Part shown: positions 1 through 64,000 of the stretch, in pieces | How positions within the stretch are numbered: position 1 is the first letter of the stretch | Layout: each line of letters opens with the position of its first letter | Assembly (NCBI RefSeq): GCF_004323735.1 | Contig: NZ_CP036455.1 | Coordinates: 4,335,101 to 4,399,100, forward strand | Length of the DNA: 64,000 bases | From: Streptomonospora litoralis | GTDB taxonomy: Bacteria > Actinomycetota > Actinomycetes > Streptosporangiales > Streptosporangiaceae | Direction: 5' to 3' | Notes under the pieces: model-generated | What the model saw: only the letters and a program-made list of their open reading frames with translations | Told to the model about the DNA's origin: nothing | Database searches by the model: none | Program-made: the position numbers and the translations under genes

Positions 1-807
1 GCAGTGCGGCGGCGCATCGGCTACGTCGGCCAGGGCAACGGGGCCGGCCACGGCCAGCGCGGGCGCGACGAGCTGGTCAGCCACGGCCGCGCCTACGGAA
101 TGAAGCCGGCGGCCGCTCGCAGCCGCGCCGGCGAACTGATCGACGAACTGGAGCTGTCGGGGGTGGCCGACCGGGTGGTGTCCTCTCTGTCGGGCGGTCA
201 GCGCCGCCGGCTCGACATCGCGATGGGCCTGCTGCACACTCCCGACCTGCTCTTCCTCGACGAGCCCTCCACCGGCTTGGACCCGCAGAACCGCGCGCGC
301 CTGCACTCCCACATCGCCCGGCTGCGCGCCCGGCACGGAACCACGATCGTGCTGACCACGCACTACCTCGACGAGGCCGATCTGCTGGCCGAACGCGTGG
401 TGGTGGTCGACCACGGCAGCGTCGTCGCCGACGACTCCCCTGCCCGGCTGAAATCCGCGCACGCCGGGGACCGCATCCTGCTGGGCTTCGGCGACGCTGA
501 GGCGGCCGATCGGGCGGCCCGCCACGTAGCGGGAATCGCCCAGGCGGCCGTGCACCGCGCGGGCACGCGGCTGGAGGTCCGGATGAGCGGCGGGGCCGGG
601 TCGGCTCCCCGGCTGCTGCGCGAGTTGGGCGGGCTCGGCGCCGAGCCCGCCGAGGTGGAGGTCCGCCGCCCTTCGCTGGACGACGTCTTCCTGAACCTGA
701 CCGGCCGGAGCCTGCGCGAGGACGGCGCTGCGGCCGGTGCCGGGGACGGCCCGCAGCCGCGGCCCGGCGAGACGAAGGAGCAGCAGGAAGCGGAGGCGTC
801 CCGATGA
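1..807 (+). CDS. ABC transporter ATP-binding protein, drug-export type (5' partial)
   Basis: ATPase subunit of an ABC-2 type exporter, of the DrrA-like class that powers efflux of drugs or other hydrophobic compounds. The frame is open to the first base of the window, so the true start and the Walker A motif lie outside it. Counting from the GTG at base 4, the signature LSGGQ is near residue 62, Walker B LLFLDEP near 82-88, the D-loop GLDP follows, and the H-loop histidine (TTH) is near 120. A C-terminal domain of about 100 residues with the usual PSLDDVFLNLTG ending follows, then a charged Ala/Gly-rich tail. The stop overlaps the permease start (ATGA), so the two are translationally coupled. 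Family assignment is secure; the substrate cannot be told. Confidence 0.93.
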   Translation, partial: AVRRRIGYVGQGNGAGHGQRGRDELVSHGRAYGMKPAAARSRAGELIDELELSGVADRVVSSLSGGQRRRLDIAMGLLHTPDLLFLDEPSTGLDPQNRARLHSHIARLRARHGTTIVLTTHYLDEADLLAERVVVVDHGSVVADDSPARLKSAHAGDRILLGFGDAEAADRAARHVAGIAQAAVHRAGTRLEVRMSGGAGSAPRLLRELGGLGAEPAEVEVRRPSLDDVFLNLTGRSLREDGAAAGAGDGPQPRPGETKEQQEAEASR

Positions 808-1556
808 GCGCGACGAATGCGGTCACCGACACCGCGACCGTCTTCACCCGGGAGTTGCGGCCGGTGCTGCGCGATCCCGTGTCGATCGTCTTCAGCATGG
901 TCCAGCCGCTGTTCTTCCTCGCCCTGTTCGCGCCGCTGCTGCCCGAGTCCGTGGCCGGTACGTCGTCGCTGCAGTGGTTCGTCCCCGGCGTCCTCGTGAT
1001 GTCGTGCCTGTTCGCCACGGGTATGACGGGGTCGAACCTGCTGTACGAGCTGCAGACGGGCTCGCATGAGCGGCTGCTGGTCTCCCCGCTGCGCCGCTCG
1101 GCCCTGTTGACCGGGCGCGCGCTGAAGGAGGTCGTGCCCGTCCTCGCCCAGGCTGCGATCATCACGGCCGCGACTGTGCCGTTCGGGTTCCGTCCGTCGA
1201 TCCCCGGGGCGCTGGCCGGCCTGCTGGTGCTCGGGGTGCTCTCGGTCGGGCTGGGGTCGCTGTCCTACGCCCTGGCCCTGGCCTCCAAGGACCGCGAGTG
1301 GCTGTTCTGGAGCGTCCAGCAGACGCTGCTGTTCCCGCTGCTGCTGTCGGGCGGCGCGCTGCTGCCCGTGGAGGAGGGCCCGGGGTGGCTGCGGACGCTT
1401 GCCGCGTTCAACCCGCTGACCTACGTGGTGGACGCCGAACGCGCGCTGGCGGCCGGACACGTGGTCTCGGCCGATGCGGCCGAGGGCCTGCTCGCGGCGG
1501 CGCTGGTGGCGGCAGCGGGTCTGTACGTCGGTATCCGGGCCATGCGCCGGGGGTGA
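804..1556 (+). CDS. ABC-2 type transporter permease
   Basis: Membrane subunit of the exporter whose ATPase precedes it. The 250-residue protein begins with a short cytoplasmic N-terminus (VFTRELRPVLRDP), then about six hydrophobic segments, with the conserved ABC-2 features FVPGVLVM and the region around SPLRRSALLTGRALKE. Length and order match DrrB-like permeases. It starts at the ATG inside the ATGA overlap with the ATPase gene. A perfect 23-bp inverted repeat starts at the base after its stop codon and probably ends the operon. Substrate unknown; drug or lipid-like molecules are typical for the family. Confidence 0.93.
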   Translation: MSATNAVTDTATVFTRELRPVLRDPVSIVFSMVQPLFFLALFAPLLPESVAGTSSLQWFVPGVLVMSCLFATGMTGSNLLYELQTGSHERLLVSPLRRSALLTGRALKEVVPVLAQAAIITAATVPFGFRPSIPGALAGLLVLGVLSVGLGSLSYALALASKDREWLFWSVQQTLLFPLLLSGGALLPVEEGPGWLRTLAAFNPLTYVVDAERALAAGHVVSADAAEGLLAAALVAAAGLYVGIRAMRRG

Positions 1557-1610
1557 GCGGATGCGGTCTGCGCGGTGCGCGTGGCACCGCACCGCGCAGA
1601 CCGCATCCGC
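1557..1610. terminator. Perfect 23-bp inverted repeat after the ABC operon
   Basis: Arms 1557-1579 and 1588-1610 are perfectly complementary and enclose an 8-nt loop. The stem begins on the base following the permease stop. There is no T-tract, which is common for high-GC actinomycete terminators. Confidence 0.75.
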
Positions 1611-1698
1611 ACGGACGCCGGCGGCTCGAATGCCGACTCACGGCGGAATCCGCGTTGAAGGGCCCTTGACGGCGCGCCATCCGGGCATGAAGGTATCC

Positions 1699-1780
1699 GG
1701 TAAGCGGTTTCCTTGTGAAATCCCCCCACTGCACGCTGTAATGCCTACAAAGTTCGCTTATCGCCCGGAAATCGCTTACC
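1699..1780. promoter_or_regulatory. Two LacI-type palindromes upstream of pectate lyase
   Basis: Two 14-bp near-palindromes with a central CG, GGTAAGCGGTTTCC at 1699-1712 and GGAAATCGCTTACC at 1767-1780, lie upstream of the pectate lyase. Read on opposite strands they match at 13 of 14 bases. LacI-family operators are typically palindromes centred on CG, and catabolic hydrolase genes are often under such repressors. The spacing of 68 bp would allow looping. Binding is inferred, and no LacI gene is in the window. Confidence 0.5.
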
Positions 1781-1847
1781 GACTGCGCGTGGCCGCCCGC
1801 GGTCGCGGGGGGAGCACCTGTCCATCCACGGTCGGAGGGAACCCCGA

Positions 1848-3179
1848 GTGAACAGAGCAGCCGGTCTCCTGGCCACCGCCGCCGGTGCGGCGCTGGTGGC
1901 CACCGCACTACCCGCAGCCGCCGACGCCGGCCACGGCCACGGCGGCCACCACGGTCGCGGCGGCGATCACGGACACCACGACCGCGACCTGGGGCGCGAG
2001 ACGCTGGGCGACCGCGACGGCTGGGGCGCCGCCGAGGGCGGGACCACAGGCGGATCCGCGGCCGACGCCGACCACGTCTACACCGTCGACACCTGGGCCG
2101 GGCTGCAGGAGGCCGTCCAGGGCGACGAGCCCAAGATCGTCTACGTCGAGGGCGACATCAGCGCCATGACCGACGCCGACGGCGACTCCCTCTCCTGCAC
2201 CGACTTCAACGACCCCGGCTACAGCTGGCAGGAGTACGTCGCCACCTACGACCCCGACGCCGGCTGGGAGGGCGAGGCGTCCGGGCCGCTGGAGGAGGCC
2301 CGCGAGCGCTCCTACGACGCCCACCGCTCGCATGTGATGCTGCGGCCCGGCTCCAACACCACCATCGTCGGCCTGGGCGACGCCTCGATCAGCGACGGCT
2401 TCGTCCTGCTGGAGAGCGTGGAGAACGTCATCCTGCGCAACCTCGGCATCCACGACGCCTACGACTGCTTCCCCTCCTGGGACGGCGAGGCGTGGGACGC
2501 CCAGTACGACAACATCGAGGTCTCCCGCACCGAGCACGTCTGGCTCGACCACCTCACCGTCTCCGACGGCGGCAACTACGACAGCGGATTCCCGGTGATC
2601 CACGGACAGCGCGTCGAGCACCACGACGGCCTGCTCGATGTGGTGCGCGCCAGCGACATGGTGACGATCTCCTGGAACCGGCTGGACGCCCACGACAAGA
2701 CGATGCTGATCGGCAACACCGACAGCGACCGCTACGACGAGTGGGACAAGCTGCGCGTCACGGTGCACCACAACCGCTTCAGCAACGTCACCCAGCGCGC
2801 ACCGCGGGTGCGGTACGGCCAGGTACACGTCTACAACAACCTCTACACCCACTCGGCGGACTCGCCGTACGACTACCAGTACTCCCTGGGTGCGGGCGTG
2901 GAGTCCCACATCTACGCGGAGAACAACTTCTTCTTCATGCGCGGCGGCATCGCCGCCGGCGAGGTGATCCAGTCCTGGCGCGGCACCGCCATCCACGAGG
3001 AGGGCAGCGTCTTCAACGGCCGCCGCACGGACCTGCTGGCCGCCTACAACGCCGCGAACCCCGACGCCACGCTCGCCGAGGACACCAGCTGGACCCCGTC
3101 GCTGCACCGCCGCGTGCATCCCACGTGGGCGGTCCCGGCGCTGGTCCACGCCAAGGCCGGTGCGGGCGAGGCCCGGTAG
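1848..3179 (+). CDS. Secreted pectate lyase (polysaccharide lyase family 1)
   Basis: Predicted extracellular enzyme cleaving polygalacturonate by beta-elimination. The 443-residue precursor has a signal peptide of about 27 residues (cleavage after AADA is likely), then a His/Gly/Asp-rich linker to about residue 60. The parallel beta-helix domain shows the PL1 hallmarks: WLDH near residue 231 and RAPRVR near 316, where the second conserved Arg is the catalytic base in characterised pectate lyases. Asp-rich stretches fit Ca2+ binding. The GTG start at 1848 follows the ribosome site GGAGGGA. The His-rich N-terminal linker is unusual. It is monocistronic between strong hairpins and probably controlled through the LacI-like palindromes upstream. 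Confidence 0.9.
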   Translation: MNRAAGLLATAAGAALVATALPAAADAGHGHGGHHGRGGDHGHHDRDLGRETLGDRDGWGAAEGGTTGGSAADADHVYTVDTWAGLQEAVQGDEPKIVYVEGDISAMTDADGDSLSCTDFNDPGYSWQEYVATYDPDAGWEGEASGPLEEARERSYDAHRSHVMLRPGSNTTIVGLGDASISDGFVLLESVENVILRNLGIHDAYDCFPSWDGEAWDAQYDNIEVSRTEHVWLDHLTVSDGGNYDSGFPVIHGQRVEHHDGLLDVVRASDMVTISWNRLDAHDKTMLIGNTDSDRYDEWDKLRVTVHHNRFSNVTQRAPRVRYGQVHVYNNLYTHSADSPYDYQYSLGAGVESHIYAENNFFFMRGGIAAGEVIQSWRGTAIHEEGSVFNGRRTDLLAAYNAANPDATLAEDTSWTPSLHRRVHPTWAVPALVHAKAGAGEAR

Positions 3180-3192
3180 CGCCCGGACCCTT

Positions 3193-3268
3193 CGGCGCAG
3201 ACGGCCTCCCGCGTCTGCGCCGTGCGGGAGCCGCCCCGCCGGTCCGGCCCTCCGGACCGGCGGGGCGG
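3193..3268. terminator. Two consecutive hairpins after the pectate lyase gene
   Basis: Hairpin 1 has 11-bp arms at 3193-3203 and 3212-3222. Hairpin 2 has 17-bp arms at 3231-3247 and 3252-3268 with a 4-nt loop, and runs on into tandem GGGCGGC repeats. Both are perfect. They lie just after the pectate lyase stop and fit a strong terminator. Confidence 0.65.
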
Positions 3269-3361
3269 CGGGGCGGCGGGGCGGCCGTATGCGTGCTGCG
3301 AACGGCCGCGCCCGCCGGTCCCCGCAGCGCCCGTTCTCTACGCTCGGGTAGGAAGGACTCC

Positions 3362-4057
3362 GTGGCAATCACGGGAAGCGCGCTGATAGGCGCGGTCGAG
3401 GCGGGCATGATCGCCGTGCCTGCGGGCGGGATCACGCTGCGGGACGAGGGTTCGCGGAGTGAGTGGCGGGTCGAGGTGGGCGCGTTCCGGATGGCCTCCC
3501 ATCCGGTGACCACCGAGGTGTACGCGGCGCTCGGCGGGCAGGGGCACGCCGGATCCGCGGGGGGCGGCACACCGGTGACCGACGTGTCCTGGCTGGAGGC
3601 CGTCCGCTTCTGCAACCGCCTCTCGCGGGCCGCCGGACGCACACCGTGCTACACGGACGGCGGCGATCCGGACGGTCTGGACGTGGTCTGCGACTGGGGC
3701 GCCTCCGGGTACCGGCTGCCTTCGGAGGCGGAGTGGGAGTACGCCTGCCGCGCGGGCGACGCCGGGGTGCGGTACGGGGATCTCGACGACATCGCCTGGC
3801 ACCGCGGCAACTCCGGCGCGGCCGCGCACGACGTGGCGACCAAGGCGCCCAACGCCTGGGGCCTGCACGACACGATCGGCAACGTGTGGGAGTGGTGCTG
3901 GGACCGCTACGATCCCCGGGTCTACGGGCCCTACCGCGTCTTCCGCGGCGGCGGCTGGAACGATCTGCCCCGCGGCTGCCGCGCATCCTGCAGGCGCAAG
4001 AGCCATCCCACCCTGCGCACCGACGATCTGGGATTCCGCCTCGCCCGGTCGCTGTGA
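3362..4057 (+). CDS. SUMF1/formylglycine-generating-enzyme-domain protein
   Basis: A 231-residue protein that is essentially one FGE-sulfatase (SUMF1) domain. Visible signatures are GYRLPSEAEWEYACRAG near residue 116, GNVWEW near 170, RGGGW near 194 and a terminal GFRLA. True formylglycine-generating enzymes bind copper through two C-terminal cysteines in a different local context. Here the region reads RGCRASCRRKS, so sulfatase activation cannot be assumed, and no sulfatase gene is nearby. The GTG start at 3362 is chosen because AGGAAGGA lies just upstream; the open frame extends much further upstream across the pectate lyase gene without meaning. It could equally be a carbohydrate- or cofactor-binding SUMF1 protein. 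Confidence 0.8.
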   Translation: MAITGSALIGAVEAGMIAVPAGGITLRDEGSRSEWRVEVGAFRMASHPVTTEVYAALGGQGHAGSAGGGTPVTDVSWLEAVRFCNRLSRAAGRTPCYTDGGDPDGLDVVCDWGASGYRLPSEAEWEYACRAGDAGVRYGDLDDIAWHRGNSGAAAHDVATKAPNAWGLHDTIGNVWEWCWDRYDPRVYGPYRVFRGGGWNDLPRGCRASCRRKSHPTLRTDDLGFRLARSL

Positions 4058-4075
4058 GCGGTGGCGTGAGGGCGC

Positions 4076-4834
4076 TCAGCGTGTCAACTGCCGCCCTCCG
4101 GCCACGGAGAGCGCCTCGCCGTTGACGTGGCCGTTGGCGCCCGAGCCCAGGAACACGGCGGCTTGGGCTACGTCCTCAGGGGTGCAGATGCGTCCCGTCG
4201 GCGTCTTCGCGCCTTCGGCGCCGATCACCTCCGGCCCGAGCCAGGGCGCGTTCAGCGCCCGCTCGGTGCGGGTGAACCCGGGTCGCACCACGTTGGTGAG
4301 GATCCCGTGACGGGCTTCCCGGACCGCGAAGACGCGCGCGGCGGTCTCGACCGCGCCCTTGGCGGCCGGGTAGGCGGTGGGTCCGGCCATGGGCTGCTCG
4401 ACGATGTCGGTCGAGATGAGCACCACCCGCCCCCATCCCGCACTGCGCATCGCGGGCAGCACAGCCTCCACGAGGGCCAGCGTCCCCGCGGCGTTGGCGG
4501 TGAGGCTGCCGATCAGGCCCTCCCGGCTCTGGTCGCCGAACTCGGGCCAGGCGACGGCGTTGGCCACCAGGACGCCGATGCCGCCGAGCACGTGCTCGAC
4601 CTCGGTCACCGCCCGGTCGATCGAGTCCGGGTCGCCCTGGTCGATGCGGACTTCCGCGGCGCGCCCGCCGGCGCCGGTGATCGTTCGCACCACCTCCCGT
4701 GCGCCCGCGCGATCGCTGTGCCAGCCCGCCGCGACGGCGGCGCCCTCCTCGGCGAACGCGGTGGCGAGAGCGCGCCCGATCGCGCCGGAGGCGCCGGTGA
4801 CCAGCACGGTCCTGCCGCTGAGTTTCGTGTCCAT
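4076..4834 (-). CDS. SDR family NAD(P)-dependent oxidoreductase
   Basis: Classical short-chain dehydrogenase of 252 residues. The nucleotide-binding motif TGASGAIG is at 13-20, the NAxA-type motif near 92 (ANAVA), catalytic Ser at 141 (LIST), and Tyr155/Lys159 in YPAAK. The C-terminal NGEALSVAGGRQ is typical of the family. The Ala at the position after the cofactor strand (AAGWHSDR) suggests NADP rather than NAD, weakly. It is transcribed divergently from a MarR regulator across a 63-bp gap that holds two operator-like repeats, so it is probably the main target of that regulator. Substrate unknown. Confidence 0.88.
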   Translation of the reverse strand: MDTKLSGRTVLVTGASGAIGRALATAFAEEGAAVAAGWHSDRAGAREVVRTITGAGGRAAEVRIDQGDPDSIDRAVTEVEHVLGGIGVLVANAVAWPEFGDQSREGLIGSLTANAAGTLALVEAVLPAMRSAGWGRVVLISTDIVEQPMAGPTAYPAAKGAVETAARVFAVREARHGILTNVVRPGFTRTERALNAPWLGPEVIGAEGAKTPTGRICTPEDVAQAAVFLGSGANGHVNGEALSVAGGRQLTR

Positions 4835-4852
4835 ACTGCCTCTCTATTTATA

Positions 4853-4877
4853 TAGCCGACTACTTATTAGCCGACTA
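4853..4877. promoter_or_regulatory. Repeated TAGCCGACTA motif, probable MarR operator
   Basis: TAGCCGACTA occurs at 4853-4862 and 4868-4877 with starts 15 bp apart. Each copy is an 8/10 palindrome (TAG and CTA arms). The pair occupies the short gap between the divergent SDR and MarR genes, in an AT-rich patch likely to hold both promoters. MarR dimers normally bind such palindromes next to their own gene. Confidence 0.6.
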
Positions 4878-4897
4878 TACATCAGTAGCATGGGCGA

Positions 4898-5359
4898 GTG
4901 GAAAGCGACGAGTCCAGGCGGGTCAACCGCGCGCTGAACAAGATGAGCAAGCTCTACCGCGAGGTGAAGTCGCGCAAGCTCGCGGCGCTGGGCCTGCACC
5001 CCGGCCAGGACGTGCTGCTGTGGCTGCTGGCGCAGGAGGAGGACGGCATGACCGTCTCGCAGCTGGCCGCGCAGCTGGGGATCGAGTCACCCACGGCGAC
5101 CCGTACGCTGGCCCGCATGGAGAAGCGGGAACTGTTCCGCCGCGAGCCCGTGCCCTCCGATCGCCGGCAGGTGCGGATCGTGCTCACCGAGCATGCCCGC
5201 CGGTTGATCCCCGAGATCGAGGCGGCCTGGGACGAACTCGCCGAGGAGACGCTGGGCGGGCTGTCGCCCGAGCAGCGCTCAGCGGTAGTCGAGGCGCTGG
5301 AGGACGCCAACGACCGCCTGCGTGACCAGGTGGAGGAATCTGTTCTGACCGAGGAGTAG
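4898..5359 (+). CDS. MarR family transcriptional regulator
   Basis: A 153-residue winged-helix regulator. The helix-turn-helix reads MTVSQLAAQLGIESPTATRTLARMEKR and the wing is PVPSDRRQVRIVLTE, the DxR signature of MarR proteins. Flanking N- and C-terminal helices form the dimer domain. The GTG start at 4898 is in frame; a nearby ATG at 4890 is not. It is divergent from the SDR gene with a duplicated TAGCCGACTA motif between them, so autoregulation and control of the SDR are likely. The ligand cannot be deduced. Confidence 0.9.
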   Translation: MESDESRRVNRALNKMSKLYREVKSRKLAALGLHPGQDVLLWLLAQEEDGMTVSQLAAQLGIESPTATRTLARMEKRELFRREPVPSDRRQVRIVLTEHARRLIPEIEAAWDELAEETLGGLSPEQRSAVVEALEDANDRLRDQVEESVLTEE

Positions 5360-5422
5360 CCGAGCGCAAATGGCCGCCACCGTGCCGCCCCGCGGCGGCC
5401 AATACGGCCGCGTTTGGCGTGG

Positions 5423-6679
5423 TCACACGCCGGTGATCCGGTTCCAGACCTCCTGACCGCACAGCACCAGGAACAGCGCCCCGGCTACGGCCAGGCCGGT
5501 GTTGCTGAGGATTCCGCTGCGCCACTCCCGCGGGGTCCGCCGGGTGTTTAGCAGCCACATGAGGGTGAAGGCCAGGAAGGGCATGAACGCCGACCCCAGC
5601 ACGCCGTAGGCGATCACCAGCGCGATCGGCCGGTCCAGCAGCAGCAGGAGCATGGACGGGAACGTCAGCCACAGCAGGAAGGCGCGGAACTCCCAGCTGG
5701 TCTCCCGCTCCTCCACGCTCCGGTCGGCGCGGCCGCGGATGTTGCCCACGAAGTCGGCGAACATCAGGCTCACGCCGTGCCAGACGCCCAGCAGCGAGGA
5801 GTAGGCGGCGGCGAAGAACCCGACGAGGAACACCACCGAGACGAACGTGCCGAACCGCTCGCGCAGCACTTCGGCGAGGGTGATCAGCCCCTCGTCGCCC
5901 TCGGCCATCGCGATCTGGGCGGTGTGCAGCAACTCGGCGCCGACGATCAGCATGGCGACGACGAAGACACCCGTGGTTATGTAGGCGACCCGGTTGTCCA
6001 GGCGCATCATGCGGATCCAGGCGGGGCTGCGCCAGCCCTTGGCGTTGACCCAGAACCCGTAGGCGGCCATGGTGATCGTGCCGCCGACGCCGCCGATCAG
6101 CCCGAGGGTGTAGAAGAGGGAGTCCTCCGGTGTGCTCGGCACCAGGCCGCCGGCCAAGGAGCCGAGGTCGGGGACGAGGTACACCGCCAGGCCCACCACG
6201 GTGACGAACAGCAGGCCCACCAGCACGGTCATCACCCGCTCCAGGACGGGATACCGGTTGAACCAGACGAAGAGCAGACCGGTGATCCCCGCGGCGACCG
6301 CGAACACCCACAGGGGGACGGCGGGGAACAGCGCCTGCAGGGGCAGTGCGGTCGCCGACATCGCGGTGGCGCCGTAGACGAAGCCCCAGATGACGATGTA
6401 GGGCGCGAAGAACACGAAGGTCCACACGCCCATACCGCGCCATCCGTCGAAGATGGTCTGGCCCGAGGCCAGGTGCCAGCGGCCGGTGGCCTCCGCCAGG
6501 GCGATCTTCACGACGCAGCCGACGACGACCGCCCACAGCAGGGCGTAGCCGAACCTTTCGCCCGCCACCAGGCTGGCCACCATGTCGCCCGACCCCACAC
6601 CGGTGGCGGCGACGACGATTCCCGGACCGATGAGCTTCCATCGGGCCTTGTACTGCTCCTGCTGCTCCCGTTCGGCCAC
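5423..6679 (-). CDS. Nramp-related membrane transporter with non-canonical metal-site motifs
   Basis: A 418-residue polytopic protein with about 11 membrane segments and Nramp-like layout. Canonical Nramp transporters coordinate Mn2+/Fe2+ with DPGN in TM1 and a Met-Pro-His motif in TM6. Here the TM1 region reads GPGIVVAATGVGSGDMVAS, with GSGD in place of DPGN, and the probable TM6 region reads GTITMAAYGFWVNAKG (around residue 200) with no Met/His pair. It therefore belongs to the divergent Nramp-related group whose substrate may not be Mn/Fe. The GTG start at 6679 follows GGGGAG. It stands alone, so context gives no substrate clue. Confidence 0.82.
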   Translation of the reverse strand: MAEREQQEQYKARWKLIGPGIVVAATGVGSGDMVASLVAGERFGYALLWAVVVGCVVKIALAEATGRWHLASGQTIFDGWRGMGVWTFVFFAPYIVIWGFVYGATAMSATALPLQALFPAVPLWVFAVAAGITGLLFVWFNRYPVLERVMTVLVGLLFVTVVGLAVYLVPDLGSLAGGLVPSTPEDSLFYTLGLIGGVGGTITMAAYGFWVNAKGWRSPAWIRMMRLDNRVAYITTGVFVVAMLIVGAELLHTAQIAMAEGDEGLITLAEVLRERFGTFVSVVFLVGFFAAAYSSLLGVWHGVSLMFADFVGNIRGRADRSVEERETSWEFRAFLLWLTFPSMLLLLLDRPIALVIAYGVLGSAFMPFLAFTLMWLLNTRRTPREWRSGILSNTGLAVAGALFLVLCGQEVWNRITGV

Positions 6680-6934
6680 AAACTCCCCTTCGACGCCGTC
6701 GCAGCGGGTGAGCCCGCCGCAGCATAGGGCGATTCCACGCTATTCGGCCGGTGCGGGGCAACCCGTGCAACCGGCCTACTGCTTCGGTCGGACACCGTGA
6801 AGCGCCGGGCGGCCGGAAACGGCCACCAGTGCCGGGGAGTGTGGGCGGCGCAGCCCGGCCGCGGCCGGACACCTGTGGTCGGCACTCCGGCGGAAAAAAT
6901 GCTACATCGTGTGCCAAAAACACTGTGGCGCCGT

Positions 6935-6940
6935 TAAGCT
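6935..6940 (+). promoter_or_regulatory. Putative -10 box (TAAGCT) of a leaderless P450 transcript
   Basis: TAAGCT ends six bases before the P450 ATG, leaving no room for a ribosome site, so translation is probably leaderless. Between 6680 and 6934 I see only AT-richer sequence near 6890-6925 and no gene. Confidence 0.4.
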
Positions 6941-6946
6941 CGCACC

Positions 6947-8137
6947 ATGGCGACACCTCACCTCGCACCCCCCGTAGCGTTCGACCCCGGCGACGACACC
7001 GACGAACTGGCCGAGCGCCTCGCCGCCACCGGCCCCCTGGCGCGGCTGCGGATCGCGGGCCACACGCACTGGGCTCTGACCAGCCACGAAGCACTCCAGG
7101 AAGCGTTGCACCCCCGGTCGGACCTCTTCGTCCGCAGCGCCACCTACCGCGACCACCACGGCGAATTCGACGCGTCCTCGCCCTTGATCGCCAACATCCG
7201 GGTCCGCTCGATGCTGACCCAGGACGGCCCCGATCACCGGCGCGTCCGCGGCCTCGTGCAGAACGTCTTCACGCGGCGGCGCGTGCAGGAACTGCGCCCG
7301 CAGGTCGAGGCGATCACCGAGCGCCTCCTGGAGCGGATTGCCGAGCCCGGCGCGCCCCGGCCCGTCGATCTCAAACAGAGCCTGGCCATGCCGGTGCCGA
7401 TCCAGGTCATCGGGCGGCTGCTGGGGTTGGATCCCGACGACTACCCCGCGATCTCCGACATCGCCGAGCGAACCCTCTCCGGTGTCGACACGGCGGTCGT
7501 GGAAGAGGCGTACCGGTTCATCGGGGACCTGGTCCGCCGGAAGCGCGAGAACCCCGACGACGCCCTGATCAGCGCGATGATCGCGGAGAACAGCGCCGAC
7601 GGCGACAAGCTCGGCGCCGAGGAACTGGCTGACACCGTCTACCTGCTGCTGATCGCCGGATTCGAGACGACGATGGGGGCGCTGGCCAACGGCTGGCGCC
7701 AACTCCTGCGCCACCCCGACCAGCTGGGGCTGCTCACCGGCGGCACCGTCACCTGGGAGCAGGGCATCGAGGAGGTCCTGCGGCACAGCACCAGCGTGAA
7801 CCTGCTGCCCGCGATCTTCCCCACGCGCGAGGTCAGCTACGGAGGCGTCACCCTGCCGCAGGGGACGCCGGTGCTACTCGCCTACAAGGCCGCCGGACGC
7901 GACCGCAAAGTGTGGCACGACGCCGCCTCCTTCGACGTCACCCGCGAGCGCACCCCGAACCTGGCCTTCGGCTACGGCGCGCACCGCTGCCTGGGTGAGC
8001 ACCTGGCGCGCCTGGAGCTGGGCGTGGCCCTGCCGGCCCTCTTCGAGCGGTTTCCCGGCCTCCGCTCGGCCGAGGACGACGAGCCAGCCCCGAGCCTGCT
8101 GATGAGCCACCCGCGCAGGCTGCTGGTGTACCCGTAG
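6947..8137 (+). CDS. Cytochrome P450
   Basis: A soluble bacterial P450 monooxygenase of 396 residues. The I-helix motif IAGFETTMGAL is near residue 234, the K-helix ExxR in EEVLRHS near 274, and the haem loop FGYGAHRCLGEHLARLE near 340 with the proximal Cys. All invariant P450 residues are present. It needs ferredoxin partners, none of which is adjacent. The ATG at 6947 has no ribosome site but sits directly after a good -10 box. No biosynthetic neighbours point to a substrate; it could act on a small molecule or xenobiotic. Confidence 0.93.
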   Translation: MATPHLAPPVAFDPGDDTDELAERLAATGPLARLRIAGHTHWALTSHEALQEALHPRSDLFVRSATYRDHHGEFDASSPLIANIRVRSMLTQDGPDHRRVRGLVQNVFTRRRVQELRPQVEAITERLLERIAEPGAPRPVDLKQSLAMPVPIQVIGRLLGLDPDDYPAISDIAERTLSGVDTAVVEEAYRFIGDLVRRKRENPDDALISAMIAENSADGDKLGAEELADTVYLLLIAGFETTMGALANGWRQLLRHPDQLGLLTGGTVTWEQGIEEVLRHSTSVNLLPAIFPTREVSYGGVTLPQGTPVLLAYKAAGRDRKVWHDAASFDVTRERTPNLAFGYGAHRCLGEHLARLELGVALPALFERFPGLRSAEDDEPAPSLLMSHPRRLLVYP

Positions 8138-8276
8138 GCACCACCTCACGAGCGCCCGGCGGGGCGGCGGCGCGCGAGCGGTCGCACCCGCCGGGCGTTC
8201 GCGGCCTGCCCCGCCCGACCGTGCGGCGATCCTCGAACCATAGGAACTCGCCCCGAACCACCCGAAGAGGAGTCCC

Positions 8277-8975
8277 GTGTCCCGTCCCCGCCTACTGAGG
8301 TCCCTGACTGCGCTGGCGCTGGTGCCGACAGCCGTCGGCTGCTCGCCGCCCGCGGACGACGCGCAGTCCCCTTCGCCCGATGCGGCCGCCGCGATCGAGA
8401 AGATCGAGGACCTGGGCGCCCTATGCGAGAACCCGGGAGAGGGCTACGGCAATGCCGCACCCTATACCGGCGAGGGGCCGCACCCCACCGTCGTGTTCTC
8501 CGCCGCCGCCATGGCCGACACCGACCCGCACACCCGGCCGGGGCTGGTCGACACCCGTGACGCCGCGGAGGACGCGACGCCGATCAGCGGATGGTTCCCC
8601 GGATCGCTGAACGCGACGCAACTGCTCGTCTGCGCACGCGGGCGCGGCCCGGTGGAGAAACTGCACACCTGCGACTACGAGGAGTCCGAATGGGACTCTT
8701 TCGGCGGCGGACAGGACAGCGGCACCCCGAAGCGCAGCACGCTCCCCCTGTTCAGCCAGCGGTTCACCTTCACCGTGTACGAACTCGCAACGGGCGAGAA
8801 GATCCACGAGACCGACTTCACCGCGACCAACGGGCACTTCGCCGGTTCCGGCCTCACGACCGACTGCCCGTCGGTGCTGCAGTACGAGGAGTCTCCCTCG
8901 GAGCTCTACGCCGCTCCGTCGGCGGAGGACCTGCACGAGCAGCTGGCGCCGATCGTCGAGGAGCCGACCGCCTGA
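8277..8975 (+). CDS. Predicted lipoprotein of unknown function
   Basis: A 232-residue exported protein. The N-terminus is a lipoprotein signal (RPRLLRSLTALALVPTA) with lipobox AVGC, predicting lipidation of the Cys near residue 22, followed by an acidic Ser/Pro linker. The mature part has four further Cys residues (ALCENPG, LLVCARG, HTCDYE, TDCPS), which may form two disulfides, and ends in an acidic helix. I recognise no domain. GTG start 8277 follows GAAGAGGAG. A hairpin follows the stop. Confidence 0.7.
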   Translation: MSRPRLLRSLTALALVPTAVGCSPPADDAQSPSPDAAAAIEKIEDLGALCENPGEGYGNAAPYTGEGPHPTVVFSAAAMADTDPHTRPGLVDTRDAAEDATPISGWFPGSLNATQLLVCARGRGPVEKLHTCDYEESEWDSFGGGQDSGTPKRSTLPLFSQRFTFTVYELATGEKIHETDFTATNGHFAGSGLTTDCPSVLQYEESPSELYAAPSAEDLHEQLAPIVEEPTA

Positions 8976-8982
8976 GGGGGCG

Positions 8983-9003
8983 CGGTCGGCGGCGCACCGA
9001 CCG
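8983..9003. terminator. Hairpin between convergent lipoprotein and P450 genes
   Basis: CGGTCGG (8983-8989) pairs with CCGACCG (8997-9003) around a 7-nt loop, within the 114-bp gap between two convergent genes. Confidence 0.45.
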
Positions 9004-9089
9004 GGCGCCGCGCCCCTCCCCGGAACGCCCGACGCAAGCGGGCGGGCACGGGAGGCAGCGGTACACGCGGCAGGCGAAGACGCTCCGGC

Positions 9090-10463
9090 TCAACCGCGTC
9101 CCAGCAGGGCGCGGGCGAAGCCGCCCAGACGCTCCCCCAGCGACGGCGACCGCGTCGCGGCGGCCGGCGCCGGGCCGGACGGGCGGACCGCGGCGGGCTC
9201 CGGGAGTGCCGCCCGGCTCTCGGGCAGGTGGACCTCGCCGAGGTCCACCGGAAGCTCCCGCAGGCCGTTGATGACCATCGAAGGGCGGTCGGGCAGCGCG
9301 TCGGCGGGTACCGCCAGGCGCAGGGGCGCGGCGCCGAACAAGCAGTGCACGGCCGCGCCGGCCACAACGGTGGCGATGTCCTGTCCGGCCCTCGGGCAGC
9401 CGTGGCCGCCTGTCCCCCACCCCAGGTGCGCGTTCGTGCTCGACGTCAGCTCGCGGGCGGCGAGGCTCTGGTTGGCCGCGGCGATGCCGAACCCGACGAG
9501 GTCGCCGCCGCGCAGGCGGTAGTGGCCGATCGTGTGGTCGGCGGTGACCCAGCGTCCGGGAAGCATCGCGACCGGAGGGCGGTGGACCTGGACGGTGTTG
9601 ACGACTGCGCGGACGTCGCCGAGCCCGGAGCGCAGGTCGGCGCCCATCCGCGGGTCGGTGAGGAGTTCGCGCAGGCAGTTGCCGATCAGGTGGGTGGTGG
9701 GGTCGTAGCCCGCGGCGAAGAGCAGCGCCGTCTGGTCCGCGGCCTCTGCTCGCGTGTGCGCAGGCCGGTCCCGATCATGCAGCAGGAACGAGAGGACGTC
9801 GTCCTGCGGATGCCGCGCGCGCTGCTCGGCGAGCGCCGCGAGGTCCTCGGCGAGCTGTGTCCAGGCCTGCATGGCCAGGTGCGGTTCGCCGTCCCAGACC
9901 GTCTCCATCAGTGTGCCGATGCGGTCGGCCTCGGCGGCGGTGAACCCGACCAGGCGGGCCAGCACCGTGCCCGTCAGGCGGCGGGCGTAGTCGCCGATCA
10001 GGTCCACCGGGCGGGGATAGGTGTAGCCGGCGGCCAGGTCGTCACTGCGGCGGCGGGAGAACTCGGCGATGAGCCGGTAGGCCACCCGTTCGACGGCGTC
10101 GAGCACCCGGTTCCTGTCGATGAGGTGCTGCAGGGCGTCCTGCAGCGCACCGCGGTAGCGCGCATGTTCGCCGCCGTCGCGGAAGCGCGCGCTCTGGCGC
10201 CGGATCAGCTGCACGGCGGTACCCGACGATTCGGGGATCAGACCTTCCCGCATGTCCCGCCAGTGGTCGGGGTCGGCGGAGAAGGGGCTCGCGGGCTGCA
10301 TGGCCCAGCGGATGGACTCCCAGGAGAGCAGCAGCCAGCCCCGCGCGTAGGGATCGAACCAGGCCGGGGCCACATCCCCGTAGGTCTCGCGCAGGTACTT
10401 CCACCGCAGGTCGGGGCGTTCGACGGGCTCGTAGAGCTTGACAGGCGGGACGGGGGTGGTCAT
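9090..10463 (-). CDS. Cytochrome P450 lacking the ExxR motif (CYP157-like)
   Basis: A 457-residue P450-fold protein. The I-helix AAGYDPTTHLIGN (about residue 247) and the haem loop WGTGGHGCPRAGQDIA (about 347, Cys ligand kept) identify it. The K-helix before the PPV turn reads NTVQVHRPPV, so the Glu and Arg of ExxR are both absent. The CYP157 family of Streptomyces is the known precedent for P450s without ExxR; membership here is inference. The ATG at 10463 is chosen over an upstream in-frame extension of 41 Arg/Gly/Pro-rich residues because homology-like sequence begins at MTTPVPPVKLYEP. The C-terminus carries an extra Pro/Ala-rich tail. No conservon genes accompany it. Confidence 0.85.
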   Translation of the reverse strand: MTTPVPPVKLYEPVERPDLRWKYLRETYGDVAPAWFDPYARGWLLLSWESIRWAMQPASPFSADPDHWRDMREGLIPESSGTAVQLIRRQSARFRDGGEHARYRGALQDALQHLIDRNRVLDAVERVAYRLIAEFSRRRSDDLAAGYTYPRPVDLIGDYARRLTGTVLARLVGFTAAEADRIGTLMETVWDGEPHLAMQAWTQLAEDLAALAEQRARHPQDDVLSFLLHDRDRPAHTRAEAADQTALLFAAGYDPTTHLIGNCLRELLTDPRMGADLRSGLGDVRAVVNTVQVHRPPVAMLPGRWVTADHTIGHYRLRGGDLVGFGIAAANQSLAARELTSSTNAHLGWGTGGHGCPRAGQDIATVVAGAAVHCLFGAAPLRLAVPADALPDRPSMVINGLRELPVDLGEVHLPESRAALPEPAAVRPSGPAPAAATRSPSLGERLGGFARALLGRG

Positions 10464-10876
10464 AGAGCACCGGTTCGGCGGATAGGGGGCGAGGGGTAAC
10501 GAGGCGCGGCGGCGCCGGTCCGGGTTCCCACCGACCGCACGGCCGACCGGCGGGATGCCTCCGGATGCGCCCGCCAGCGGGTTCACGACCGCGTTCCCGC
10601 CGCCGGCGTGGTCGGGCGCCCGTCACGGGACTCCGGCGGTGGCGTTACTCCGGTACTCCCGCGCCTCCTGCGGATCGCGCGGAGTCGGCGGAGCCTCGTA
10701 CTGCGTTCTGGTCGGGAGGGAGACAGGCCCCGCCACGGCGTGGTTCCGTCCCCCCGCCGGTGGTAGGCCCTCTCCCACCCGAGTAGTAATTATGATACAC
10801 AGTGTTCCATTTTTCTAGGGTCGAAGTCAGAGCGCATCCGGCGGATTCGGGGGTACTTCGTCCGCAGCGGGCCGGG

Positions 10877-10949
10877 ACTCGCCGCAGCGTATGTGCGCTG
10901 CGCCGACCCGCGATACCACTCGCCGCAGCGCCGCACGTAGGCTGCGCCT
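10877..10949. promoter_or_regulatory. Direct repeats and -10 box upstream of the dual-HTH regulator
   Basis: ACTCGCCGCAGCG occurs at 10877-10889 and again at 10918-10930. The first copy overlaps a perfect hairpin GCAGCG-N6-CGCTGC (10884-10901). The second lies just upstream of TAGGCT (10938-10943), a likely -10 six bases from the ATG, so a bound protein would block this leaderless promoter. The rest of 10464-10876 holds no gene that I can support; an AT-rich patch near 10785-10815 with ACACAGTGT may carry the P450 promoter. Confidence 0.5.
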
Positions 10950-11894
10950 ATGTCGACAGGGCCGCGGGAGACGCAGAGCAGGCCGGACCCGGGAACCGTC
11001 ACGCCGGACTCCGAGCAGGAGCGGCGCGGCTCCCCCGACGCCGTCGCATACGCTCCGCAGCGGCCTGCGCCTCGCAAGGTGCACTACCGCAAGTCCGAGC
11101 GGACACGCCTGGAGTTCCTGGACGCGGCGGAGACCGCGCTGGCGGCCGTTCCGCTGAACGAGTTGACGGTCGAGCGGGTCTGCGAGCGGGCCGGGAAATC
11201 CCGGAGTACCTACTACCGGCACTTCGACGACCTCCCGGCCGTCATCCGGGAGCTGATCAGGACCCGCCACGCGGTGTTCATCGCGGAGATCGAGCCGAAG
11301 GCCGGCGAGCACCTGGAAGACTTCCTGCGGCGCGGCATAGACCTGCTGCACCGCTCCTGGCAGCAGCATCCGCAGGTGTGGCTCACCGCCCTCGACCTGC
11401 ACGTCCTCGGCGATGAGGGCAGCAGGATGCAGGCGGAGTGGACGCACATGCTGCTGGAGAAGACACCCCGGATCGCCGCGCTCGCGCGCAACACCCACTA
11501 CAAACTCGCGTCCCGCCCCCCGGACCGGTTGGAGGGGCGGATCGGCAACTGGCTGCTCGGCACCTACTTCGTCTTCGCCACCCTGTACCGCTCCCCCGGC
11601 CGCGAAACCGTGACCGCCCAGGTCGACGATCAGACCGACCTGGGGATCCTCGCCTGCGGCTTCGAACCCGGCCGGGTGAGCGCACGAGAGCGTGCTCGCC
11701 TGGCGTTCCTGGACGCGGCCGACGCGCTGGCGGCAGACGTCCCGAGCGGGGAACTCACCGTCGCCGAGATCTGCCGGCACGCCCGCAAATCCACGACGAC
11801 CTTCCACCGCTGCTTCCCGGGCGGACTGCGGGAACTCCGCGGCGTCCTGGACGCGGTGCCCGCCGACGCACCGGCGCCCGCCGCGCGCCGGTAG
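10950..11894 (+). CDS. TetR-like regulator with a second TetR-type HTH at the C-terminus
   Basis: A 314-residue protein with an unusual architecture. After a 45-residue disordered N-terminus comes a TetR HTH (about 50-97; TVERVCERAGKSRSTYYRHF), then a helical domain of about 130 residues (LLHRSWQQHPQVWLTALDLH and on) resembling a TetR ligand domain. A second copy of the HTH follows at about 243-292 (TVAEICRHARKSTTTFHRCF). The two HTH segments align through RLxFLDAA, ELTV and KSxxT. Usual TetR proteins are about 200 residues with one HTH. The repeat spacing upstream may match the doubled DNA-binding unit. It is a lone gene, convergent with the bla locus. Confidence 0.82.
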   Translation: MSTGPRETQSRPDPGTVTPDSEQERRGSPDAVAYAPQRPAPRKVHYRKSERTRLEFLDAAETALAAVPLNELTVERVCERAGKSRSTYYRHFDDLPAVIRELIRTRHAVFIAEIEPKAGEHLEDFLRRGIDLLHRSWQQHPQVWLTALDLHVLGDEGSRMQAEWTHMLLEKTPRIAALARNTHYKLASRPPDRLEGRIGNWLLGTYFVFATLYRSPGRETVTAQVDDQTDLGILACGFEPGRVSARERARLAFLDAADALAADVPSGELTVAEICRHARKSTTTFHRCFPGGLRELRGVLDAVPADAPAPAARR

Positions 11895-11954
11895 AGGTGT
11901 AGGCCGCTGGGCACCGCCCGGCGGCTATCCGTGCCCGGTCCGCCGCTGACGCCG

Positions 11955-12872
11955 TCAGCCGCCGCGTAGATGGTCCCGCAGGCGGCGGGCCGCGCGGCCC
12001 ATCAGGGCGTCAGCGCCCGGCTGGGTGATGGCGGGGACGCGCGACGCCGTCAAGGCGGCGACGGCGAAGGTCTGGCCGTCGGAGTGCTCCACCACTCCGA
12101 ACTCGTGGCGGAGGTTCAGCAGGGTCCCGGTCTTGGACGACCAGCGGGCGGCGTCGGAGGCGAAGTCGGGTGCCAGGCGCTGCCGCAGCACGTTCGCGGC
12201 CATCAGCTCCCGCACCCGCTCGGCCACCTCGCCGGAGATCGCCGAGGGCCGCCACAGCGCGTGGAGCAGGTCCACCATGGCCCGGGCGGATGCGGAATTG
12301 GCCCGGGTCACGTCGAGCTGGGGTACGCCGTGGCCGCGGCCAGGCGTACCGCCTTCGATGGCCAGGGTGTGGGCCAGGTGCGCCTCGCCGGGCCCGAGCC
12401 GCTCGGCCGGGGTCTGATTCAAGTCGAGCAGCATGTGGCGGACCGCGATACCGCGCAGCCCGATCCCGTCCAGCCAGCGGGCGACCTCCTCCGGCCGGAC
12501 GAGCCCGAACAGAGCGTCGGCGGCGGAGTTGTCGCTGACCGCCAGGCTGAGGTAGAGGAGATCGTCGAGGGCGATCCGGGCCGGGTGGCGGAACCTGCTC
12601 ACTCCCACCGGTCCGGGTGTGGCCACCTGCCCGGGCTGCACCTCCAGGCGCGCGTCCCCCTCCAGCTCACCGCGCCGCACGCGGTCCAGCACGGCGGCCG
12701 CCAGGGGTACCTTCACCAGCGAGGCGATGGGCAGGTCCACGTCGGCATCGATGCCGACTTCGTCGCCGGTGTCCAACTCACGCACCAGGAGGGAACCGTA
12801 CAGACCGCCGTCGTCCAGTTCGTCGCCGACGTCCCGCAGCAGGGCCGTCTCCGTGTCCCGCAGCGAGCTCAC
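11955..12872 (-). CDS. blaB: BlaB-like penicillin-recognising regulator protein (serine beta-lactamase fold)
   Basis: A 305-residue protein with the beta-lactamase/transpeptidase fold and no signal peptide. Ser-x-x-Lys is at 51-54 (SLVK), SDN near 112 and KTG near 246. The omega-loop Glu166 of class A enzymes is missing: the region reads MLLDLNQ, with Leu where Glu is needed. In Streptomyces cacaoi, BlaB is such a non-hydrolytic relative that acts with the LysR activator BlaA to control the beta-lactamase gene. Order and overlap here match: it starts with GTG at 12872, sharing GTGA with the blaA-like stop. Role is by analogy. Confidence 0.75.
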   Translation of the reverse strand: MSSLRDTETALLRDVGDELDDGGLYGSLLVRELDTGDEVGIDADVDLPIASLVKVPLAAAVLDRVRRGELEGDARLEVQPGQVATPGPVGVSRFRHPARIALDDLLYLSLAVSDNSAADALFGLVRPEEVARWLDGIGLRGIAVRHMLLDLNQTPAERLGPGEAHLAHTLAIEGGTPGRGHGVPQLDVTRANSASARAMVDLLHALWRPSAISGEVAERVRELMAANVLRQRLAPDFASDAARWSSKTGTLLNLRHEFGVVEHSDGQTFAVAALTASRVPAITQPGADALMGRAARRLRDHLRGG

Positions 12873-13759
12873 TCGGACCCCCGCCCCGCCGCGGTCGCGC
12901 CGAGACAGCGGGCGAGGCCGAGGTCCAGGGCCTCTTCGACCCACCGGCCGTCCGTGCCCGTCCCCGCTGCGACGGTGTAGCCGCGAGCCGGTTCGATCTC
13001 GCCGATCGGGCGCCAGTGCAGCCGCAGCTGCCGCGCCTGGGCCGCCGAGCACAGCAGCAGGTCCGCCGAGCACAGCACCCGCGCCGCGGCCGATGCGAGC
13101 GCGGTCGACACCGCGACCTGGGACGGTTGCAGACCGGCGGCGTCACCGTGCCGCCGGATGCGGTCGCGGATGTGCGGCACGTCGTCCTCGGGCTGGATCC
13201 ACAGCCGGCGCCGCCTCTCGGTGTCACCGCGGCCGACGCGCAGCGTCTCCAGGTACACGGCCGCCGCGTGGGTCTCGACCACTCCGCCTACACCCAGGGG
13301 GACCGTCCACTTGCCTTCACCGGGCGGGACCGCGGCGGTCGCCGCCCGCACCTGGCGAGTACGCAGCAGGTCGTCCCGTCCCGGCGGCGGCGCCGGGTGC
13401 AGGTCCAGCTCGATGCCCTGCCGCAGCGCCTCGGCGCCGAGCAGGGCGAGGTCGCGCGTGGCGCAGATGTCGGGAACGGCCAAGCGCAGCGGGGCGAGCC
13501 GTGCGCGTTCGGCATCGTGCTCCATAGCCTCGGCCAGGCTGATCAGGCGCTTGGCCGACGGCAGCATGTCGTGACCGAAAGGAGTCAGCGTGGCGCGCCG
13601 GGTGGAGCGGTCGAACAGCCGCCCGCCGAGATGCCGCTCCAGAGCCGCGATCCGACGGCTTGCCACCGGCTGCGGGATGCGTGCGGCCGCGGCGCCGAGG
13701 GTGAAGCTCCCGCGCTCACTGACGCGTACGAAGGCGAGGCAGGCGCCGACGAGGTCCAT
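12869..13759 (-). CDS. blaA: LysR family regulator, BlaA-like
   Basis: A 296-residue LysR protein. The N-terminal HTH is [20 protein letters not shown] with [21 protein letters not shown], followed by [16 protein letters not shown]; the rest is the effector domain. It is divergent from a class A beta-lactamase gene and overlaps the blaB-like gene (GTGA), the arrangement of the S. cacaoi blaL-blaA-blaB locus, where BlaA activates blaL. ATG 13759 is chosen because the HTH begins there; the open frame runs on upstream through the divergent promoter. A palindromic T-N11-A box lies 12 bp upstream. Confidence 0.85.
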
Positions 13760-13771
13760 GTGCCGCAGACT

Positions 13772-13786
13772 ATGCCGTTTTCGCAT
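13772..13786. promoter_or_regulatory. LysR box ATGC-N7-GCAT between blaA-like and blaL-like genes
   Basis: ATGC (13772-13775) and GCAT (13783-13786) form a palindrome containing the T-N11-A pattern (T13773, A13785) characteristic of LysR operators. It lies 12 bp before the LysR gene and 165 bp before the beta-lactamase, consistent with autoregulation and activation of the divergent gene. Confidence 0.6.
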
Positions 13787-13950
13787 CGGAGTCGCCATTT
13801 CCGTCTTGGACCGTATCGGTGCCGCCGCGCGAGACTCTGCGTGAGGCCGCCGGGCGGCGGCCCTCCACCACCCGGGCGCCGGGGGCTCGGGGCGTCGCAC
13901 CCGGCTGCGCTCCCGTGCCGACCCGACCGCCGACAGAAAGGACCTGTCAC

Positions 13951-14910
13951 ATGCTGATCCGATCCCGCCTCGCCGCAGTCTCCGCCGCGGCGGCCGCCCT
14001 CGCAATGGCGCCGCTCGCGAGCTGCGCGGCGGCCGAGGAGAGCGCCGCTCCCGCCGCATCCGGCTCCTCGGCTCCCGGAACCCCGCCGGGCGCAGCTGCC
14101 GCCCCCGGCCAGAAACCGGTCCCGCCGGGCGAGTACCGGCCCGAACTGCTGCGGCTGGAGCGGGAGTTCGACGCCGACCTGGGGGTCTACGCGCTGGACA
14201 CCGGCTCCGGGGAGGTCGTCTCTTTCGGGGCCGACGAGCGCTTCGCCTACGCCTCCACACACAAGGCGTTCTCGGCCGGCGCGGTGCTGGAGCAGACGCC
14301 GATGGAGGGACTGGACAGGCGCATCACCTACACCGAGGAGGATCTGCTCGATTACGCCCCGATCACCGAGAAGCACGTCGACGAGGGCATGGAGCTGCGC
14401 GCGGTGATCGACGCCGCCGTCCGCTACAGCGACAACACGGCGGCCAACCTGCTCTTCGAGGAGCTGGGCGGGCCCGCGGGCCTGCAGGCCGCGCTCAAGG
14501 AGATCGGGGACGACACCACGCACGTGGACCGCACCGAGCCCGAGCTCAACGAGGCCGCTCCCGGCGACATCCGCGACACCAGCACACCGGAGGCGATGGC
14601 CGCCACCCTGCGCAAGTACGCGCTGGGCGACGTGCTGCCGGAGGAGAAGCGGGAGATCCTGGTGGACATGCTGCGCCGCAACACCACCGGCGACGACCTG
14701 ATCCGCGCCGGGGTGCCCGAGGGCTGGACGGTCGGCGACAAGAGCGGTGCCGCCGCCTACGGCACGCGCAACGACATCGCGGTGCTGTGGCCGCCCGAGG
14801 GCGACCCGATCGTCATGGCGGTGATGTCCGAGCGCGACGCCGAGGACGCGGAGTACGACGACGCCCTCATCGCGGAGGCGGCCGAGGCCGCCGTCGGCGC
14901 CCTGGAGTGA
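13951..14910 (+). CDS. blaL: Class A beta-lactamase, predicted lipoprotein
   Basis: Serine beta-lactamase hydrolysing penicillin-type antibiotics. All class A motifs are present: STHK near residue 101 (active-site Ser), SDN near 160, EPELN near 196 (the Glu general base) and KSG near 263. The N-terminus is a signal with lipobox LASC, so the enzyme is probably lipid-anchored outside the membrane, with an Ala/Pro/Ser linker before the domain. ATG 13951 follows GAAAGGA. The divergent LysR and BlaB-like genes make inducible expression likely. Confidence 0.93.
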
Positions 14911-14978
14911 GCCCGGCCGGCGAAGGCGTCGCCGCGTGGCCGCGTGCCACGATCTTGAGTTCTCGTCGCGTTCTCGTT

Positions 14979-15038
14979 GTCGATCCTGTACCGGTGGCCA
15001 CGTTCGGCCCTGATCATGACCACCGGTGCAAGATCGAC
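14979..15038. repeat. 19-bp inverted repeat downstream of blaL
   Basis: Arms 14979-14997 and 15020-15038 match at 17 of 19 positions around a 22-nt loop. Just before it, TTCTCGTCGCG/TTCTCGTTGTCG is a short tandem repeat and CGATCTTG recurs. It may be the blaL terminator or a dispersed repeat unit. The remainder of 14911-15230 holds nothing else that I can name apart from the presumed promoter of the next gene. Confidence 0.5.
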
Positions 15039-15230
15039 GTTACCGGAGATCCGCCGTTTACCACGCCACTTCCGGGAGAAACGCGCATATCAGCCTGATT
15101 ATCACCATGGCACTCCGCGCTGCCACGGTGCTCCGTACGGGCACCGCACCGGGCGCCCTTGCCGTGATCAGCGGAAAAGCCGGTGTTATGCTGTCTTTTC
15201 CGCCCGATCGCAATATCGGAAAGAAATGCG

Positions 15231-17513
15231 ATGCACCAATCCCCCGGCGGTCTCGGCGACGACGCGGTATCGCGCAGGTCCCGCGGCACAGGCGGGTCGC
15301 GTTCCCGGCTCGGCAACGACACCTCGGTCTTCGGCGGCACCTTGGGTGCCCTCGTCCAGGCGGGCACGGTGCACGGCGGTGTGCACGTGCACGCGGCTCC
15401 CGCCGGTGAAATCCCGCGCCAGCTCCCGCTCGCGCCGCGGAATTTCACCGATCGGGAAACGGAGCTGGAGCGCCTCGCCGCCGCAGCGCGCGCCGCACCG
15501 CGCGAGCGTGTCCCGCAATTGATCGTTCTCGGCGGCCCCGGCGGCGTGGGGAAAACGGCGCTCGCAACGGCATTCCTGCATCTGTTCGCCGATTCCTTTC
15601 CCGACGGCGCGCTCTACGCGGATCTCCGCGGATTCACCGAGCCCGGCCCGCTGGACCCGGCCGGGGTGCTGGACGGGTTTCTGCGCACCCTGCACGCCGA
15701 CCCCGCTCGGATCGCCCTCGACCCGGCCGGGCGCGCCGCCCAGTTCCGCTCCCGAACAGCGGGGCGCAGCATGGCTCTGCTGCTCGACAACGCCGCATCG
15801 GCCGCCCAGGTGCGCCTACTGCTGCCGGGCGCGGGGGCGCACATCGTGGTCGTCACCACCCGCCTCCAGCTGGCCGGGCTCGCCGCCGACGGCGCCGCCT
15901 TCGTCGAAATCGATCCGCTCGGCACAGGCGCGGCCGCCGACCTGCTGGAGCGGATGCTGGGTCCGGACCGCACACGGCACGAGGCCGAGGCGGTGCACCG
16001 GTTGGTCGACCTGTGCGGTCGACTGCCGCTGGCCGTGTGCGCAGCCGCGAGCCGACTGTCGCTGCGCCCGCGCCAGAGCGTCGGGGGCCTCGCCGACCAG
16101 CTCGCCGACGAGCGGGGGCGGCTCGCCCGGCTCAGCCGGGAGGATGAGCTGTCGGTGCGCTCGGTACTGGACGCCTCCTATGCCGCCCTGCCCGATACGG
16201 CGCGGCGCCTCCACCGCAGGCTCGGGCACACGGCCGGCCCCGACACCGGACCGGCGGCGATGGCGGCGCTGCTGGAGTGCTCCCGGGATGAGGCGGAGGA
16301 GGCGGCGGAGGATCTGCTGGCGGCGCACCTGCTGGAGGAGCACGCCCCGGGCCGATACCGGCAGCACGATCTGCACCGCCTGCATTCGCGGCGGCTCCTG
16401 GAGGACGAGGAGACCGGTACGTCCCGCGAGCAGGCGCGGCGGCGGCTGGCCGAGCACTACCTGGATTCGGCCGTCAACACCGACGCTGTGGTCAATCCGG
16501 GCCGCTGGCACCTGGGCCCGCGGTACGCCGCACAGCGGGGCGGCGAACGGTTCGCCGACCGGGGCGCCGCGATGGCCTGGCTGGAGACCGAACTGCCGAA
16601 CCTGCGCGCCTGGGTCGCGGCCTGCCACGCGGCGGGCGACCACGCGTTGAGCTGGCAGTTGTGCGAGGCCCTGCGGAATGTTTTCGTGCAGCGCAAGCAC
16701 TTCGACACATGGCAGGAGACCTACACGACGGGCCTGGCCGCGGCCCGCGCGCTGGGCGATGCGGCGGCGCAGGCGTTCATGCTCGACGGGCTGGGAGTGC
16801 TGCGGCTGCACCGCGGCGAGGCCGCGGCCGCCCGCGACCCCTTGCACACGGCCTTGGAGATGTGGACGCGCGCGCGGCACGAACTCGGCCGGGCGTCGGC
16901 ATTAGAGGATCTCGGAGTCGCCGAGCTCGCCGCGGGCGCGCCCGCGGCGGCCGCCGAGCACTTCGGCTGGGCGCTGCGGATCCACCGCGGGCTGGGCCGA
17001 CGGCGCGGCATCGCCCTCATGCGGCGCCGTCTGGGCGAGGCGGCCCGCGACCTGGGCGACCACGCCGCCGCGGCGGAGCATTTCCAGCACGCACTGGAGT
17101 ACTTCACCGAGTCGGGGGAACCGTACATGAGGCTGCGCACGCTGGTCGGCCTCGCGGCCAGTCGGCTGGCGGCCGGTGCGGCCGGGGGCGCGGAGCGCAC
17201 GCGAACTGGCGCGAGCGCCGGCGCCGATCCCCACGCAGGCGCAGGTCCGGCCGCCGACGGCGCCCCCGGCGGCCGCGCACCTGTCGCCGGTGTGCTGGCG
17301 GACGCGCTCCGCATCGGCTCCGAACTGGGCGCCGAGACCGAGGTCGCCGGGGTTCATGTGCTGCTTGCCGACCTGGCTGCGCTGGAGAGCCGCACCGCCG
17401 ACGAGCGCGCGCATCTCAGCACCGCATGGTCCATCTGCAGCGGACTGCACGCTCCCCGAGCCGCAGAGATACAGCGACGGATCGATGCCCTGCCCCCGCC
17501 TGAAAGCCGGTGA
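15231..17513 (+). CDS. NB-ARC/TPR ATPase of the AfsR/SARP-related type without DNA-binding domain
   Basis: A STAND-type NTPase of 760 residues. The Walker A is GGPGGVGKTALA near residue 101, Walker B is ALLLDNA, and the Arg sensor region is VVVTTRLQLAGL. The winged-helix part (YRQHDLHRLHSRR) and TPR-like repeats (about 460-660: LGVLRLHRGEAAAARDPLHTALEMW and following) come next. Before the ATPase is a Gly-rich stretch GTVHGGVHVHA, often seen in this actinomycete family. It lacks an N-terminal SARP domain, so it probably senses a signal rather than binding DNA itself. ATG 15231 follows GGAAAGA. The C-terminal insert near 650-690 is low complexity. Partner unknown. Confidence 0.85.
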   Translation: MHQSPGGLGDDAVSRRSRGTGGSRSRLGNDTSVFGGTLGALVQAGTVHGGVHVHAAPAGEIPRQLPLAPRNFTDRETELERLAAAARAAPRERVPQLIVLGGPGGVGKTALATAFLHLFADSFPDGALYADLRGFTEPGPLDPAGVLDGFLRTLHADPARIALDPAGRAAQFRSRTAGRSMALLLDNAASAAQVRLLLPGAGAHIVVVTTRLQLAGLAADGAAFVEIDPLGTGAAADLLERMLGPDRTRHEAEAVHRLVDLCGRLPLAVCAAASRLSLRPRQSVGGLADQLADERGRLARLSREDELSVRSVLDASYAALPDTARRLHRRLGHTAGPDTGPAAMAALLECSRDEAEEAAEDLLAAHLLEEHAPGRYRQHDLHRLHSRRLLEDEETGTSREQARRRLAEHYLDSAVNTDAVVNPGRWHLGPRYAAQRGGERFADRGAAMAWLETELPNLRAWVAACHAAGDHALSWQLCEALRNVFVQRKHFDTWQETYTTGLAAARALGDAAAQAFMLDGLGVLRLHRGEAAAARDPLHTALEMWTRARHELGRASALEDLGVAELAAGAPAAAAEHFGWALRIHRGLGRRRGIALMRRRLGEAARDLGDHAAAAEHFQHALEYFTESGEPYMRLRTLVGLAASRLAAGAAGGAERTRTGASAGADPHAGAGPAADGAPGGRAPVAGVLADALRIGSELGAETEVAGVHVLLADLAALESRTADERAHLSTAWSICSGLHAPRAAEIQRRIDALPPPESR

Positions 17514-18072
17514 GGACGCGGCGCGGCCAGGCGTCGGCGAGGGCGGACACCTCCAGTCCCGCCGCCGGCCAGGTATGTGCGACAGAGCCGAGTAGGCGGG
17601 CGTCCCATGCCGAGCGGGCGACGAGGGCGCCCGGGCCTCTACGTGAACGCGCACGCGTCGAAGGGCCGGGGGCGGACCACGCGGCATCAGCGCCGCGGTC
17701 CGCTCGTGTGTCCGAGCCGTCGCAGTCGGGCAGAACGCTCGCGCCGCTGTACACACCGCTGGCGGTCGTTGAGCCGTGGATTACGACGGCCGGACGAGGC
17801 GCCCCGACGGCGAGGATCCGGCAGGCGGGCGCGCGACCGGTGACGGCAGCGGCGCTCGCTCTCTCTGCTTCCCCGTAGGCCGGTAGGGGAACCCGCCCGG
17901 GCGCCGCGGACTCGGCCCCGGGCAGCGACAGCACGTCGGCCGCGAGCAGCCAGGCCCGATCGGCGGATTCCGAGGCCCAGACCTGGTCCTCCACTGTCCG
18001 GCGCAGCGGAGCCCCGTCGATCGTCCGCACTTCCACTTCGGTACGCACGCGGGCGCTGCGCGGCGCGCTCAT
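17416..18072 (-). CDS. Hypothetical protein coupled to the GT-B-like gene
   Basis: A 218-residue protein of unknown function. It starts at the ATG that overlaps the stop of the preceding gene (ATGA), which is the main support that it is real. The first 110 residues look structured (VRTEVEVRTIDGAPLRRTVEDQVWASESADRAWLLAADVLSLPG, then CRILAVGAPRPAVVIHGSTT); the second half is Arg/Ala-rich. Its 3' end overlaps the 3' end of the convergent NB-ARC gene by 98 bp, which is unusual, so the true end or a frameshift should be considered. Confidence 0.5.
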   Translation of the reverse strand: MSAPRSARVRTEVEVRTIDGAPLRRTVEDQVWASESADRAWLLAADVLSLPGAESAAPGRVPLPAYGEAERASAAAVTGRAPACRILAVGAPRPAVVIHGSTTASGVYSGASVLPDCDGSDTRADRGADAAWSAPGPSTRARSRRGPGALVARSAWDARLLGSVAHTWPAAGLEVSALADAWPRRVLTGFQAGAGHRSVAVSLRLGERAVRCRWTMRC

Positions 18073-19340
18073 GAGGCGCGGCACCCGGTCGCGGGCCCGT
18101 CGGGCGCCACCGGCGCGGGTGCGGGCAGCGGGTGGGCGGCCGGCGGGTCGGCGGGCTCGGAGCAGTCCATGAGGGCGTAGGCGTGCCGCCGGATCAGCTC
18201 GGCCGAGCGGCCCGGCGCCGATGTCAGCAGTCCCGCGAGCGCCTCGCCTTGCGCCGGGTCGGCGCCGTCGATCGCCCGCTCGATCGTGCCCGGCGCGGTC
18301 GCGGCGGCGCCGAGGGGCTGGGCGCGCCGGTACAGCTCGGCCACCTGGGATCCCGAGACGATATCGGCCGGTGCACCCGCCGCGAGCAGTGTCGGCCGGT
18401 TCAGGGCGGCGCCGTAGTACGTGACGGCTCCGTGGTCGCCGATCACGGCGTCGGCGGCGACGAGCGCCGCCTGCCACGCGGCCTCGGGGGCGAGCAGCCG
18501 CAACCCGGACCGCCGCGCTTCCGCGAGCCACGCCGCGACCTGGCGTCGGCCGTGCGTCGACCAGATAGCGGGGTGCAGTATCGCGGCGGTCACGTAGTCG
18601 GCGGGCAGCTCTCCCGGTAGGCGGCTGAGCAGCTCCGAGCGGCTGCCCGCGAGTCCTAAGCGGCCCCATGTGCTGGACAGGACGACCAGGCGCTGGTGCT
18701 CGCCCACCCCGAGGGCCCGGCGGTAGGCGCGCCGGTGCGGGAGGCTCGCGATCATGCGGTCGTAGCAGGGGTCGCCGACCACACGGCAGACCTGGGCGGC
18801 CTCGGGTGCCTCCCGGGCGATGACGGCGTGCTGACGCTCATGGGCGAGGCCGATCACCGCGGGCACGACCCGGCCGTAGCGTACGAGCGCCGCGGCCACC
18901 GCCCCGCCGACCGGTCTGCGCGCGGGCGGGCCGTAGCCGGGGCGGCGCGGGATGCGCTTGGAGAAGCCGACACCGTGCGGCACGACCATGGTCGGTGCCC
19001 GCACCTCGTCGAACTCGCCCAAGTGCGCCGCGATCGCCAGGTCGAACCGGTGCTCGCGTGCCCTTTCCCAGCCGAGCACGGCCCCGTTCATCCGGCGGAC
19101 GTACTCCGCGCCGGACGCGGAGAAGGGCGACCCGCCGACAGCGGTATGCAAGGTTTGAATGCGTGTGTCCGATTCGAGCGCCGGCAATATGTCGGCCAGC
19201 CGGTCGCCGCCCATCCACGACTGGACAAGGCCGAGCACGCGGCGCTCCACCGGCCAGGTGAGAGGGGCCAGCGGGCCGGTGTCGCCCCATCGGCCCGACA
19301 TGTCTGCGGCCTCTGCGCCGCGGGGTCCGTTGTCAACCAC
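18069..19340 (-). CDS. GT-B-like protein, possibly related to CDP-glycerol glycerophosphotransferases
   Basis: A protein of about 423 residues with an alternating beta/alpha pattern like a two-Rossmann GT-B enzyme: TMVVPHGVGFSKR, VCRVVGDPCYDRMIAS, RLVVLSSTWG, a donor-site-like region AADAVIGDHGAVTYYGAALNRPTLL. That last segment resembles the C-terminal substrate loop of teichoic-acid glycerophosphotransferases, but similarity is weak and the function is inferred. GTG 19340 follows GGGAGA; ATG 19301 is the alternative. It heads a two-gene operon behind SARP-like direct repeats and downstream of a SARP gene. Confidence 0.6.
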   Translation of the reverse strand: MVDNGPRGAEAADMSGRWGDTGPLAPLTWPVERRVLGLVQSWMGGDRLADILPALESDTRIQTLHTAVGGSPFSASGAEYVRRMNGAVLGWERAREHRFDLAIAAHLGEFDEVRAPTMVVPHGVGFSKRIPRRPGYGPPARRPVGGAVAAALVRYGRVVPAVIGLAHERQHAVIAREAPEAAQVCRVVGDPCYDRMIASLPHRRAYRRALGVGEHQRLVVLSSTWGRLGLAGSRSELLSRLPGELPADYVTAAILHPAIWSTHGRRQVAAWLAEARRSGLRLLAPEAAWQAALVAADAVIGDHGAVTYYGAALNRPTLLAAGAPADIVSGSQVAELYRRAQPLGAAATAPGTIERAIDGADPAQGEALAGLLTSAPGRSAELIRRHAYALMDCSEPADPPAAHPLPAPAPVAPDGPATGCRAS

Positions 19341-19404
19341 TGTCGTCTCCCATCGCCTTCGTCGACGTACGGGATCGATAGTGGGCACGGGGAGTTGCCG
19401 AAGG

Positions 19405-19455
19405 GCTTGCAAACCGCTTGCAGGGGATTGCACAGTCGACCGCAACGAACTTGCA
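19405..19455. promoter_or_regulatory. Phased direct repeats (GCTTGCA) resembling a SARP operator
   Basis: GCTTGCA at 19405-19411 and 19416-19422, GATTGCA at 19426-19432 and ACTTGCA at 19449-19455 sit at steps of 11, 10 and 23 bp. SARP activators bind heptamer direct repeats with an 11-bp period upstream of target promoters. They lie 65-115 bp upstream of the GT-B-like gene and next to the SARP gene. The remaining 19456-19837 region is AT-richer and shows no gene. Confidence 0.5.
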
Positions 19456-19837
19456 GCCTGCTCCGACGCCGCGGACATCGACGGACGCGCCGCGCTACGG
19501 CCGAGTGTTCGCCGCCTATCGGGGCAGAGAACGCCCCATCAGTGCACCCAGATCCATGCGGCCATCCGCCCGACGTCGCCCCAATCCCGGAAGCTGACGG
19601 CGATGCCGTGTTGAGGTTGCCCCGAAAGCAGCTCAACGGAAAAGAGCATGGCAAATTGCAAAAAGTCGGGGAACAACCTTGTTCTCCTCGTAAACATGGA
19701 CAAATAGGATGCGTGGAGCCGAACCGGAAGATACCAGGAGCGACGCTTTCCAAAAAAGGGAATCCGACCGCTCACCTGGGCGCAGCCGGACCAAAGATAG
19801 CAGACACCGACCAGTCTGACGTCATCCCCAGCGGGGC

Positions 19838-22800
19838 CTACGCTGCACCATTACCCGACGAATGGGGCAAGTTTCTCATCGTTTCGATTTTGGCCTTAAC
19901 CGCCATCGAATGAGGGGAACGCATCGGCGCCCCCAGCCGCAGCGCGCGCCCCCAATGCCCCAACGCTTCGGCATGGTCTCCCTCGCGGGCGCTGAGATCT
20001 CCCAGCCGCTCGTGTGCGAGGACCTCGTCCAGCACCGACACCCCGTTGGCGGCAAGCCCGCGGGCGTTCCGGTAGTGCAAGCGAGCCTCGGCGGGAGCCT
20101 GCAGCTCGACGAGCACATCCCCGCACACTCGCATGACCTGCGACTCCGTCACCGGATCCGACAACGTCCCCGCCAACGACGCCGCATCCTGAAGTGTGTG
20201 CCACGCCTCGTGGCACCGGTTCAGGGCCAGGTAGGCCGCTCCGATCCCTGCCAACGCCCGCACCGCGAGGTCCTCCGCGCCGATCTCTCTCAGTACCTCG
20301 TGCGCGCGCCGGAAGCAGGTGACGGCCTCCTCGTGCCGATCTCGGTAGGCCAGGATCTCGGCCAGGTTGTACGTGAGGCTTCCGGTGTTCAGACGGTCGC
20401 CGATCCCCTCGAAAACGGCCAGTGCCTGTTCGCAGTAGCGCTGCGCGTCCCGGTGATACCCGCGCTGCTGAAGTACCCCGGCGAAGTTGGCCAGTGCGCG
20501 AGCCTCCGCATCGGGATCACCTATGGCTCGTAGTGCCGCCACGGACTCCGAACAGGCACTCTCGGCCGCGTCCAGGTCCCCCAGCATCGCGTGGCAGGTG
20601 CCGATGTGAGTGAGTGCCTTAGCCCGCGAACGGCGATCTCCGTGTGCGGTGAACAACTCGACCGCAGCCGTGTGCTCTCGCAAGGCCGCCGTGTTGCGTG
20701 CAGCCGCGAAATGAATGGATCCGAGCTGGTCATGAGCCTTCGCCTCGCCCTGCACGTCGCTCGTGCGCTGCCAATGCGCCAGCGCTGCATCAGCGTTGGC
20801 CTCCGCGTCGTCCAGACGGCGCAAACGCCCCTGAACACGGCTCAGGTCCAGTGCCGCGATGGCGGCGTTCGATTCGTCGCCCGCCTCGCGGCACAACTCC
20901 AAACAGGCGGCGAGGTGCCGCTCGGCACCCTCCCACGGCCCGTCGCTCTCGCTCAGCCCGCCGATCGCCAGAGGCAGTCGGACGGCATAGGCGCGAACCT
21001 CTGGATACGCGTGGAATTCACCGTTGCACGCGGACTCCAGAGCGGCGTCGATCGTGGGGTACTCGTCCTCGTACCAGCGGCGGGCCTCCGAAGCCGTCGA
21101 GAACGAGGCGGCGCGCGGCGGATCTGTCGGGCATTCGGGCGGACGGCGGCGGGCCGGGTGCACGGTTCGGTCCGCCGCATCCGCCGTCGCCCGGTAGTGC
21201 TCCAGGACGCGCAGCAGCGCCTCCCGCCGATCGGCCGGCGCCAGTACCTCCGCCGCGCGTCGGCGCCCGAACTCGCGCAGCAGCGCGTGCATCCGATAGC
21301 GTCCCGGCCCGGTCTCCTCCACCAGGTTGGTGTCCAGCAGTTCGTCCGCCGCCGCCTCGGCGCGACCGGTCTGCGGCCCGGTGTCGCCGAGCGCGGCGGC
21401 CAGCGCGGGCAGGGAGAACTCCGGTGCGGGGAGTAGGGCGGACCGCAGAAAGGCGTCCCGGGCCCACTCGCTCAGCGCTTCCACCGACATCGCGAACACT
21501 CCGGCCACGTCGCGGCCGGCGGAGCGCATCTCCACGAGGCCGTTGCGTGCGATGCGATCGGCGAGGTGGGCCGGCGTCCACGTCGGACGGTGGCGGAGTC
21601 GGCCGCCCGCCACCCGAAGCGCCAGCGGCAGCCGCCCGCAGGCCGCCACGATCCGCCGCATATCGGAGTCGTGCACACCGTCGGTCCCCAGCCCGGCGAT
21701 GTCGGCAAGCATCGCCGCGGCGTCGTCGGGGTCAGGAGGGTCGAGGCGGACGTGGTGGACGCCGTCCAGCTCGGCGAGCGTCCACCGGCTGGTCACCAGC
21801 ACGACGCAGCCCGGAGTGCCGGGGATCAACGGGGCGATACGGCCGCGGGTGGCGTCGTCGAGCAGGACCAGGGCGCGGCGCCCTGCGAGGCGACTCGACC
21901 ACAGCGCCGCCCGCGCCTCCTGTTCGGGCGGGATGCGCTCGGCCGCGACGTCGAGACTGCGCAGCAGCAGGTGGAGTGCCTGTGCCGGATCCAGCGGAGG
22001 CTGTCCGGCTGTGTGGCCGTGCAGGTCGAGCTGGAGGCGGACGTCGAACTCGTCGCGCAGCAGGTGAGCGGCGCGCACGGCGAGGGCCGTCTTGCCGACC
22101 CCCGCCAGCCCGGAGAGGACGATGACCGTGGTCGCATCCGGCCGGCTGCGGGCGTGGTCGAGTATCGCGGACAACTCCTCGGCTCGCGCGGTGAAGTCGC
22201 CGATGTCGCGGCCGAGACTGTCGTGGACGGGGTCGGCGGGGCCAGGGGGCGCGGGGCGCGCGACGCCCCCGGTCGGATCGGCCGACCCGCCGGTGTCGGC
22301 GGTGGGCGACCGTTCTACGGCGGCGGGTCGGCTCTCCGTCGCGCCGCCAGCTGGCGCGGCGGCGCCCTCGCCGCCCTCCGCGTGTCCAGTGAGGATGCGC
22401 TGGAAGACCTCCTGGGTGGCGTTGCACGGCCGGTTGCCCTCCTCGGCGAGGTCGGCGCGCAGGCGGGCGTGCACATCGAGGGCTTCGGCGCTGCGCCCGC
22501 CGTCCGCCAGCGCTCGCATCAGGGCGACGGCGAGTTTCTCATTCTTCGGGTATCGGGCAGCCGCTTCGGAAACGCCGGCAATGACGTCGTGGTAGCGGCC
22601 GATGCGCAGGCAGGACTCCGCCCACCCCTCTAAAACGAGGAGCCAGGTCTGGTGCATGGACTGCTGATAAGCGTGCGTCCATGTACCCGGCACTTCGGCC
22701 AGCGGATCGCCCTCCCAGAGGTGCAGCGCGCGGGAGAGGAGGTCGGCGGCCCTGCGGTGGTCGCCAACCTCCGCGAGCTCGCCCGCCCGGCTCCGCAGCG

Positions 22801-23116
22801 CCTTCATGCGGTGCCAGTCGACGGCTTCGCCCGCGATCTCCAGGGTGTACCCCCGCGAGTGCGAAGGCAGCGCCACGCCCGAACCCGCCGCCCGGATGCG
22901 GTTGCGAATGCGCGTGATGTAGGCGTAGAGACTGGAGCGCACGGACGCCGGGTGCGCGTCGTGCCAGACGTGGTCGATGATCAATCCGGTCGGGACGACT
23001 TTTCCAGGGGTCAGCGCGAGAGTCGCCAGTATGACGCGTTCTTTCAGGGTGCCGGCATCCACAGCCTGCCCGTCGACCATGACGCGCACCGCCGGCCCGA
23101 GCAAGCGTATCTCCAC
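19838..23116 (-). CDS. AfsR/SARP family transcriptional regulator with NB-ARC and TPR domains
   Basis: A 1092-residue regulator with the full AfsR layout. An OmpR-like winged helix occupies residues 1-95 (MEIRLLGPAVRVMVDGQAV, VRSSLYAYITRIRNRI), and a bacterial transcriptional activation domain about 96-245 (YHDVIAGVSEAAARYP). A disordered Pro/Ala/Gly linker follows. The NB-ARC ATPase has Walker A GLAGVGKTALA near 340, LVLLDDA and VLVTSRW. TPR repeats fill about 750-1050. GTG 23116 follows GGAGGAG. Such proteins activate secondary-metabolite or stress operons by binding direct repeats; candidates lie just downstream at 19405-19455. Confidence 0.93.
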   Translation of the reverse strand: MEIRLLGPAVRVMVDGQAVDAGTLKERVILATLALTPGKVVPTGLIIDHVWHDAHPASVRSSLYAYITRIRNRIRAAGSGVALPSHSRGYTLEIAGEAVDWHRMKALRSRAGELAEVGDHRRAADLLSRALHLWEGDPLAEVPGTWTHAYQQSMHQTWLLVLEGWAESCLRIGRYHDVIAGVSEAAARYPKNEKLAVALMRALADGGRSAEALDVHARLRADLAEEGNRPCNATQEVFQRILTGHAEGGEGAAAPAGGATESRPAAVERSPTADTGGSADPTGGVARPAPPGPADPVHDSLGRDIGDFTARAEELSAILDHARSRPDATTVIVLSGLAGVGKTALAVRAAHLLRDEFDVRLQLDLHGHTAGQPPLDPAQALHLLLRSLDVAAERIPPEQEARAALWSSRLAGRRALVLLDDATRGRIAPLIPGTPGCVVLVTSRWTLAELDGVHHVRLDPPDPDDAAAMLADIAGLGTDGVHDSDMRRIVAACGRLPLALRVAGGRLRHRPTWTPAHLADRIARNGLVEMRSAGRDVAGVFAMSVEALSEWARDAFLRSALLPAPEFSLPALAAALGDTGPQTGRAEAAADELLDTNLVEETGPGRYRMHALLREFGRRRAAEVLAPADRREALLRVLEHYRATADAADRTVHPARRRPPECPTDPPRAASFSTASEARRWYEDEYPTIDAALESACNGEFHAYPEVRAYAVRLPLAIGGLSESDGPWEGAERHLAACLELCREAGDESNAAIAALDLSRVQGRLRRLDDAEANADAALAHWQRTSDVQGEAKAHDQLGSIHFAAARNTAALREHTAAVELFTAHGDRRSRAKALTHIGTCHAMLGDLDAAESACSESVAALRAIGDPDAEARALANFAGVLQQRGYHRDAQRYCEQALAVFEGIGDRLNTGSLTYNLAEILAYRDRHEEAVTCFRRAHEVLREIGAEDLAVRALAGIGAAYLALNRCHEAWHTLQDAASLAGTLSDPVTESQVMRVCGDVLVELQAPAEARLHYRNARGLAANGVSVLDEVLAHERLGDLSAREGDHAEALGHWGRALRLGAPMRSPHSMAVKAKIETMRNLPHSSGNGAA

Positions 23117-23392
23117 GGGCCATCACTCCTCCCGCGGACCATACTCACACCGGAATTACCGCCAATCCATACACAAATCGGTGATCTTTTTTGTGGAGTG
23201 GTGACCAGTCCACTGAACAGCCTGGATATGGATAAATTCGGGCGGATGGCGTATGGTTGCGGCGCTGCACTCCGCGATCTCCTGAGCGCCCTCCGAAATG
23301 AGTCTGATTTACCGGGAAAATGCATGTTCCGCAGTACGTGCCGATGCACGTGAATGGATCTTAACCGAGTAAACGCGGCCCCCAGAGAGCAC

Positions 23393-23448
23393 CGAGGGTG
23401 TCCTTGGACCCGATCCCGGCGCCCGAACCGACGCTCCGGACACCCTCG
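23393..23448. terminator. 11-bp inverted repeat beyond the SDR gene
   Basis: CGAGGGTGTCC (23393-23403) and GGACACCCTCG (23438-23448) are perfect arms with a 34-nt loop, just downstream of the minus-strand SDR gene. The rest of 23117-23474 is AT-richer upstream sequence of the SARP gene without a gene I can support. Confidence 0.4.
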
Positions 23449-23474
23449 ACGGCCCGGCGCAGGAGGCGCCGCCG

Positions 23475-24215
23475 TTATCGCGGCTCCGCCGGTCGGGCGT
23501 GGGCGCGTGCCGAGGGCGTGCGGCAGCCGACGATGGCCGGTGCCTCGCGGATCAGTGCGTCGTCGGTGATCGCCTCCACCATGAACAGGGCGAAGTCGGT
23601 CCGGCGCGTCTTGTTGCTCGCCAAGATCGGGGCGCCGACGTGTCGGCTCCAGACCGGGAGTCCTTCGCTCTCGCCCTCTTCGAGGTCGCTGCCGCGCACG
23701 ACGGTCCACCGCGTACCGCTGTCGAATACGCGGCGGCACGCCCGCACCTGGTCGTCGACGTCGACGAAGCGCATCAGCCGCGCGAGCACGGTGACGATGC
23801 GGACGGTCGCGAGGAACCTGCGCGAGTACGCGTCCTCGCCGTCGCGGGCCACGTGCCAGCCGCAGGAGAACACCAGCCGCGCCCCTGTCGGCGCCAGGTC
23901 GAGCACCGCTTGGGCCGTTCCGGTGGAGTAGCCGTGGACGCCGTGGGGGACCAGGACCGTGAGGACGGCGTCGCATCCGGCGACGGCGCGGCCGATGGCG
24001 GCCCGGTCGTCCGTGCGCCCCGGAACCACGGTGATGCGGTCGCCGAAGTCCGCGAGCTTGCCGACGCTCTGCTCGCGGCACACGCCCACCACCTCGTAGC
24101 CGCGGTCCAGGCAGTGCTGCACCATGTAGCGCCCCAGCTTGCCCGAGGCGCCGACGATGCAGACCTTCGAGCGGCGTTGCTTGCCGGCCGTGTCCTGTTC
24201 TCGTTCCGTGCTCAC
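23475..24215 (-). CDS. NAD(P)-dependent oxidoreductase, atypical SDR (NmrA-like)
   Basis: A 246-residue extended/atypical SDR. The dinucleotide motif VGASGKLG is at 21-28 and CREQ follows the second strand, suggesting NADP. There is no canonical YxxxK, as in NmrA-like and NAD(P)H-binding proteins. The strand and loop after it (VVPGRTDDRAAIGRAVAGCDAVLTVL) are typical. GTG 24215 follows GGGAGGG. It is divergent from a TetR gene, and the gap holds two perfect palindromes, so it is probably the repressed target. Substrate unknown. Confidence 0.85.
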   Translation of the reverse strand: MSTEREQDTAGKQRRSKVCIVGASGKLGRYMVQHCLDRGYEVVGVCREQSVGKLADFGDRITVVPGRTDDRAAIGRAVAGCDAVLTVLVPHGVHGYSTGTAQAVLDLAPTGARLVFSCGWHVARDGEDAYSRRFLATVRIVTVLARLMRFVDVDDQVRACRRVFDSGTRWTVVRGSDLEEGESEGLPVWSRHVGAPILASNKTRRTDFALFMVEAITDDALIREAPAIVGCRTPSARAHARPAEPR

Positions 24216-24236
24216 CCGAATCCCTCCCAACCTTCC

Positions 24237-24283
24237 CTTACACCTGTAAGCCTGTAGTTGGAAGTTACCCTTACGTGCGTAAG
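24237..24283. promoter_or_regulatory. Two perfect CTTAC(A/G)-N2-(T/C)GTAAG operators
   Basis: CTTACACCTGTAAG (24237-24250) and CTTACGTGCGTAAG (24270-24283) are each perfect 6-2-6 palindromes, with starts 33 bp (about three turns) apart. They lie between divergent SDR and TetR genes, so binding by that TetR protein is likely. Confidence 0.72.
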
Positions 24284-24332
24284 TCCGTCAAGGAGAGACG
24301 GCGCGGCATCGACGCACTCCGAGGGAGCCCAG

Positions 24333-25022
24333 GTGGTATCGACACCGAAACGACAGCGCCCGACCAATTCCCCCCTGAGCAGGGGGCGCGTCCTCCAAGG
24401 AGCCGTGCGTGTGGCCGACGAGCGCGGGGTGGCGGCGGTGAGCATGCGCAAGGTGGCCGAGCACCTCGGGGTCGAGGCCATGTCGCTGTACCACCACGTG
24501 GCCAACAAGGAGGAGATCCTGGACGGGATCGTCGACCTGGTCTTCAGTGAGATCGAACTGCCGGACGACGCCGGAGACTGGCGGAACGCCATGCGCCGAC
24601 GCGCGTGCTCGGCACGCGCGGTGCTCGCGCGCCACGTGTGGGCGCTGGGCCTGATGGACTCGCGGCGCAACCCGGGACCGGCGACGTTGCGGCATCACGA
24701 CTGGGTGATCGGCTGCCTGCGCGGTGCGGGATTCTCGATCGCGACGACCGCTCAGGCGACGGCGACCCTGGACAGCTACGTCTACGGGTTCGTCCTGCAG
24801 GAGTCGAGCCTGCCGTTCGACACGTCGCGGGAGCCGGCGGACGCGGCGGCGACCCTGGCGGACGCGTTGCCCGCCGAGGAGTACCCCCACCTGCTGGAGA
24901 TGGCGAAAGCGCACGCCCGGCGCCCCGACTACTCCTACGCCGACGAGTTCGCGCGCGGACTCGACCTGATTCTCAACGGCCTGGAGCGGAATCTCGCCGA
25001 GGAGCAGGCGGCACAGCGGTAG
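24333..25022 (+). CDS. TetR family regulator (TetR_C_1-like ligand domain)
   Basis: A 229-residue regulator. The HTH spans about 20-65 (RGVAAVSMRKVAEHLGVEAMSLYHHVANKEEILDGIVD), and the 'AMSLYHHV' recognition helix is typical of the TetR_C_1 subgroup (classical TetR-like). The C-terminal domain contains HDWVIGCLRGAGFS and a YVYGFVLQE helix. GTG 24333 follows GAGGGAG; a frame-compatible start at 24258 would lie inside the operator region and is less likely. It probably represses itself and the divergent SDR through the two palindromes. Confidence 0.9.
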   Translation: MVSTPKRQRPTNSPLSRGRVLQGAVRVADERGVAAVSMRKVAEHLGVEAMSLYHHVANKEEILDGIVDLVFSEIELPDDAGDWRNAMRRRACSARAVLARHVWALGLMDSRRNPGPATLRHHDWVIGCLRGAGFSIATTAQATATLDSYVYGFVLQESSLPFDTSREPADAAATLADALPAEEYPHLLEMAKAHARRPDYSYADEFARGLDLILNGLERNLAEEQAAQR

Positions 25023-25177
25023 TCGCGCCGCGCAGGCTTACGGATATGCCGGAAGGAGAGCACCAGCCGGTTTCCGCGAACAAGCGCATTCCGATCGCGT
25101 CGGTGGGGCGGCGCGAGGGCCGCCCCACTCAAGCGCGCTGTTTGTAGCGCTCCATCGCCTCGATGCGGATGACCGGC

Positions 25178-25495
25178 TCAATGGGGACGGCCGATTACCG
25201 CCCATCCTGTGGAATACGAAGTCGGGCGGGGCGGCGGCACAGCGGTACGGGCGGCGAAGCGGGATGCGCCGGCCTGACCGCGTCCGGCGTACACAGAGGC
25301 GATGAGGCGTTCCAGAGCCTCGGCCGAGGGTGCTTCGAGCAGCTGCGGGCGGCCCGGGAGGATCGCCCACCAGCTGCCGGTGTGGGTGCCGTACCAGGCG
25401 CTCACGCCGGGGAACCGCAGGGTGAGGCGGCGAGCTGCAGGGTGGACGGTTGCGGGCTGCCTGCGCGGGGGGCCGACCGCCGTCGCCGCGCTCAT
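25178..25495 (-). CDS. Small hypothetical protein of the XRE/DUF397 neighbourhood
   Basis: A 105-residue protein without a recognised domain. It has a central segment typical of small globular proteins (RLTLRFPGVSAWYGTHTGSWWAILPG then APSAEALERLIASVYAG), and the C-terminal 25 residues look disordered. The ATG at 25495 overlaps the stop of the preceding gene (ATGA). Small proteins with this WYG...WWA pattern are often found beside XRE regulators in actinomycetes, from memory and unverified. Function unknown. Confidence 0.68.
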   Translation of the reverse strand: MSAATAVGPPRRQPATVHPAARRLTLRFPGVSAWYGTHTGSWWAILPGRPQLLEAPSAEALERLIASVYAGRGQAGASRFAARTAVPPPRPTSYSTGWAVIGRPH

Positions 25496-26136
25496 CGGGC
25501 GTCCTCGGCGGCAAGCTCCCAGGCGCGGCCGAGCGCGTCGAGGTGGTGGCCCTCGTGGCACGACGGGCGGAGGCAGGAGTGCCGGTCCGGGGCGGGATGT
25601 CCGCAGGCGTCGCCGAGCCGGGCGGCGATCCGGGCGAGCATCTCCAGGGACGATTCCCGGATGGCGGAGGCCCAGCACGCGCTGTCCTGGGCGCTGGCAG
25701 CGAGGTCGTCGGCGAGCTGGTGCAGGGCGTGCGCCTCGTCGGCGGCGAGCGTCCTCGAAGTCGGGCGCGTCTGCGCGCCGTGGTCGAGGTAAGGGCGCGT
25801 GCGCGGCGGGGGCGTGAATGCGGTAAGCGCGAATTCGAGCGAGTCGAGATCGCCGGCGGACAGCACGATGCCTTCGGCTGCCCGGTGGTGCGCCTGGTAG
25901 GGGGCCGCATGGCCAGGGGTGTAGGTCAGGCGCCAGCGCGATACGTGGCGGGTGTGAAGCTCACAGAAACGCTCGTAGTCGGGCGGCACCGCGGCAGAGG
26001 CGACGTAGGGGCGGGCGCGCTCCGGTCGGCGCGGCGGCGGAACCGGGCTGGCGTGAAACGGGAGGAATCGCAGCAAAGCGACCGGGAGAAGCAGCAGTCG
26101 CACCCACGCGGGCGAGCGCGGGATAGGCTCGGACAT
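25492..26136 (-). CDS. Hypothetical protein with one N-terminal membrane segment
   Basis: A 214-residue protein. Residues about 10-28 (WVRLLLLPVALLRFLPFHA) form a single hydrophobic segment, followed by an Arg/Pro stretch, then a mainly helical Ala-rich domain. There is a Cys/His cluster near the C-terminus (GDACGHPAPDRHSCLRPSCHEGHH) that could bind zinc. ATG 26136 follows AAGGAG. It is coupled to the next small gene and divergent from the XRE regulator. I do not recognise the family. Confidence 0.68.
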   Translation of the reverse strand: MSEPIPRSPAWVRLLLLPVALLRFLPFHASPVPPPRRPERARPYVASAAVPPDYERFCELHTRHVSRWRLTYTPGHAAPYQAHHRAAEGIVLSAGDLDSLEFALTAFTPPPRTRPYLDHGAQTRPTSRTLAADEAHALHQLADDLAASAQDSACWASAIRESSLEMLARIAARLGDACGHPAPDRHSCLRPSCHEGHHLDALGRAWELAAEDAR

Positions 26137-26327
26137 GTCATCAGCTCCTTGGCATAGGTGTGGCTGGTGGCCACGCCCCGGGACGGTGGAGGCCGTCGCC
26201 GGGGTCTTTCGTGCCTTCTTCATTCGAGGATGGCGCCAAGGGAAGCTACCTACCAGCGAAGATACACTTTTGGCTCTTCTTGACTTTTCCGTCTCGCTTT
26301 GGCTTCGCAGGTGCCAGCCTGGTGCAC

Positions 26328-27152
26328 ATGAGGGAACATGACCGGGCGCGCTGGCGCCAGTTCGGCAACGAATTGCAGCACCTACGCACTTCAGCAGGCA
26401 TGACGCAGAGGCAGTTGTCCAGCAGGCTTTCGATGCACTACACGATGGTCGGGAAGCTTGAGCGCTTGGATCGCGTCCCACAACGGGTGCAAGCGGAAGA
26501 ATTGGACACCGCTTTGGAGACAGGCGGCACGTTGACCCGCCTGTGGCAGGAGCTCAACAACCAGCGTTTCGTTCCGGACTGGTTCAAGGACGCGCTACTT
26601 CTGGAGCAGCGAGCTACCGCAATCCGGGCTTACGAATCGATTCGCGTACCTGGCCTACTGCAGACAGAGGACTATGCACGGATCTTGGTCAGCGAACGCC
26701 AGATCACCTCGCCACCGGAGCGGCTCGAAGAGATCGTGAAGACGAGGACTAAGCGACTCGGGCTCGTCCGCGCGAACAAACCCCTCCTCTGGTTCGTCAT
26801 CAACGAGACCGCGCTCCTCAACCTGGTTGGGGACGAGACGGTCATGCGAGACCAGATTCGTCATATCCTCGGTCTCGTGGACAGCAACGCCATCCGAGTC
26901 CAAGTACTACCGAGGCTGCGTTCGAGCCTCGGCCTGTGCGAACCGTTTCGGGTGATGGCGCTGAACGCAACTCAGTCCGTCGGCTACGTGGAGAACATGC
27001 TGGGGGGTGAGGTCGTCGACGCCCCGGAGCAAGTGACGGAGCTAACGACCGTCTTCGGGCTCTTGGCCTCGGATAGTCTTCCCTTCCCCGAATCTGTGGC
27101 TCTGCTCAAGAAGGTGAATGGTGATCGGTATGGAGATGTGGAAGAAGAGTAG
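26328..27152 (+). CDS. XRE family regulator with DUF5753 (Scr1-like)
   Basis: A 274-residue regulator of the actinomycete-specific type that pairs with DUF397 proteins. The N-terminal Cro/C1 HTH is LRTSAGMTQRQLSSRLSMHYTMVGKLERLDRVP. The DUF5753 domain follows from about residue 95 (RAYESIRVPGLLQTEDYARILV, then a repeat of small helices to LPFPESVALLKK). Base composition is visibly lower in GC than the neighbours. ATG 26328 has no ribosome site, so a leaderless start is possible; GTG 26322 is the alternative. The 3' end overlaps the first DUF397 gene by 35 bp. Related pairs affect development and antibiotic production in Streptomyces. Confidence 0.88.
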   Translation: MREHDRARWRQFGNELQHLRTSAGMTQRQLSSRLSMHYTMVGKLERLDRVPQRVQAEELDTALETGGTLTRLWQELNNQRFVPDWFKDALLLEQRATAIRAYESIRVPGLLQTEDYARILVSERQITSPPERLEEIVKTRTKRLGLVRANKPLLWFVINETALLNLVGDETVMRDQIRHILGLVDSNAIRVQVLPRLRSSLGLCEPFRVMALNATQSVGYVENMLGGEVVDAPEQVTELTTVFGLLASDSLPFPESVALLKKVNGDRYGDVEEE

Positions 27153-27309
27153 CTACAGCGGTGGCAACGGCGGTGACTGCGTCGAGGTCGCCCAGTCCGC
27201 GGAACACGTCAAGATCCGCGACACGCGCCACCGAAGCGCCGGGCACCTGGCCGTGTCCGCCTCGGAGTGGTCCGCCTTCCTCGCCGACCTGAAGGACGAT
27301 CAGCTGTAG
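27118..27309 (+). CDS. DUF397 domain protein
   Basis: A 63-residue protein that is one DUF397 domain: WKKSSYSGGNGGDCVEVA, VKIRDTRHR and the terminal WSAFLADLK. It overlaps the 3' end of the XRE gene; ATG 27118 has GAAGG upstream, and ATG 27130 (MEMWKKSS) is an alternative. DUF397 proteins are thought to act as partners, in some cases antagonists, of the adjacent Scr1-like regulator. Confidence 0.88.
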   Translation: MVIGMEMWKKSSYSGGNGGDCVEVAQSAEHVKIRDTRHRSAGHLAVSASEWSAFLADLKDDQL

Positions 27310-27333
27310 CCGCTGCCTAAGGAGGTGCTACGG

Positions 27334-27576
27334 ATGCAAGAAGCGGGAGTCTGGCAAAAGTCCAGTTACAGCGGCGGCAACGCTGGGAACTGCGTCGAAG
27401 CAGCTTGGCTCAAGTCCAGCTACAGCGGCCCCAACGGCGGTGACTGCGTCGAAGTCGCCCCCTCAGCGGAGCACGTCAAGATCCGCGACACCCGCAACCG
27501 CCGCGCGGGTCACCTCACCCTGCCCGCCGACGAATGGGCCGCCCTCCTCGCGGACCTGAAGGGCGACCGCCTCTAG
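27334..27576 (+). CDS. DUF397 domain protein with a duplicated N-terminal motif
   Basis: An 80-residue DUF397 protein. It contains the opening motif twice: WQKSSYSGGNAGNCVEAA and then WLKSSYSGPNGGDCVEVA, followed by a single copy of the rest (VKIRDTRNRRAGHLTLPADEWAALLADLK). ATG 27334 is chosen because AAGGAGG lies 8 nt upstream. It follows the first DUF397 gene by 24 bp and likely arose by duplication of it, since their second halves are nearly identical. Confidence 0.88.
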   Translation: MQEAGVWQKSSYSGGNAGNCVEAAWLKSSYSGPNGGDCVEVAPSAEHVKIRDTRNRRAGHLTLPADEWAALLADLKGDRL

Positions 27577-27598
27577 CTTGCCTCCCGTACGCATGCGA

Positions 27599-27628
27599 AG
27601 GGGGATCCGGCCTCTCCCGGATCCCCCT
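27599..27628. terminator. 12-bp hairpin between convergent DUF397 and MMPL genes
   Basis: AGGGGGATCCGG (27599-27610) pairs perfectly with CCGGATCCCCCT (27617-27628) around a 6-nt loop, 22 bp after the DUF397 stop and 40 bp from the MMPL stop. It can serve both directions. Confidence 0.8.
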
Positions 27629-27668
27629 CGGCTTCCTCGGCTACCTCGGCGCGGCGGCGCTCAGCGGC

Positions 27669-30128
27669 CTACCGGTGCGCCGCCTGCTCGCTCTCGCTCT
27701 CCTCCTGGGAGCCGCGCTCGCCGGTCCCCCGTGCGTTCCCGCCATCCGGCAGGGGGTGGGCCGCGGCCAGGCGTTCGCCCTCGATGTCGACGTCCGGCAA
27801 CACCGCGTTCAGCCACTTCGGCAGCCACCAGGCCGCGCGGCCGAACAAGGCCATCACCGCCGGCACCAGGGTCATCCGAACCAGGAACGCGTCGAACAGC
27901 ACGCCGACCGCGAGGGCGAAGGCGATCGGCTTGACCATCTCGCTGTGGCCGAACACGAACGCCCCGAACACGCTGACCATGATCACCGCGGCCGCCGTGA
28001 CGACCCGCGCGCCCTGGGTGAACCCGGAGACCACGGCATGCTGCGCGTCGCCGCCGTGCACGTAGTCCTCCCGCATGCGCGAGACCAGGAACACCTCGTA
28101 GTCCATCGCCAGCCCGAACAGGATGCCGATCAGCAGGGTCGGCATGAACGCCAGCAGCGTCGGGGCGGGTTCGACGCCGAACAGTTCGGCGCCGTAGCCC
28201 CATTGGAAGACGGCCACCGTCAGCCCCAGCGCCGCGCCCGCGCTGAGTACGAAGCCCAGGGCCGCCTTGACCGGCACGACGATCGAGCGGAACACGATCA
28301 CCATCAGCACCAGCGCGAGCCCGATGACCACGGAGGCGAACACCGGCAGGGCGTCGGCCAACCGCTCGGAGACGTCGATCGCCGAGGCGGTGGCACCGGC
28401 GACCGCGATCTGCGCGCCGATCTCCTCGTCGATCTCGCTCTCCAGGCCGCGGATGTCGTGCAGCACGTCCTCGGTGGCATACGAAGACGGCCCGGCCTCC
28501 GGGATCACCGTGATGATCGCGGTGTCGCCGATGTCGTTCATCTGCGGCGGAAAGACCTCCGTGACGCCGTCGACCTCCTCGATGCGGTCGGCCACGTCCG
28601 CGGCGGCGGCCTCGGTGTCGGAGAGTCCGGTGAGGTCGGTCACGACCGCCAGGCGGGCGCCGTAGCCCGGGCCGAACTCCTCGCTGATGATCTCGTAGGC
28701 CTGGCGCTGGGTGGTGTCCGGTGCGCTGGTCGCGTCGGTGGGCAAGCCAAGATGCATGTCGCGCAGCGGCAGCAGCATGACGACCAGCACCGCCAGCACG
28801 GCCACGATCGGCACCAGCGGGCGCCGCGTCACCGCCCGCACCCACCGGCTGCTCATCGTGCGCTCGGCGGTCATGGCGGCTTCGGCGCGGCGGCCCAGCA
28901 CCGGCACCCGCCCGGCGGTGACGCGGTGCCCCAAAAAGCCGAGCGCCGCCGGCAGCATCGTGACCGTGAGCAGCACCGCGAGCGCGACCGTGACCATCGC
29001 GGCGACGCCCATGACGGTCAGGAACGGGATCTGCACCACGGACAGGCCCAGCAGCGCGATGATCACGGTGGCACCGGCGAAGACCACCGCGCTTCCGGCG
29101 GTCCCGATGGAGCGTGCCGCCGACTCGTCCGGGGCCATGCCTTCGGCCACCTGTTTGCGGTGGCGGGACAGCACGAACAGCACGTAGTCGATGCCCACGG
29201 CCAGCCCGAGCATCACCGCCATGATCGGGGCCGTGCTGGAGAGGTTCAGCAGGCTGGACGCGGCGTAGAGCAGCGCCATGCCCAGTCCCACACCGAATAG
29301 CGCGAGCACGATGGGCAGTCCGGCGGCGACCACGGCGCCGAAGTTGATCAGCAGCACCACCAGCGCGACGATGACGCCGACCGACTCGCCCGCGCCCAGC
29401 GCCGGCGGGGACATGGAGATGGCCTGGCCGCTGAACTCCACGTCGAGCCCGGCGTCGCGCGCGCTGTCGCCGGTCTCCAGGATGGCGTCCACGGTCTCGG
29501 GGGCGACGGAGTCGTTGGGCTGGGTCAGCTGCACGTTCAGCAGCATCGTGGTGCGGTCGTCGGAGATCTGCGGGATCCGCTCGACGACTTGCTCGCGGTC
29601 GAAGCCGGGCGCCTCCTGCTCCACCGTCTCGCGCGCCTGCTGCTCGGCCTCGGCGACCCGCTGCTCGACGACCTCCTCGGGGGTGCCGGGCGGCAACTGG
29701 CCGGTGGCCCGCTCGCGGGCGGTCTCGGCGGCGTCCTCCTTGGACTGGGCGATGCCGTCCTCGTACTGCCGGCGGGCGTCGCCGATCTGCTCCAGCGGAC
29801 TGATCACCCGGTCGACGCCGGAGACGTCCTCCAGTTCGGCGGCGGTGTCGCGCACCGCGTCGGTGTACTGCTCGTTGTCGACGATGTCGGCGCCGTCCGG
29901 CGCCCGCAGCACCGTGGTGACCGTCCCGCCCCGGCCGTCGAACCGTTCGTCGATGAGGTCGGTGGCCCGCTCGGACTCGGTGCCGGGGATGGAGAAGCCG
30001 TCGTCCAGCGGCACGCGGAACTGGAGGGCGGCCCCGCCGGCGGCGACCAGTAGCACCAGCCAGGTGATCACGACCAGCCACCGCCGGCGGAACGCGAATC
30101 CGCCCAGGCGGTACAGCAGTTCGGCCAT
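27669..30128 (-). CDS. MMPL/RND family transporter
   Basis: An 819-residue MMPL-type RND transporter with 12 predicted membrane helices and two large extracellular domains, of the class exporting lipids or drugs by proton motive force. Visible signatures are VGIDYVLFVLSRHRKQ (first half, conserved GIDYxLF) and FGLAMDYEVFLVSRMREDYVHG (second half), each carrying the conserved Asp-Tyr pair. A coiled charged region lies in the first periplasmic domain (EEVVEQRVAEAEQQARETVEQEA). The ATG at 30128 has a strong site GGGAGTAGGAG, so independent translation is plausible, although the upstream kinase frame runs into it without a stop. Response-regulator-type repeats lie 56-96 bp upstream. Confidence 0.92.
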   Translation of the reverse strand: MAELLYRLGGFAFRRRWLVVITWLVLLVAAGGAALQFRVPLDDGFSIPGTESERATDLIDERFDGRGGTVTTVLRAPDGADIVDNEQYTDAVRDTAAELEDVSGVDRVISPLEQIGDARRQYEDGIAQSKEDAAETARERATGQLPPGTPEEVVEQRVAEAEQQARETVEQEAPGFDREQVVERIPQISDDRTTMLLNVQLTQPNDSVAPETVDAILETGDSARDAGLDVEFSGQAISMSPPALGAGESVGVIVALVVLLINFGAVVAAGLPIVLALFGVGLGMALLYAASSLLNLSSTAPIMAVMLGLAVGIDYVLFVLSRHRKQVAEGMAPDESAARSIGTAGSAVVFAGATVIIALLGLSVVQIPFLTVMGVAAMVTVALAVLLTVTMLPAALGFLGHRVTAGRVPVLGRRAEAAMTAERTMSSRWVRAVTRRPLVPIVAVLAVLVVMLLPLRDMHLGLPTDATSAPDTTQRQAYEIISEEFGPGYGARLAVVTDLTGLSDTEAAAADVADRIEEVDGVTEVFPPQMNDIGDTAIITVIPEAGPSSYATEDVLHDIRGLESEIDEEIGAQIAVAGATASAIDVSERLADALPVFASVVIGLALVLMVIVFRSIVVPVKAALGFVLSAGAALGLTVAVFQWGYGAELFGVEPAPTLLAFMPTLLIGILFGLAMDYEVFLVSRMREDYVHGGDAQHAVVSGFTQGARVVTAAAVIMVSVFGAFVFGHSEMVKPIAFALAVGVLFDAFLVRMTLVPAVMALFGRAAWWLPKWLNAVLPDVDIEGERLAAAHPLPDGGNARGTGERGSQEESESEQAAHR

Positions 30129-31679
30129 GCTCCTACTCCCTCTCCTCCCGGGTGGTCCGTTCGCCGCCACACCATCCGACGCCGATGAGGCGAGATCCCG
30201 AGGAAGATGAGAGTCCGATGAGAATCCGCCGTCGGCGGGGAGATCGTCGTCACGCTCGCCCGCTCCCGGAGCCGCGTCGCGGTCCTCCAGCGGCGGGAAC
30301 TCCAGGCGGACGGCCGTGCCCGCGTCGGGTGCGGAGGTGAACACCGCGTCGCCGCCGTGGCCGCGCATCACCGCGCGGACGATGGGCAGCCCCAGCCCGC
30401 TGCCGGGGCGCTGCGACGACGGGCCGCCGCGGTAGAAGCGCTCGAAGACGAATGCCGCCGTCTCCTCGGCCACCCCGGGGCCCGAGTCGCCGATCTCCAG
30501 CACCACGCGCCCGCCGACGCGCCGCAGCGCGGCCACCGCCGGGCTGGTGGCGGGCGTGTGCACGCGCACATTGGCCAGCAGGTTGGCCACGGCCTGGCGC
30601 AGCTCCTGCTCGTCGCCGAGCACCAGGCCCTCCGCAGCGATCTCTGCCCGCCATTCGCGCTCGGGCTGGGCGGCGCGGGCGTCGGCGATGCTGTCGGCGA
30701 CGACGCGGTCGAGGTGGACGACGTCGCGCCGCGGCGCCGGCCGCTCGTCCAGCCGGGCGAGGTACAGCAGGTCGTCGACGATGGCGGCCATGCGCTCCGA
30801 CTCCCGTTCGGACCGGGCGATGACGTCGGGACGCCGGGCGACGTCGACCACGCCGCGGGAGACCATCTGCAGATAGCCGCGAATGGAGGTGAGCGGTGTG
30901 CGCAGTTCGTGGGAGGCGTCGGAGACGAACCGGCGCAGCCGCTCCTCGGATTCGGCGCGGGCGTGCAGCGCGGAGCGCAGCCGCGAGAGCATGCGGTTGA
31001 TGGACAGGGTGAGGCGGCCGGCCTCGCTGGCGTCGGTGTCGGTGGGAGCGGGGACGCGGCGCTCCAGGTCGCCCGCCGCGATGGCCTCCGCTGTGTCGAC
31101 GACGTCGTCCAGCGGGCGCAGGCCGCGCCGGATGACCGCGGAGCCCGCCGCGAGGCTGGCGAGCAGCATCGCGGCCCCGGCCGCCGCCTCGATCGCCACC
31201 AGGCGCTGCACGACCTCGCGCACCGGCGCGAGGGGCTCCCCGATCAGCGCGACGGTGTCATAGGCGGGCAGGTGGACGAGGGTGACGCGGTACTCCTCGC
31301 CGCCGCGCCTGTGGGTGAACACGCCGTCGGGGGCGGTGGCCGGGTCGATGCCGCGCATCAGCACCGGCCCCGTGCCCTGCAGCCGGTGGACGCGGGATCC
31401 TTCACCGCCGGATGCGTCGGTGGTGTACTCGACGACGAAGTCGCTGGGCGTGCGGATCTGCTTGACCAGCTCGGCGGTGTCCTGGGAGAAGATGTCGTTC
31501 TGGCGGGCGCGGGCGAACTCCGCGGCGACCTCGATGCGCTCGTCCACGCGGTCCAGCAGGTAGGCGCGCAGGAACGCGGTGCTGATGACGGCGACCACGA
31601 GCAGCGCCAGCGCCATCAGCACCGTGTTGACCAGCACCATGCGGCCGCGCAGCGTGCGGATCCGGATCGGCGGCCTCAC
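27669..31679 (-). CDS. Sensor histidine kinase, frame continuing into the MMPL transporter
   Basis: The kinase part (31679 to about 30129, 517 residues) has TM1 near 12-35, an extracellular sensor domain, TM2 near 155-180, HAMP, the H-box FVSDASHELRTPLTSIRGYL, N-box LLANVRVHTP, G1 DSGPGVAEE and G2 GSGLGLPIV. Kinase homology ends near VRLEFPPLED. From there about 55 disordered residues lead, in the same frame and with no stop codon, straight into the MMPL start. Read literally this is a 1336-residue kinase-transporter fusion; a lost stop or sequencing error is the alternative. GTG 31679 shares GTGA with the response regulator stop. The linker DNA also contains direct repeats and a ribosome site. 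Confidence 0.75.
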   Translation of the reverse strand: MRPPIRIRTLRGRMVLVNTVLMALALLVVAVISTAFLRAYLLDRVDERIEVAAEFARARQNDIFSQDTAELVKQIRTPSDFVVEYTTDASGGEGSRVHRLQGTGPVLMRGIDPATAPDGVFTHRRGGEEYRVTLVHLPAYDTVALIGEPLAPVREVVQRLVAIEAAAGAAMLLASLAAGSAVIRRGLRPLDDVVDTAEAIAAGDLERRVPAPTDTDASEAGRLTLSINRMLSRLRSALHARAESEERLRRFVSDASHELRTPLTSIRGYLQMVSRGVVDVARRPDVIARSERESERMAAIVDDLLYLARLDERPAPRRDVVHLDRVVADSIADARAAQPEREWRAEIAAEGLVLGDEQELRQAVANLLANVRVHTPATSPAVAALRRVGGRVVLEIGDSGPGVAEETAAFVFERFYRGGPSSQRPGSGLGLPIVRAVMRGHGGDAVFTSAPDAGTAVRLEFPPLEDRDAAPGAGERDDDLPADGGFSSDSHLPRDLASSASDGVAANGPPGRRGSRSMAELLYRLGGFAFRRRWLVVITWLVLLVAAGGAALQFRVPLDDGFSIPGTESERATDLIDERFDGRGGTVTTVLRAPDGADIVDNEQYTDAVRDTAAELEDVSGVDRVISPLEQIGDARRQYEDGIAQSKEDAAETARERATGQLPPGTPEEVVEQRVAEAEQQARETVEQEAPGFDREQVVERIPQISDDRTTMLLNVQLTQPNDSVAPETVDAILETGDSARDAGLDVEFSGQAISMSPPALGAGESVGVIVALVVLLINFGAVVAAGLPIVLALFGVGLGMALLYAASSLLNLSSTAPIMAVMLGLAVGIDYVLFVLSRHRKQVAEGMAPDESAARSIGTAGSAVVFAGATVIIALLGLSVVQIPFLTVMGVAAMVTVALAVLLTVTMLPAALGFLGHRVTAGRVPVLGRRAEAAMTAERTMSSRWVRAVTRRPLVPIVAVLAVLVVMLLPLRDMHLGLPTDATSAPDTTQRQAYEIISEEFGPGYGARLAVVTDLTGLSDTEAAAADVADRIEEVDGVTEVFPPQMNDIGDTAIITVIPEAGPSSYATEDVLHDIRGLESEIDEEIGAQIAVAGATASAIDVSERLADALPVFASVVIGLALVLMVIVFRSIVVPVKAALGFVLSAGAALGLTVAVFQWGYGAELFGVEPAPTLLAFMPTLLIGILFGLAMDYEVFLVSRMREDYVHGGDAQHAVVSGFTQGARVVTAAAVIMVSVFGAFVFGHSEMVKPIAFALAVGVLFDAFLVRMTLVPAVMALFGRAAWWLPKWLNAVLPDVDIEGERLAAAHPLPDGGNARGTGERGSQEESESEQAAHR
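30184..30223. promoter_or_regulatory. GATGAG(A/G) direct repeats upstream of the MMPL gene
   Basis: GATGAGA at 30206-30212 and 30217-30223 (11-bp period) plus GATGAGG at 30184-30190 (22 bp earlier). On the coding strand this is TCTCATC-N4-TCTCATC. The same pair precedes the response regulator gene, so OmpR-type binding by that regulator is likely. Confidence 0.6.
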
Positions 31680-32380
31680 GGCTCGCTCCGCTCGCGCAGG
31701 ACGTAGCCGAAGCCGCGCTGGGTCTGGATGAGGTTGGGGCCGAAGGCGCCGAGCTTGCGGCGCAGGTAGCCCACGTAGGTGTCGACGATGTTGGAGCTGC
31801 CGGTGTAATCGCTGCTCCACACCTCGTCGATGATCTGGCTGCGCGAGAGTACATGGCCGCGGTTGAGCATGAGGTAGCGCAGCAGGTCGAACTCGGTGCG
31901 CGACAGCGAGACGGGGTTTCCGGCGCGGTGGACCGTGCAGGCGTGTTCGTCCAGTTCGACGTCGGCGAAGCGCAGCACTCCGTCGTCGGGGGGCTCCTCG
32001 GCGGCCTCGGGCAGGATGCGGCGCAGCACGGCGCGCACGCGGGCGAGGAGTTCGTCGATGTTGAACGGTTTGGTGACGTAGTCGTCGCCGCCGTAGGTGA
32101 GGCCGGCGACGCGTTCGCTGTGGGCGTCCTTGGCGGTGAGGAAGACGATGCCCAGGCGGGGCAGGGAGCGCCGCAGCGTGCGGCAGACCTCGAACCCGTC
32201 GCCGTCGGGCAGCATGACGTCGAGTACGACCAGGTCGGGCCGGTGGACGCGGGCGGCCGCATACGCCTGGGCCGCGGTCGCGGCGGCCGACATCTCGAAG
32301 CCGTGGAATTCGAGCACGGTCGTCACCATGTCGACGATGTTGGGTTCGTCGTCGACGACGAGGATTCTGGGTCGGGTCAT
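31676..32380 (-). CDS. OmpR/PhoB family response regulator
   Basis: A 234-residue two-component regulator. The receiver domain (1-120) has the acidic pair DDE near 10-12, phospho-acceptor Asp54 in VVLDVMLPDGDGF and the conserved Lys in YVTKPFN. The C-terminal winged helix (about 135-230) shows LSRTEFDLLRYLMLNRGHVLSR and VDTYVGYLRRKLG, ending FGYVLRE. ATG 32380 is the only good start. The stop overlaps the kinase start (GTGA). Direct repeats 25 bp upstream suggest autoregulation; the shared motif before the MMPL gene suggests the transporter is its target. Confidence 0.94.
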   Translation of the reverse strand: MTRPRILVVDDEPNIVDMVTTVLEFHGFEMSAAATAAQAYAAARVHRPDLVVLDVMLPDGDGFEVCRTLRRSLPRLGIVFLTAKDAHSERVAGLTYGGDDYVTKPFNIDELLARVRAVLRRILPEAAEEPPDDGVLRFADVELDEHACTVHRAGNPVSLSRTEFDLLRYLMLNRGHVLSRSQIIDEVWSSDYTGSSNIVDTYVGYLRRKLGAFGPNLIQTQRGFGYVLRERSEP

Positions 32381-32404
32381 CGGTCGTCCAGCGAAGCCGA
32401 GGCG

Positions 32405-32422
32405 GATGAGAAGAGGATGAGA
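32405..32422. promoter_or_regulatory. GATGAGA direct repeats upstream of the response regulator
   Basis: GATGAGA at 32405-32411 and 32416-32422, spacer 4 nt, period 11 bp, same as upstream of the MMPL gene. The rest of the 32423-32891 gap carries an AT-richer stretch near 32720-32770, probably the promoter of the secreted-protein gene; no other gene seen. Confidence 0.6.
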
Positions 32423-32891
32423 GTGCCGCGCGCCTCCGGCACCGCCGAGTGCGCGGCGCTCCCGAAGCCATCCTCCCCGACCGGCGCGGCGTCGGCGGGC
32501 AGGACCGTGCGGCGGGCCGCGCGGAGGATCGCCGAGCGCCCGGCGGTCTCTCCCCGCGGCCCGCTCCCAATGCGGACGCGTGGGATCGGGCGGCTCCCCT
32601 CCGCCCCACCAGTCGCAGGGCGGACAGAGCCGGCGGGCTTCCGCGGGCATGGTCGGTGATCGCGACGACGGGCGCGACCAGAAGAATCCACCTCCCGGGA
32701 ATGCACGGCGGAAATTCCCTTACCGCTGATTTTTCGGACAACCACAAGAGAACACCGAAACCTCGGCGTGACGACGGGAACACGGAGAGCCATTGACGCG
32801 GCCGCGTATCGGCGGAAAGAATTCAAGTATCGCTCCCGGCTGCCGACTGGAGCGTGTGCAAATACGCCCGATTGAGGATATCGGAGACCGA

Positions 32892-33227
32892 ATGCCGCGT
32901 TCTTCCCCTGTTCTCGCGTCTCTGTCCGCCGCGGTGATGACGGGTGCGCTGGTGCTGTCCACCGCCGGTACCGCGCACGCCGCAACCGGCGAGGTGGTCA
33001 TCTACAAGTCCGAGGTCCAACCCCTGGAAACCTACCGGAACCCGCCCACCGGGGAATGCTATGCGCTCCCGGGCACCGTTCACATTCTACTCAACCAGAC
33101 CGACGTCGAAGTGACCATCCACAGCAATCCGAACTGCCTGTTCCCCGGTATCCCCGTGCAGCCGAACCACGGCTGGCATGCTCCACCGAGCGGAATCACG
33201 GGGCCGTTCAGCTTCTCCGTCGGCTGA
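32892..33227 (+). CDS. Small secreted protein of unknown function
   Basis: A 111-residue precursor with a clear Sec signal peptide (about 31 residues, LSAAVMTGALVLSTAGTAHA, cleavage after AHA). The mature domain of about 80 residues is beta-rich in appearance (GEVVIYKSEVQPLETY, VHILLNQTDVEVTIHSN) and has exactly two Cys residues (GECYALPG and NPNCLFPG), likely one disulfide. ATG 32892 follows GGAGA; an in-frame upstream ATG would remove the signal from the N-terminus. It resembles small actinomycete peptidase-inhibitor-like or beta-sandwich secreted proteins, but I cannot assign it. Confidence 0.7.
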   Translation: MPRSSPVLASLSAAVMTGALVLSTAGTAHAATGEVVIYKSEVQPLETYRNPPTGECYALPGTVHILLNQTDVEVTIHSNPNCLFPGIPVQPNHGWHAPPSGITGPFSFSVG

Positions 33228-33244
33228 CACCCTCAACGCCCCCG

Positions 33245-33285
33245 GCCGGTTTCCCGCCCCATTCCTCCCGGGGCGGGGAACCGGC
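33245..33285. terminator. 16-bp hairpin ending the secreted-protein gene and the minus operon
   Basis: Arms 33245-33260 and 33270-33285 match at 15 of 16 positions around a 9-nt loop, 18 bp after the + strand stop. The minus-strand methyltransferase ends about 185 bp further on. Nothing else is evident in 33286-33469. Confidence 0.7.
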
Positions 33286-33469
33286 ATTCGCGTGTCCCGC
33301 GCAGCAGGGCCGAGGTCGCCACAACCGTCCGCCGGAGTCGGCACCCGCCACCCGCCGCCCTGCGCTGCGGGGCGGTCTTCGCCGGGCAGCCCAGGATCTC
33401 CACGTCCGATTTTTCGGCATCTCTCCGCGAAGGTTCGCGCGGCAACCGGAGTCCGGCCCTGCGCCGAGG

Positions 33470-34402
33470 TCAGCGCCGCTTCTCCTCCCGACTGCCCGCG
33501 ACCCGGCAGGCGGCACCGCTACCGGGAGGCGCGTCCGTTTCCCGTTCCCCGCCATCCGGACGGCGCCCCAGCACCGTGTAGAAGACGGGCGAACAGGCGC
33601 GGAAACCGGGGTGGTCCAGGAGCCGGCGTACCGCCGCGAGTTCGTCGGCGGCCATGCCCGCGCGCAGCAGCGCCCCGGCCAGATGCCGGGTGTGGTGGGC
33701 CTGCAGCCTCACCCCGGGTGAGCCCGACCGCCACACCGCCACCTTCGGGACCGGATCCACCTCGCCGAATCCCGCCCGGCGCATCGCCTCCGCCGCACGG
33801 CGCCCCCACGCCGGATCGGCGCCGGCGGCCTCCAGTGCGCGGAACTTGGCGCGCTGGAACCGTGCGTACAGTGCGGCCGCCGCCTCGTCCGGCACCACCA
33901 GGGCGGGAGCGTGGGTGGCGTCGAGTTCGTCCAGTTGCAGCCACCCCCCCGGACGCAGCGCACGCAGCAGCCGGGCGAGCACCGCGTCGCGCTCGGGCAG
34001 GTGCATCAGCACCAGCCGGGCGTGGACGAGGTCGAAGGCGGCCTCGGGCAGCGGGTCGCGCACGATGTCGTGCGCCAGCACCTCGATGCCCGCGGCCCCC
34101 GCAATCCGATCCGGCTTGATGTCGGTGGCCACCACCTCCCCGCCCGGCGCGACGCGGTGCGCCAGCCACGTGGCGACGCTCCCCTCCCCCGCGCCGACTT
34201 CCAGACACTGCCAGCCCGCGCCCACACCCGTCGCGGCCAGGCGCGCCGTGGTGAAGGGGTCGTAGGCCGCGGCCAGGCAACCGTGCTGCTCGCGGGCGTG
34301 CCGACTGTCGTTGTCGAAGACGTATCCGCGACGGGTGCCCAGCCCGGCATCCGCCGACCCGCTCGCGGGCACCCGCACGGCCTCGCCACCGCCCCCGGTC
34401 AC
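33470..34402 (-). CDS. Class I SAM-dependent methyltransferase
   Basis: A 310-residue methyltransferase, last gene of the minus-strand biosynthetic operon. The SAM motif I is LEVGAGEGSVATWLA near residue 68, followed by VVATDIK (motif II acidic strand), the motif before FDLVHARLVLMHLPE, and LRPGGWLQLDELD (post-motif). The C-terminal part (VRLQAHHTRHLAGALL and on) resembles small-molecule methyltransferases of secondary metabolism. GTG 34402 shares GTGA with the AMP-ligase stop. It probably methylates a carboxyl, hydroxyl or amine of the pathway product; which one is not shown by the sequence. Confidence 0.88.
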   Translation of the reverse strand: MTGGGGEAVRVPASGSADAGLGTRRGYVFDNDSRHAREQHGCLAAAYDPFTTARLAATGVGAGWQCLEVGAGEGSVATWLAHRVAPGGEVVATDIKPDRIAGAAGIEVLAHDIVRDPLPEAAFDLVHARLVLMHLPERDAVLARLLRALRPGGWLQLDELDATHAPALVVPDEAAAALYARFQRAKFRALEAAGADPAWGRRAAEAMRRAGFGEVDPVPKVAVWRSGSPGVRLQAHHTRHLAGALLRAGMAADELAAVRRLLDHPGFRACSPVFYTVLGRRPDGGERETDAPPGSGAACRVAGSREEKRR

Positions 34403-36141
34403 GATCCCTCCCGCAGCCGCGACCGCAGCGGGCCCGGCTCCGATGCGGCGGCCGCGGGCGGCGCCGACCGCTCGCCGGACTCGGCTCCCCACTCGGCCAG
34501 CGTGTGCCGGCACACCTTGCCCGTCGCGCCCAGCGGCAGCTCGGCCAGCCGCAACAGCACCTCCGGCAGCTTCGCGCGCTCCAGACCCCGCGCGTCCTCC
34601 AAGAAAGCGTGCAACGCGGCCGGGGTGAGCGGCTCCGTCCCCGGGGCCTGCACCACACACGCACAGAGCCGCTCGCCCAGGACGGGATCGGGCACACCCA
34701 CGCAGACGGCTTCGGCGACGGCGGGGTGGGCGGCGAGGTGCCCCTCGACCTCCCGCGGGCTGATGGTGTATCCGCCGCGCTTGACGACGCGCTTGAGCCG
34801 GTCGATCACCCGCAGCGCGCCGTCCTCCTCGAACCTGCCGCGGTCGCCGCTGCGCACCCAGCCCCCCTCGGCCCGGTAGCGCGCGTCGAGCTCGGGCGCG
34901 TCGACGTAGCACAGCGGGGTCATCGGCCCGCGGGCCCAGATCTCGCCCTCGCCGTCCCTGTCGCCGTCGCCGTCGCCGTCGCCGGTGCCGACGATGCGGA
35001 TGTCGGCGACAGCCGGGTCCGGCCGCCCGGTGACACCGCCGGGCCGCGCGGACGCGCCGAGGGGCGTGTGGCAGTTCATCCCGTCCGCCGAGCCGTACAC
35101 GTTGAGCACCGGTCGGCCGAACCGGCGGTGCGCGGCGTCGATGACGTCGGCCTCCAGCACCGCGGAACTAGTCACCACCGCCCGGAGCGACGACGTGTCC
35201 TCGCCGACCGCGCCGGGGTGCGCCGCCAGCCGCCGCAGTAGGGTCGGCACCGCGAACAGGTGGGTCGGCCGGTGCTCGGACACCGCGCGCAGTACCGCCG
35301 CGGGGTCGACGCCGTCCAGGACCAGCAGCGTTCCGCCGAGACCCGCCAGCGTCACCGGCGTGCCCAGCGAGCCGTAGGAGGACGCCAGGGGCACCAGGAC
35401 CAGGTTGCGCATCGGCATCGTCCCGTCGTGCAGCGCGGCGACGTAGTTCGCGCGTCCGCCCGCGAAGGCGTTGTGCGAGTAGGCGATCATCTTCGGCTCG
35501 GACTCCGATCCCGAGGTCACCAGGATGCGGGCGGGCGACTCGGGCGGCACCCGCCGCGGCGGCCACTCCCGCCTGTCGGCGTGTTCCGCGCCGGCGGCCG
35601 CATCCAGCGCCGCGGTGGCGGTTGCGGGCGCCCGGTCGTCGCCGAAGGAGAACACCGCCGCCAGGTGCGGCAGTTCCGGGCGCAGGCGAGCGAGTTCGGC
35701 GAGGGGGTGGGTGCGGCCGGTCGGGTCGCCCGCGATGACCGCGACGGCACGCGAGCGCCGCAGCAGGGCGGCGATGCCGGCGCGCCCGCGCATGGCGGGA
35801 TAGGGGAGCGAGACCGCGCCGACGGCGGCGATCGCCAACTCGGCGGCGACCGCCCGCCATCCGTTGGGCAGCTGGACGGCGACGATGTCTCGGGGACCGA
35901 TCCCGGAATCGGCCAGCGCGGCGGCGATGCGGCGCACGCGTGTGTCCAGGGCGGCGTAGTCGAGCGTGCCTTCGCCGTCGACGACGGCGTCGCGGCGGGG
36001 ATGATCGCGCACCCGCCCGCGGAACAGCGTGTACAGGTCGGTGTCGGGGCAGTGTCCGTGCTCGACCCAGGTGCGGCGCAGCTCCGCGGGGACGAGGTCG
36101 GCCAGCACGATCCCGTTGTTGGAGGTCCAGGCGGTTGTCAC
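34399..36141 (-). CDS. AMP-dependent acyl-CoA synthetase/ligase
   Basis: A 580-residue ANL-superfamily adenylating enzyme that activates a carboxylate as acyl-AMP. The P-loop-like motif is VTSGSESEPKMIAYSHN (usual form TSGTTGxPK), a divergence that may matter. A5-type LNVYGSADG, the hinge region GGWVRSGDRGRF with RLKRVVKRGGYTISP, and the C-terminal catalytic Lys in LPLGATGKVCRHTL are present. A (Gly-Asp)n insert near 410, encoded by a GCCGTC-type repeat at about 34961-34985, is odd. GTG 36141 shares GTGA with the CoA-transferase stop. No carrier protein is nearby, so a CoA ester or amide ligation is likelier than NRPS loading. Confidence 0.88.
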   Translation of the reverse strand: MTTAWTSNNGIVLADLVPAELRRTWVEHGHCPDTDLYTLFRGRVRDHPRRDAVVDGEGTLDYAALDTRVRRIAAALADSGIGPRDIVAVQLPNGWRAVAAELAIAAVGAVSLPYPAMRGRAGIAALLRRSRAVAVIAGDPTGRTHPLAELARLRPELPHLAAVFSFGDDRAPATATAALDAAAGAEHADRREWPPRRVPPESPARILVTSGSESEPKMIAYSHNAFAGGRANYVAALHDGTMPMRNLVLVPLASSYGSLGTPVTLAGLGGTLLVLDGVDPAAVLRAVSEHRPTHLFAVPTLLRRLAAHPGAVGEDTSSLRAVVTSSAVLEADVIDAAHRRFGRPVLNVYGSADGMNCHTPLGASARPGGVTGRPDPAVADIRIVGTGDGDGDGDRDGEGEIWARGPMTPLCYVDAPELDARYRAEGGWVRSGDRGRFEEDGALRVIDRLKRVVKRGGYTISPREVEGHLAAHPAVAEAVCVGVPDPVLGERLCACVVQAPGTEPLTPAALHAFLEDARGLERAKLPEVLLRLAELPLGATGKVCRHTLAEWGAESGERSAPPAAAASEPGPLRSRLREGS

Positions 36142-38045
36142 GAGGTGAACTCCCACGGTGAGCGGACGAACGCGGCGCCGCCGGTGTCCAGCGCGCCGGC
36201 GATTCGGGGGTCGGCGGCGAGGTCCGCCAGGTCGGTGCAGACGGGAGTGGCGCTCAGCCCCGCACCGCGCAGCCGCTCGGCCACGTCTGCGGCCCTGTCG
36301 CCGCGGCACAGCCGGGCCACCGCGGCCGCGGCATCGGCGGCGGGGCGGTCGGCGCCCAGCGCACGGGCTACGCGGTCGGGCGAGCTGCGGGCGTGCGGGC
36401 CCAATGCCAGGTACCCGTCACCCGTGCGGAGCGGCGGATGCAGCGGACCCCATCTCGGGCGGCGGGCTCCGCCGGACGGTGCCGCCGCGGTCAGCAGCGC
36501 GGCGCCGTCGTAGAGGGCGGAGTCGACGCGGATGCCGCCCGCGCCCCGGCAGCGCGCCAGCAGCCCGGCCAGCACGCCCTGCGCGCTGAGCAGCCCGCCC
36601 AGCACGTCGGTCAGCGTCATCAGCGACGGCGCGGGCTCTTCGCCGCGGGGGCGCACGAGCCCGCCGAGGCCGCTGTGCGCCTGCACGAGGAAGTCGGTCC
36701 CCAGCGGCTCGGCCCCGCCCATCGCCGCGCCCGCCTGCCGGGCATCGCCCCAACCGGAGGCGTGCGCGTATACGAGTCCGGGCCGGACGGCGAACAGGTC
36801 GGCGGAGTCCAGCCCGAAAACGGCGGCCTTGCCGGGGGCCCAGTTGTGCAGGAAGACGTCGGCGCCCGCGGTGAGCTCGCGGACTTGCCGACGCCCCTCC
36901 GGCGTTTTCAGGTCGGCCTCGACGACGTGCTTGCCGCGGTTGAGCGCGAGGAAGCGGGCCGAGCAGGTGCCGACCGTGGGCGGCACCCAGCGGAGCGGGT
37001 CGCCGCCGGGCGGTTCGATGCGCAGTACCTCGGCGCCGAGCAGCCGCAGCAGGTGCCCGGCCAGCGGGCCCTGGACCCGCCGGGTGGACTCCACCACGAC
37101 CAGTCCGTCCAGCGGAAGGCCGGCGCCGGGGCGGCACGGCGCCGGCGGCGGTCCCGGCGTATCCGAAGAGCCGCCGGTGAGCCGCCAGGGCGGCGGTTCC
37201 GCGGCGTCGGAGCGGCGGCGCTCCCCGGCCGCGCCGTGCACCCGCACGATGCTGATGCCGGCGGCCTGCGCCGCACCGGCCGCCTCCCGGAAGACGCGTG
37301 CGGCGGCGGTGGCGTGCAGCTCGGGCGGCAGCGGGCAGACCGCCGCCGCGTAGCGGTGCTGGAAGGGCTGCCACCCGCGGGCGAGCGCCGCGCGGTCGGC
37401 GCCCAGCAGCGACCAGAACCGCTCCCACCGCTCGGCCTCGAACGTCTCGATCTCGAAGGGCACACCGTCGGCCGAGGTGAACGGCGGTCCCCCGGGGGCG
37501 GCCGGGGCGTCCCGTTCGTCGCCCGAGGCGGTCGCCGCGGCGAGGTACTGTCCCACGCTGATGAGCGCCGCCTGGGCGACCGAGGTGCGCACGAGCTCCG
37601 CCGCGCCGCCGCGCAGCCGCCCGATCAGCGCGGCCAGCAGGCCCTGGGCGGACAGGACGCCGCCGACCGCGGACGCGTAGTCGATCGCGAGCGGCCGCGG
37701 GCCCCCGGAAGAGCGCCCGTGCACGTGCATGAGGCCGCACGCCGCCTGCACCCCGGGCTCGTCCTCCAGCGGCAGCGCGAGAGGGCCCGCCCAGTCCAGC
37801 GCACACGCGACGCGGGCGTGGTCCGCGGCGAGCACGAGGGAGCCCGCCGATCCGGCCTCGGCTCGGGCGCGGGCCCGCCCGGCACCGCGAACCGCCACGT
37901 CGGGGCCCGGCGACGCGGCGCCCAGCATCCGAAGCTGCCGGATCGCGATGTCCGCGGCCGCCGAGCCCTCGGAGCCCTCGACCGCGAAGCCGTCCAGAGG
38001 TGCGCCGGCATCGGTGACCGGACTGCGGTCAGACGAGACGGTCAT
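36138..38045 (-). CDS. Long CaiB/BaiF-type (family III) CoA transferase, two-part
   Basis: A 635-residue protein, about 1.6 times the usual 400. The C-terminal part (about 315-635) is a full family III CoA-transferase: VVVESTRRVQGPLAGHLLRLLGAEVLRIEPPGGD, then FLALNRGKHVVEADLKTPEG, and the catalytic-Asp region TLTDVLGGLLSAQG. The N-terminal part repeats only the middle segment (AIDYASAVGGVLSAQGLLAALIGRLRGG, Asp kept) without the nucleotide-binding start, so it may be a degenerate second subunit; family III enzymes are interlocked dimers. ATG 38045 follows GGAAGGGA. It sits between two AMP ligases and probably moves CoA onto the pathway acid. Confidence 0.85.
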   Translation of the reverse strand: MTVSSDRSPVTDAGAPLDGFAVEGSEGSAAADIAIRQLRMLGAASPGPDVAVRGAGRARARAEAGSAGSLVLAADHARVACALDWAGPLALPLEDEPGVQAACGLMHVHGRSSGGPRPLAIDYASAVGGVLSAQGLLAALIGRLRGGAAELVRTSVAQAALISVGQYLAAATASGDERDAPAAPGGPPFTSADGVPFEIETFEAERWERFWSLLGADRAALARGWQPFQHRYAAAVCPLPPELHATAAARVFREAAGAAQAAGISIVRVHGAAGERRRSDAAEPPPWRLTGGSSDTPGPPPAPCRPGAGLPLDGLVVVESTRRVQGPLAGHLLRLLGAEVLRIEPPGGDPLRWVPPTVGTCSARFLALNRGKHVVEADLKTPEGRRQVRELTAGADVFLHNWAPGKAAVFGLDSADLFAVRPGLVYAHASGWGDARQAGAAMGGAEPLGTDFLVQAHSGLGGLVRPRGEEPAPSLMTLTDVLGGLLSAQGVLAGLLARCRGAGGIRVDSALYDGAALLTAAAPSGGARRPRWGPLHPPLRTGDGYLALGPHARSSPDRVARALGADRPAADAAAAVARLCRGDRAADVAERLRGAGLSATPVCTDLADLAADPRIAGALDTGGAAFVRSPWEFTS

Positions 38046-38722
38046 CGCGTCCCTTCCTGTTCAGAGGGCTTCCGAGCAGGCGGGCGGCGCCGGAACCGCC
38101 CAGGTAGGCGGAGATCATGGATCCGGAGGCACTGGGCGGCCGGCGGTACAGCCGGGCAGACGTGCCGCGGTGCCGGTGTGCGAAACGGGCTCTGCCGCCG
38201 CTCGGCGGCAATCCGGCGCACAGCGAGTCGCGCCTTCGGGCCCCATCGCCGCATCCTCCGGGGTAGCCGGCCCCACGGCCTCCCGACGGGTTCCTCGACC
38301 GGGACTCGGGTGCCGGTAGGAGGCACCCTCCGGAAACGTCGCACACCCCGCCGCCACAACGGCTGCGGCAATCGGGCCGTGCGCGCGCAGCGCCGATACC
38401 GGCCTGCCGCCGAGCGCACGCCGCACCCGCTGCGGCGGGCCCCGGCCGCAGAGCGCGGTGTGCACGCGGCGGCACGCCGACGCACACGCTTCGCGGTTCA
38501 CGCCGCATCACCGCCTTGCGGAATCCGTTGAGACTCCTTTGGGGTGACCGGCCCGGGGCGGTTCCCGGAGAACTCCTCGACGTCCGACTCCCCGCGCAGG
38601 CCCGACACACGACTTCGAGAAGTCCGGGCGTGCCAGTACACATCCTCGATACGTCCTTCCTCATCGGGGTGACCGGCGTTTCGGCGGCCGGGTAGGCGGG
38701 CTCGCCCGCCGCGGTGCCGGAC
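38046..38722 (-). other. 677-bp gap inside the biosynthetic operon
   Basis: An unusually long gap for an operon whose other junctions overlap. GGGGTGACCGGC is directly repeated at 38541-38552 and 38666-38677, and on the minus strand each copy is followed by a ribosome-site-like sequence (GAGGAAGGA, AAAGGAG). Three short minus-strand frames could be real: 47 codons (38498-38641), 128 codons starting by GTGA overlap with it (38115-38501, Cys-rich, poor codon bias at the end) and 29 codons ending inside the CoA-transferase gene (38029-38118). None is convincing; an internal promoter or decayed gene is as likely. Confidence 0.4.
38498..38641 (-). CDS. Possible 47-residue peptide gene
   Basis: GTG start 38641, stop 38498-38500. 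The product begins VYWHARTSRSRVSG, has an acidic middle (ESDVEEFSG) and a Pro/Gly-rich end (NRPGPVTPKES, QGGDAA). Its composition is more protein-like than random GC-rich frames, and the same frame is open back to the AMP-ligase stop. The ribosome site is weak. It might be a peptide substrate, a small protein or chance. Confidence 0.25.
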   Translation of the reverse strand: MYWHARTSRSRVSGLRGESDVEEFSGNRPGPVTPKESQRIPQGGDAA

Positions 38723-40348
38723 TCACCGCCCGGCCGAGGTGGGAGGAGCGGGGCGGGGGCGGGCTACCGGGTGGGCGCCGCCGAGGAGGCGGGAGCGGAG
38801 TTCGAGGCGGCGGACTTTGCCGGTTCCGGTGCGCGGAAGGTCGTCTGCGGCCATGACCAGGGGCTCGGCCAGTTCCGGGAGGTCGGCGGTGGCACGTCGC
38901 CAGGCCGCCGGATCGAGACTGCCGCTCTCCGTGACGACCACGGGGACAGGCGGGCCTTCCCGGGGGCGCAGGACGACGCACTCGACGACCTCCCCAACGC
39001 GGTCGTCGACGACGTCTTCGACCTCGACGCAGCTCATACCGGCCACGGCGTCGACCTCGCGGTCCAGAACGTGCACCGATCCCCCGCGGGTGCGCATGCC
39101 GACGTCCTCGGTGTTCCACCACCTGCCCAGTTGCTTCGCCGACCAGCGTTCGGACTCGCCCACATACCCCAGCCCCAGGGCCTTGGTGCGGGCCAGGACG
39201 AGCCCCGGCCGACCGCGCCGCAGCGGGCGCAGGGTGGCGGGGTCGGCCACCCGCAGCCGGGTGCGGCCCGGTACCGGGCGGCCCAGGTCGCGGGTGGTGG
39301 GGCGGCGCTCGCCGACGGCGGCCACCGACTTGCGGGTGAGCAGGCGGAAGGCCAGCGGACCGGTCTCACTCTGTCCCCAGCCCTGCAGCCACACCGGTCG
39401 GCGGCGCTCGCTCGCCGCCAGGAACGTGCGCACAGCGGGCGGGTGCACGGCGTCGAACGTGCTGATGTAGAGCCGGACGCGCGCGAACACGTTCTCTGCG
39501 GCCGGTGCGGCGGCCAGGTGGCGCCAGCGTACGTAGGTGGCCGGCAGCGCCTCCAGCGTCGTGGGCGGGTGGGCGCGCAGGAAGGGCTCGGCGGCCTGGG
39601 GACTGTGGTCCGCTATGGCGGCCACCGCGGCGGGACGGAGCCAGAACACGCTTGCGGTCCAGGCGAACGCCCGCCCGTGGGCGAAGGAGGTCGCCGCCGC
39701 GACGGTGTCGCCGGGGCGGCTGCTGAGCACCGGCCAGCGGCGCGCCTCGAATCCGATCAGGCGGCGCACGATGGTGGCCGTGGAGTGGACGACCAGTTTC
39801 GGGGTGCCGGTGGTTCCGGAGGTGTGCACGATGATCAGCGGCTCGTCCGCGCCGCGGCGCCGCGGCGCGGGCGCCGGGTGGCCCCGCACGTCGGCCGCCG
39901 GCACCGCATCCGGCAGGTTTTCGCCCGTGCCGTCGAGGAGCAGCCGACGCCTCGCGGGCAGCCCGATCCGGGCGGCGGCCGCCCGCTGGGCGGTGGCGCC
40001 GTCGAGTACCAGCAGTGCCGCATCCAGCCGCGCCAGCAGGGTGGCCAGGGTGGCCGGGGGCAGTTGGGCGGAGACGGGTGCCGGGACGGCGCCGATCCGC
40101 ACCGCCGACATGGCCAGCAGCACGATGTCCCAGTGGTTGCGCTTGACCAGCGCCACACGGTCGCCGGGGCCGGCTCCCGCGGCGGCCAGGCGTGCGGACC
40201 AGTCCTCGACCAGCGCGGCGAGGTCGAGGACGTTGCGGGGGCCCGCATCGTCGGGGGCGATGTCGAGGGGGCGGCTGAGGTGCAGCACAGTGGGGCTGTG
40301 CCGTTCGGCGAGGGTGTCGAACAGTGTCGCGATGTCAAGCCGCTTCAT
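38723..40348 (-). CDS. AMP-dependent acyl/aryl-CoA ligase
   Basis: A 541-residue ANL-superfamily ligase. The adenylation motif is canonical, IVHTSGTTGTPKLVVHS near residue 180. LQGWGQSETGP (A5-type), the hinge motif with DREVDAVAGM replacing the usual DRxK, and a C-terminal catalytic Lys in RTGTGKVRRLEL complete the fold. ATG 40348 lies 14 nt inside the FAD-oxidoreductase 3' end with GAAGGA upstream, so translation is coupled. It differs strongly from the other ligase of the operon and probably activates a different acid, or performs an amide-forming step. Confidence 0.88.
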   Translation of the reverse strand: MKRLDIATLFDTLAERHSPTVLHLSRPLDIAPDDAGPRNVLDLAALVEDWSARLAAAGAGPGDRVALVKRNHWDIVLLAMSAVRIGAVPAPVSAQLPPATLATLLARLDAALLVLDGATAQRAAAARIGLPARRRLLLDGTGENLPDAVPAADVRGHPAPAPRRRGADEPLIIVHTSGTTGTPKLVVHSTATIVRRLIGFEARRWPVLSSRPGDTVAAATSFAHGRAFAWTASVFWLRPAAVAAIADHSPQAAEPFLRAHPPTTLEALPATYVRWRHLAAAPAAENVFARVRLYISTFDAVHPPAVRTFLAASERRRPVWLQGWGQSETGPLAFRLLTRKSVAAVGERRPTTRDLGRPVPGRTRLRVADPATLRPLRRGRPGLVLARTKALGLGYVGESERWSAKQLGRWWNTEDVGMRTRGGSVHVLDREVDAVAGMSCVEVEDVVDDRVGEVVECVVLRPREGPPVPVVVTESGSLDPAAWRRATADLPELAEPLVMAADDLPRTGTGKVRRLELRSRLLGGAHPVARPRPAPPTSAGR

Positions 40349-41708
40349 ACGAGGTCCTTCCGGGGTCGCAGGGAGGCGGGCATCCGTCGTCGGTGCGGGC
40401 GAGGACACGGGAGGCGGCCTTCCGCGCGGATGCGACGGCGCCCTCGCTGCACGGGCGTAGCGCCACCCAGTCGCCCGCGTAGTCGACCGGGCGCGCGGGC
40501 CGGCGCCGGAACGCACGGTGGGCTTCCAGGGCCGCGGGGGTGGCCTCGGGCAGCCCGTGCGGGAACCGGTGGACGTAGGCGGCGCGGATCAGCTCGCGCA
40601 GTCCGGGCAGGTAGCGCTCCGCGCGTTCGGCCAGCCGAGAGGTGATCTCGGCGTCGGACGCGCCGATCAGTGACGCGGTCGCGCCCGGCGCGGTGATGAC
40701 CGAGACGAGGCCGCGCCCGCGGGGCGCCCGGTCGGGGTGTTTGCGGTGGTCGAGGGTGACGACGTTCACCAGGTCGTCGTCCGCGTCCGCCACCAGCGTG
40801 GCGAAGCCGCGCATGCCCCCGGCGGTGGCGGGCACCCGGTCCAGGGCGAAGCTCGCCCGCAGCATGGGTGCGAACGAGCACTCCCGCAGGAAGTCGCGCT
40901 CCTCCGATGGAGCGCCGGGGTGCAGGCGGGCGGCCACCGGGGCGGGCACCGCCAGCACCGCGCAGCGTGCGGTGACTTCGCCGTGGTCGAAGGTGAGGCG
41001 GACCCCGCCGGGCAGTGCGGCGACCTCGCGCACCGCACACCCGGTGGAGACGTCCAGGTGCGCGGCGAGCCGCCGGGACAGGGTGTCCATCCCGCCGCGG
41101 TACGTGCGCCACCGGCCGGTGCTTCCGGTGGCCAGCAGGTGTGCGAGCAGCGGAGCGGCCGACGAGCGCTGCGGGCTCCAGCCGAAGAAGCCCGCCGCCA
41201 GCGGATGGAGCAGCCGGTCGCGCAGTTCGGCGCCGTACCGGGTGGCGAACGCCTCCAGGGTGACGTCGCTGAGGGGACTTTCGCCCGGGGCGCCGCGCGC
41301 TTCTCGGGAGAGCGCACCACCGGCGAGCAGCCGCACCAGAGCCAGGCGTGCGCCCGGCGACAGGCCCGCCCCGGTGAGCAGACCCAGCGGCCGCCCGACG
41401 TGGGGGTGGGCGCGCCCGCCGCGCCACAGGGCCACCGCCCGCGGCACGCGCGGGATCTCGGTACGGCTCAGTCCCAGCTCGCGGATCAGCGACCAGGTGG
41501 CCGGGTATCCGGTCGACGGGATCATCTCGGCACCGGTGTCGACGATCCAGCCGTCGCGGCGCAGGCTGCGCATCCGGCCGCCGACGGCGTCGGCCGCTTC
41601 GAATATCCGCACCTCGCGGCCTGCGCGGCGCAGGGCGCGGGCCGCGGTCAGGCCGCCGATGCCCGCGCCCACTACCGCGGCGTCGATGTCGGGCGCCGCG
41701 GCCTTCAC
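40335..41708 (-). CDS. FAD-dependent oxidoreductase (amine oxidase/protoporphyrinogen oxidase-like)
   Basis: A 457-residue flavoprotein. The N-terminal Rossmann motif AAVVGAGIGGLTAARALRRAGREVRIFEA is followed by DAVGGRMRSLRRDG (GG doublet), the signatures of amine oxidase, phytoene desaturase and protoporphyrinogen oxidase proteins. The C-terminal FAD motif is DYAGDWVALRPCSEGAVASARKAA. GTG 41708 is chosen because the Rossmann fold begins right after; an in-frame start at 41873 would add an Arg/Pro-rich, unlikely N-terminus. It overlaps the stop of a 52-codon frame (GTGA). Likely oxidises the prenyl or amino moiety of the product. Confidence 0.87.
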   Translation of the reverse strand: MKAAAPDIDAAVVGAGIGGLTAARALRRAGREVRIFEAADAVGGRMRSLRRDGWIVDTGAEMIPSTGYPATWSLIRELGLSRTEIPRVPRAVALWRGGRAHPHVGRPLGLLTGAGLSPGARLALVRLLAGGALSREARGAPGESPLSDVTLEAFATRYGAELRDRLLHPLAAGFFGWSPQRSSAAPLLAHLLATGSTGRWRTYRGGMDTLSRRLAAHLDVSTGCAVREVAALPGGVRLTFDHGEVTARCAVLAVPAPVAARLHPGAPSEERDFLRECSFAPMLRASFALDRVPATAGGMRGFATLVADADDDLVNVVTLDHRKHPDRAPRGRGLVSVITAPGATASLIGASDAEITSRLAERAERYLPGLRELIRAAYVHRFPHGLPEATPAALEAHRAFRRRPARPVDYAGDWVALRPCSEGAVASARKAASRVLARTDDGCPPPCDPGRTSYEAA

Positions 41709-41863
41709 GCGGACCCGCCGAGGGCGGGCTCGGCGGGTCCGCCCGACGGGGGTGCCGCGTCGGCGGGCCCTGAGGGGACGTTCGCGCGAACGGCGGTCTC
41801 GCGCGGCGCGCCGGCGACCGGGCCACGCGGCGGCCGAGGGGCCTGGGGCTGCGGTCGGGGCAT
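41705..41863 (-). CDS. 52-codon frame coupled between UbiA and FAD oxidoreductase genes
   Basis: ATG 41863 overlaps the UbiA stop as TGATG, and the frame's own stop overlaps the FAD-oxidoreductase start as GTGA, so a ribosome could pass through all three. The product is Pro/Ala/Gly-rich (start MPRPQPQAPRPPRGP, end GGPAEPALGGSA) with no hydrophobic core. It may be only a translation relay, a small disordered protein, or chance in GC-rich DNA. Confidence 0.35.
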   Translation of the reverse strand: MPRPQPQAPRPPRGPVAGAPRETAVRANVPSGPADAAPPSGGPAEPALGGSA

Positions 41864-42861
41864 CAGTGCACACCTCCCGGGTGCAGCGGGTACACCAGGT
41901 TCACGGCGATGAGCAGCGCGACGGTCACACGGTGGATGGCGATGCCGAGGTTGCGGGCCCGCAGGATGTCGCCGCGGACGAACCCGATGGTCCACTGGGT
42001 GGCGCGCAGCAGCACGACGGGCGCCATGGCCGGAGCGAACCACCACGGCGCGATGCCCGTGAGCACCGCTGCGGCGATGAGAACCGCCTCGGCGGCCGAG
42101 ACCGCGGCGACGAAGGCGGCGTTGCCGCGAGCCGAGGTCAGCACCGCGACGGTGCGGCGGCGCACTTTGGCGTCGCCGGGGATGTCGTTGGTGTTGGAGT
42201 AAACGCCGAAGAGCAGCGGACCCAGCCCGAAGAGCAGCCCCTGAGTGAGTACGAAGGCGTCGATCGTGCCCGCGAACAGGCCGTAGGGGCCGGCGAGGAG
42301 GCCCACACCCAGCGCGACGAGGAAGACCTCCTGCCAGCCGTGATAGCTGAGCTTCAGCCCCCAGGAGTACTGGACCGCGCACACCAGGCAGAGCGCGAGC
42401 GCGGCGACGGCCCACAGGGGCCGGTGCGGTGCGACGGCCACGGCACCCGCCCACAGCAGCGCGGCCGCTGCGGCGGCGCTCCACCCGAAGCGGACGGCCT
42501 CGGACTCGCCGAGTGTGCCCGCGATCAGCGGTTTGCGGACCAGTTTCCGGCGCGGGGCGTCGGGGCCGTAGTTGGCGGCGTCGCTGCCGTCGCGCAAGCC
42601 GGTGACGTCGTCGAAGGAGGTCATCGCCGCGACCATGCACAGCTCTCCGGCCAGCAGCAGCGCCAGCGCCGCCCAGACCGCGGGTTCGGCGCGCGCTACC
42701 GGGGCCAGCAGGCTCCACGCCACGAGCAGGCCGAGGTAGTAGTCGATGATGTCCAGCTTGGCCAGCCGCGCGTAGGCGCGTGCCTTGCCCAGTCGTCCGG
42801 CGGGCGTCGAAGTGGAGTCTCGGGAGGCGGGTGCGGATCGCGGTCGCTCGTCGTGGGCCAT
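41863..42861 (-). CDS. UbiA family prenyltransferase
   Basis: A 332-residue membrane protein with about nine helices. UbiA enzymes transfer an isoprenyl chain from its diphosphate to an aromatic or other acceptor using two Asp-rich motifs. Here they are MTSFDDVTGLRDGSD near residue 85, a variant of NDxxDxxxD, and YSNTNDIPGDAKVRRRT near 222, close to the canonical second motif. The altered first motif is characteristic of specialised-metabolism members. ATG 42861 follows GAGGAG. It follows the two aminotransferase genes by 32 bp. Prenyl donor and acceptor are unknown. Confidence 0.9.
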   Translation of the reverse strand: MAHDERPRSAPASRDSTSTPAGRLGKARAYARLAKLDIIDYYLGLLVAWSLLAPVARAEPAVWAALALLLAGELCMVAAMTSFDDVTGLRDGSDAANYGPDAPRRKLVRKPLIAGTLGESEAVRFGWSAAAAAALLWAGAVAVAPHRPLWAVAALALCLVCAVQYSWGLKLSYHGWQEVFLVALGVGLLAGPYGLFAGTIDAFVLTQGLLFGLGPLLFGVYSNTNDIPGDAKVRRRTVAVLTSARGNAAFVAAVSAAEAVLIAAAVLTGIAPWWFAPAMAPVVLLRATQWTIGFVRGDILRARNLGIAIHRVTVALLIAVNLVYPLHPGGVH

Positions 42862-42893
42862 CGGAGGTGCTCCTCGGTTGGTCGGCGGCCCGG

Positions 42894-44027
42894 TCAGGGG
42901 GTCTCGCTCCGGCTCTGCCGGGCGAAGGCGCAGACGGAGTCGGCGATGTGCTCGACCTGGGCGTCGCTCAGGTGCGGGAAGACGGGCAGGGACAGGTTGC
43001 GCCGGGCGGCCGACTCGGCGGCGGGCCAGTGCGCGCCCGGCGGGGCGTAGGGGGCGAACGCCGGCTGGTGCGGCAGCGGCTGCGGGTAGTAGACGTGGGT
43101 GTCGACGCCGGCGCGGGCGAGGTGGGCTTCGAGGTCGTCGCGGCGCTCGGCGAGCAGCGTGTAGACGTAGAAGCAGCGGCCCTCACGGCCCGGCGGGGGC
43201 GCCACGACGCCGTGGGGGCCGAGTTCGGCGAACCGGCTCGTGTAGTACTCGGCGATCCGGGCGCGGCGGTCGAGCCGGGCGTCCAGCCCGGGCAGGCGGT
43301 GCAGTTGGAACCCGGCGAGGATCTCGTCGAAGCGGCTGTTGTAGCCGACCCGGTGGTGGACGAACCGGTGCACGCCGTCCTGCCCGTGGTTGCGCAGCAT
43401 CCGCACCCACCGCCCCAGCTCGGGGTCGGCGGTGACCACGGCGCCGCCTTCGCCCGCGGTGCCGAACGTCTTGACCTGCACGAACGAGAACACGCCGGCC
43501 TCGCCCCACAGCCCGGCGGGCCGTCCGGCCAGCACCCCGCCCTGGGCGACGGCGGAGTCCTCGATCAGACGCAGCCCGCGGCGCTGCGCGATCTCGGTGA
43601 AGCGCGGCATGTCGGCCATCACGGAGAACATGTGGGCGGGCATCAGCGCCCGCGTGCGCGGGGTGACGGCGGCCTCGGCCGCGGCGGGGTCGGCGACCAG
43701 CCGCCACGGGTCGACGTCGGCGAACACGGGTACCGCGCCGAGGCCGCAGACCGAGGCGGCCAGCGGTGCGCAGCCCAGCGCGGGCACGACGACCTCGTCG
43801 CCGGGTCCCACGCCCATGGCCGACAGCACCAGGCTCAGCGCGGTGGTGCCGCTGGAGCACGCGACGACGTCCGCCGCGCCCAGCCGCTCGCGCAGCGCGT
43901 CCTCGAACGCGGCGGTGCGCTCGCCCAGGATGAACCGCTGGCGGGGGTCGGTTCCCACTGCGTAGACGGTCTCCAGCAGTTCCGAGCGGTCTTCCTCGAA
44001 CAGGTCGGGCGGGAAGAACGGGATCAC
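42894..44027 (-). CDS. DegT/DnrJ/EryC1/StrS aminotransferase (second of pair)
   Basis: A 377-residue PLP-dependent sugar/cyclitol aminotransferase. CSSGTTALSLVLSAMGVGPGDEVVVP, VFADVD, LIEDSAVAQGG and the PLP-lysine region FSFVQVKTFGTAGEGGAVVT are all standard. FDEILAGFQLHRL and YYPQPLPHQPAF fit the C-terminal domain. GTG 44027 shares GTGA with the stop of the first aminotransferase. It is clearly diverged from its neighbour, so the pair probably acts on two positions or two substrates, or as a heterodimer. Confidence 0.93.
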   Translation of the reverse strand: MIPFFPPDLFEEDRSELLETVYAVGTDPRQRFILGERTAAFEDALRERLGAADVVACSSGTTALSLVLSAMGVGPGDEVVVPALGCAPLAASVCGLGAVPVFADVDPWRLVADPAAAEAAVTPRTRALMPAHMFSVMADMPRFTEIAQRRGLRLIEDSAVAQGGVLAGRPAGLWGEAGVFSFVQVKTFGTAGEGGAVVTADPELGRWVRMLRNHGQDGVHRFVHHRVGYNSRFDEILAGFQLHRLPGLDARLDRRARIAEYYTSRFAELGPHGVVAPPPGREGRCFYVYTLLAERRDDLEAHLARAGVDTHVYYPQPLPHQPAFAPYAPPGAHWPAAESAARRNLSLPVFPHLSDAQVEHIADSVCAFARQSRSETP

Positions 44028-45268
44028 GCCGGCTTCCTTCCGGTGTAGAAGCGGCCGATGAGCGCGCAGACCCGGTGGATCTCCGCCGGGGTGAGGTCGG
44101 GGTGCAGCGGGAGCGCGAGCGCGCGGGCGCAGGCGGCCTCGGCGTTGGGGAAGTCGCCGGGGCCGTGGCCGAGGTCGGCGAAGCAGGGCTGCAGGTGCAG
44201 CGGCCGGGGGTAGTAGACCTCGGTGCCCACGCCGTGCCGGGCGAGGTGGTCGGCGAGGGCGTCGCGGTCTTCGAACTCCGCGAGGTAGACGTAGTGCACG
44301 GGCTCGGTCGCCGCGGAGCGCGGGGCGACGGCGGGCAGACGGACGACGCCGGGCATGTCGTGCAGCAGCTCGGTGTAGGCGGCGGCCAGTTCGGCGCGGC
44401 GGCGGATGGCGGTGTCCAGGTGCGCGAGCTTGGCCAGCAGCACGGCCGCCTGCAGGTCGTCCATCTTGCTGTTGAGGCCGGGCAGGCTGGTGGGGGCGGC
44501 GATGCCCGGAAAGTGGTCGAGGGTGTGGCCGCGCCGCCCGTGGTGACGCAGGGCGGCAGCGGTACGGGCGAGGTCGGGGTCGTCGGTGAGGACCGCGCCT
44601 GCGTCGCCGATCGCCCCCAGCGTCTTGGCCGGGAAGAACGAGAGGACGCCGCCTGCGCCGAGCAGACCGGCGTGTGTTCCGTTCCACCGCATGCCGATGG
44701 CCTCGGCGCTGTCCTCGACGAGAGTGAGCCCGCGGCTCTCGGCGAGGGCGCCCAGCGCGTCCATTTCGGCCATCTGGCAGAACAGGTGGACGGGCATCAG
44801 TGCGCGGGTGCGGGCGGTGACGGCAGCGGCGGCCGAGGCGGGGTCCACGGCGTAGGTGTCGGGCTCGATGTCGGCGAAAACGGGGCGGCCCCGCGCCAGC
44901 ACGACCGCCGAAGCCGAGGCGACGAAGCTGAAGGCGGGTACCACCACTTCGTCGCCCGGTTGCAGTCCGGCGGCGCGCAGGAGCAGCACGAGCGCGTCGG
45001 TGCCGGAGTTGACCCCGACGACGTGCCGAGCGCCGGTCCACGCGGCGAGCGCGGATTCCAACTCGGCCACTTTGCGGCCGTGGGAGTACTTGCCGTGGTC
45101 GAGCACCTCGCAGCAGTGGGCGCGGATGTCGGGCCACAGGCGCGCGAAGGTGTCGCGCTGGCTGAAGAACGGGATCGGCGCGGGATCGGGGTCGCGGATA
45201 CCGGCCGGGCGCCGGGGGCGGCCGGCGAGCGGAACGGGCGTGGCACAGGCGGGAAAGGGGGAGTCCAT
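44024..45268 (-). CDS. DegT/DnrJ/EryC1/StrS aminotransferase (first of pair)
   Basis: A 414-residue PLP enzyme that would transaminate a keto-sugar or keto-cyclitol. Motifs: VGVNSGTDALVLLLRAAGLQPGDEVVVPAFSF, PVFADIEPDTY, LVEDSAEAIGM and the Schiff-base Lys in FFPAKTLGAIGDAGAVLT. YYPRPLHLQPCF is the VioA-type C-terminal substrate loop. A 30-residue Pro/Arg-rich N-terminal extension precedes the domain, so a later start is possible; ATG 45268 has only the weak site AAGGGTGA. First gene of the minus operon and divergent from a Gfo/Idh dehydrogenase, which could supply its keto substrate. Confidence 0.92.
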   Translation of the reverse strand: MDSPFPACATPVPLAGRPRRPAGIRDPDPAPIPFFSQRDTFARLWPDIRAHCCEVLDHGKYSHGRKVAELESALAAWTGARHVVGVNSGTDALVLLLRAAGLQPGDEVVVPAFSFVASASAVVLARGRPVFADIEPDTYAVDPASAAAAVTARTRALMPVHLFCQMAEMDALGALAESRGLTLVEDSAEAIGMRWNGTHAGLLGAGGVLSFFPAKTLGAIGDAGAVLTDDPDLARTAAALRHHGRRGHTLDHFPGIAAPTSLPGLNSKMDDLQAAVLLAKLAHLDTAIRRRAELAAAYTELLHDMPGVVRLPAVAPRSAATEPVHYVYLAEFEDRDALADHLARHGVGTEVYYPRPLHLQPCFADLGHGPGDFPNAEAACARALALPLHPDLTPAEIHRVCALIGRFYTGRKPA

Positions 45269-45743
45269 GATTCACCCTTGCGCTGAGAAGGAGGGCCGGC
45301 GGAATCGACACGAGCGGGCGGGTTTTCTCGGTCATCGGATTTCCGGAGCGACGGCGGTTATTCCCGCCTCGGCGCGAGCGCTAAACGAGAAACCGGGAAA
45401 CCATGCCGAGAAACGCGGCACGACCACTCTTGGAACGGCTCAATTCGCCCCATTCCCGCGCGGCATCGACAGAAGCCGCTGTTCACCACACACCCGAACA
45501 AGCCAGGAAGCAATTGCGCGACGGCAATCGCGTGTCGCCATCCCCCGACGGAAAACGACTGTTGACAATCGCACCATCCCGGCGTGAACCTGGATCCGTT
45601 CGCGGCACAGCCCCGTACGGACCACTTTTCCGGAAAGGCGGATGCCACCGGTGGCGCCACGCGGAGACCGTCCTTTTTCTCATCGATGCGCTCGTGGATC
45701 CGCGCCGACCGAAAACAGAATGCAGAGAGGTGACGGATCCGCC
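45269..45743. promoter_or_regulatory. Divergent promoter region of the two biosynthetic operons
   Basis: A 475-bp gap, AT-richer than its surroundings, between divergent operons. TTGACA at 45562-45567 is a plausible -35 for the + operon. TTTCCGGAAA (45627-45636) is a perfect 10-bp palindrome, and TTTCCGGA recurs near 45340 on the other side, so one regulator might control both operons. No regulator gene is adjacent. I see no gene here. Confidence 0.4.
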
Positions 45744-46862
45744 ATGCTGCATACGCTCGTCGTGGGTCTCGGCCGCTCCGGGCGCGGACTGCACCTGCCC
45801 GCTCTGGTGCGGGCCCGCGCGCAGGCCGGCCGGCACCGCGTCTTCTCCCCCGGCCCCGACCTCGTCTACGACCCTCGTCCACCGTCCGGGGGCCTGCTCC
45901 CGAACCCCGGCGTCCGCGCCGTCCCCTCGCTGCGAACCGCCGCCGAGGCCGCCGACCCCGCACGCACGGTCGCCCACCTGTGCACCCCGCCCGGCACGCG
46001 CGTAAAGGTCCTGGAGGAGCTGGCCCGGCTCGGCTACCGCCGCATCCTGATCGAGAAGCCACTGGCGGCGGACGAGGTCGAACTCGCCGCCGTGCTGCGG
46101 CTGCGGCGCCGGTTCGGCCTGCAGACGGCCGTAGTCGCGCAATGGCTGACCAGTGCGCTGACTCACCGGTTGCGGGCGGCGGTGCGCGAGGGCCGGCTGC
46201 ACGGACTCGGCGTCCCCGGCGCCGACGGGGCGCCGGGCACCGCTCCCCGGCTCGGCCGCCTGCGCACCCTGCGGATAGTGCAGCGCAAACCCCGCTTCGT
46301 GCGCTCACTGACCAGCCGTGCCCACCCCACCGCGTTCGACGTCGAACTCCCCCATTCCGTCGGTGTAGCCCTCACCCTGGCCGGCGGCGCCCGCGTGCGT
46401 TCAGCCTCCTGGAGCGACATGGCGCTGGGCAACGTCGAGGTTCCCCACCTGGGACAGGCCCACCTGGTGCTGGAGCACCGCACGGGCGCCCGCACCGAGA
46501 TCCTCTCCGACCTGACGGCGCCCACCCGCGAGCGACGCATCGTCTGCGAGTTCGACCGGGGCAGCCTGACCGGCCACTACCCCTGCAGCGAGGACGACGA
46601 CACCGCCCAACTACGCAGCACCACCGACGACGGCTCGGCGCACCTGGTGTTCCACGACGACGCGCTGGCCGACTTCCTCCTCGGCGCCTACGAGCACTTC
46701 GCCGGGCTGCGCGCGCTCCCGCTCGACGACGCGTTCGGGCTGCAGGTGCGCGCCGTCCGCCTGCTCTCGGCCGCCAAGGACCTCTGCGCCGGGCACACCG
46801 ACCCGGGTGCGGTCGGATCCGCTTCCGAGGAAAGGACGACCTGCCATGCCGACCTCGCCTGA
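45744..46862 (+). CDS. Gfo/Idh/MocA-type oxidoreductase
   Basis: A 372-residue NAD(P)-dependent dehydrogenase of the family that oxidises sugar or cyclitol hydroxyls. The N-terminal Rossmann motif is LVVGLGRSGRGLHLPAL, the conserved EKP motif is ILIEKPLAADEV near residue 115, and a C-terminal beta-sheet domain follows. It is more divergent than the second Gfo/Idh protein of the operon. ATG 45744 is used because the fold starts there, although the ribosome site is weak; ATG 45720 is an alternative. First gene of the + operon; overlaps the next gene by 17 bp. Confidence 0.85.
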   Translation: MLHTLVVGLGRSGRGLHLPALVRARAQAGRHRVFSPGPDLVYDPRPPSGGLLPNPGVRAVPSLRTAAEAADPARTVAHLCTPPGTRVKVLEELARLGYRRILIEKPLAADEVELAAVLRLRRRFGLQTAVVAQWLTSALTHRLRAAVREGRLHGLGVPGADGAPGTAPRLGRLRTLRIVQRKPRFVRSLTSRAHPTAFDVELPHSVGVALTLAGGARVRSASWSDMALGNVEVPHLGQAHLVLEHRTGARTEILSDLTAPTRERRIVCEFDRGSLTGHYPCSEDDDTAQLRSTTDDGSAHLVFHDDALADFLLGAYEHFAGLRALPLDDAFGLQVRAVRLLSAAKDLCAGHTDPGAVGSASEERTTCHADLA

Positions 46863-47793
46863 GGAGCCCGAGCCCGCCACCCGGCCGCCTCTTACCGCCG
46901 GCTCCGCCCCGTCCGGCCCGATCCCCGGCATCGCCTACGCGGGCATCGGCGACGAGGCCGGGCCCAGCCTCACCGAGCAACTGGCCGCCCTCGAACGGCT
47001 CGGCTGGCGGTATCTGGAGCTGCGGACCGTCGACGGCCGCGCGATAGCCGACCTCGACGACCGTGCGTTCGACGGCGCGGCCGCCACCCTCGCGGCGCGC
47101 GGCATCGGGGTGTGCTGCCTGGACTCCCGCATCGGCAACTGGGCCCGGCCCGTCACCGGCGGCTTCGAAGCCGACCGGCGCGAACTGGAGACCCTCGCCG
47201 CGCGCTGTGCCGCCCTCGGCACCCGTGCCGTCCGCATCATGACCTACCCGAACGACGGACTGGACGAGCGCGAGTGGCGCCGCCGCGTCCTCACCCGCAT
47301 CCGTGCGCTGTGCTCCATCGCCGAGAGCCGCGGGGTGGTGCTGCTGGCCGAGAACTGCGCGGGGTGGGCCGCCGAGCGCGCCGAACGGATGCTCGACCTG
47401 CTCGACACCGTCTCCAGCCCGGCCCTGGGCCTGCTGTTCGACACCGGCAACGGCATCGCCCACGGCTACCGTGCGCCGGAACTGCTCGCCGACATCGCCG
47501 CACACGTCGGCCACGTGCACGTCAAAGACGCGCGCCCCGCGTCCGACGGCGGCGAACCCGCCTACACCCTGCCGGGCGAGGGGGACGCAGGTGTGGGCGA
47601 GTGCCTGCGGCTGCTGATCGACCACGGCTACCGGGGAACCTGGTCCATCGAGCCCCATCTCGCGTTGCGCCCGCACCTGGGACAGCATGCGGGCACGGGC
47701 GGGGCGGCCGGATTCACCGCGGCCGGTGCGGCGCTGGAACGGCTCGCCGCCGAACTGCCGAACCCGCCGGTGCGCCCCGAGGGCGCCCGGTGA
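46846..47793 (+). CDS. Sugar phosphate isomerase/epimerase family TIM barrel
   Basis: A 315-residue protein with the xylose-isomerase-like TIM-barrel fold. The expected metal ligands are visible: Glu in LLAENCAG, Asp in LLFDTGNG, His in HVHVKDAR and Glu in WSIEPHLA. GIAYAGIGDE begins the first strand. Relatives isomerise or epimerise sugars and keto-cyclitols, or dehydrate (3-dehydroshikimate dehydratase type). ATG 46846 has AAAGGA upstream and overlaps the Gfo/Idh stop; its own stop shares GTGA with the peptidase gene. It likely acts on the keto product of the neighbouring dehydrogenases. Confidence 0.87.
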   Translation: MPTSPEEPEPATRPPLTAGSAPSGPIPGIAYAGIGDEAGPSLTEQLAALERLGWRYLELRTVDGRAIADLDDRAFDGAAATLAARGIGVCCLDSRIGNWARPVTGGFEADRRELETLAARCAALGTRAVRIMTYPNDGLDEREWRRRVLTRIRALCSIAESRGVVLLAENCAGWAAERAERMLDLLDTVSSPALGLLFDTGNGIAHGYRAPELLADIAAHVGHVHVKDARPASDGGEPAYTLPGEGDAGVGECLRLLIDHGYRGTWSIEPHLALRPHLGQHAGTGGAAGFTAAGAALERLAAELPNPPVRPEGAR

Positions 47794-49127
47794 GCGCCGC
47801 AGCGCTGTCCGAGGACGACCGCGACCTGCTGCTGCACCTGCTGGAGCTGCCCACCGCGGGTTTCTTGGAGACCGGAACCCTCGCGCCACCGCCCCGGCTG
47901 CGCGAGGCCCAGGACGCCTACGCCCGCGCGGCCGCACGGTCGGGCTTGGCCGTCGTCCGCCATGCGGCCCCGGAACCGGGCGAGTTGCAGCGGCCCGACG
48001 TCCCCTCGGCCGTGCGTGAAGCGGCCGCGGCCCACCCCGGCTTCCTCGCCGCCGAGCCCAGCCTGGTGCTGCGGCTCGGCCCGCCGCGGCCGCGCACACA
48101 CACCGCCATGTTCAACGTCCACCTCGACACCGTCTCGGGGTGGGAGCCCCCGCGGTTCACCGGCGAGCGTTTCCACGGCCGCGGCGCCGCCGACGCCAAA
48201 GGCCCGGCCGTCGCCCTCCTCGCCGGGGTGCGCGCTGCGCTGCGGGCCGAGCCCTCCCTCGGCACCGACACGGGCACCGGCGTGCTGATCCAGGCGGTGG
48301 CCGGCGAAGAGGGCGGAGCGATGGGGACCTTCGGCACCCGCCCACTCGTCGAGCACGGTTACGTGGGGCGGCTGAACCTGTTCTGCGAACCCACCGGCCT
48401 GCGCTACCTGCCGCGCTCCACCGCCGCCATGACGGCGCGGGTCCGCGTGACCGGGCGCGACGCCATCGACGACCGGCCGGAGCGCGGCCACAACGCCACC
48501 GTCCTACTGGGCTTCCTCGCCCAGCATCTGGCCGGCGCCCTGTCCGACGCCGCCGCGGACGCCGATCCCGCATGCGTGGCCGGACTGTGCACCGGTACCC
48601 GCCACAACCGCGTCTACGGCAGCGGCGACCTGCTGCTGAACCTCCCCTATACCGACACCGAATCCGGCCGGCGACGCGCCGCAGCGGTGGAGTCCGCCCT
48701 GGCCGACGGACTCGACGAGTTCGCCGCCCGCTTCTCGGACACCCGCGAGTACGCCCTGTCCGCCGCCGACGCCGCCCGCATCACCCGCCTGGAATGGCTG
48801 AAGCGCGGGCTCCCCGCTTTGGACTGCACCGACCCCTGGATGCACCGCCTGCTGCAGCAGGACGCGCAAGTGGCGCACCGAGGAGCCGACGAGCCCGCCT
48901 TCACCTGCGACGCCATCTGGATGCACGGCGTCCCCGGCACGAGCACGGCCGTCCTCGGACCGGGCGACCTGGCGGCGAACAACGCCCACGCCGCGGGCGA
49001 GTTCGCCGACCTGGCGGAACTGGAGTCCTTCGCCGGGGCCGTCGCCCGCATCCTGGTCGCCTTCGCGCGGGACCGGCGCGAAGGCGATCGGCCTTCGCGC
49101 GGCGCCGAGGGACGCGGGGCGGCATGA
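47790..49127 (+). CDS. M20 family metallopeptidase
   Basis: A 445-residue M20-type zinc hydrolase, relatives of which remove acyl or aminoacyl groups (ArgE/DapE/LysK-like). Visible motifs: MFNVHLDTVSGW with the metal-binding His and Asp, GRGAADAKGPAVALLAG with the bridging Asp, and AVAGEEGGAMGTF with the catalytic Glu pair. A lid/dimer domain (AAMTARVRVTG and on) and a final His-containing segment (LAANNAHAAGEF) complete the enzyme. GTG 47790 overlaps the isomerase stop. In this operon it may deprotect an amine, which is inference. Its stop overlaps the ATG of a 22-codon frame (49124-49192) that I do not support as a gene. Confidence 0.88.
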   Translation: MSAAALSEDDRDLLLHLLELPTAGFLETGTLAPPPRLREAQDAYARAAARSGLAVVRHAAPEPGELQRPDVPSAVREAAAAHPGFLAAEPSLVLRLGPPRPRTHTAMFNVHLDTVSGWEPPRFTGERFHGRGAADAKGPAVALLAGVRAALRAEPSLGTDTGTGVLIQAVAGEEGGAMGTFGTRPLVEHGYVGRLNLFCEPTGLRYLPRSTAAMTARVRVTGRDAIDDRPERGHNATVLLGFLAQHLAGALSDAAADADPACVAGLCTGTRHNRVYGSGDLLLNLPYTDTESGRRRAAAVESALADGLDEFAARFSDTREYALSAADAARITRLEWLKRGLPALDCTDPWMHRLLQQDAQVAHRGADEPAFTCDAIWMHGVPGTSTAVLGPGDLAANNAHAAGEFADLAELESFAGAVARILVAFARDRREGDRPSRGAEGRGAA

Positions 49128-49263
49128 CGTTCACGGCCGGACCACTCGGCCCCGCGCTCCCGGCCGCCGGTCAGCGGGCGCCGCCGGCGTAGCGGCGACC
49201 GCGCGGTCCGGCCCACTCCGCGCCAGACAGCCTCTTCCCCCGACCGGAAAGGCGGTTTCGACC

Positions 49264-50466
49264 GTGGTACCTCCCGACACGCCGTCTGCGGCGCGCAGTC
49301 CGCGCCCGTCCAGCGTGCCCTCGCCCCCGACAACGGCCGCTTTCCCGCCGCGCCCTTCGCGCGGCGGCCCCCGGGTGGCCGCCGACGACCTCGTCTCCTT
49401 CACCGCGCAGGTCTTCACTGCACACGGCATGCCGCCCGAACGGGCCCGGCCCGCCGCCGAGGCGCTGTGTTACGGCGATCTCACCGGCCACCCCTCCCAC
49501 GGGCTCGCCAACCTCACCCGCATCTACCTGCCCGCGCTGGCCGACGGCCGGATCGACCCCCTGGCCCAGCCGCGCACGCTCGCCGATCGCGGCGCCGCCG
49601 CCCTTGTCGACGCCCGTCGAGCGCCGGGCCTGTGGCAGGCCGGTGCCGCTGTGGACTCCGCCGTCGAACGGGCACGGACCCACGGGGTCGGCCTGGTGTC
49701 GGTGCGCGGCGCGACCCACTTCGGCTGCGCCGGGCACCACGCCGCCCGCGCCGCCGAGCACCGGATGATCGGCATCGTCGCCGCCAACTGCGGCCGCCAG
49801 CGCATCGCGCCCCCGCCCGGCGGGCGGGAGCCCCTGCTCGGCACCAACCCGCTGAGCGTCGCCGCCCCGGCTCTACCCGAGCACCCGTTCGTGCTGGACA
49901 TGAGCACCACCGCGGTGCCCACTGGCCGGGTGCGCGAAGCGGCGCGCGCCGGCCGCAGCGTCCCCGCCGGTTGGCTGGCGGACAGCGCGGGCGCGCCCGT
50001 CACCGACCCGGCGGCGTTCGACCGGGGCCAGGCCCGTCTGCTGTGGCTGGGCGCAGGCGAGGCCGCAGGCCGGGGAGGCGCATACAAGGGGTTCGGGTTG
50101 GCGCTGGCCGTGGAGGTCCTGGCGGCCCTGCTGCCCGGTGCGGGGACGGGCCCCGCCTCCGGGTGCGCCGACGACCCGGGCGCGCGCGACGACGACATCG
50201 GCTTCATCGCCGCGGCCGTCGCACCGGATGCGCTGCGCGAGGGATTCGGCGCCGACGCCCGCGCCCTGTTCTCCGCAGTGCTTTCCTGCCCGCCGACCGA
50301 CGCCGAGGCGCCGGTGCGCTACCCCGGGTGGCACGAGGCCGAGTCGGCACGGGCGCGCCGCCGCGACGGTGTCGGTGTACCGCTGCCGGCCGCGCTCCAC
50401 CGCGAACTCGCCGCGGTGGCCGACACCGCAGGAATCGCGGCGCCGCCCGTGCTCGGGGACCGGTGA
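49264..50466 (+). CDS. Malate/L-lactate dehydrogenase family (Ldh_2) oxidoreductase
   Basis: A 400-residue NAD(P)-dependent dehydrogenase of the Ldh_2 family, which reduces 2-keto acids or cyclic imines and oxidises 2-hydroxy acids. Motifs: GDLTGHPSHGLANLTRIY, VRGATHFGCAGHHAARAAEHRMIGI, LGTNPLSVAAP, FVLDMSTTAVPTGRV and GGAYKGFGLALAVEVLAALL. The first 40 residues are Pro/Ser-rich and may indicate a later start; GTG 49264 is preceded by GGAAAGG. The 136-bp gap before it is the only real gap in the operon and shows no promoter I can recognise. Substrate unknown. Confidence 0.87.
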   Translation: MVPPDTPSAARSPRPSSVPSPPTTAAFPPRPSRGGPRVAADDLVSFTAQVFTAHGMPPERARPAAEALCYGDLTGHPSHGLANLTRIYLPALADGRIDPLAQPRTLADRGAAALVDARRAPGLWQAGAAVDSAVERARTHGVGLVSVRGATHFGCAGHHAARAAEHRMIGIVAANCGRQRIAPPPGGREPLLGTNPLSVAAPALPEHPFVLDMSTTAVPTGRVREAARAGRSVPAGWLADSAGAPVTDPAAFDRGQARLLWLGAGEAAGRGGAYKGFGLALAVEVLAALLPGAGTGPASGCADDPGARDDDIGFIAAAVAPDALREGFGADARALFSAVLSCPPTDAEAPVRYPGWHEAESARARRRDGVGVPLPAALHRELAAVADTAGIAAPPVLGDR

Positions 50467-51443
50467 TGGCCGATTCCCCGCTGCGCATCGGCGTGATCGG
50501 TCTGGGCGCCATCTCCCGGTTCTACCTGGCCGCCGTGGAACGCTCGCCGTCACTGGTCCTGGCGGCCGTGTGCGACCCCCGTCCCGAGGCGCTCGCTCCG
50601 CTGCGGGGCCGCGCCCGCTGCTACCACGACCATCGGAAGCTGCTCGCGGACGGCGGTGTGGACGCCGCGGTCGTGGCCGCACCCAACCACCTGCACGCCT
50701 CGCTGTGCCGCGACGTGCTGGAGGCCGGGCTCGCGGTTTGCGTGGAGAAACCGCTGGCCACGCTGGCCGCCGACGGCGCGGCACTGCGCACCGCGGCCAC
50801 GCGGCGCGGCGCGACCCTGTTCACCGCCTTCCACCGCCGCTACAACAGGTCGGTGCGGGCGCTGGTCGACCGGATGGCCGCAGGAGCACCCCCGGTCGCG
50901 GCGCGGGTGCGCTACCTGGAACGCATCGAGGAGCACATCGGTGGCGACGCCTGGTATCTGGACCCGCAGCGCTGCGGCGGGGGCTGCGTCGCCGACAACG
51001 GTCCCAACGCCTTCGACCTGCTCCGAACGCTGCTGGGCGGACTGTCGGTGGCCGATGCGCGCATCACCCGGGACGCGGCAGGCGTAGATCGGCAGGCGCG
51101 GATCGGACTGCGGTCGGAGGGCGGAGCACAGGCGACGGTGGAGCTGGACTGGTCCTTCGCCGGCGAACGCAAGGACGTGTGGGTGCGCCTGGCCGACGGG
51201 AGTACGGAAACCGCCGACATGCTCGGCGGTTTCGGCGGCTTCAAGGAGTCGCTGTGGCACGAGTACGCGGGCGTGCTGGCGGACTTCGAGCGGCGGGTAC
51301 GGGGCGGTGACACCGCGGACGACGGCGGCAGGGCCGCGCTGGAACTGGTGGACGCGGCCTACCGCGCCGAGCGGGGGGCCACAGCCGCCGACAGTCCCCT
51401 GGCGTGCGGTGCCAGGCGGGATGCGGAGAGGAGGAGCCGGTGA
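50466..51443 (+). CDS. Gfo/Idh/MocA family oxidoreductase
   Basis: A 325-residue canonical Gfo/Idh/MocA protein. The Rossmann motif is IGVIGLGAISRFYLAAV, the catalytic-Lys motif VCVEKPLATLAADG is near residue 93, and the C-terminal domain includes DPQRCGGGCVADNGPNAFDLLRTLLGG with the conserved active-site Asp and His-type loop. ATG 50466 overlaps the stop of the dehydrogenase gene (TGATG). As the second member of this family in the operon, it likely oxidises or reduces a different hydroxyl/keto position of the same sugar- or cyclitol-like intermediate. Confidence 0.9.
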   Translation: MADSPLRIGVIGLGAISRFYLAAVERSPSLVLAAVCDPRPEALAPLRGRARCYHDHRKLLADGGVDAAVVAAPNHLHASLCRDVLEAGLAVCVEKPLATLAADGAALRTAATRRGATLFTAFHRRYNRSVRALVDRMAAGAPPVAARVRYLERIEEHIGGDAWYLDPQRCGGGCVADNGPNAFDLLRTLLGGLSVADARITRDAAGVDRQARIGLRSEGGAQATVELDWSFAGERKDVWVRLADGSTETADMLGGFGGFKESLWHEYAGVLADFERRVRGGDTADDGGRAALELVDAAYRAERGATAADSPLACGARRDAERRSR

Positions 51444-51901
51444 TCGGTGAGGACGGACCCAAGCGGGTGACGACGGCGGCGCTGGTCAAGGTGCTGGTAC
51501 ATCGCCGCGAAGAGCGCGGGATGGAGTTGCTGCCGTACGCGAGCCGCTGTGTGCGCACGGGAGAGGTGCACGAACTGGTCGCCACCGACCACACCGCGAC
51601 CGAGCCCGGGGCGCGGATCGACAGGGTGGCGTTTCTCGGGTTCGCGGAGATCGGTTGCGCGGGGGTGGTCGACCGCGGGGACGAACTGCGGGTGAACGGA
51701 CGGCCGGTCGGCACCGTGCTCGGGTTCGACGGCTGCCACTTTCCCAACCACTACAACATCCTGGTGCACACGCGGAATCCGCTCACGGGCGCGGAACTGG
51801 GCCTGCGCCCCGAGGACCGGATCGAGTTCGCGGCAGTGCACGGGGACACCGGTCGGCCGATCGCGTCGGCGCCCGAGGGACGCGGAGGAGGTGTCCGGTG
51901 A
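51440..51901 (+). CDS. Small uncharacterised protein, conserved-looking (possibly DUF6917)
   Basis: A 153-residue acidic-basic mixed protein ending the + operon. It opens KRVTTAALVKVLVHRREERGMELLPYASRCVRTGEVHELV and has a central GFDGCHFPNHYNILVHTRNPLTGAELGL segment whose His/Asn/Cys residues look like an active or metal site. The beta-rich pattern suggests a small barrel. I believe it matches a domain of unknown function (DUF6917, from memory, unverified). GTG 51440 shares GTGA with the Gfo/Idh stop and has GAGGAG upstream, so it is firmly part of the operon. A 24-codon frame starts in its TGATG stop but is unsupported. Confidence 0.75.
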   Translation: MIGEDGPKRVTTAALVKVLVHRREERGMELLPYASRCVRTGEVHELVATDHTATEPGARIDRVAFLGFAEIGCAGVVDRGDELRVNGRPVGTVLGFDGCHFPNHYNILVHTRNPLTGAELGLRPEDRIEFAAVHGDTGRPIASAPEGRGGGVR

Positions 51902-52203
51902 TGCGCGAGAGCGGGTTGGCCGGGAGCCGGCCGGTTCGGCACGCGGCTGCGGGACGATCATTCCCGGGCGGGTAAGTCCGACTCATCTCCGAGGTCGGAG
52001 GCGACCGCCCGCACCGTCCCCGCAACGGCCGCGGGTCGCGGTGACAGCCTGCGGTGTGTGGAAGATACCGAGCCGCAGTTCCAGAACCCGTCCGGTACCG
52101 GCGGCACAGGAATCCTTCATCCGGCGGGCCGCGCCGTTCTCATCCGCGGTGCCGTTCCGCGACCGGCCGACCTGATCGGCGGCCGGACGCGGAACGGAGA
52201 CGG

Positions 52204-52280
52204 CCCACCCGGGCGCCCCCTCGACCGGAGAGGGCGCCCGGGTGGGGCAGAGCCGTCCGCAGCACCTGTGCTGCGGACGG
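52204..52280. terminator. Two strong hairpins ending convergent operons
   Basis: Hairpin 1 has perfect 15-bp arms at 52204-52218 and 52232-52246. Hairpin 2 has perfect 13-bp arms at 52253-52265 and 52268-52280 with a 2-nt loop. They lie between the + biosynthetic operon and the minus-strand EF-hand gene. The preceding stretch 51902-52203 contains no gene I can support. Confidence 0.75.
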
Positions 52281-52296
52281 CCTGCGCTCGCGGACT

Positions 52297-52824
52297 CTAG
52301 CTGCCGAGCAGGGAGACGTCGGTGCGCCCCAGGTGGTAGTCGCGCACGGCGCCCATCAGTTCGTCCACTGTCAGGTAGCCGTTGCCGTTGGTGTCGACGC
52401 TCTGGAAGATCGCTTCGGTGTCGGAGGTGACGCCGATCGCGTTCAGCCAGCGCTTGAACTCGTCCTGGCTCACCCGGTTGTCGCCGTCGGTGTCGAGGAG
52501 ATCGACGATGGCCCGAATGGTCGGACGCAGCACCTTGCTGAAGCCGGCGTCGCCCTGATTGAGGATCTCCGCCTCGGCCACGGCCGCGAACTCCTCGGCG
52601 TTCAGCGAGCTCTTGCCCGCCTTGCTCGCCAGGTAGTCCCACATCTGCGTGTAGGCGTCGAAGACCGCACGGGCACGGGGAGAGGTGTCGTCCTCGCCGA
52701 GATTGCGCATGATCTCGCGCGCCTCGGCCTCGAAGTCGGATCGGTCGATGCTGCCGTCGCCGTTGTTGTCCCAGAAGGCGAAGCGCTCGTTCAGGCGCTC
52801 GCGCTCTTTCACACTGCTCGCCAT
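52297..52824 (-). CDS. EF-hand calcium-binding protein (calerythrin-like)
   Basis: A 175-residue cytoplasmic protein with four EF-hand units, as in actinomycete calerythrins and sarcoplasmic-type Ca2+-binding proteins. Loops 1, 3 and 4 are canonical: DNNGDGSIDRSDF, DTDGDNRVSQDEF and DTNGNGYLTVDEL. Loop 2 (SKAGKSSLNAEEF) has lost its calcium ligands. Probably a Ca2+ buffer or sensor. ATG 52824 follows GAGAGG. It is a single gene with its own AT-rich upstream region and terminators behind it. Confidence 0.93.
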   Translation of the reverse strand: MASSVKERERLNERFAFWDNNGDGSIDRSDFEAEAREIMRNLGEDDTSPRARAVFDAYTQMWDYLASKAGKSSLNAEEFAAVAEAEILNQGDAGFSKVLRPTIRAIVDLLDTDGDNRVSQDEFKRWLNAIGVTSDTEAIFQSVDTNGNGYLTVDELMGAVRDYHLGRTDVSLLGS

Positions 52825-53307
52825 TATTGACCTCTCAATAAAATCGGCGATGACGCCCGGTTTCGTTGCAGAACCGAGCTAGCGAAGCTCCGCGACGATT
52901 ACGCTACCACCGCGCCACGGAAGCGCAATGGCGGATTATTGGACACTCGCGCACGTTCGGAAATTCATGCGCCTGCAGCTTGCCGCAAATCGGACCAAAG
53001 CATCCTGAAACCCACCCTGCAGTACGCGACGTTCACCCGGAAACGTCCGAATAATCACCGGCTCGGGAATTCCAAGATCCTTGGCCTTTCACCAAACTTC
53101 CTACGCCCGACCTGGCCACCTGGTCTACGAATTTCAACATTCACAGTTCAGGAGATCCGGAATCCGACTACCGGTCCCCCGGATAGGTTCAGAACCCACC
53201 GCTGCCACGCGGAAATCGGCGACCTGTTGCGAATGTGTGAGCCGTGCGGCCCATGCCGCGCACACCACCGACGACACGGCGGTTTCCGATCGGACGGCCG
53301 CACCGGC
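52825..53307. other. Intergenic region without a supported gene
   Basis: Lower in GC than its surroundings, notably 52900-53180. It should hold the EF-hand promoter at its left end and the 3' region of the membrane-protein gene at its right. I find no open frame with coding character and no clear hairpin. Confidence 0.5.
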
Positions 53308-54018
53308 TCAGAGTTGCTCGCGCACCCCGGATTCACGTTCGATGCTGCCCAGTTGGTCCCGCAGATTGCCCGCCATCGAAGCGCGGCCGGCGCCCCGGCG
53401 GAAGACCGGGAGCACGGTGCGCTTGCCGACGTCCTCGATGAGCAGCGCCAAGGCGCCGTAGAGGGCGAGCACGCACAGCACGACACCGGCCGCACCCGAT
53501 ACCGTCCCCCATAATGGGGCCCCGGTCAGCTCGTAGCCCGCGGTGAGGGCGAAGCGCACCGACGCGGCCAGCAGAATCGCCGCGGCCAGCAGCTTGCCCG
53601 TCGCCGCCCCCGCCGCGGGCACCAGCAGCCCCACCGCGACAGCCAGCATCAGCACGCCCAGCGTGGGGCTGGTCGACACGCCCGCGGGACAGCTCAGCGT
53701 CACCACAGCGGTCGCGAGCCAGGTGCCGCCGAGCATCCCCATACCTGTTCCCACCCCGATGTCGCGCCCCAGGAAGCCGAGGATGCTGCCGAGCAGCTGC
53801 AACGGGAAAGCGAAGGCGATGAGCACCATGCACACGTGATCCCGCTCGCTCACGGGCAGCCAGCCCAGCTGAAGCGCACTGAGCATCAGCGTGGCGACGG
53901 CCAGTGCCATGAAGCCCACGGGCATGGGGTTCGCGATCGGGCGGAGGCTGATCCGCACGCCCGGAGCGGCCGGGTACGCCTCCTCATCCAAGGTTCGCGC
54001 GTGTGCGGATTCGGTCAC
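53308..54018 (-). CDS. GPR1/FUN34/YaaH-like membrane protein (copy 1)
   Basis: A 236-residue protein with six predicted membrane helices. The segment RPIANPMPVGFMALAVATLMLSALQLGW resembles the NPAPLGL signature of the acetate/succinate transporter family, but with NPMPVGF, so transport of acetate is only a guess. The C-terminus is a charged tail ending SIEREGxREQL-like. GTG 54018 follows GAGGGG. It is a tandem paralogue of the next gene, identical in length and very similar throughout; the 320-bp gap between them (54019-54341) holds no gene and is Arg/Gly-rich in every frame. Confidence 0.72.
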   Translation of the reverse strand: MTESAHARTLDEEAYPAAPGVRISLRPIANPMPVGFMALAVATLMLSALQLGWLPVSERDHVCMVLIAFAFPLQLLGSILGFLGRDIGVGTGMGMLGGTWLATAVVTLSCPAGVSTSPTLGVLMLAVAVGLLVPAAGAATGKLLAAAILLAASVRFALTAGYELTGAPLWGTVSGAAGVVLCVLALYGALALLIEDVGKRTVLPVFRRGAGRASMAGNLRDQLGSIERESGVREQL

Positions 54019-54341
54019 ATCGGGTCACCCCTCGGCGCCTCGGGTTCGCACCGGCGCGCCGCAACGTCGCCGACGGCGCCCGGCCCGCGGCCTGGGCCCG
54101 CGACGCCGTCCAGGCCTCCCGGTCGGCGCCCGGCGCGCGTCGGGCACGGCGGAGCTGCCCCGCGGATTCGCGGCGGCCCCGGATCCGGCGGCGCCTCCAA
54201 GCCGCACTGGCTACCCTCGGCACGTTAGCGCGCGGGCCGCCCGGCGATCACGGCGGGCCCGCCGGGTCGGCCGACGACGGTGACACCTCCGACCGAGCGC
54301 CCGGCCACCGCCGAGAAATCCGTCGCGCGATGGCGAGAGCT

Positions 54342-55052
54342 TCAGAGCTGCTCGCGAATGCCGCCCTCCCGTTCGATGCTGCGCAGCTGGTCCTTGAGGT
54401 TGCCGTTCATGGACACCCGGCCCGCTCCGCGGCGCAGGACGGGGATGACGGTGCGCTTACGGACATCCTCGATCAGCAGGGCCAACGCGCCGTAGAGCGC
54501 GAGGACGCACAGCAGGACTCCCCCGACCCCGGCGACGGTTCCCCAGATCGGCGAACCCGTCAGCTCGTAGACCGCCGTCAGGGCGAACCGCACCGCTGAT
54601 CCGCCCAGGATGGCCGCCGCGATCAGCTTGCCCGTCGCCGCCCCCGCCGCGGGGACGAGCAGGCCCAGCGCAACGGCCAGCATCAGCACGCCCAGAGTGG
54701 ACGTCGTCTGGGCGCCGGGAGGCTGGTTCAGCGAGACGACGGCGGTCGACAGCCAGGTGCCGCCGAGCATCGCCATTCCGGTGCCCACGACGACGTCGCG
54801 GGCCAGGAATCCGAACACGGCGCCGAGCGCCTGCAAGGGGAAGGAGAACGTGATCAGGATGATGGCCACGTTGTTGCGCTCGCTGTCGGGCAGCCAGCCC
54901 AGCTGGAGGGCGCTGAGCATCAGGGTGGCGATCGCCAGCGCCATGAAACCCATCGGCTTGGGGTTGGCGATCGGGTTGAGGTTGATCCGGACGGCCGACT
55001 TCCCGAGAATCGACTCGTCGTTCTCCGGTGCGGGACGATCGGTGTCGGTCAC
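54342..55052 (-). CDS. GPR1/FUN34/YaaH-like membrane protein (copy 2)
   Basis: A 236-residue six-helix membrane protein. NPIANPKPMGFMALAIATLMLSALQLGW corresponds to the NPAPLGL region of YaaH proteins. The last 60 residues (VLALYGALALLIEDVRKRTVIPVLRRGAGRVSM) and the terminal SIEREGGIREQL are shared almost exactly with copy 1. GTG 55052 follows GAGGAG. The pair probably arose by tandem duplication, with divergence concentrated at the N-terminus and in the third loop. Whether both transport the same solute is unknown. Confidence 0.72.
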   Translation of the reverse strand: MTDTDRPAPENDESILGKSAVRINLNPIANPKPMGFMALAIATLMLSALQLGWLPDSERNNVAIILITFSFPLQALGAVFGFLARDVVVGTGMAMLGGTWLSTAVVSLNQPPGAQTTSTLGVLMLAVALGLLVPAAGAATGKLIAAAILGGSAVRFALTAVYELTGSPIWGTVAGVGGVLLCVLALYGALALLIEDVRKRTVIPVLRRGAGRVSMNGNLKDQLRSIEREGGIREQL

Positions 55053-55481
55053 GGTGGCTCACTCCTCGGCGACGCGTGTGGGCGGGCGCGCCAGCTCGCC
55101 GTCCCTGCAGGGCGGTCCGGCGGAGGGGCCGTCGTCCGCCTGCAAGGGCCGCGCTCGGCGCGCGCAGGGCGCCGGGTGAATCGGCCGCCCGCGCATGTCG
55201 CGATCTCCGGCTACCCGGTGCACAACCGCCGCGCTACCCACGATCAGGGCCGCGTCCCGAACCGGCCGCCGCGGACCGGCGCTGCGGTCGTGCCGCCGCA
55301 CGCGCGATCCGAGGGCGGGCGGCCCCGCACGGAGCCGGCCGCCCCGTCGCGCCCGCCCGTGCGCGGGCGGCAGGCGGGGCGGCCGGCGGCACGCGCTCCG
55401 GGGCGCCGCCGGGGACCGGCGGGATACGAAGGCGGCGCGAGCGCGTGCGGTCGTTCCGGCGGCCGGGGCGCCGCCCGCGGA
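55053..55481. other. GC-rich gap without a supported gene
   Basis: About 430 bp of Gly/Arg/Pro-coding-looking sequence in every frame, with no initiation site or recognisable protein. It separates the minus-strand oxygenase gene (ends 55482) from the transporter pair, so it must contain the promoter for copy 2. Confidence 0.4.
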
Positions 55482-56588
55482 TCAGCCGATGCGGTCGGCC
55501 ATCTGCGGCTCGGTCTCCTGGCCTGCCGTGAACGCCTCTCGGCAGACCCGCTCGACCGCCTTGCCCAGGTGGCCGACCACTTCGTCGGATACGGGGTTGT
55601 GCCCCACCGGGCCACCCAGCAGCGTGGCCGTGCCCAGTGTGGCGGCGTCGGCGCCCAAGTCGAATGCCGAGGTGGGGACGTCGACCATGTCGGCGAAGCG
55701 GTCGGTAAGCGCCTGGCGGAGGAACGCCGGCACCGCACCCTCGAATCCGGGCGGCATGTAGGACTCGTACAGGTCGATGCACTCGCGGGTGAGGATGCGG
55801 CCCTCGTCGCTCGGGGCCCATTCGTACTCGCGCCCCTCGTGCCAGAGCTCGGTCGCCCGCCCGTGCGAGCTCATCGCCTCCTTGATGTACTTGTCGGGGA
55901 CGCCGAGGAAGTGGGCCACGATCGCCCACGAGTACATGAAGCCCTCGGCCTCGTTCTGGTCGACGCTTAGGCCGATGTTCTCCATGCCGTCGAGCACACC
56001 GACGGAGAACACCAGCGCCGCGCCGGCGGTGTAGAGCTGCGAGACGGGCGCGCCCATGCCGTCGTAGTCCCACTCGCCCGAGCGGCGGTGCAGCTCGCGG
56101 ATGGCGGCGTGCACCAAGCGGACCTTCTGGCAGGTGGGAACGAGCTTGGAGTGGTCGGTGAAGGCGTCGGAGTCGCCCATGCCCATGAAGATCCGCGTGG
56201 ACTGGGAAAGCCGGCGATGCGGCTGGTGCGAGAGTTGGTGGGTGGAGTGCAGGGTGTAGGCACCCACCGGGGAGAGGTAGGTGCCCACGAGGCCGACCGT
56301 AGCCTGCATCGCCGAGGCCGGCAGGTGGTGGTGCCGGAAGAAGTCGGCGGTGTCCGCTAGCCGGGTGTCCTCGACCCAGTCGGGGAACTCGCGGGTGGTT
56401 TCGAAGTATTCGCGCAGAACGGCGGGGGTCTGCGCGGGGATCTGGGAGTCGGCCGTGTCGATCTGGCGGAAGAGGTTGTTGACGCTGTTGACCTGGTCGT
56501 CGTCCAACAGCTCCTTGACCACTTCGTCGGCAAGGGGATCACCCAGATCCCGCAGTTCGCGGGCGAAGTCGGCGTAGTCCATGGCCAT
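55482..56588 (-). CDS. Oxygenase MpaB family / rubber-oxygenase-like protein (DUF2236)
   Basis: A 368-residue protein of the MpaB/Lcp group, haem-b oxygenases that cleave isoprenoid or related double bonds. The family signature KVRLVHAAIRELHRRSGEWDYDGMGAPVSQ lies near 160-190 with the conserved His and Arg, and a further His follows in AIVAHFLGVPDKYI. Lcp haem is ligated by a proximal His in this region. There is no signal peptide, unlike secreted Lcp. ATG 56588 follows AAGGAG; MAM gives an alternative two codons later. It stands alone; substrate unknown. Confidence 0.83.
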   Translation of the reverse strand: MAMDYADFARELRDLGDPLADEVVKELLDDDQVNSVNNLFRQIDTADSQIPAQTPAVLREYFETTREFPDWVEDTRLADTADFFRHHHLPASAMQATVGLVGTYLSPVGAYTLHSTHQLSHQPHRRLSQSTRIFMGMGDSDAFTDHSKLVPTCQKVRLVHAAIRELHRRSGEWDYDGMGAPVSQLYTAGAALVFSVGVLDGMENIGLSVDQNEAEGFMYSWAIVAHFLGVPDKYIKEAMSSHGRATELWHEGREYEWAPSDEGRILTRECIDLYESYMPPGFEGAVPAFLRQALTDRFADMVDVPTSAFDLGADAATLGTATLLGGPVGHNPVSDEVVGHLGKAVERVCREAFTAGQETEPQMADRIG

Positions 56589-56951
56589 GCTGCGGTCTCC
56601 TTCGAGTGCTGAGGGAGGTCGGGCGGGGCGAGCGGGCGCACGGCCGTGGTCCGTGGCCGCGGCTCACCCCCGTCGTCAAGGAGCGAGCGGACCGACATCA
56701 AGACACAAACCGAATTCGGAAAGTCACTGCGAGTCCGTTCGCTTAGGCGTATGTGCTCCAGGCGACTCGGCGGCAAACCTTCGTCGCATCCTGGAATACC
56801 AGGTCAGCGCCTTGATTCGGTCATCGCGGAGGTCGGGCCAGGCCGGTCCGCAACCAGCCGTCCGGCCTTCGCATACGCGGAGGCGCCGCGGCCGCCGAGG
56901 GCTTCGGCACTGCGACGCGGCGTTTGCCGACACCCATGCAGGGCGGGCCCC

Positions 56952-57032
56952 TGGCTGCTCGGCGGCATCTCCGTGAGCCTGGTCTGCTACGGGCTCTACT
57001 GCCTCTGCAAGATCCGCTGGCTGCGTCCTTGA
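56952..57032 (+). pseudogene. Possible C-terminal remnant of a DUF1206 membrane protein
   Basis: The last 26 codons before a stop at 57030-57032 read PWLLGGISVSLVCYGLYCLCKIRW, resembling the final membrane helix and basic end of DUF1206 proteins. Nothing upstream in any frame continues the protein, so it is probably a deletion remnant. The rest of 56589-57174 has no supported gene. Confidence 0.3.
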
Positions 57033-57174
57033 CCGGCTCCGACGGCTCGGCCACCCGTCGGCTCCGCCGGCCCGGCGAGGTACCCGGGTCCGAATACGGC
57101 GGCGGATGTGCAGATGGCCGGGATCGGTCCCGCGGAGGGGTGCCGGCCGGGGCGGCAACGAACAGAGCGGTGTC

Positions 57175-57180
57175 TAGGAT
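57175..57180 (+). promoter_or_regulatory. Putative -10 box (TAGGAT) of a leaderless gene
   Basis: TAGGAT ends seven bases before the DUF4429 ATG; there is no ribosome site. The geometry is the same as at the aldo/keto reductase gene. Confidence 0.5.
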
Positions 57181-57187
57181 CTCTGGC

Positions 57188-57922
57188 ATGAACGACTTGC
57201 ACGGAGATCGGGCCACCTGGCGCTTCGACGGGGAGACCGTCCTGATCAGGTACCACACCGGAGCGTTCAAGAACGCGATGCTCAAGGAGCTCGGCCGGTG
57301 CAGCGTTCCCGTCTCGGCGATCTCGGCAGCGGAGTTCGACGTGTTCGCCGGCAAGCGCAAGCGCTGGGCTCTGCGGCTGCGGCTGCGCGAGAAGGCCGAT
57401 CCCTACGCCGCAGTGGGCGCGATGCTCAATGCCCGGTCGCAGCCCTTCGTGTTGGTCGGACCGGCGAGCACGGAGCTGGTAGCGGAGTACCTCGCCGAAC
57501 AGCTGCATTTCGCCGCGCAGCAGGCCGACCCTCCGGGCGGGGCCCCGCCCGTCCTGGCGACCCGGCTGGTGCCGCCGTTGCCGCTGCACATCCAGACGTC
57601 GGAGGGCACCGCCGCCTTCGACGGCTCCACCGTCCGACTGATCTGGGCCGGCTCCGAGGCGTCGTCGCGGAAGAAGAAGGCGCACCGCCGAGAGTTCGCG
57701 CTGGCCGACATCACCGGCGTCGAATGGGTTCCCGAGGACGACTGGGGCAACGGCCACATCCGCATCAACACCGCCGACGCCACCGAGGAGGAGATCACCA
57801 AACCCAAGCACGACCTTTCATGCCTGATGACCAAGGACGGCAAGCAGGTCGCCCGCGGGTTGATGATGGCCGCCACGATTACGGCGTACCTGTGGGCCGG
57901 CAAGCGGCCGGAGCTGGACTAA
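57188..57922 (+). CDS. DUF4429 domain protein
   Basis: A 244-residue protein made of two similar halves, each beginning with an 'xxF(D)GxTVxxxW/Y' strand (ATWRFDGETVLIRYH and GTAAFDGSTVRLIWAGSEASSRKKKAHRREF), the pattern of actinomycete DUF4429 proteins. These have PH-like/short-ORF folds of unknown role. ATG 57188 has a -10 box at the right distance for leaderless translation. The stop codon TAA is formed by the first bases of the terminal inverted repeat of the adjacent mobile-element-like sequence, so the original C-terminus may have been changed by its insertion. Confidence 0.82.
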   Translation: MNDLHGDRATWRFDGETVLIRYHTGAFKNAMLKELGRCSVPVSAISAAEFDVFAGKRKRWALRLRLREKADPYAAVGAMLNARSQPFVLVGPASTELVAEYLAEQLHFAAQQADPPGGAPPVLATRLVPPLPLHIQTSEGTAAFDGSTVRLIWAGSEASSRKKKAHRREFALADITGVEWVPEDDWGNGHIRINTADATEEEITKPKHDLSCLMTKDGKQVARGLMMAATITAYLWAGKRPELD

Positions 57923-58534
57923 GCCGTGCTTAAGGAGTGCTGGATCGGTCCGGCTCCCATGGGCGGCCGGGCCGTGCGACTCCCATCCGCTACGCGGACT
58001 TGCCCGAACTTGCTCCCGGCCGGGCGGCGGGCTGATCTACGGGGAGCAGCGGGCACCGGGGACGATGGCGGGCCGGGGCCCGCTGGTTGAGGGAGCGGGG
58101 ACCGCAGGTGGCGGTGCGTGGGGAGGGGCGGCTCGGGTCTACTGGGCGGACCTGCTGGTGCAGACAGACTCGGCACGGCTTGGCCCGTCTATCGTGAACC
58201 TATGGTCGCAGGTAAGCGCATTCCGCGGCCATAAGTTCGCGATCATCGCCGGATGGACCGGCATAGGGGACCTACCGGCGCCGGTGGGCCGACTGGGTGC
58301 CGCCGTGCTCCCTACCGGGCCCGCACAGGGTGGAGGCCGCGCGGCGGGCGCGGCCGCGGGCGCCCGCACGCCCCGGGGGCGCCGGAATGGGGGTTGGGGG
58401 GCGACGCCGCGTCGCTCGTGGCGCCCGGGCGAAGCCCTTCGCCACCGTCGCCGCCGCTTTTCAGTCAAGTCCACCCGTTTCGCGGCAGACCAACCAGGCC
58501 GCACAGCAGCCCAGCGTTCTTAAACACGGCTTAG
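57919..58534. mobile_element. 616-bp element bounded by 25-bp imperfect terminal inverted repeats (MITE-like or IS remnant)
   Basis: The left end CTAAGCCGTGCTTAAG... (57919-57943) and the reverse complement of the right end (58511-58534, CTAAGCCGTGTTTAAG...) match over about 24 bp with one gap and few mismatches, ending in GCTGG on both sides. No transposase frame is present inside, so it would be non-autonomous. I see no clear target duplication. It abuts the DUF4429 gene on the left and a 14-bp terminator on the right, as if inserted between gene and terminator. Confidence 0.55.
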
Positions 58535-58558
58535 CCGCCCGGCCCGGCATTCGCCGAA

Positions 58559-58602
58559 CGCCGGTGCGGCTGCCTCCCCCTCATGAGCCAGCCGCACCGG
58601 CG
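58559..58602. terminator. 14-bp perfect hairpin beyond the transposon-like element
   Basis: Arms 58559-58572 and 58589-58602 are perfectly complementary with a 16-nt loop. It may be the original terminator of the DUF4429 gene, now separated from it by the element. The rest of 58603-59134 has no supported gene. Confidence 0.55.
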
Positions 58603-58868
58603 CACGGGTGTCACCGGCGGGGCGCGGCAGCCCGGCGCTTGGGCCGGATTGCCGGTACCGCCCGTTCGGTGACGGTCGGACGGCTGGTCGGGAACCGACC
58701 GCACCGTCCTCGTCGCCTGCAGCATCCCCACCGCCCGGGGCGCGCCGCCGCCTGGCTGGCGCCAGCTCCTCGGCGGTGAAGACCTCGTGCTCCAGAGCAA
58801 AGCAGAAACCGCGCCGCTGTGGCGCCGATTCCGCTCGACCGTAATGGCGTCGCAACTTTCGCGGTCCC

Positions 58869-58903
58869 GGCCGCGGGTGGGCCGCGGCGGCCCACCCGCG
58901 GCC
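58869..58903. repeat. Perfect 35-bp palindrome
   Basis: Arms 58869-58885 and 58887-58903 (17 bp, GGCCGCGGGTGGGCCGC and its complement) are separated by a single base. It lies in a gene-free stretch between the terminator and the amidohydrolase fragment. It could form a cruciform or act as a terminator or binding site. Confidence 0.5.
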
Positions 58904-59134
58904 AAGCGCCGCACCCGACGGGGGCGCGAACCGCTCCGAACGGCCGCTCGGACGGCCGTGCGTTACTCGGCACCGCCCTTGAACCCGCACCCGCCGACGG
59001 GTTACCAAGGCTGCGGGTTGCGGAGCGTCCTCACGGCCGGGACACCGGAGGCGTAGTGGGCCCTCCCGCCGCCCGGCGACGCACGTACACGGGACGGCTC
59101 GGCGAAACGGCTCGGGATCGGGGAGCGAAGCGAA

Positions 59135-59466
59135 ATGCCCACCGCGGAACGCACCGTCGTCCACGACGCGGCGGTCCTCACCGCCGACTCCGCGGACACG
59201 GTGTACGAGCACGGGACGATCGTGATCGAGGACGGCCGCCTGACGGAGGTGCGCCCCTCGGCGCCCGGCGACGGCGAGGCTGCGGACGAGACGGCCGTCG
59301 ACGGCCGCGGCAAGCTCGCGCTGCCCGGACTGGTCAACGCGCACGCCCATGTGGAGTCGGCCGGGGTGCAGGGGGCGTTCAGCGACCTGTCCACGTTGCG
59401 CCTGGGCGCGGAGGCCGCGGCGCTCTTCCACCGTTCCGCGGACTACGCCGAACTGGCCGGCGCGGG
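59135..59466 (+). pseudogene. Amidohydrolase, N-terminal fragment
   Basis: The start of a cytosine-deaminase/amidohydrolase-type enzyme: TVVHDAAVLTADSADTVYEHGTIVIEDGRLTEV (the usual small beta-domain) and then LALPGLVNAHAHVESAGVQG with the zinc-binding HxH. Homology stops after about 110 residues (YAELAGAGW). From there the same frame continues only as nonsense to a stop at 59593, while another frame carries the C-terminal part of HipA. The remaining three quarters of the enzyme, including the other metal ligands, are missing, so it cannot be active. Confidence 0.8.
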
Positions 59467-60276
59467 GTGGCCGGTCAGCCTGATCTCATTAAGCCCTCCA
59501 TTCCCGGCCTCGAGCACCATCACCTCAACGAACACCTGCGCCTGCGGGCAGCACAGCTGGTCGGCCTGCCCGCAGCCAACACCGAGATCATGACGCGCGG
59601 CGATATCGAGGTGCTCGTCTGCGAACGTTATGACCGCCGACTCGTCGGCGGCCGCTGGCAACGCATCCACCAAGAAGACCTCTGCCAGGCGCTGGCGGTA
59701 CATCCGAGCATGAAGTACCAGGCGGCCGGGGGCCCCGGCATAGCCAAGATCGCCGCCCTCCTGCGCGGACTCGCCGCTCCCGACCGGCAGCAGAGCGCAC
59801 GCCGCTTCTTCGACGCCCTCGTCTACAACGTCCTCATCGGCGCCACGGACGCCCATGCGAAGAACTACTCGCTACTGTTGGGGCCTGCTTCCCGGGCGCA
59901 GTTGGGGCCGCTGTACGACGTGGCCACCGTTCTGCCCTACGACCAGCGCCCCGACCACACATCGGCCATGAAGATCGGGAGCACCTGGCAGATGCGCAAG
60001 GTAACCCGGCAGGACTGGGGAGCTGTGGCGACCGCTCTCGGGTTGCCGGTCGAGCAGGCCATGGAGCGGGTGACCGCCCTACGCGCCGCCGTCCCGAAGG
60101 CGCTGCACCGCGCGGCCAGGGAGGACACGGTACCCGAACCTCTCCGGCAACAGGCGATCCGCATCGCAGATCTTGTGACCGCCCACGTCGAGAACCGCCG
60201 CGCATCCTTCGCGGTCCTCGATCCCACCGCCTCCTCCCCGACCACGGGAGGCGGCTCCACAGATCCCGGCCGATGA
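59467..60276 (+). pseudogene. HipA-like serine/threonine kinase, C-terminal fragment
   Basis: About 268 residues matching the C-terminal kinase part of HipA toxins. Visible: GQPDLIKPSIPGLEHHHLNEHL (usual 'ILKP...HHxLNE' start of the core), VLVCERYDR, RRFFDALVYNVLIGATDAHAKNYSLLL with catalytic Asp and Asn, and LYDVATVLPY (metal-binding Asp). The N-terminal Couple_hipA and ATP-loop region is absent, and no HipB antitoxin gene is present. It is joined in a different frame to the amidohydrolase start near 59470, indicating a deletion or recombination scar. Tail disordered. Confidence 0.8.
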
Positions 60277-60321
60277 GGTCGCCCCGCGCCGCACGACCGC
60301 TGGAGCGGTTCCGGACACCGT

Positions 60322-60327
60322 TAGGGT
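60322..60327 (+). promoter_or_regulatory. Putative -10 box (TAGGGT) of a leaderless gene
   Basis: TAGGGT ends seven bases before the aldo/keto reductase ATG, with no ribosome site between, matching the DUF4429 promoter geometry. Confidence 0.5.
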
Positions 60328-60334
60328 CGTCGGC

Positions 60335-61312
60335 ATGGAAGAACGCAAGCTCGGAAAGACCGGCAGGAACGTCAGCGCCGTCGGGTTCGGCGCTTGGCAG
60401 ATCGGGGATGCGTGGGGGTCCGTCGGCGACGAGGACGCGCTGGCGGCGCTGCGGACCGCGGTGGACTCGGGGATCAGCTTCATCGACACCGCCGACGTGT
60501 ACGGCGACGGGCGCAGTGAGCAGCGCGTCGGGCAGGTGCTCAAGGAGTACCCGCACCTGACGGTGGCGACCAAGATGGGGCGGCGGGTGCCTCAAGAACC
60601 CGCGAACTACAGCCCGGAGAACTTCCGGGCCTGGAACGACCGCTCCCGCGCCAATCTGGGTGTGGACACCATCGACCTGGTGCAGCTGCACTGCCCGCCC
60701 GAGGCGGTCTACGCCTCCGGAGCCGTCTTCGACGACCTGGACGCGATGGTCTCCGAAGGGCGCATCCGCGCCTACGGGGTCAGCGTCGAGACCTGCGCCG
60801 AGGCGCTGGCCGCGATCGAGCGGCCGGGTGTGGCCAGTGTGCAGATCATCCTGAACGCCTTCCGGCACAAGCCGCTGGAGGAGGTGCTGCCGGCCGCGCG
60901 GGAGGCCGGTGTCGGCATTATCGCGCGGGTGCCGCTGGCCAGCGGGCTGCTCTCGGGCCGGTACACCGCGCAGACCAGCTTCGGGGAGGACGACCACCGC
61001 AACTTCAACCGCGCGGGGGCGGCGTTCGACGTCGGCGAGACGTTCTCCGGCGTCGACTACGAGACGGGCCTGGCCGCGGTGGAGCGCATCCGCGAGGTGG
61101 TACCCGAAGGGATGACGATGGCGCAGTTCGCGCTGCGCTGGATCCTGGACCAGCCGGGTGTCAGCACGGTGATCCCCGGCGCCCGCAACGCCGAGCAGGC
61201 GCGCGGGAACGCGGCCGCGGCCTTCCTCGCGCCGCTGCCGCAGGAGGTACACACGGCCGTGCGCGAGGTCTACGACGAGCTGGTCCGCCCGCAGGTGCAC
61301 CACCGCTGGTGA
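60335..61312 (+). CDS. Aldo/keto reductase
   Basis: A 325-residue NADP-dependent oxidoreductase of the AKR superfamily. The catalytic tetrad is visible: Asp and Tyr in FIDTADVYGDG, Lys in VATKMG and His in VQLHCP. The C-terminal NADP-binding part (IPGARNAEQARGN) is canonical. It most resembles the YccK/Tas-like group that reduces aldehydes or quinone-like substrates. ATG 60335 follows a -10 box so closely that translation is probably leaderless. It is convergent with the ROK gene. Confidence 0.92.
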   Translation: MEERKLGKTGRNVSAVGFGAWQIGDAWGSVGDEDALAALRTAVDSGISFIDTADVYGDGRSEQRVGQVLKEYPHLTVATKMGRRVPQEPANYSPENFRAWNDRSRANLGVDTIDLVQLHCPPEAVYASGAVFDDLDAMVSEGRIRAYGVSVETCAEALAAIERPGVASVQIILNAFRHKPLEEVLPAAREAGVGIIARVPLASGLLSGRYTAQTSFGEDDHRNFNRAGAAFDVGETFSGVDYETGLAAVERIREVVPEGMTMAQFALRWILDQPGVSTVIPGARNAEQARGNAAAAFLAPLPQEVHTAVREVYDELVRPQVHHRW

Positions 61313-61320
61313 CGGCAGGG

Positions 61321-61334
61321 CCCCGGCTCCGGGG
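61321..61334. terminator. Short palindrome between aldo/keto reductase and ROK genes
   Basis: CCCCGGCTCCGGGG is a 6-2-6 palindrome 9 bp after the reductase stop; weak but placed as a convergent terminator. Confidence 0.35.
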
Positions 61335-61378
61335 TCGCCGGTCCGCCGGCGCGGCGCCGACCGCCCGTCCTGCGGCGC

Positions 61379-62662
61379 TCAGGCTTCGGCGGGGCGGGCG
61401 CGCGCCTGTTCGGGTTCGGCGAGATGCTCGGGGATGCGGGTGCCCGGCTGCAGCGGCACGAGCTCGGACTGCAGCACCGTGGTGGCCGCGCCGATGGCCG
61501 GGGCGGTCGCCGCCGACGTGGAGATCTGCACCGCTACCGGGTGTGTGGCGCGGGCGAAGAAGGCGCGGTCCAGCTCCTCTTGGATGATCGGCAGGTACAG
61601 GGAGCCGGCGACGGCCAGGCTCTGCCCGCTCAGCACGACGCGGTCGAGGTCCAGCACGTTGGCCAGGGTGCGGGTGGCCATCGCCAGATAGCGGGCGGAG
61701 CGGTCGACGATCGCGCGGGCCGCGGGCTCGCCGCGGCGTGCGGCGCGGGCGACGGCCGCGAATTCCGCCGCCACCGACGAGCGGCCGCGCGGGCCGTCTG
61801 GGTCGAGTCCCGCCGAACGCGCCGCCTCGGCGTCGGCCCGGGCCCGGGCCACCACGGCGGCGGGCCCGGCCATGACCTCGGTGCACCCGCGCGCCCCGCA
61901 CCAGCACTCCGGTCCGTCGGGATCGAGGCAGATGTGCCCGATCTCGCCGGCGTTGCCGCTGGTGCCGTGGTAGGGGATGCCGTTGATGAGGATGCCCGAG
62001 CCGATGCCGGTGCAGACGTAGACGGCGGCGAAGGTCGAGGAACCGTTGACCGCGCCGGACCAGTACTCGCCCAGGGCCGCCGCGGTGGCGTCGTTGCCGA
62101 GGACGACCGGGAGCCCCGTTCGCCGCTCGACCGCCTCGTCCAGCGGGAAGTCCTCCCAGTGCCGCATGATGGGCGGAGCCAGCCGCATGCCGGTGGTGGG
62201 GGTCAGCGGCCCCGGAGAGACGAGGCCGATCCCCAGCACGCGCGCCTCATCCACCCCGACACCGTCGATCAGCGTGCGCACCTCGGCGGCCATCCGCTCG
62301 ACGACCGCGGGCGGGTCCTCGGTGCCCGCGCCGGCCCGGGTCATCCGCGCCACGACCGAGCCGCCGAGGTCGGTGAGCACGTAGGCGATGCCGGAGTGGT
62401 CCAGGTGCACGCCGACGGCGTAGCGGGAGGACTGGTCGAGCTGGAGCAGCACCCGCGGCTTGCCGCCGGTGGACTCCGCGCGCCCGGTTTCCTTGACCAG
62501 GCCGTCCTCGATGAGCTTGCGCACGACCGTCGAGATGGTGGCGCCGGTGAACCCGGTGGCGTCGATGAGGCCGACGCGGCTGATGGTGCCCGCTGCCCGG
62601 ATCACGTCGAGCACCGCCGCCCGGCTGCTGGCATGCGGAATCGCCCGCGCTGGCGCGCCCAC
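61379..62662 (-). CDS. ROK family transcriptional regulator
   Basis: A 427-residue protein of the NagC/XylR/ROK family. An N-terminal winged HTH (AAVLDVIRAAGTISRVGLIDATGFTGATISTVVRKLIEDGLV) precedes the ROK sugar-kinase-like domain with GNDATAAALGEYW, GTGIGSGILINGIPYHGTSGNAGEIGHI and the zinc motif CWCGARGCTEVM. Such regulators repress sugar-catabolic genes until bound by a sugar or sugar phosphate. GTG 62662 follows GGAGG; upstream in-frame sequence is Arg-rich and unlikely. It is divergent from a secreted sugar dehydrogenase, a plausible target. Confidence 0.9.
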   Translation of the reverse strand: MGAPARAIPHASSRAAVLDVIRAAGTISRVGLIDATGFTGATISTVVRKLIEDGLVKETGRAESTGGKPRVLLQLDQSSRYAVGVHLDHSGIAYVLTDLGGSVVARMTRAGAGTEDPPAVVERMAAEVRTLIDGVGVDEARVLGIGLVSPGPLTPTTGMRLAPPIMRHWEDFPLDEAVERRTGLPVVLGNDATAAALGEYWSGAVNGSSTFAAVYVCTGIGSGILINGIPYHGTSGNAGEIGHICLDPDGPECWCGARGCTEVMAGPAAVVARARADAEAARSAGLDPDGPRGRSSVAAEFAAVARAARRGEPAARAIVDRSARYLAMATRTLANVLDLDRVVLSGQSLAVAGSLYLPIIQEELDRAFFARATHPVAVQISTSAATAPAIGAATTVLQSELVPLQPGTRIPEHLAEPEQARARPAEA

Positions 62663-62993
62663 CTGGAACCTCCGCTTCACTCCCCGCTGCGATCCGGCGC
62701 GGTCCCTGCGCTGACCCGCGCGGTCGCCGCCGGCACCTGCGGAGTTTACCGCCGCGCTCACGCCGCCCTGCGCGCCGGTCGCCCGGGCTCGTCGGATGAA
62801 TACCCACCGCAGCCCGGGGCCACTCGCGCGGCCACGGGAAATCGACCGCCGGACGCAGTCCTGCACGGCGGCCTTTTCCGCCATAGGCGGTTCCGCGGAA
62901 CCGAAAGTATCGGAATTCCGGCGCGCCCGGCGAATTCGCGCCGCGTGACCTGGGGCGGGATCTCCACCCGACCTGCAACCCTGGCGAATGTGT

Positions 62994-63007
62994 GTATACC
63001 GGTTTAC
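62994..63007. promoter_or_regulatory. Imperfect palindrome GTATACC-GGTTTAC, candidate ROK operator
   Basis: A 14-bp palindrome with one mismatched pair and a central CCGG, about 95 bp before the sugar dehydrogenase gene and divergent from the ROK gene. The remaining 62663-63100 gap is AT-richer to the right and has no gene. Confidence 0.35.
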
Positions 63008-63100
63008 CCTCGATGCGGCAATGATCACTCCGAGCACGAGGTGGCACACCCGGGGGATTCGCGTGTCGGGTGAGTGGATTTCCGATTCTCAGGAGCCAGA

Positions 63101-64000
63101 ATGTCGCACCACCGATGGGCGTGGCGCGTTTCCGCGACCACGACCGCGCTCGTCTTCGGGTTACTGACCCACCTCGGCCCCGCGGCCGCCGAGGAGGCCG
63201 GCCCGGCGGCCGCGGACCCGCCCGCCGCGGCTGCCGAGGCGCAACTCCCGCTGGATCGGCTGCAGGTCACCAGCACCCGTACCGACGCCGCGCGGCTGGA
63301 CCGCCCCACAGCGATCGACTCGCCCGCCGACGGCAGCGGTCGGCTTTTCATCACGGAGAAGGAGACCGGAACGGTCCGCGCCTACCATCCCGACACCGGC
63401 CTTTCCGCCGAACCGCTGCTCGACATCGGCGACCGCATCACCACCGAGGGCAATGAGCAGGGGCTTCTCGGAATCGCCACGCCGCCCGATTTCGCGCAGC
63501 ACCCGGCGCTCTACGTCGCCTATACCGGCGCCGACGCGGGAACGCTGACGCTCTCCCGTTTTCCGATGGACAGTCCCGACCAGTCGAGTGTCCCCGCCGA
63601 CGGCGAGGAGGTGCTGCTCACCGAGGAGCACTCCGAATACACCAACCACAACGGCGGCGCGGTGGAGTTCGGTCCCGAGGGATACCTGTACTGGAGCCTG
63701 GGCGACGGCGGAAACGCCGGAGACAGCCTGAACAACGGGCAGAACCTCGGCACGCTGCTGGGTTCGATCGTGCGCATCGACGTCAGTCAGGCGTGCGGCG
63801 GACTCGCCTACTGCGTCCCCGAGGACAACCCGTTCGTCGGCGTGGCCGACGCGCGCCCGGAGATCTGGGTCTACGGTCTGCGCAACCCGTGGCGGTTCTC
63901 CTTCGACCCGAAGAACGGTTCGATGTGGATCGCCGACGTGGGCCAGGGCATTCACGAGGAGGTCAACCACCTGCAGGCCGACGAGGGCGGCACCAACTTC
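63101..64000 (+). CDS. PQQ-dependent sugar dehydrogenase / GSDH-domain protein (3' partial)
   Basis: The first 300 codons of a secreted glucose/sorbosone dehydrogenase-type protein; it runs off the window. A signal peptide occupies about 30 residues (ALVFGLLTHLGPAAA), followed by an Ala/Pro linker. The beta-propeller shows DRPTAIDSPADGSGRLFITEKETG, EQGLLGIATPPDF, the YTNHNGGAVEFGPEGYLYWSLGDGG signature and VYGLRNPWRFSFDPKNG. ATG 63101 has AGGAG five bases upstream. Residue 21, in the signal peptide, is encoded by TTA (63161-63163), the rare codon read by bldA tRNA in Streptomyces. Confidence 0.9.
   Translation, partial: MSHHRWAWRVSATTTALVFGLLTHLGPAAAEEAGPAAADPPAAAAEAQLPLDRLQVTSTRTDAARLDRPTAIDSPADGSGRLFITEKETGTVRAYHPDTGLSAEPLLDIGDRITTEGNEQGLLGIATPPDFAQHPALYVAYTGADAGTLTLSRFPMDSPDQSSVPADGEEVLLTEEHSEYTNHNGGAVEFGPEGYLYWSLGDGGNAGDSLNNGQNLGTLLGSIVRIDVSQACGGLAYCVPEDNPFVGVADARPEIWVYGLRNPWRFSFDPKNGSMWIADVGQGIHEEVNHLQADEGGTNF

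What the first reader, a model, noticed from the sequence alone, without database searches (positions are those of the whole stretch)
33470..51901. Divergent PKS/NRPS-free gene cluster combining aminosugar-type, prenyl and acyl-activating enzymes
Fourteen recognisable genes, nearly all overlapping or a few bases apart, form two divergent operons. Two Gfo/Idh dehydrogenases, a TIM-barrel isomerase, two DegT aminotransferases and an M20 hydrolase are what an amino-sugar/aminocyclitol pathway would need. UbiA, an FAD oxidase, two different AMP ligases, a CoA transferase and a methyltransferase suggest a prenylated, activated acid. I do not recognise a described pathway with this combination. Gene families are established knowledge; the joint pathway is inference.
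Basis: partly seen in the sequence, partly recalled or inferred. Interest (0 to 1): 0.85.

Follow-up and report, generated by a model that had tools for sequence, protein, structure and literature searches.

The report
Widespread prenyl-aminosugar pathway, product unknown
A block of about sixteen neighbouring genes, kept together in many soil bacteria, looks like one assembly line that reworks an amino sugar and then attaches a terpene tail to it, and the product has not been identified.

Summary
In detail: all fourteen gene families are present at the stated places, and they form one conserved pathway. A scan with the last protein (DUF6917) found 180 relatives; in the 80 returned, the sugar-side genes recur in the same order (71 of 80 exact). 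UbiA is in 19 of 19 genomes re-checked, on the same contig in 16. In four other genera the two divergent operons are one collinear run.

Best reading: the sugar module makes the acceptor that UbiA prenylates. Sister clusters pair related UbiAs and prenyl-donor genes with a 3-hydroxyanthranilate set instead of the sugar module; in five genomes the sugar module lies against donor genes, once fused to DXS. No glycosyltransferase or cyclase was seen among members or recurrent neighbours. An aromatic acceptor is inference. Four open-paper searches aimed at the cluster found nothing; MIBiG/antiSMASH could not be run. New variant of UbiA meroterpenoid clusters.

The parts
32892..33227 (+). small secreted protein of unknown family (F0)
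   Evidence: tblastn E 1e-8 to a family found in 41 of 96 region sets, some genomes counted twice; signal-peptide-like start by eye; no Pfam match
33470..34378 (-). SAM methyltransferase (MT)
   Evidence: Methyltransf_11 3.2e-15; in 22 of 22 full-context regions, weaker (40-43%) in three
34399..36156 (-). AMP-forming acyl ligase with C-terminal domain (AMPL1)
   Evidence: AMP-binding 5.9e-56, AMP-binding_C 3.4e-13; 17 of 22 regions
36138..38045 (-). class III CoA-transferase, two stretches (CoAT)
   Evidence: CoA_transf_3 4.3e-67, best stretch 312-614; 17 of 22 regions
38723..40348 (-). AMP ligase of the ANL type (AMPL2)
   Evidence: AMP-binding 5.8e-45; P.T..GKVRR motif conserved in 23 rows; 22 of 22 regions
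40335..41708 (-). FAD enzyme of the amine oxidase/protoporphyrinogen oxidase type
   Evidence: Amino_oxidase 1.2e-47; nearest PDB by sequence protoporphyrinogen oxidase 1sez, E 1.1e-12; 22 of 22
41863..42861 (-). UbiA-family membrane prenyltransferase
   Evidence: UbiA 1.8e-10; DDxTGxRDGSD and NTxDxxGD....RxTVA conserved in 61 rows; tree
42894..44027 (-). DegT/DnrJ/EryC1 PLP aminotransferase (DegT_B)
   Evidence: 7.2e-92; best PDB 2oga, then WbpE; lysine conserved in 72 rows
44024..45268 (-). DegT/DnrJ/EryC1 PLP aminotransferase (DegT_A)
   Evidence: 9e-110; best PDB 2oga, 7b0d, WbpE; lysine conserved in 71 rows
45744..46862 (+). divergent Gfo/Idh/MocA-type dehydrogenase (Gfo1; frame open from 45642)
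   Evidence: GFO_IDH_MocA 5.8e-4, under cut-off; EKP motif conserved in 62 rows
46846..47793 (+). xylose-isomerase-like TIM barrel
   Evidence: AP_endonuc_2 6.1e-33; E169, D199, H225, E269 invariant in 32 rows; model pLDDT 90.4, best Foldseek match AsbF 3-dehydroshikimate dehydratase 5.9e-13, epimerases close behind
47790..49127 (+). M20 metallo-hydrolase (deacylase type)
   Evidence: Peptidase_M20 6.5e-15; ArgE/DapE-like, below cut-offs; metal-ligand motifs conserved in 76 rows
49375..50466 (+). Ldh_2-family dehydrogenase (frame open from 49264)
50463..51443 (+). Gfo/Idh/MocA dehydrogenase (Gfo2)
   Evidence: 3e-23 and C-terminal domain 1.9e-12; EKP conserved in 80 rows
51440..51901 (+). DUF6917 protein
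   Evidence: PF21891 9.9e-55; model pLDDT 89.5, all beta, no PDB or viral fold match at E<=0.001
52297..52812 (-). EF-hand calcium-binding protein
   Evidence: EF-hand_7 2.6e-23; inside the cluster between DUF6917 and DegT_A in four other genera; 19 of 22 regions

Best explanation
The region encodes one biosynthetic pathway to a prenylated, sugar-derived amine. A nucleotide-sugar 6-dehydrogenase, elsewhere in this genome, would oxidise a UDP-N-acetylhexosamine to the uronic acid. The Gfo/Idh enzymes oxidise ring hydroxyls to ketones, the TIM barrel dehydrates or isomerises the keto-sugar, the two DegT enzymes aminate it, M20 removes an N-acyl group, and the Ldh_2 enzyme and DUF6917 complete an acceptor bearing amine and carboxylate groups. 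UbiA then prenylates this acceptor at the membrane, the FAD enzyme oxidises it, MT methylates it and AMPL2 activates its carboxylate; CoAT and AMPL1 are optional tailoring. SHOWN here: conserved gene set and order, conserved catalytic motifs, co-occurrence, and sister clusters in which a 3-hydroxyanthranilate set stands beside related UbiA and donor genes where others have the sugar module. INFERRED: every reaction, their order, the UDP-GlcNAc start, and that the acceptor is a (hetero)aromatic amino acid (my guess within this reading about 0.5).
For: Conservation: 80 DUF6917 loci hold Gfo2 80, LDH2 78, M20 77, DegT_A 77, DegT_B 76, TIM 73, Gfo1 72, EF 66 within the held flank, the five genes upstream of DUF6917 in exact order in 71 of 80. 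Joint working: UbiA in 19 of 19 genomes re-checked, 16 on the same contig; collinear in four other genera. Module exchange: G086 and G009 carry UbiA, IspH, GGPPS, DXS, IspG and DAHP synthase/DhbA-like SDR/isochorismatase/ADIC-type synthase, the set that PMC5958127 assigns to 3-hydroxyanthranilate (abstract and passages), with no sugar module; G120 shows the first two of the four at its edge. In L113, L126 and G090 the sugar module lies between GGPPS and DXS, and in G020 (cut off) before DXS. On a Streptomyces plasmid DUF6917 is fused to DXS, and DegT-DegT-MT-UbiA-AMP ligase-sugar dehydrogenase lie about 23 kb away. UbiAs of three sugar clusters and of the sister clusters share a supported 10-row clade (97/99). 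A UbiA-family enzyme that prenylates an aromatic N-heterocycle is known: Mpz10 (PMC4044012, passages). A cluster-linked sugar dehydrogenase (L099) scores higher with UDP-ManNAc and UDP-GlcNAc dehydrogenase models than with UDP-glucose ones; DegTs match 2oga and WbpE, and the WbpA/WbpB/WbpE steps on UDP-GlcNAc are established (PMC10622841, passages). No glycosyltransferase was seen among the members or the eleven families found in five or more region sets (some of these named by eye).
Against: No reaction is tested. In 3 of 19 genomes (G551, G552, G545) the UbiA block is on another contig than DUF6917; in G551 it has FAD, AMPL2, MT, CoAT, AMPL1 and the sugar dehydrogenase but no sugar module in the 54 kb read. 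Module exchange rests on three sister regions, two of them complete. The window's UbiA and most sugar-cluster UbiAs lie outside the shared clade, and the root is not fixed: outgroup branches are 8-10 long and one outgroup falls inside the ingroup. Donor genes lie against the sugar module in only five genomes; the window has none. The sugar dehydrogenase is not in 11 of 22 regions and in this genome sits among what look, by eye, like cell-surface sugar genes. Gfo1 is below the Pfam cut-off. The TIM fold search separates dehydratases from epimerases by about one order of magnitude, and TIM is absent from its place in L080 and L121. Divergent DUF6917 occurs without UbiA in G106 and G129.
Confidence: 0.52

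Rival explanations
1. Two-half product: the sugar module makes a diamino-uronic acid or similar amino sugar, while UbiA, FAD, AMPL2 and MT make a prenylated acid from an acid of primary metabolism; an AMP ligase joins them as an amide. This is.
For: Two AMP ligases and a CoA-transferase; DegT enzymes nearest to sugar aminotransferases; the UbiA block and the sugar block are about 23-24 kb apart on the NBC_00490 plasmid and in G090, and on different contigs in G551, G552 and G545.
Against: No conserved gene supplies an acid for UbiA: DAHP synthase and isochorismatase of the sister type were found in none of the sugar-cluster stretches searched, the ADIC-synthase type only at 30-33% in seven stretches of Nocardiopsis and Glycomyces regions (one genome twice), the SDR only at 33-36% in five stretches. 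The sister clusters do carry such a supply and lack the sugar module.
Confidence: 0.27
2. Prenyl-sugar lipid: UbiA transfers a prenyl or polyprenyl group directly to a non-aromatic amino-sugar head group, giving an envelope glycolipid, with an MMPL protein as exporter (the UbiA-family DPPR synthase of mycobacteria, recalled, is a precedent).
For: MMPL genes lie near the cluster in the window, G030, G147, G090, G545 and the NBC_00490 plasmid; all 6 genomes held for the genus have UbiA and DUF6917.
Against: MMPL similar to the window's was found in 6 of 110 sequences searched, many with only 10-kb flanks; sister UbiAs sit with an aromatic-acid supply; patchy distribution (14 of 150 family genomes) does not fit a general envelope lipid.
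Confidence: 0.15
3. Sugar-catabolism operon next to an unrelated terpenoid cluster.
For: Gfo/Idh, TIM barrel, M20 and Ldh_2 enzymes are common in catabolic operons (general knowledge); the blocks are on different contigs in three genomes.
Against: Co-occurrence: 12 genomes hold both, of 16 with UbiA and 14 with DUF6917; collinear run in four genera; DUF6917-DXS fusion; no transporter among the members.
Confidence: 0.03

Closest known systems
Mpz10 and other UbiA-family aromatic prenyltransferases of secondary metabolism (PMC4044012, passages read)
   Same: Membrane UbiA protein with two Asp-rich motifs in a biosynthetic cluster
   Different: mpz has phenazine and mevalonate genes; here the proposed acceptor supply is a nucleotide-sugar module. 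Similarity of Mpz10 to the window's UbiA was not measured
3-hydroxyanthranilate-type UbiA clusters found here (G086, G009, edge of G120)
   Same: UbiA 42-48% and, in G120 and G086, AMPL2 38-40% identical; UbiAs in one supported clade with those of three sugar clusters
   Different: PhzC/DhbA-like/PhzD/PhzE genes in place of the sugar module and DegTs; no FAD, MT, M20 or DUF6917 match
UDP-ManNAc3NAcA pathway WbpA-WbpB-WbpE (PMC10622841, passages read)
   Same: 6-dehydrogenase, Gfo/Idh 3-dehydrogenase and DegT 3-aminotransferase types
   Different: No WbpD acetyltransferase or WbpI epimerase among the members; added TIM barrel, M20, Ldh_2, DUF6917, second DegT
Congocidine/pyrrolamide clusters, whose 4-acetamidopyrrole-2-carboxylate has a 'sweet origin' (title of Lautru 2012, seen in the reference list of PMC4047045; the carbohydrate route itself is recalled)
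   Same: Carbohydrate enzymes supplying an N-heteroaromatic acid
   Different: NRPS assembly; UbiA not recalled there; sequences were not compared

Membership tests
Aminocyclitol clusters | Sugar-phosphate cyclase (DOI synthase/EVS type) or inositol-phosphate synthase in the cluster | tested here: not met
   None among the 16 members by Pfam; none seen among the eleven neighbour families found in five or more region sets. The rest of the genome was not searched for one
Glycosylated natural product / NDP-sugar donor clusters | Glycosyltransferase using the NDP-sugar | tested here: not met
   None among members and none seen among the eleven recurrent families of 96 region sets (F3-F5 named by eye)
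UbiA meroterpenoid clusters | UbiA prenyltransferase with both Asp-rich motifs | tested here: met
   Pfam; motifs conserved in 61 rows
UbiA meroterpenoid clusters | Linked genes for an aromatic acceptor (shikimate, phenazine or polyketide type) | tested here: not met
   PhzC and PhzD types found only in the sister regions among 161 stretches; PhzE-like at 30-33% in seven Nocardiopsis/Glycomyces stretches
UbiA meroterpenoid clusters | Linked prenyl-donor genes | tested here: inconclusive
   Absent in the window; linked in L113, L126, G090, G020 and as the DXS fusion
Wbp-type diamino-uronic acid pathway | 6-dehydrogenase, 3-dehydrogenase and 3-aminotransferase together | tested here: inconclusive
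   Types present; 6-dehydrogenase in 11 of 22 regions, unlinked here; function not tested
Characterised cluster in MIBiG | Close match to a known cluster | not testable with these tools
   No MIBiG or antiSMASH; open-paper searches only

The most novel reading that the evidence does not exclude
Meroterpenoids whose aromatic part is made from a nucleotide sugar: UDP-N-acetylhexosamine is oxidised, aminated twice, stripped of its acyl group and dehydrated to a nitrogen heteroaromatic amino-hydroxy acid (for example an aza-analogue of 3-hydroxyanthranilate), which UbiA then prenylates. DUF6917, whose predicted fold has no match in the PDB search, would be a new enzyme of this route, possibly the cyclising or aromatising one; the TIM barrel's best structural match being the aromatising dehydratase AsbF is a weak pointer the same way.
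Probability: 0.27. Interest if true: 0.85.

Novelty: new variant of a known kind. Interest (0 to 1): 0.62.

Why it matters
In a collection of one genome per species, 180 stretches encode a DUF6917 relative; the 80 seen come from many actinomycete genera and nearly all carry this cluster, yet four open-paper searches aimed at it found no description. It would define a large orphan family of metabolites and give a role to DUF6917. If the sugar module feeds UbiA, it adds nucleotide sugars to the sources of prenyltransferase acceptors and says which genes to test.

Tried and rejected
Aminocyclitol reading: dropped for lack of a cyclase. Anthranilate as UbiA acceptor, suggested by a PhzE-like gene near Nocardiopsis/Glycomyces clusters: dropped because it was found only there and lies upstream beside a ThyX-like gene (ThyX and TrpE names by eye). 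UbiA as a terpene cyclase: considered from memory, not tested. Pyrrolostatin/nitropyrrolin papers and congocidine papers gave no linked cluster. DUF6917 fold searches in PDB and viral libraries gave nothing at E<=0.001. Outgroup UbiAs from the own genome were too distant to root the tree. The Art22 paper search did not find Art22, though it listed PMC10622841.

Rows left out before counts: one search used the window and 47 of 80 DUF6917 loci; the window and 31 of 70 TIM proteins; only complete proteins of 80-120% of the window's length; one search returned 80 of 180.
Full report
WHAT IS THERE. Fourteen genes are confirmed between 33470 and 51901, eight on the minus strand and six on the plus strand, diverging from a 373-bp gap before the longest Gfo1 frame. 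The most divergent calls are Gfo1 (N-terminal Gfo/Idh domain only, under the Pfam cut-off; EKP motif conserved in 62 aligned rows) and the CoA-transferase, which has two CoA_transf_3 stretches. The 677-bp gap between CoA-transferase and AMPL2 holds a long frame with no Pfam match. No regulator or PKS/NRPS was found in the interval.

EDGES. Two further genes travel with the cluster. The EF-hand gene at 52297-52812 lies between DUF6917 and DegT_A in G060, G088, G102 and G084, where the genes run in one direction as Gfo1-TIM-M20-LDH2-Gfo2-DUF6917-EF-DegT_A-DegT_B-UbiA-FAD-AMPL2-CoAT-AMPL1-MT. Its weak NCBIfam likeness to a named effector (53.5 bits, cut-off 120) is a general EF-hand resemblance. 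A small secreted protein at 32892-33227 has relatives in 41 of 96 region sets, and a nucleotide-sugar dehydrogenase is in 40 of 96 (at least five genomes are in the 96 twice). The L099 copy of the dehydrogenase is over the TIGR03026 cut-off and scores higher with UDP-ManNAc and UDP-GlcNAc than with UDP-glucose models, all of these under their own cut-offs. In the window's genome the best homologue (58%) is unlinked at C1:737639-738859.

HOW WIDESPREAD. All 6 genomes held for the genus have UbiA of this kind and DUF6917. The genus is Streptomonospora, inferred because contig lengths of two congeners equal those of S. alba and S. sp. PA3. In 150 genomes of the family UbiA (E<=1e-20) is in 16 and DUF6917 in 14, 12 in common; UbiA alone is in G009, G086, G120 and G143, DUF6917 alone in G106 and G129, where it is divergent (40-46%). 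DUF6917 was in 1 of 396 genomes drawn from the phylum, that one being the window's own. A scan of one genome per species gave 180 DUF6917 relatives, of which the best 80 were returned; 100 were not seen. Among the 80: Gfo2 80, LDH2 78, M20 77, DegT_A 77, DegT_B 76, TIM 73, Gfo1 72, EF 66, UbiA 62, FAD 57, AMPL2 32, CoAT 24, AMPL1 22, MT 4; the last four lie mostly beyond the 10-kb flank. Of the 18 loci without UbiA, 16 were among the 19 genomes re-checked and 19 of 19 have it; L049 and L055 (short contigs) were not. For G552 and G545 a broken assembly may be the cause; for G551 the UbiA block was read with 54 kb around it and no sugar module. TIM is missing from its place in L080 and L121. Exact order upstream of DUF6917 holds in 71 of 80; the nine others are three contig ends, four gene-calling merges, splits or misses, and the two TIM losses.

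THE CORE. In 22 regions with full context (21 genomes; G562 has two clusters) Gfo1, M20, LDH2, Gfo2, DUF6917, DegT_A, DegT_B, UbiA, FAD, AMPL2 and MT are in 22, TIM in 21; CoAT and AMPL1 in 17, EF in 19, the sugar dehydrogenase in 11 (with G088 TIM). These regions were picked because they hold UbiA or DUF6917 and because both were near each other, so those counts carry little weight by themselves. Eight further regions of the same table (G551, G090, G546, G545 and four sister regions) are not in the 22.

MODULE EXCHANGE. G086 and G009 carry UbiA and IspG-DXS-GGPPS-IspH, with class II DAHP synthase (357 bits, under its full-length cut-off), a 2,3-dihydro-2,3-dihydroxybenzoate-dehydrogenase-like SDR (359 bits, over cut-off), an isochorismatase and an anthranilate/ADIC-synthase-like protein (the four were scanned in G086). 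PMC5958127 (abstract and passages) assigns the matching set Lim3-Lim6 to 3-hydroxyanthranilate and tests two of the steps in vitro. G120 shows the first two of these genes at the end of its stretch; G559's second UbiA has the donor genes but its other side was not held. None of the four has a sugar-module match. In contrast L113, L126 and G090 carry IspH-GGPPS-[Gfo1-TIM-M20-LDH2-Gfo2-DUF6917]-DXS, and G020 DUF6917-DXS-IspG. On the plasmid NZ_CP107870.1 of Streptomyces sp. NBC_00490 the sugar module ends in a DUF6917-DXS fusion of 775 aa, with both parts matched over their Pfam lengths, and the same plasmid holds DegT-DegT-MT-UbiA-AMP ligase-sugar dehydrogenase-epimerase about 23 kb away. The UbiAs of G090, G545 (genome of L126) and G546 (genome of L113) join those of G120, G086, G009, G559 and G143 in a 10-row clade with 97/99 support that also holds two G020 copies; the window's UbiA and most others from sugar clusters lie outside it, and the root is not fixed. 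I read this as exchange of acceptor suppliers for one prenyltransferase lineage; the direction is open.

CHEMISTRY, INFERRED. Motifs suggest working enzymes: M20 metal-ligand motifs, E/D/H/E of the TIM barrel, EKP of the Gfo enzymes, DegT lysines, both UbiA Asp motifs, the AMPL2 C-terminal lysine motif (catalytic meanings recalled). Known steps on UDP-GlcNAc by WbpA, WbpB and WbpE (PMC10622841, passages) match the dehydrogenase, Gfo/Idh and DegT types. The TIM model (pLDDT 90.4) matches AsbF, a 3-dehydroshikimate dehydratase, best (E 5.9e-13), but sugar epimerases (from 1.9e-12) and IolE (5.2e-12) follow within about one order of magnitude. That the result is aromatic is not shown.

DUF6917. 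The model is all beta (pLDDT 89.5) with no PDB match at E<=0.001. Thirty-nine columns are invariant in 48 rows, among them several His, Asp, Glu, Arg and Cys, which fits an enzyme but does not prove one. One paper search for the name gave none.

LITERATURE. Ten searches of the open-access library were made. Four sought the cluster itself (27, 46, 66, 91) and found no description of it; hits were seen as listings only. Papers seen in passages are PMC4044012, PMC11331545, PMC4047045, PMC11195616, PMC10622841 and PMC5958127 (also abstract). Subscription journals and MIBiG were not covered, so 'unknown' is provisional.

Noticed in passing
window 27669-31679 (-), with response regulator 31676-32380 (-): One 1336-aa frame joins a sensor histidine kinase (HAMP, HisKA, HATPase) to an MMPL transporter domain. 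A like frame of full length is kept at 74-75% next to the cluster in two congeners (G030, G147); it was not found beside it in G107 or G128.
   Followed up: partly
L193:13802-15436, L196:1634-3310, L206:10551-12167: In the three contexts seen outside the sugar module (G106, G129, Thermomicrobium roseum plasmid) DUF6917 lies next to, or one gene from, a thiamine-diphosphate enzyme; DXS, to which it is fused or adjacent in other lineages, is also one.
   Followed up: partly
L208:5267-19842 (NZ_CP107870.1): The plasmid with the DUF6917-DXS fusion also carries what looks like a second meroterpenoid cluster: type III PKS, three aromatic prenyltransferases, a DegT aminotransferase and, further on, mevalonate genes.
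   Followed up: no
L146, L147, L148, L149 (G562, G561, G551, G559): Four of the 19 re-checked genomes hold two UbiA copies; in G562 both copies have a full cluster, of different composition.
   Followed up: partly
L039:14926-16155 (G086): An NDP-hexose 2,3-dehydratase gene lies at the edge of the 3-hydroxyanthranilate-type sister cluster.
   Followed up: no
window 53308-53991 and 54342-55052 (-): Two neighbouring GPR1/FUN34/YaaH-family membrane proteins beyond the EF-hand gene; likenesses of the first were seen beside the cluster only in congeners.
   Followed up: no
window 55482-56588 (-): MPAB/Lcp (rubber oxygenase type) protein.
   Followed up: no
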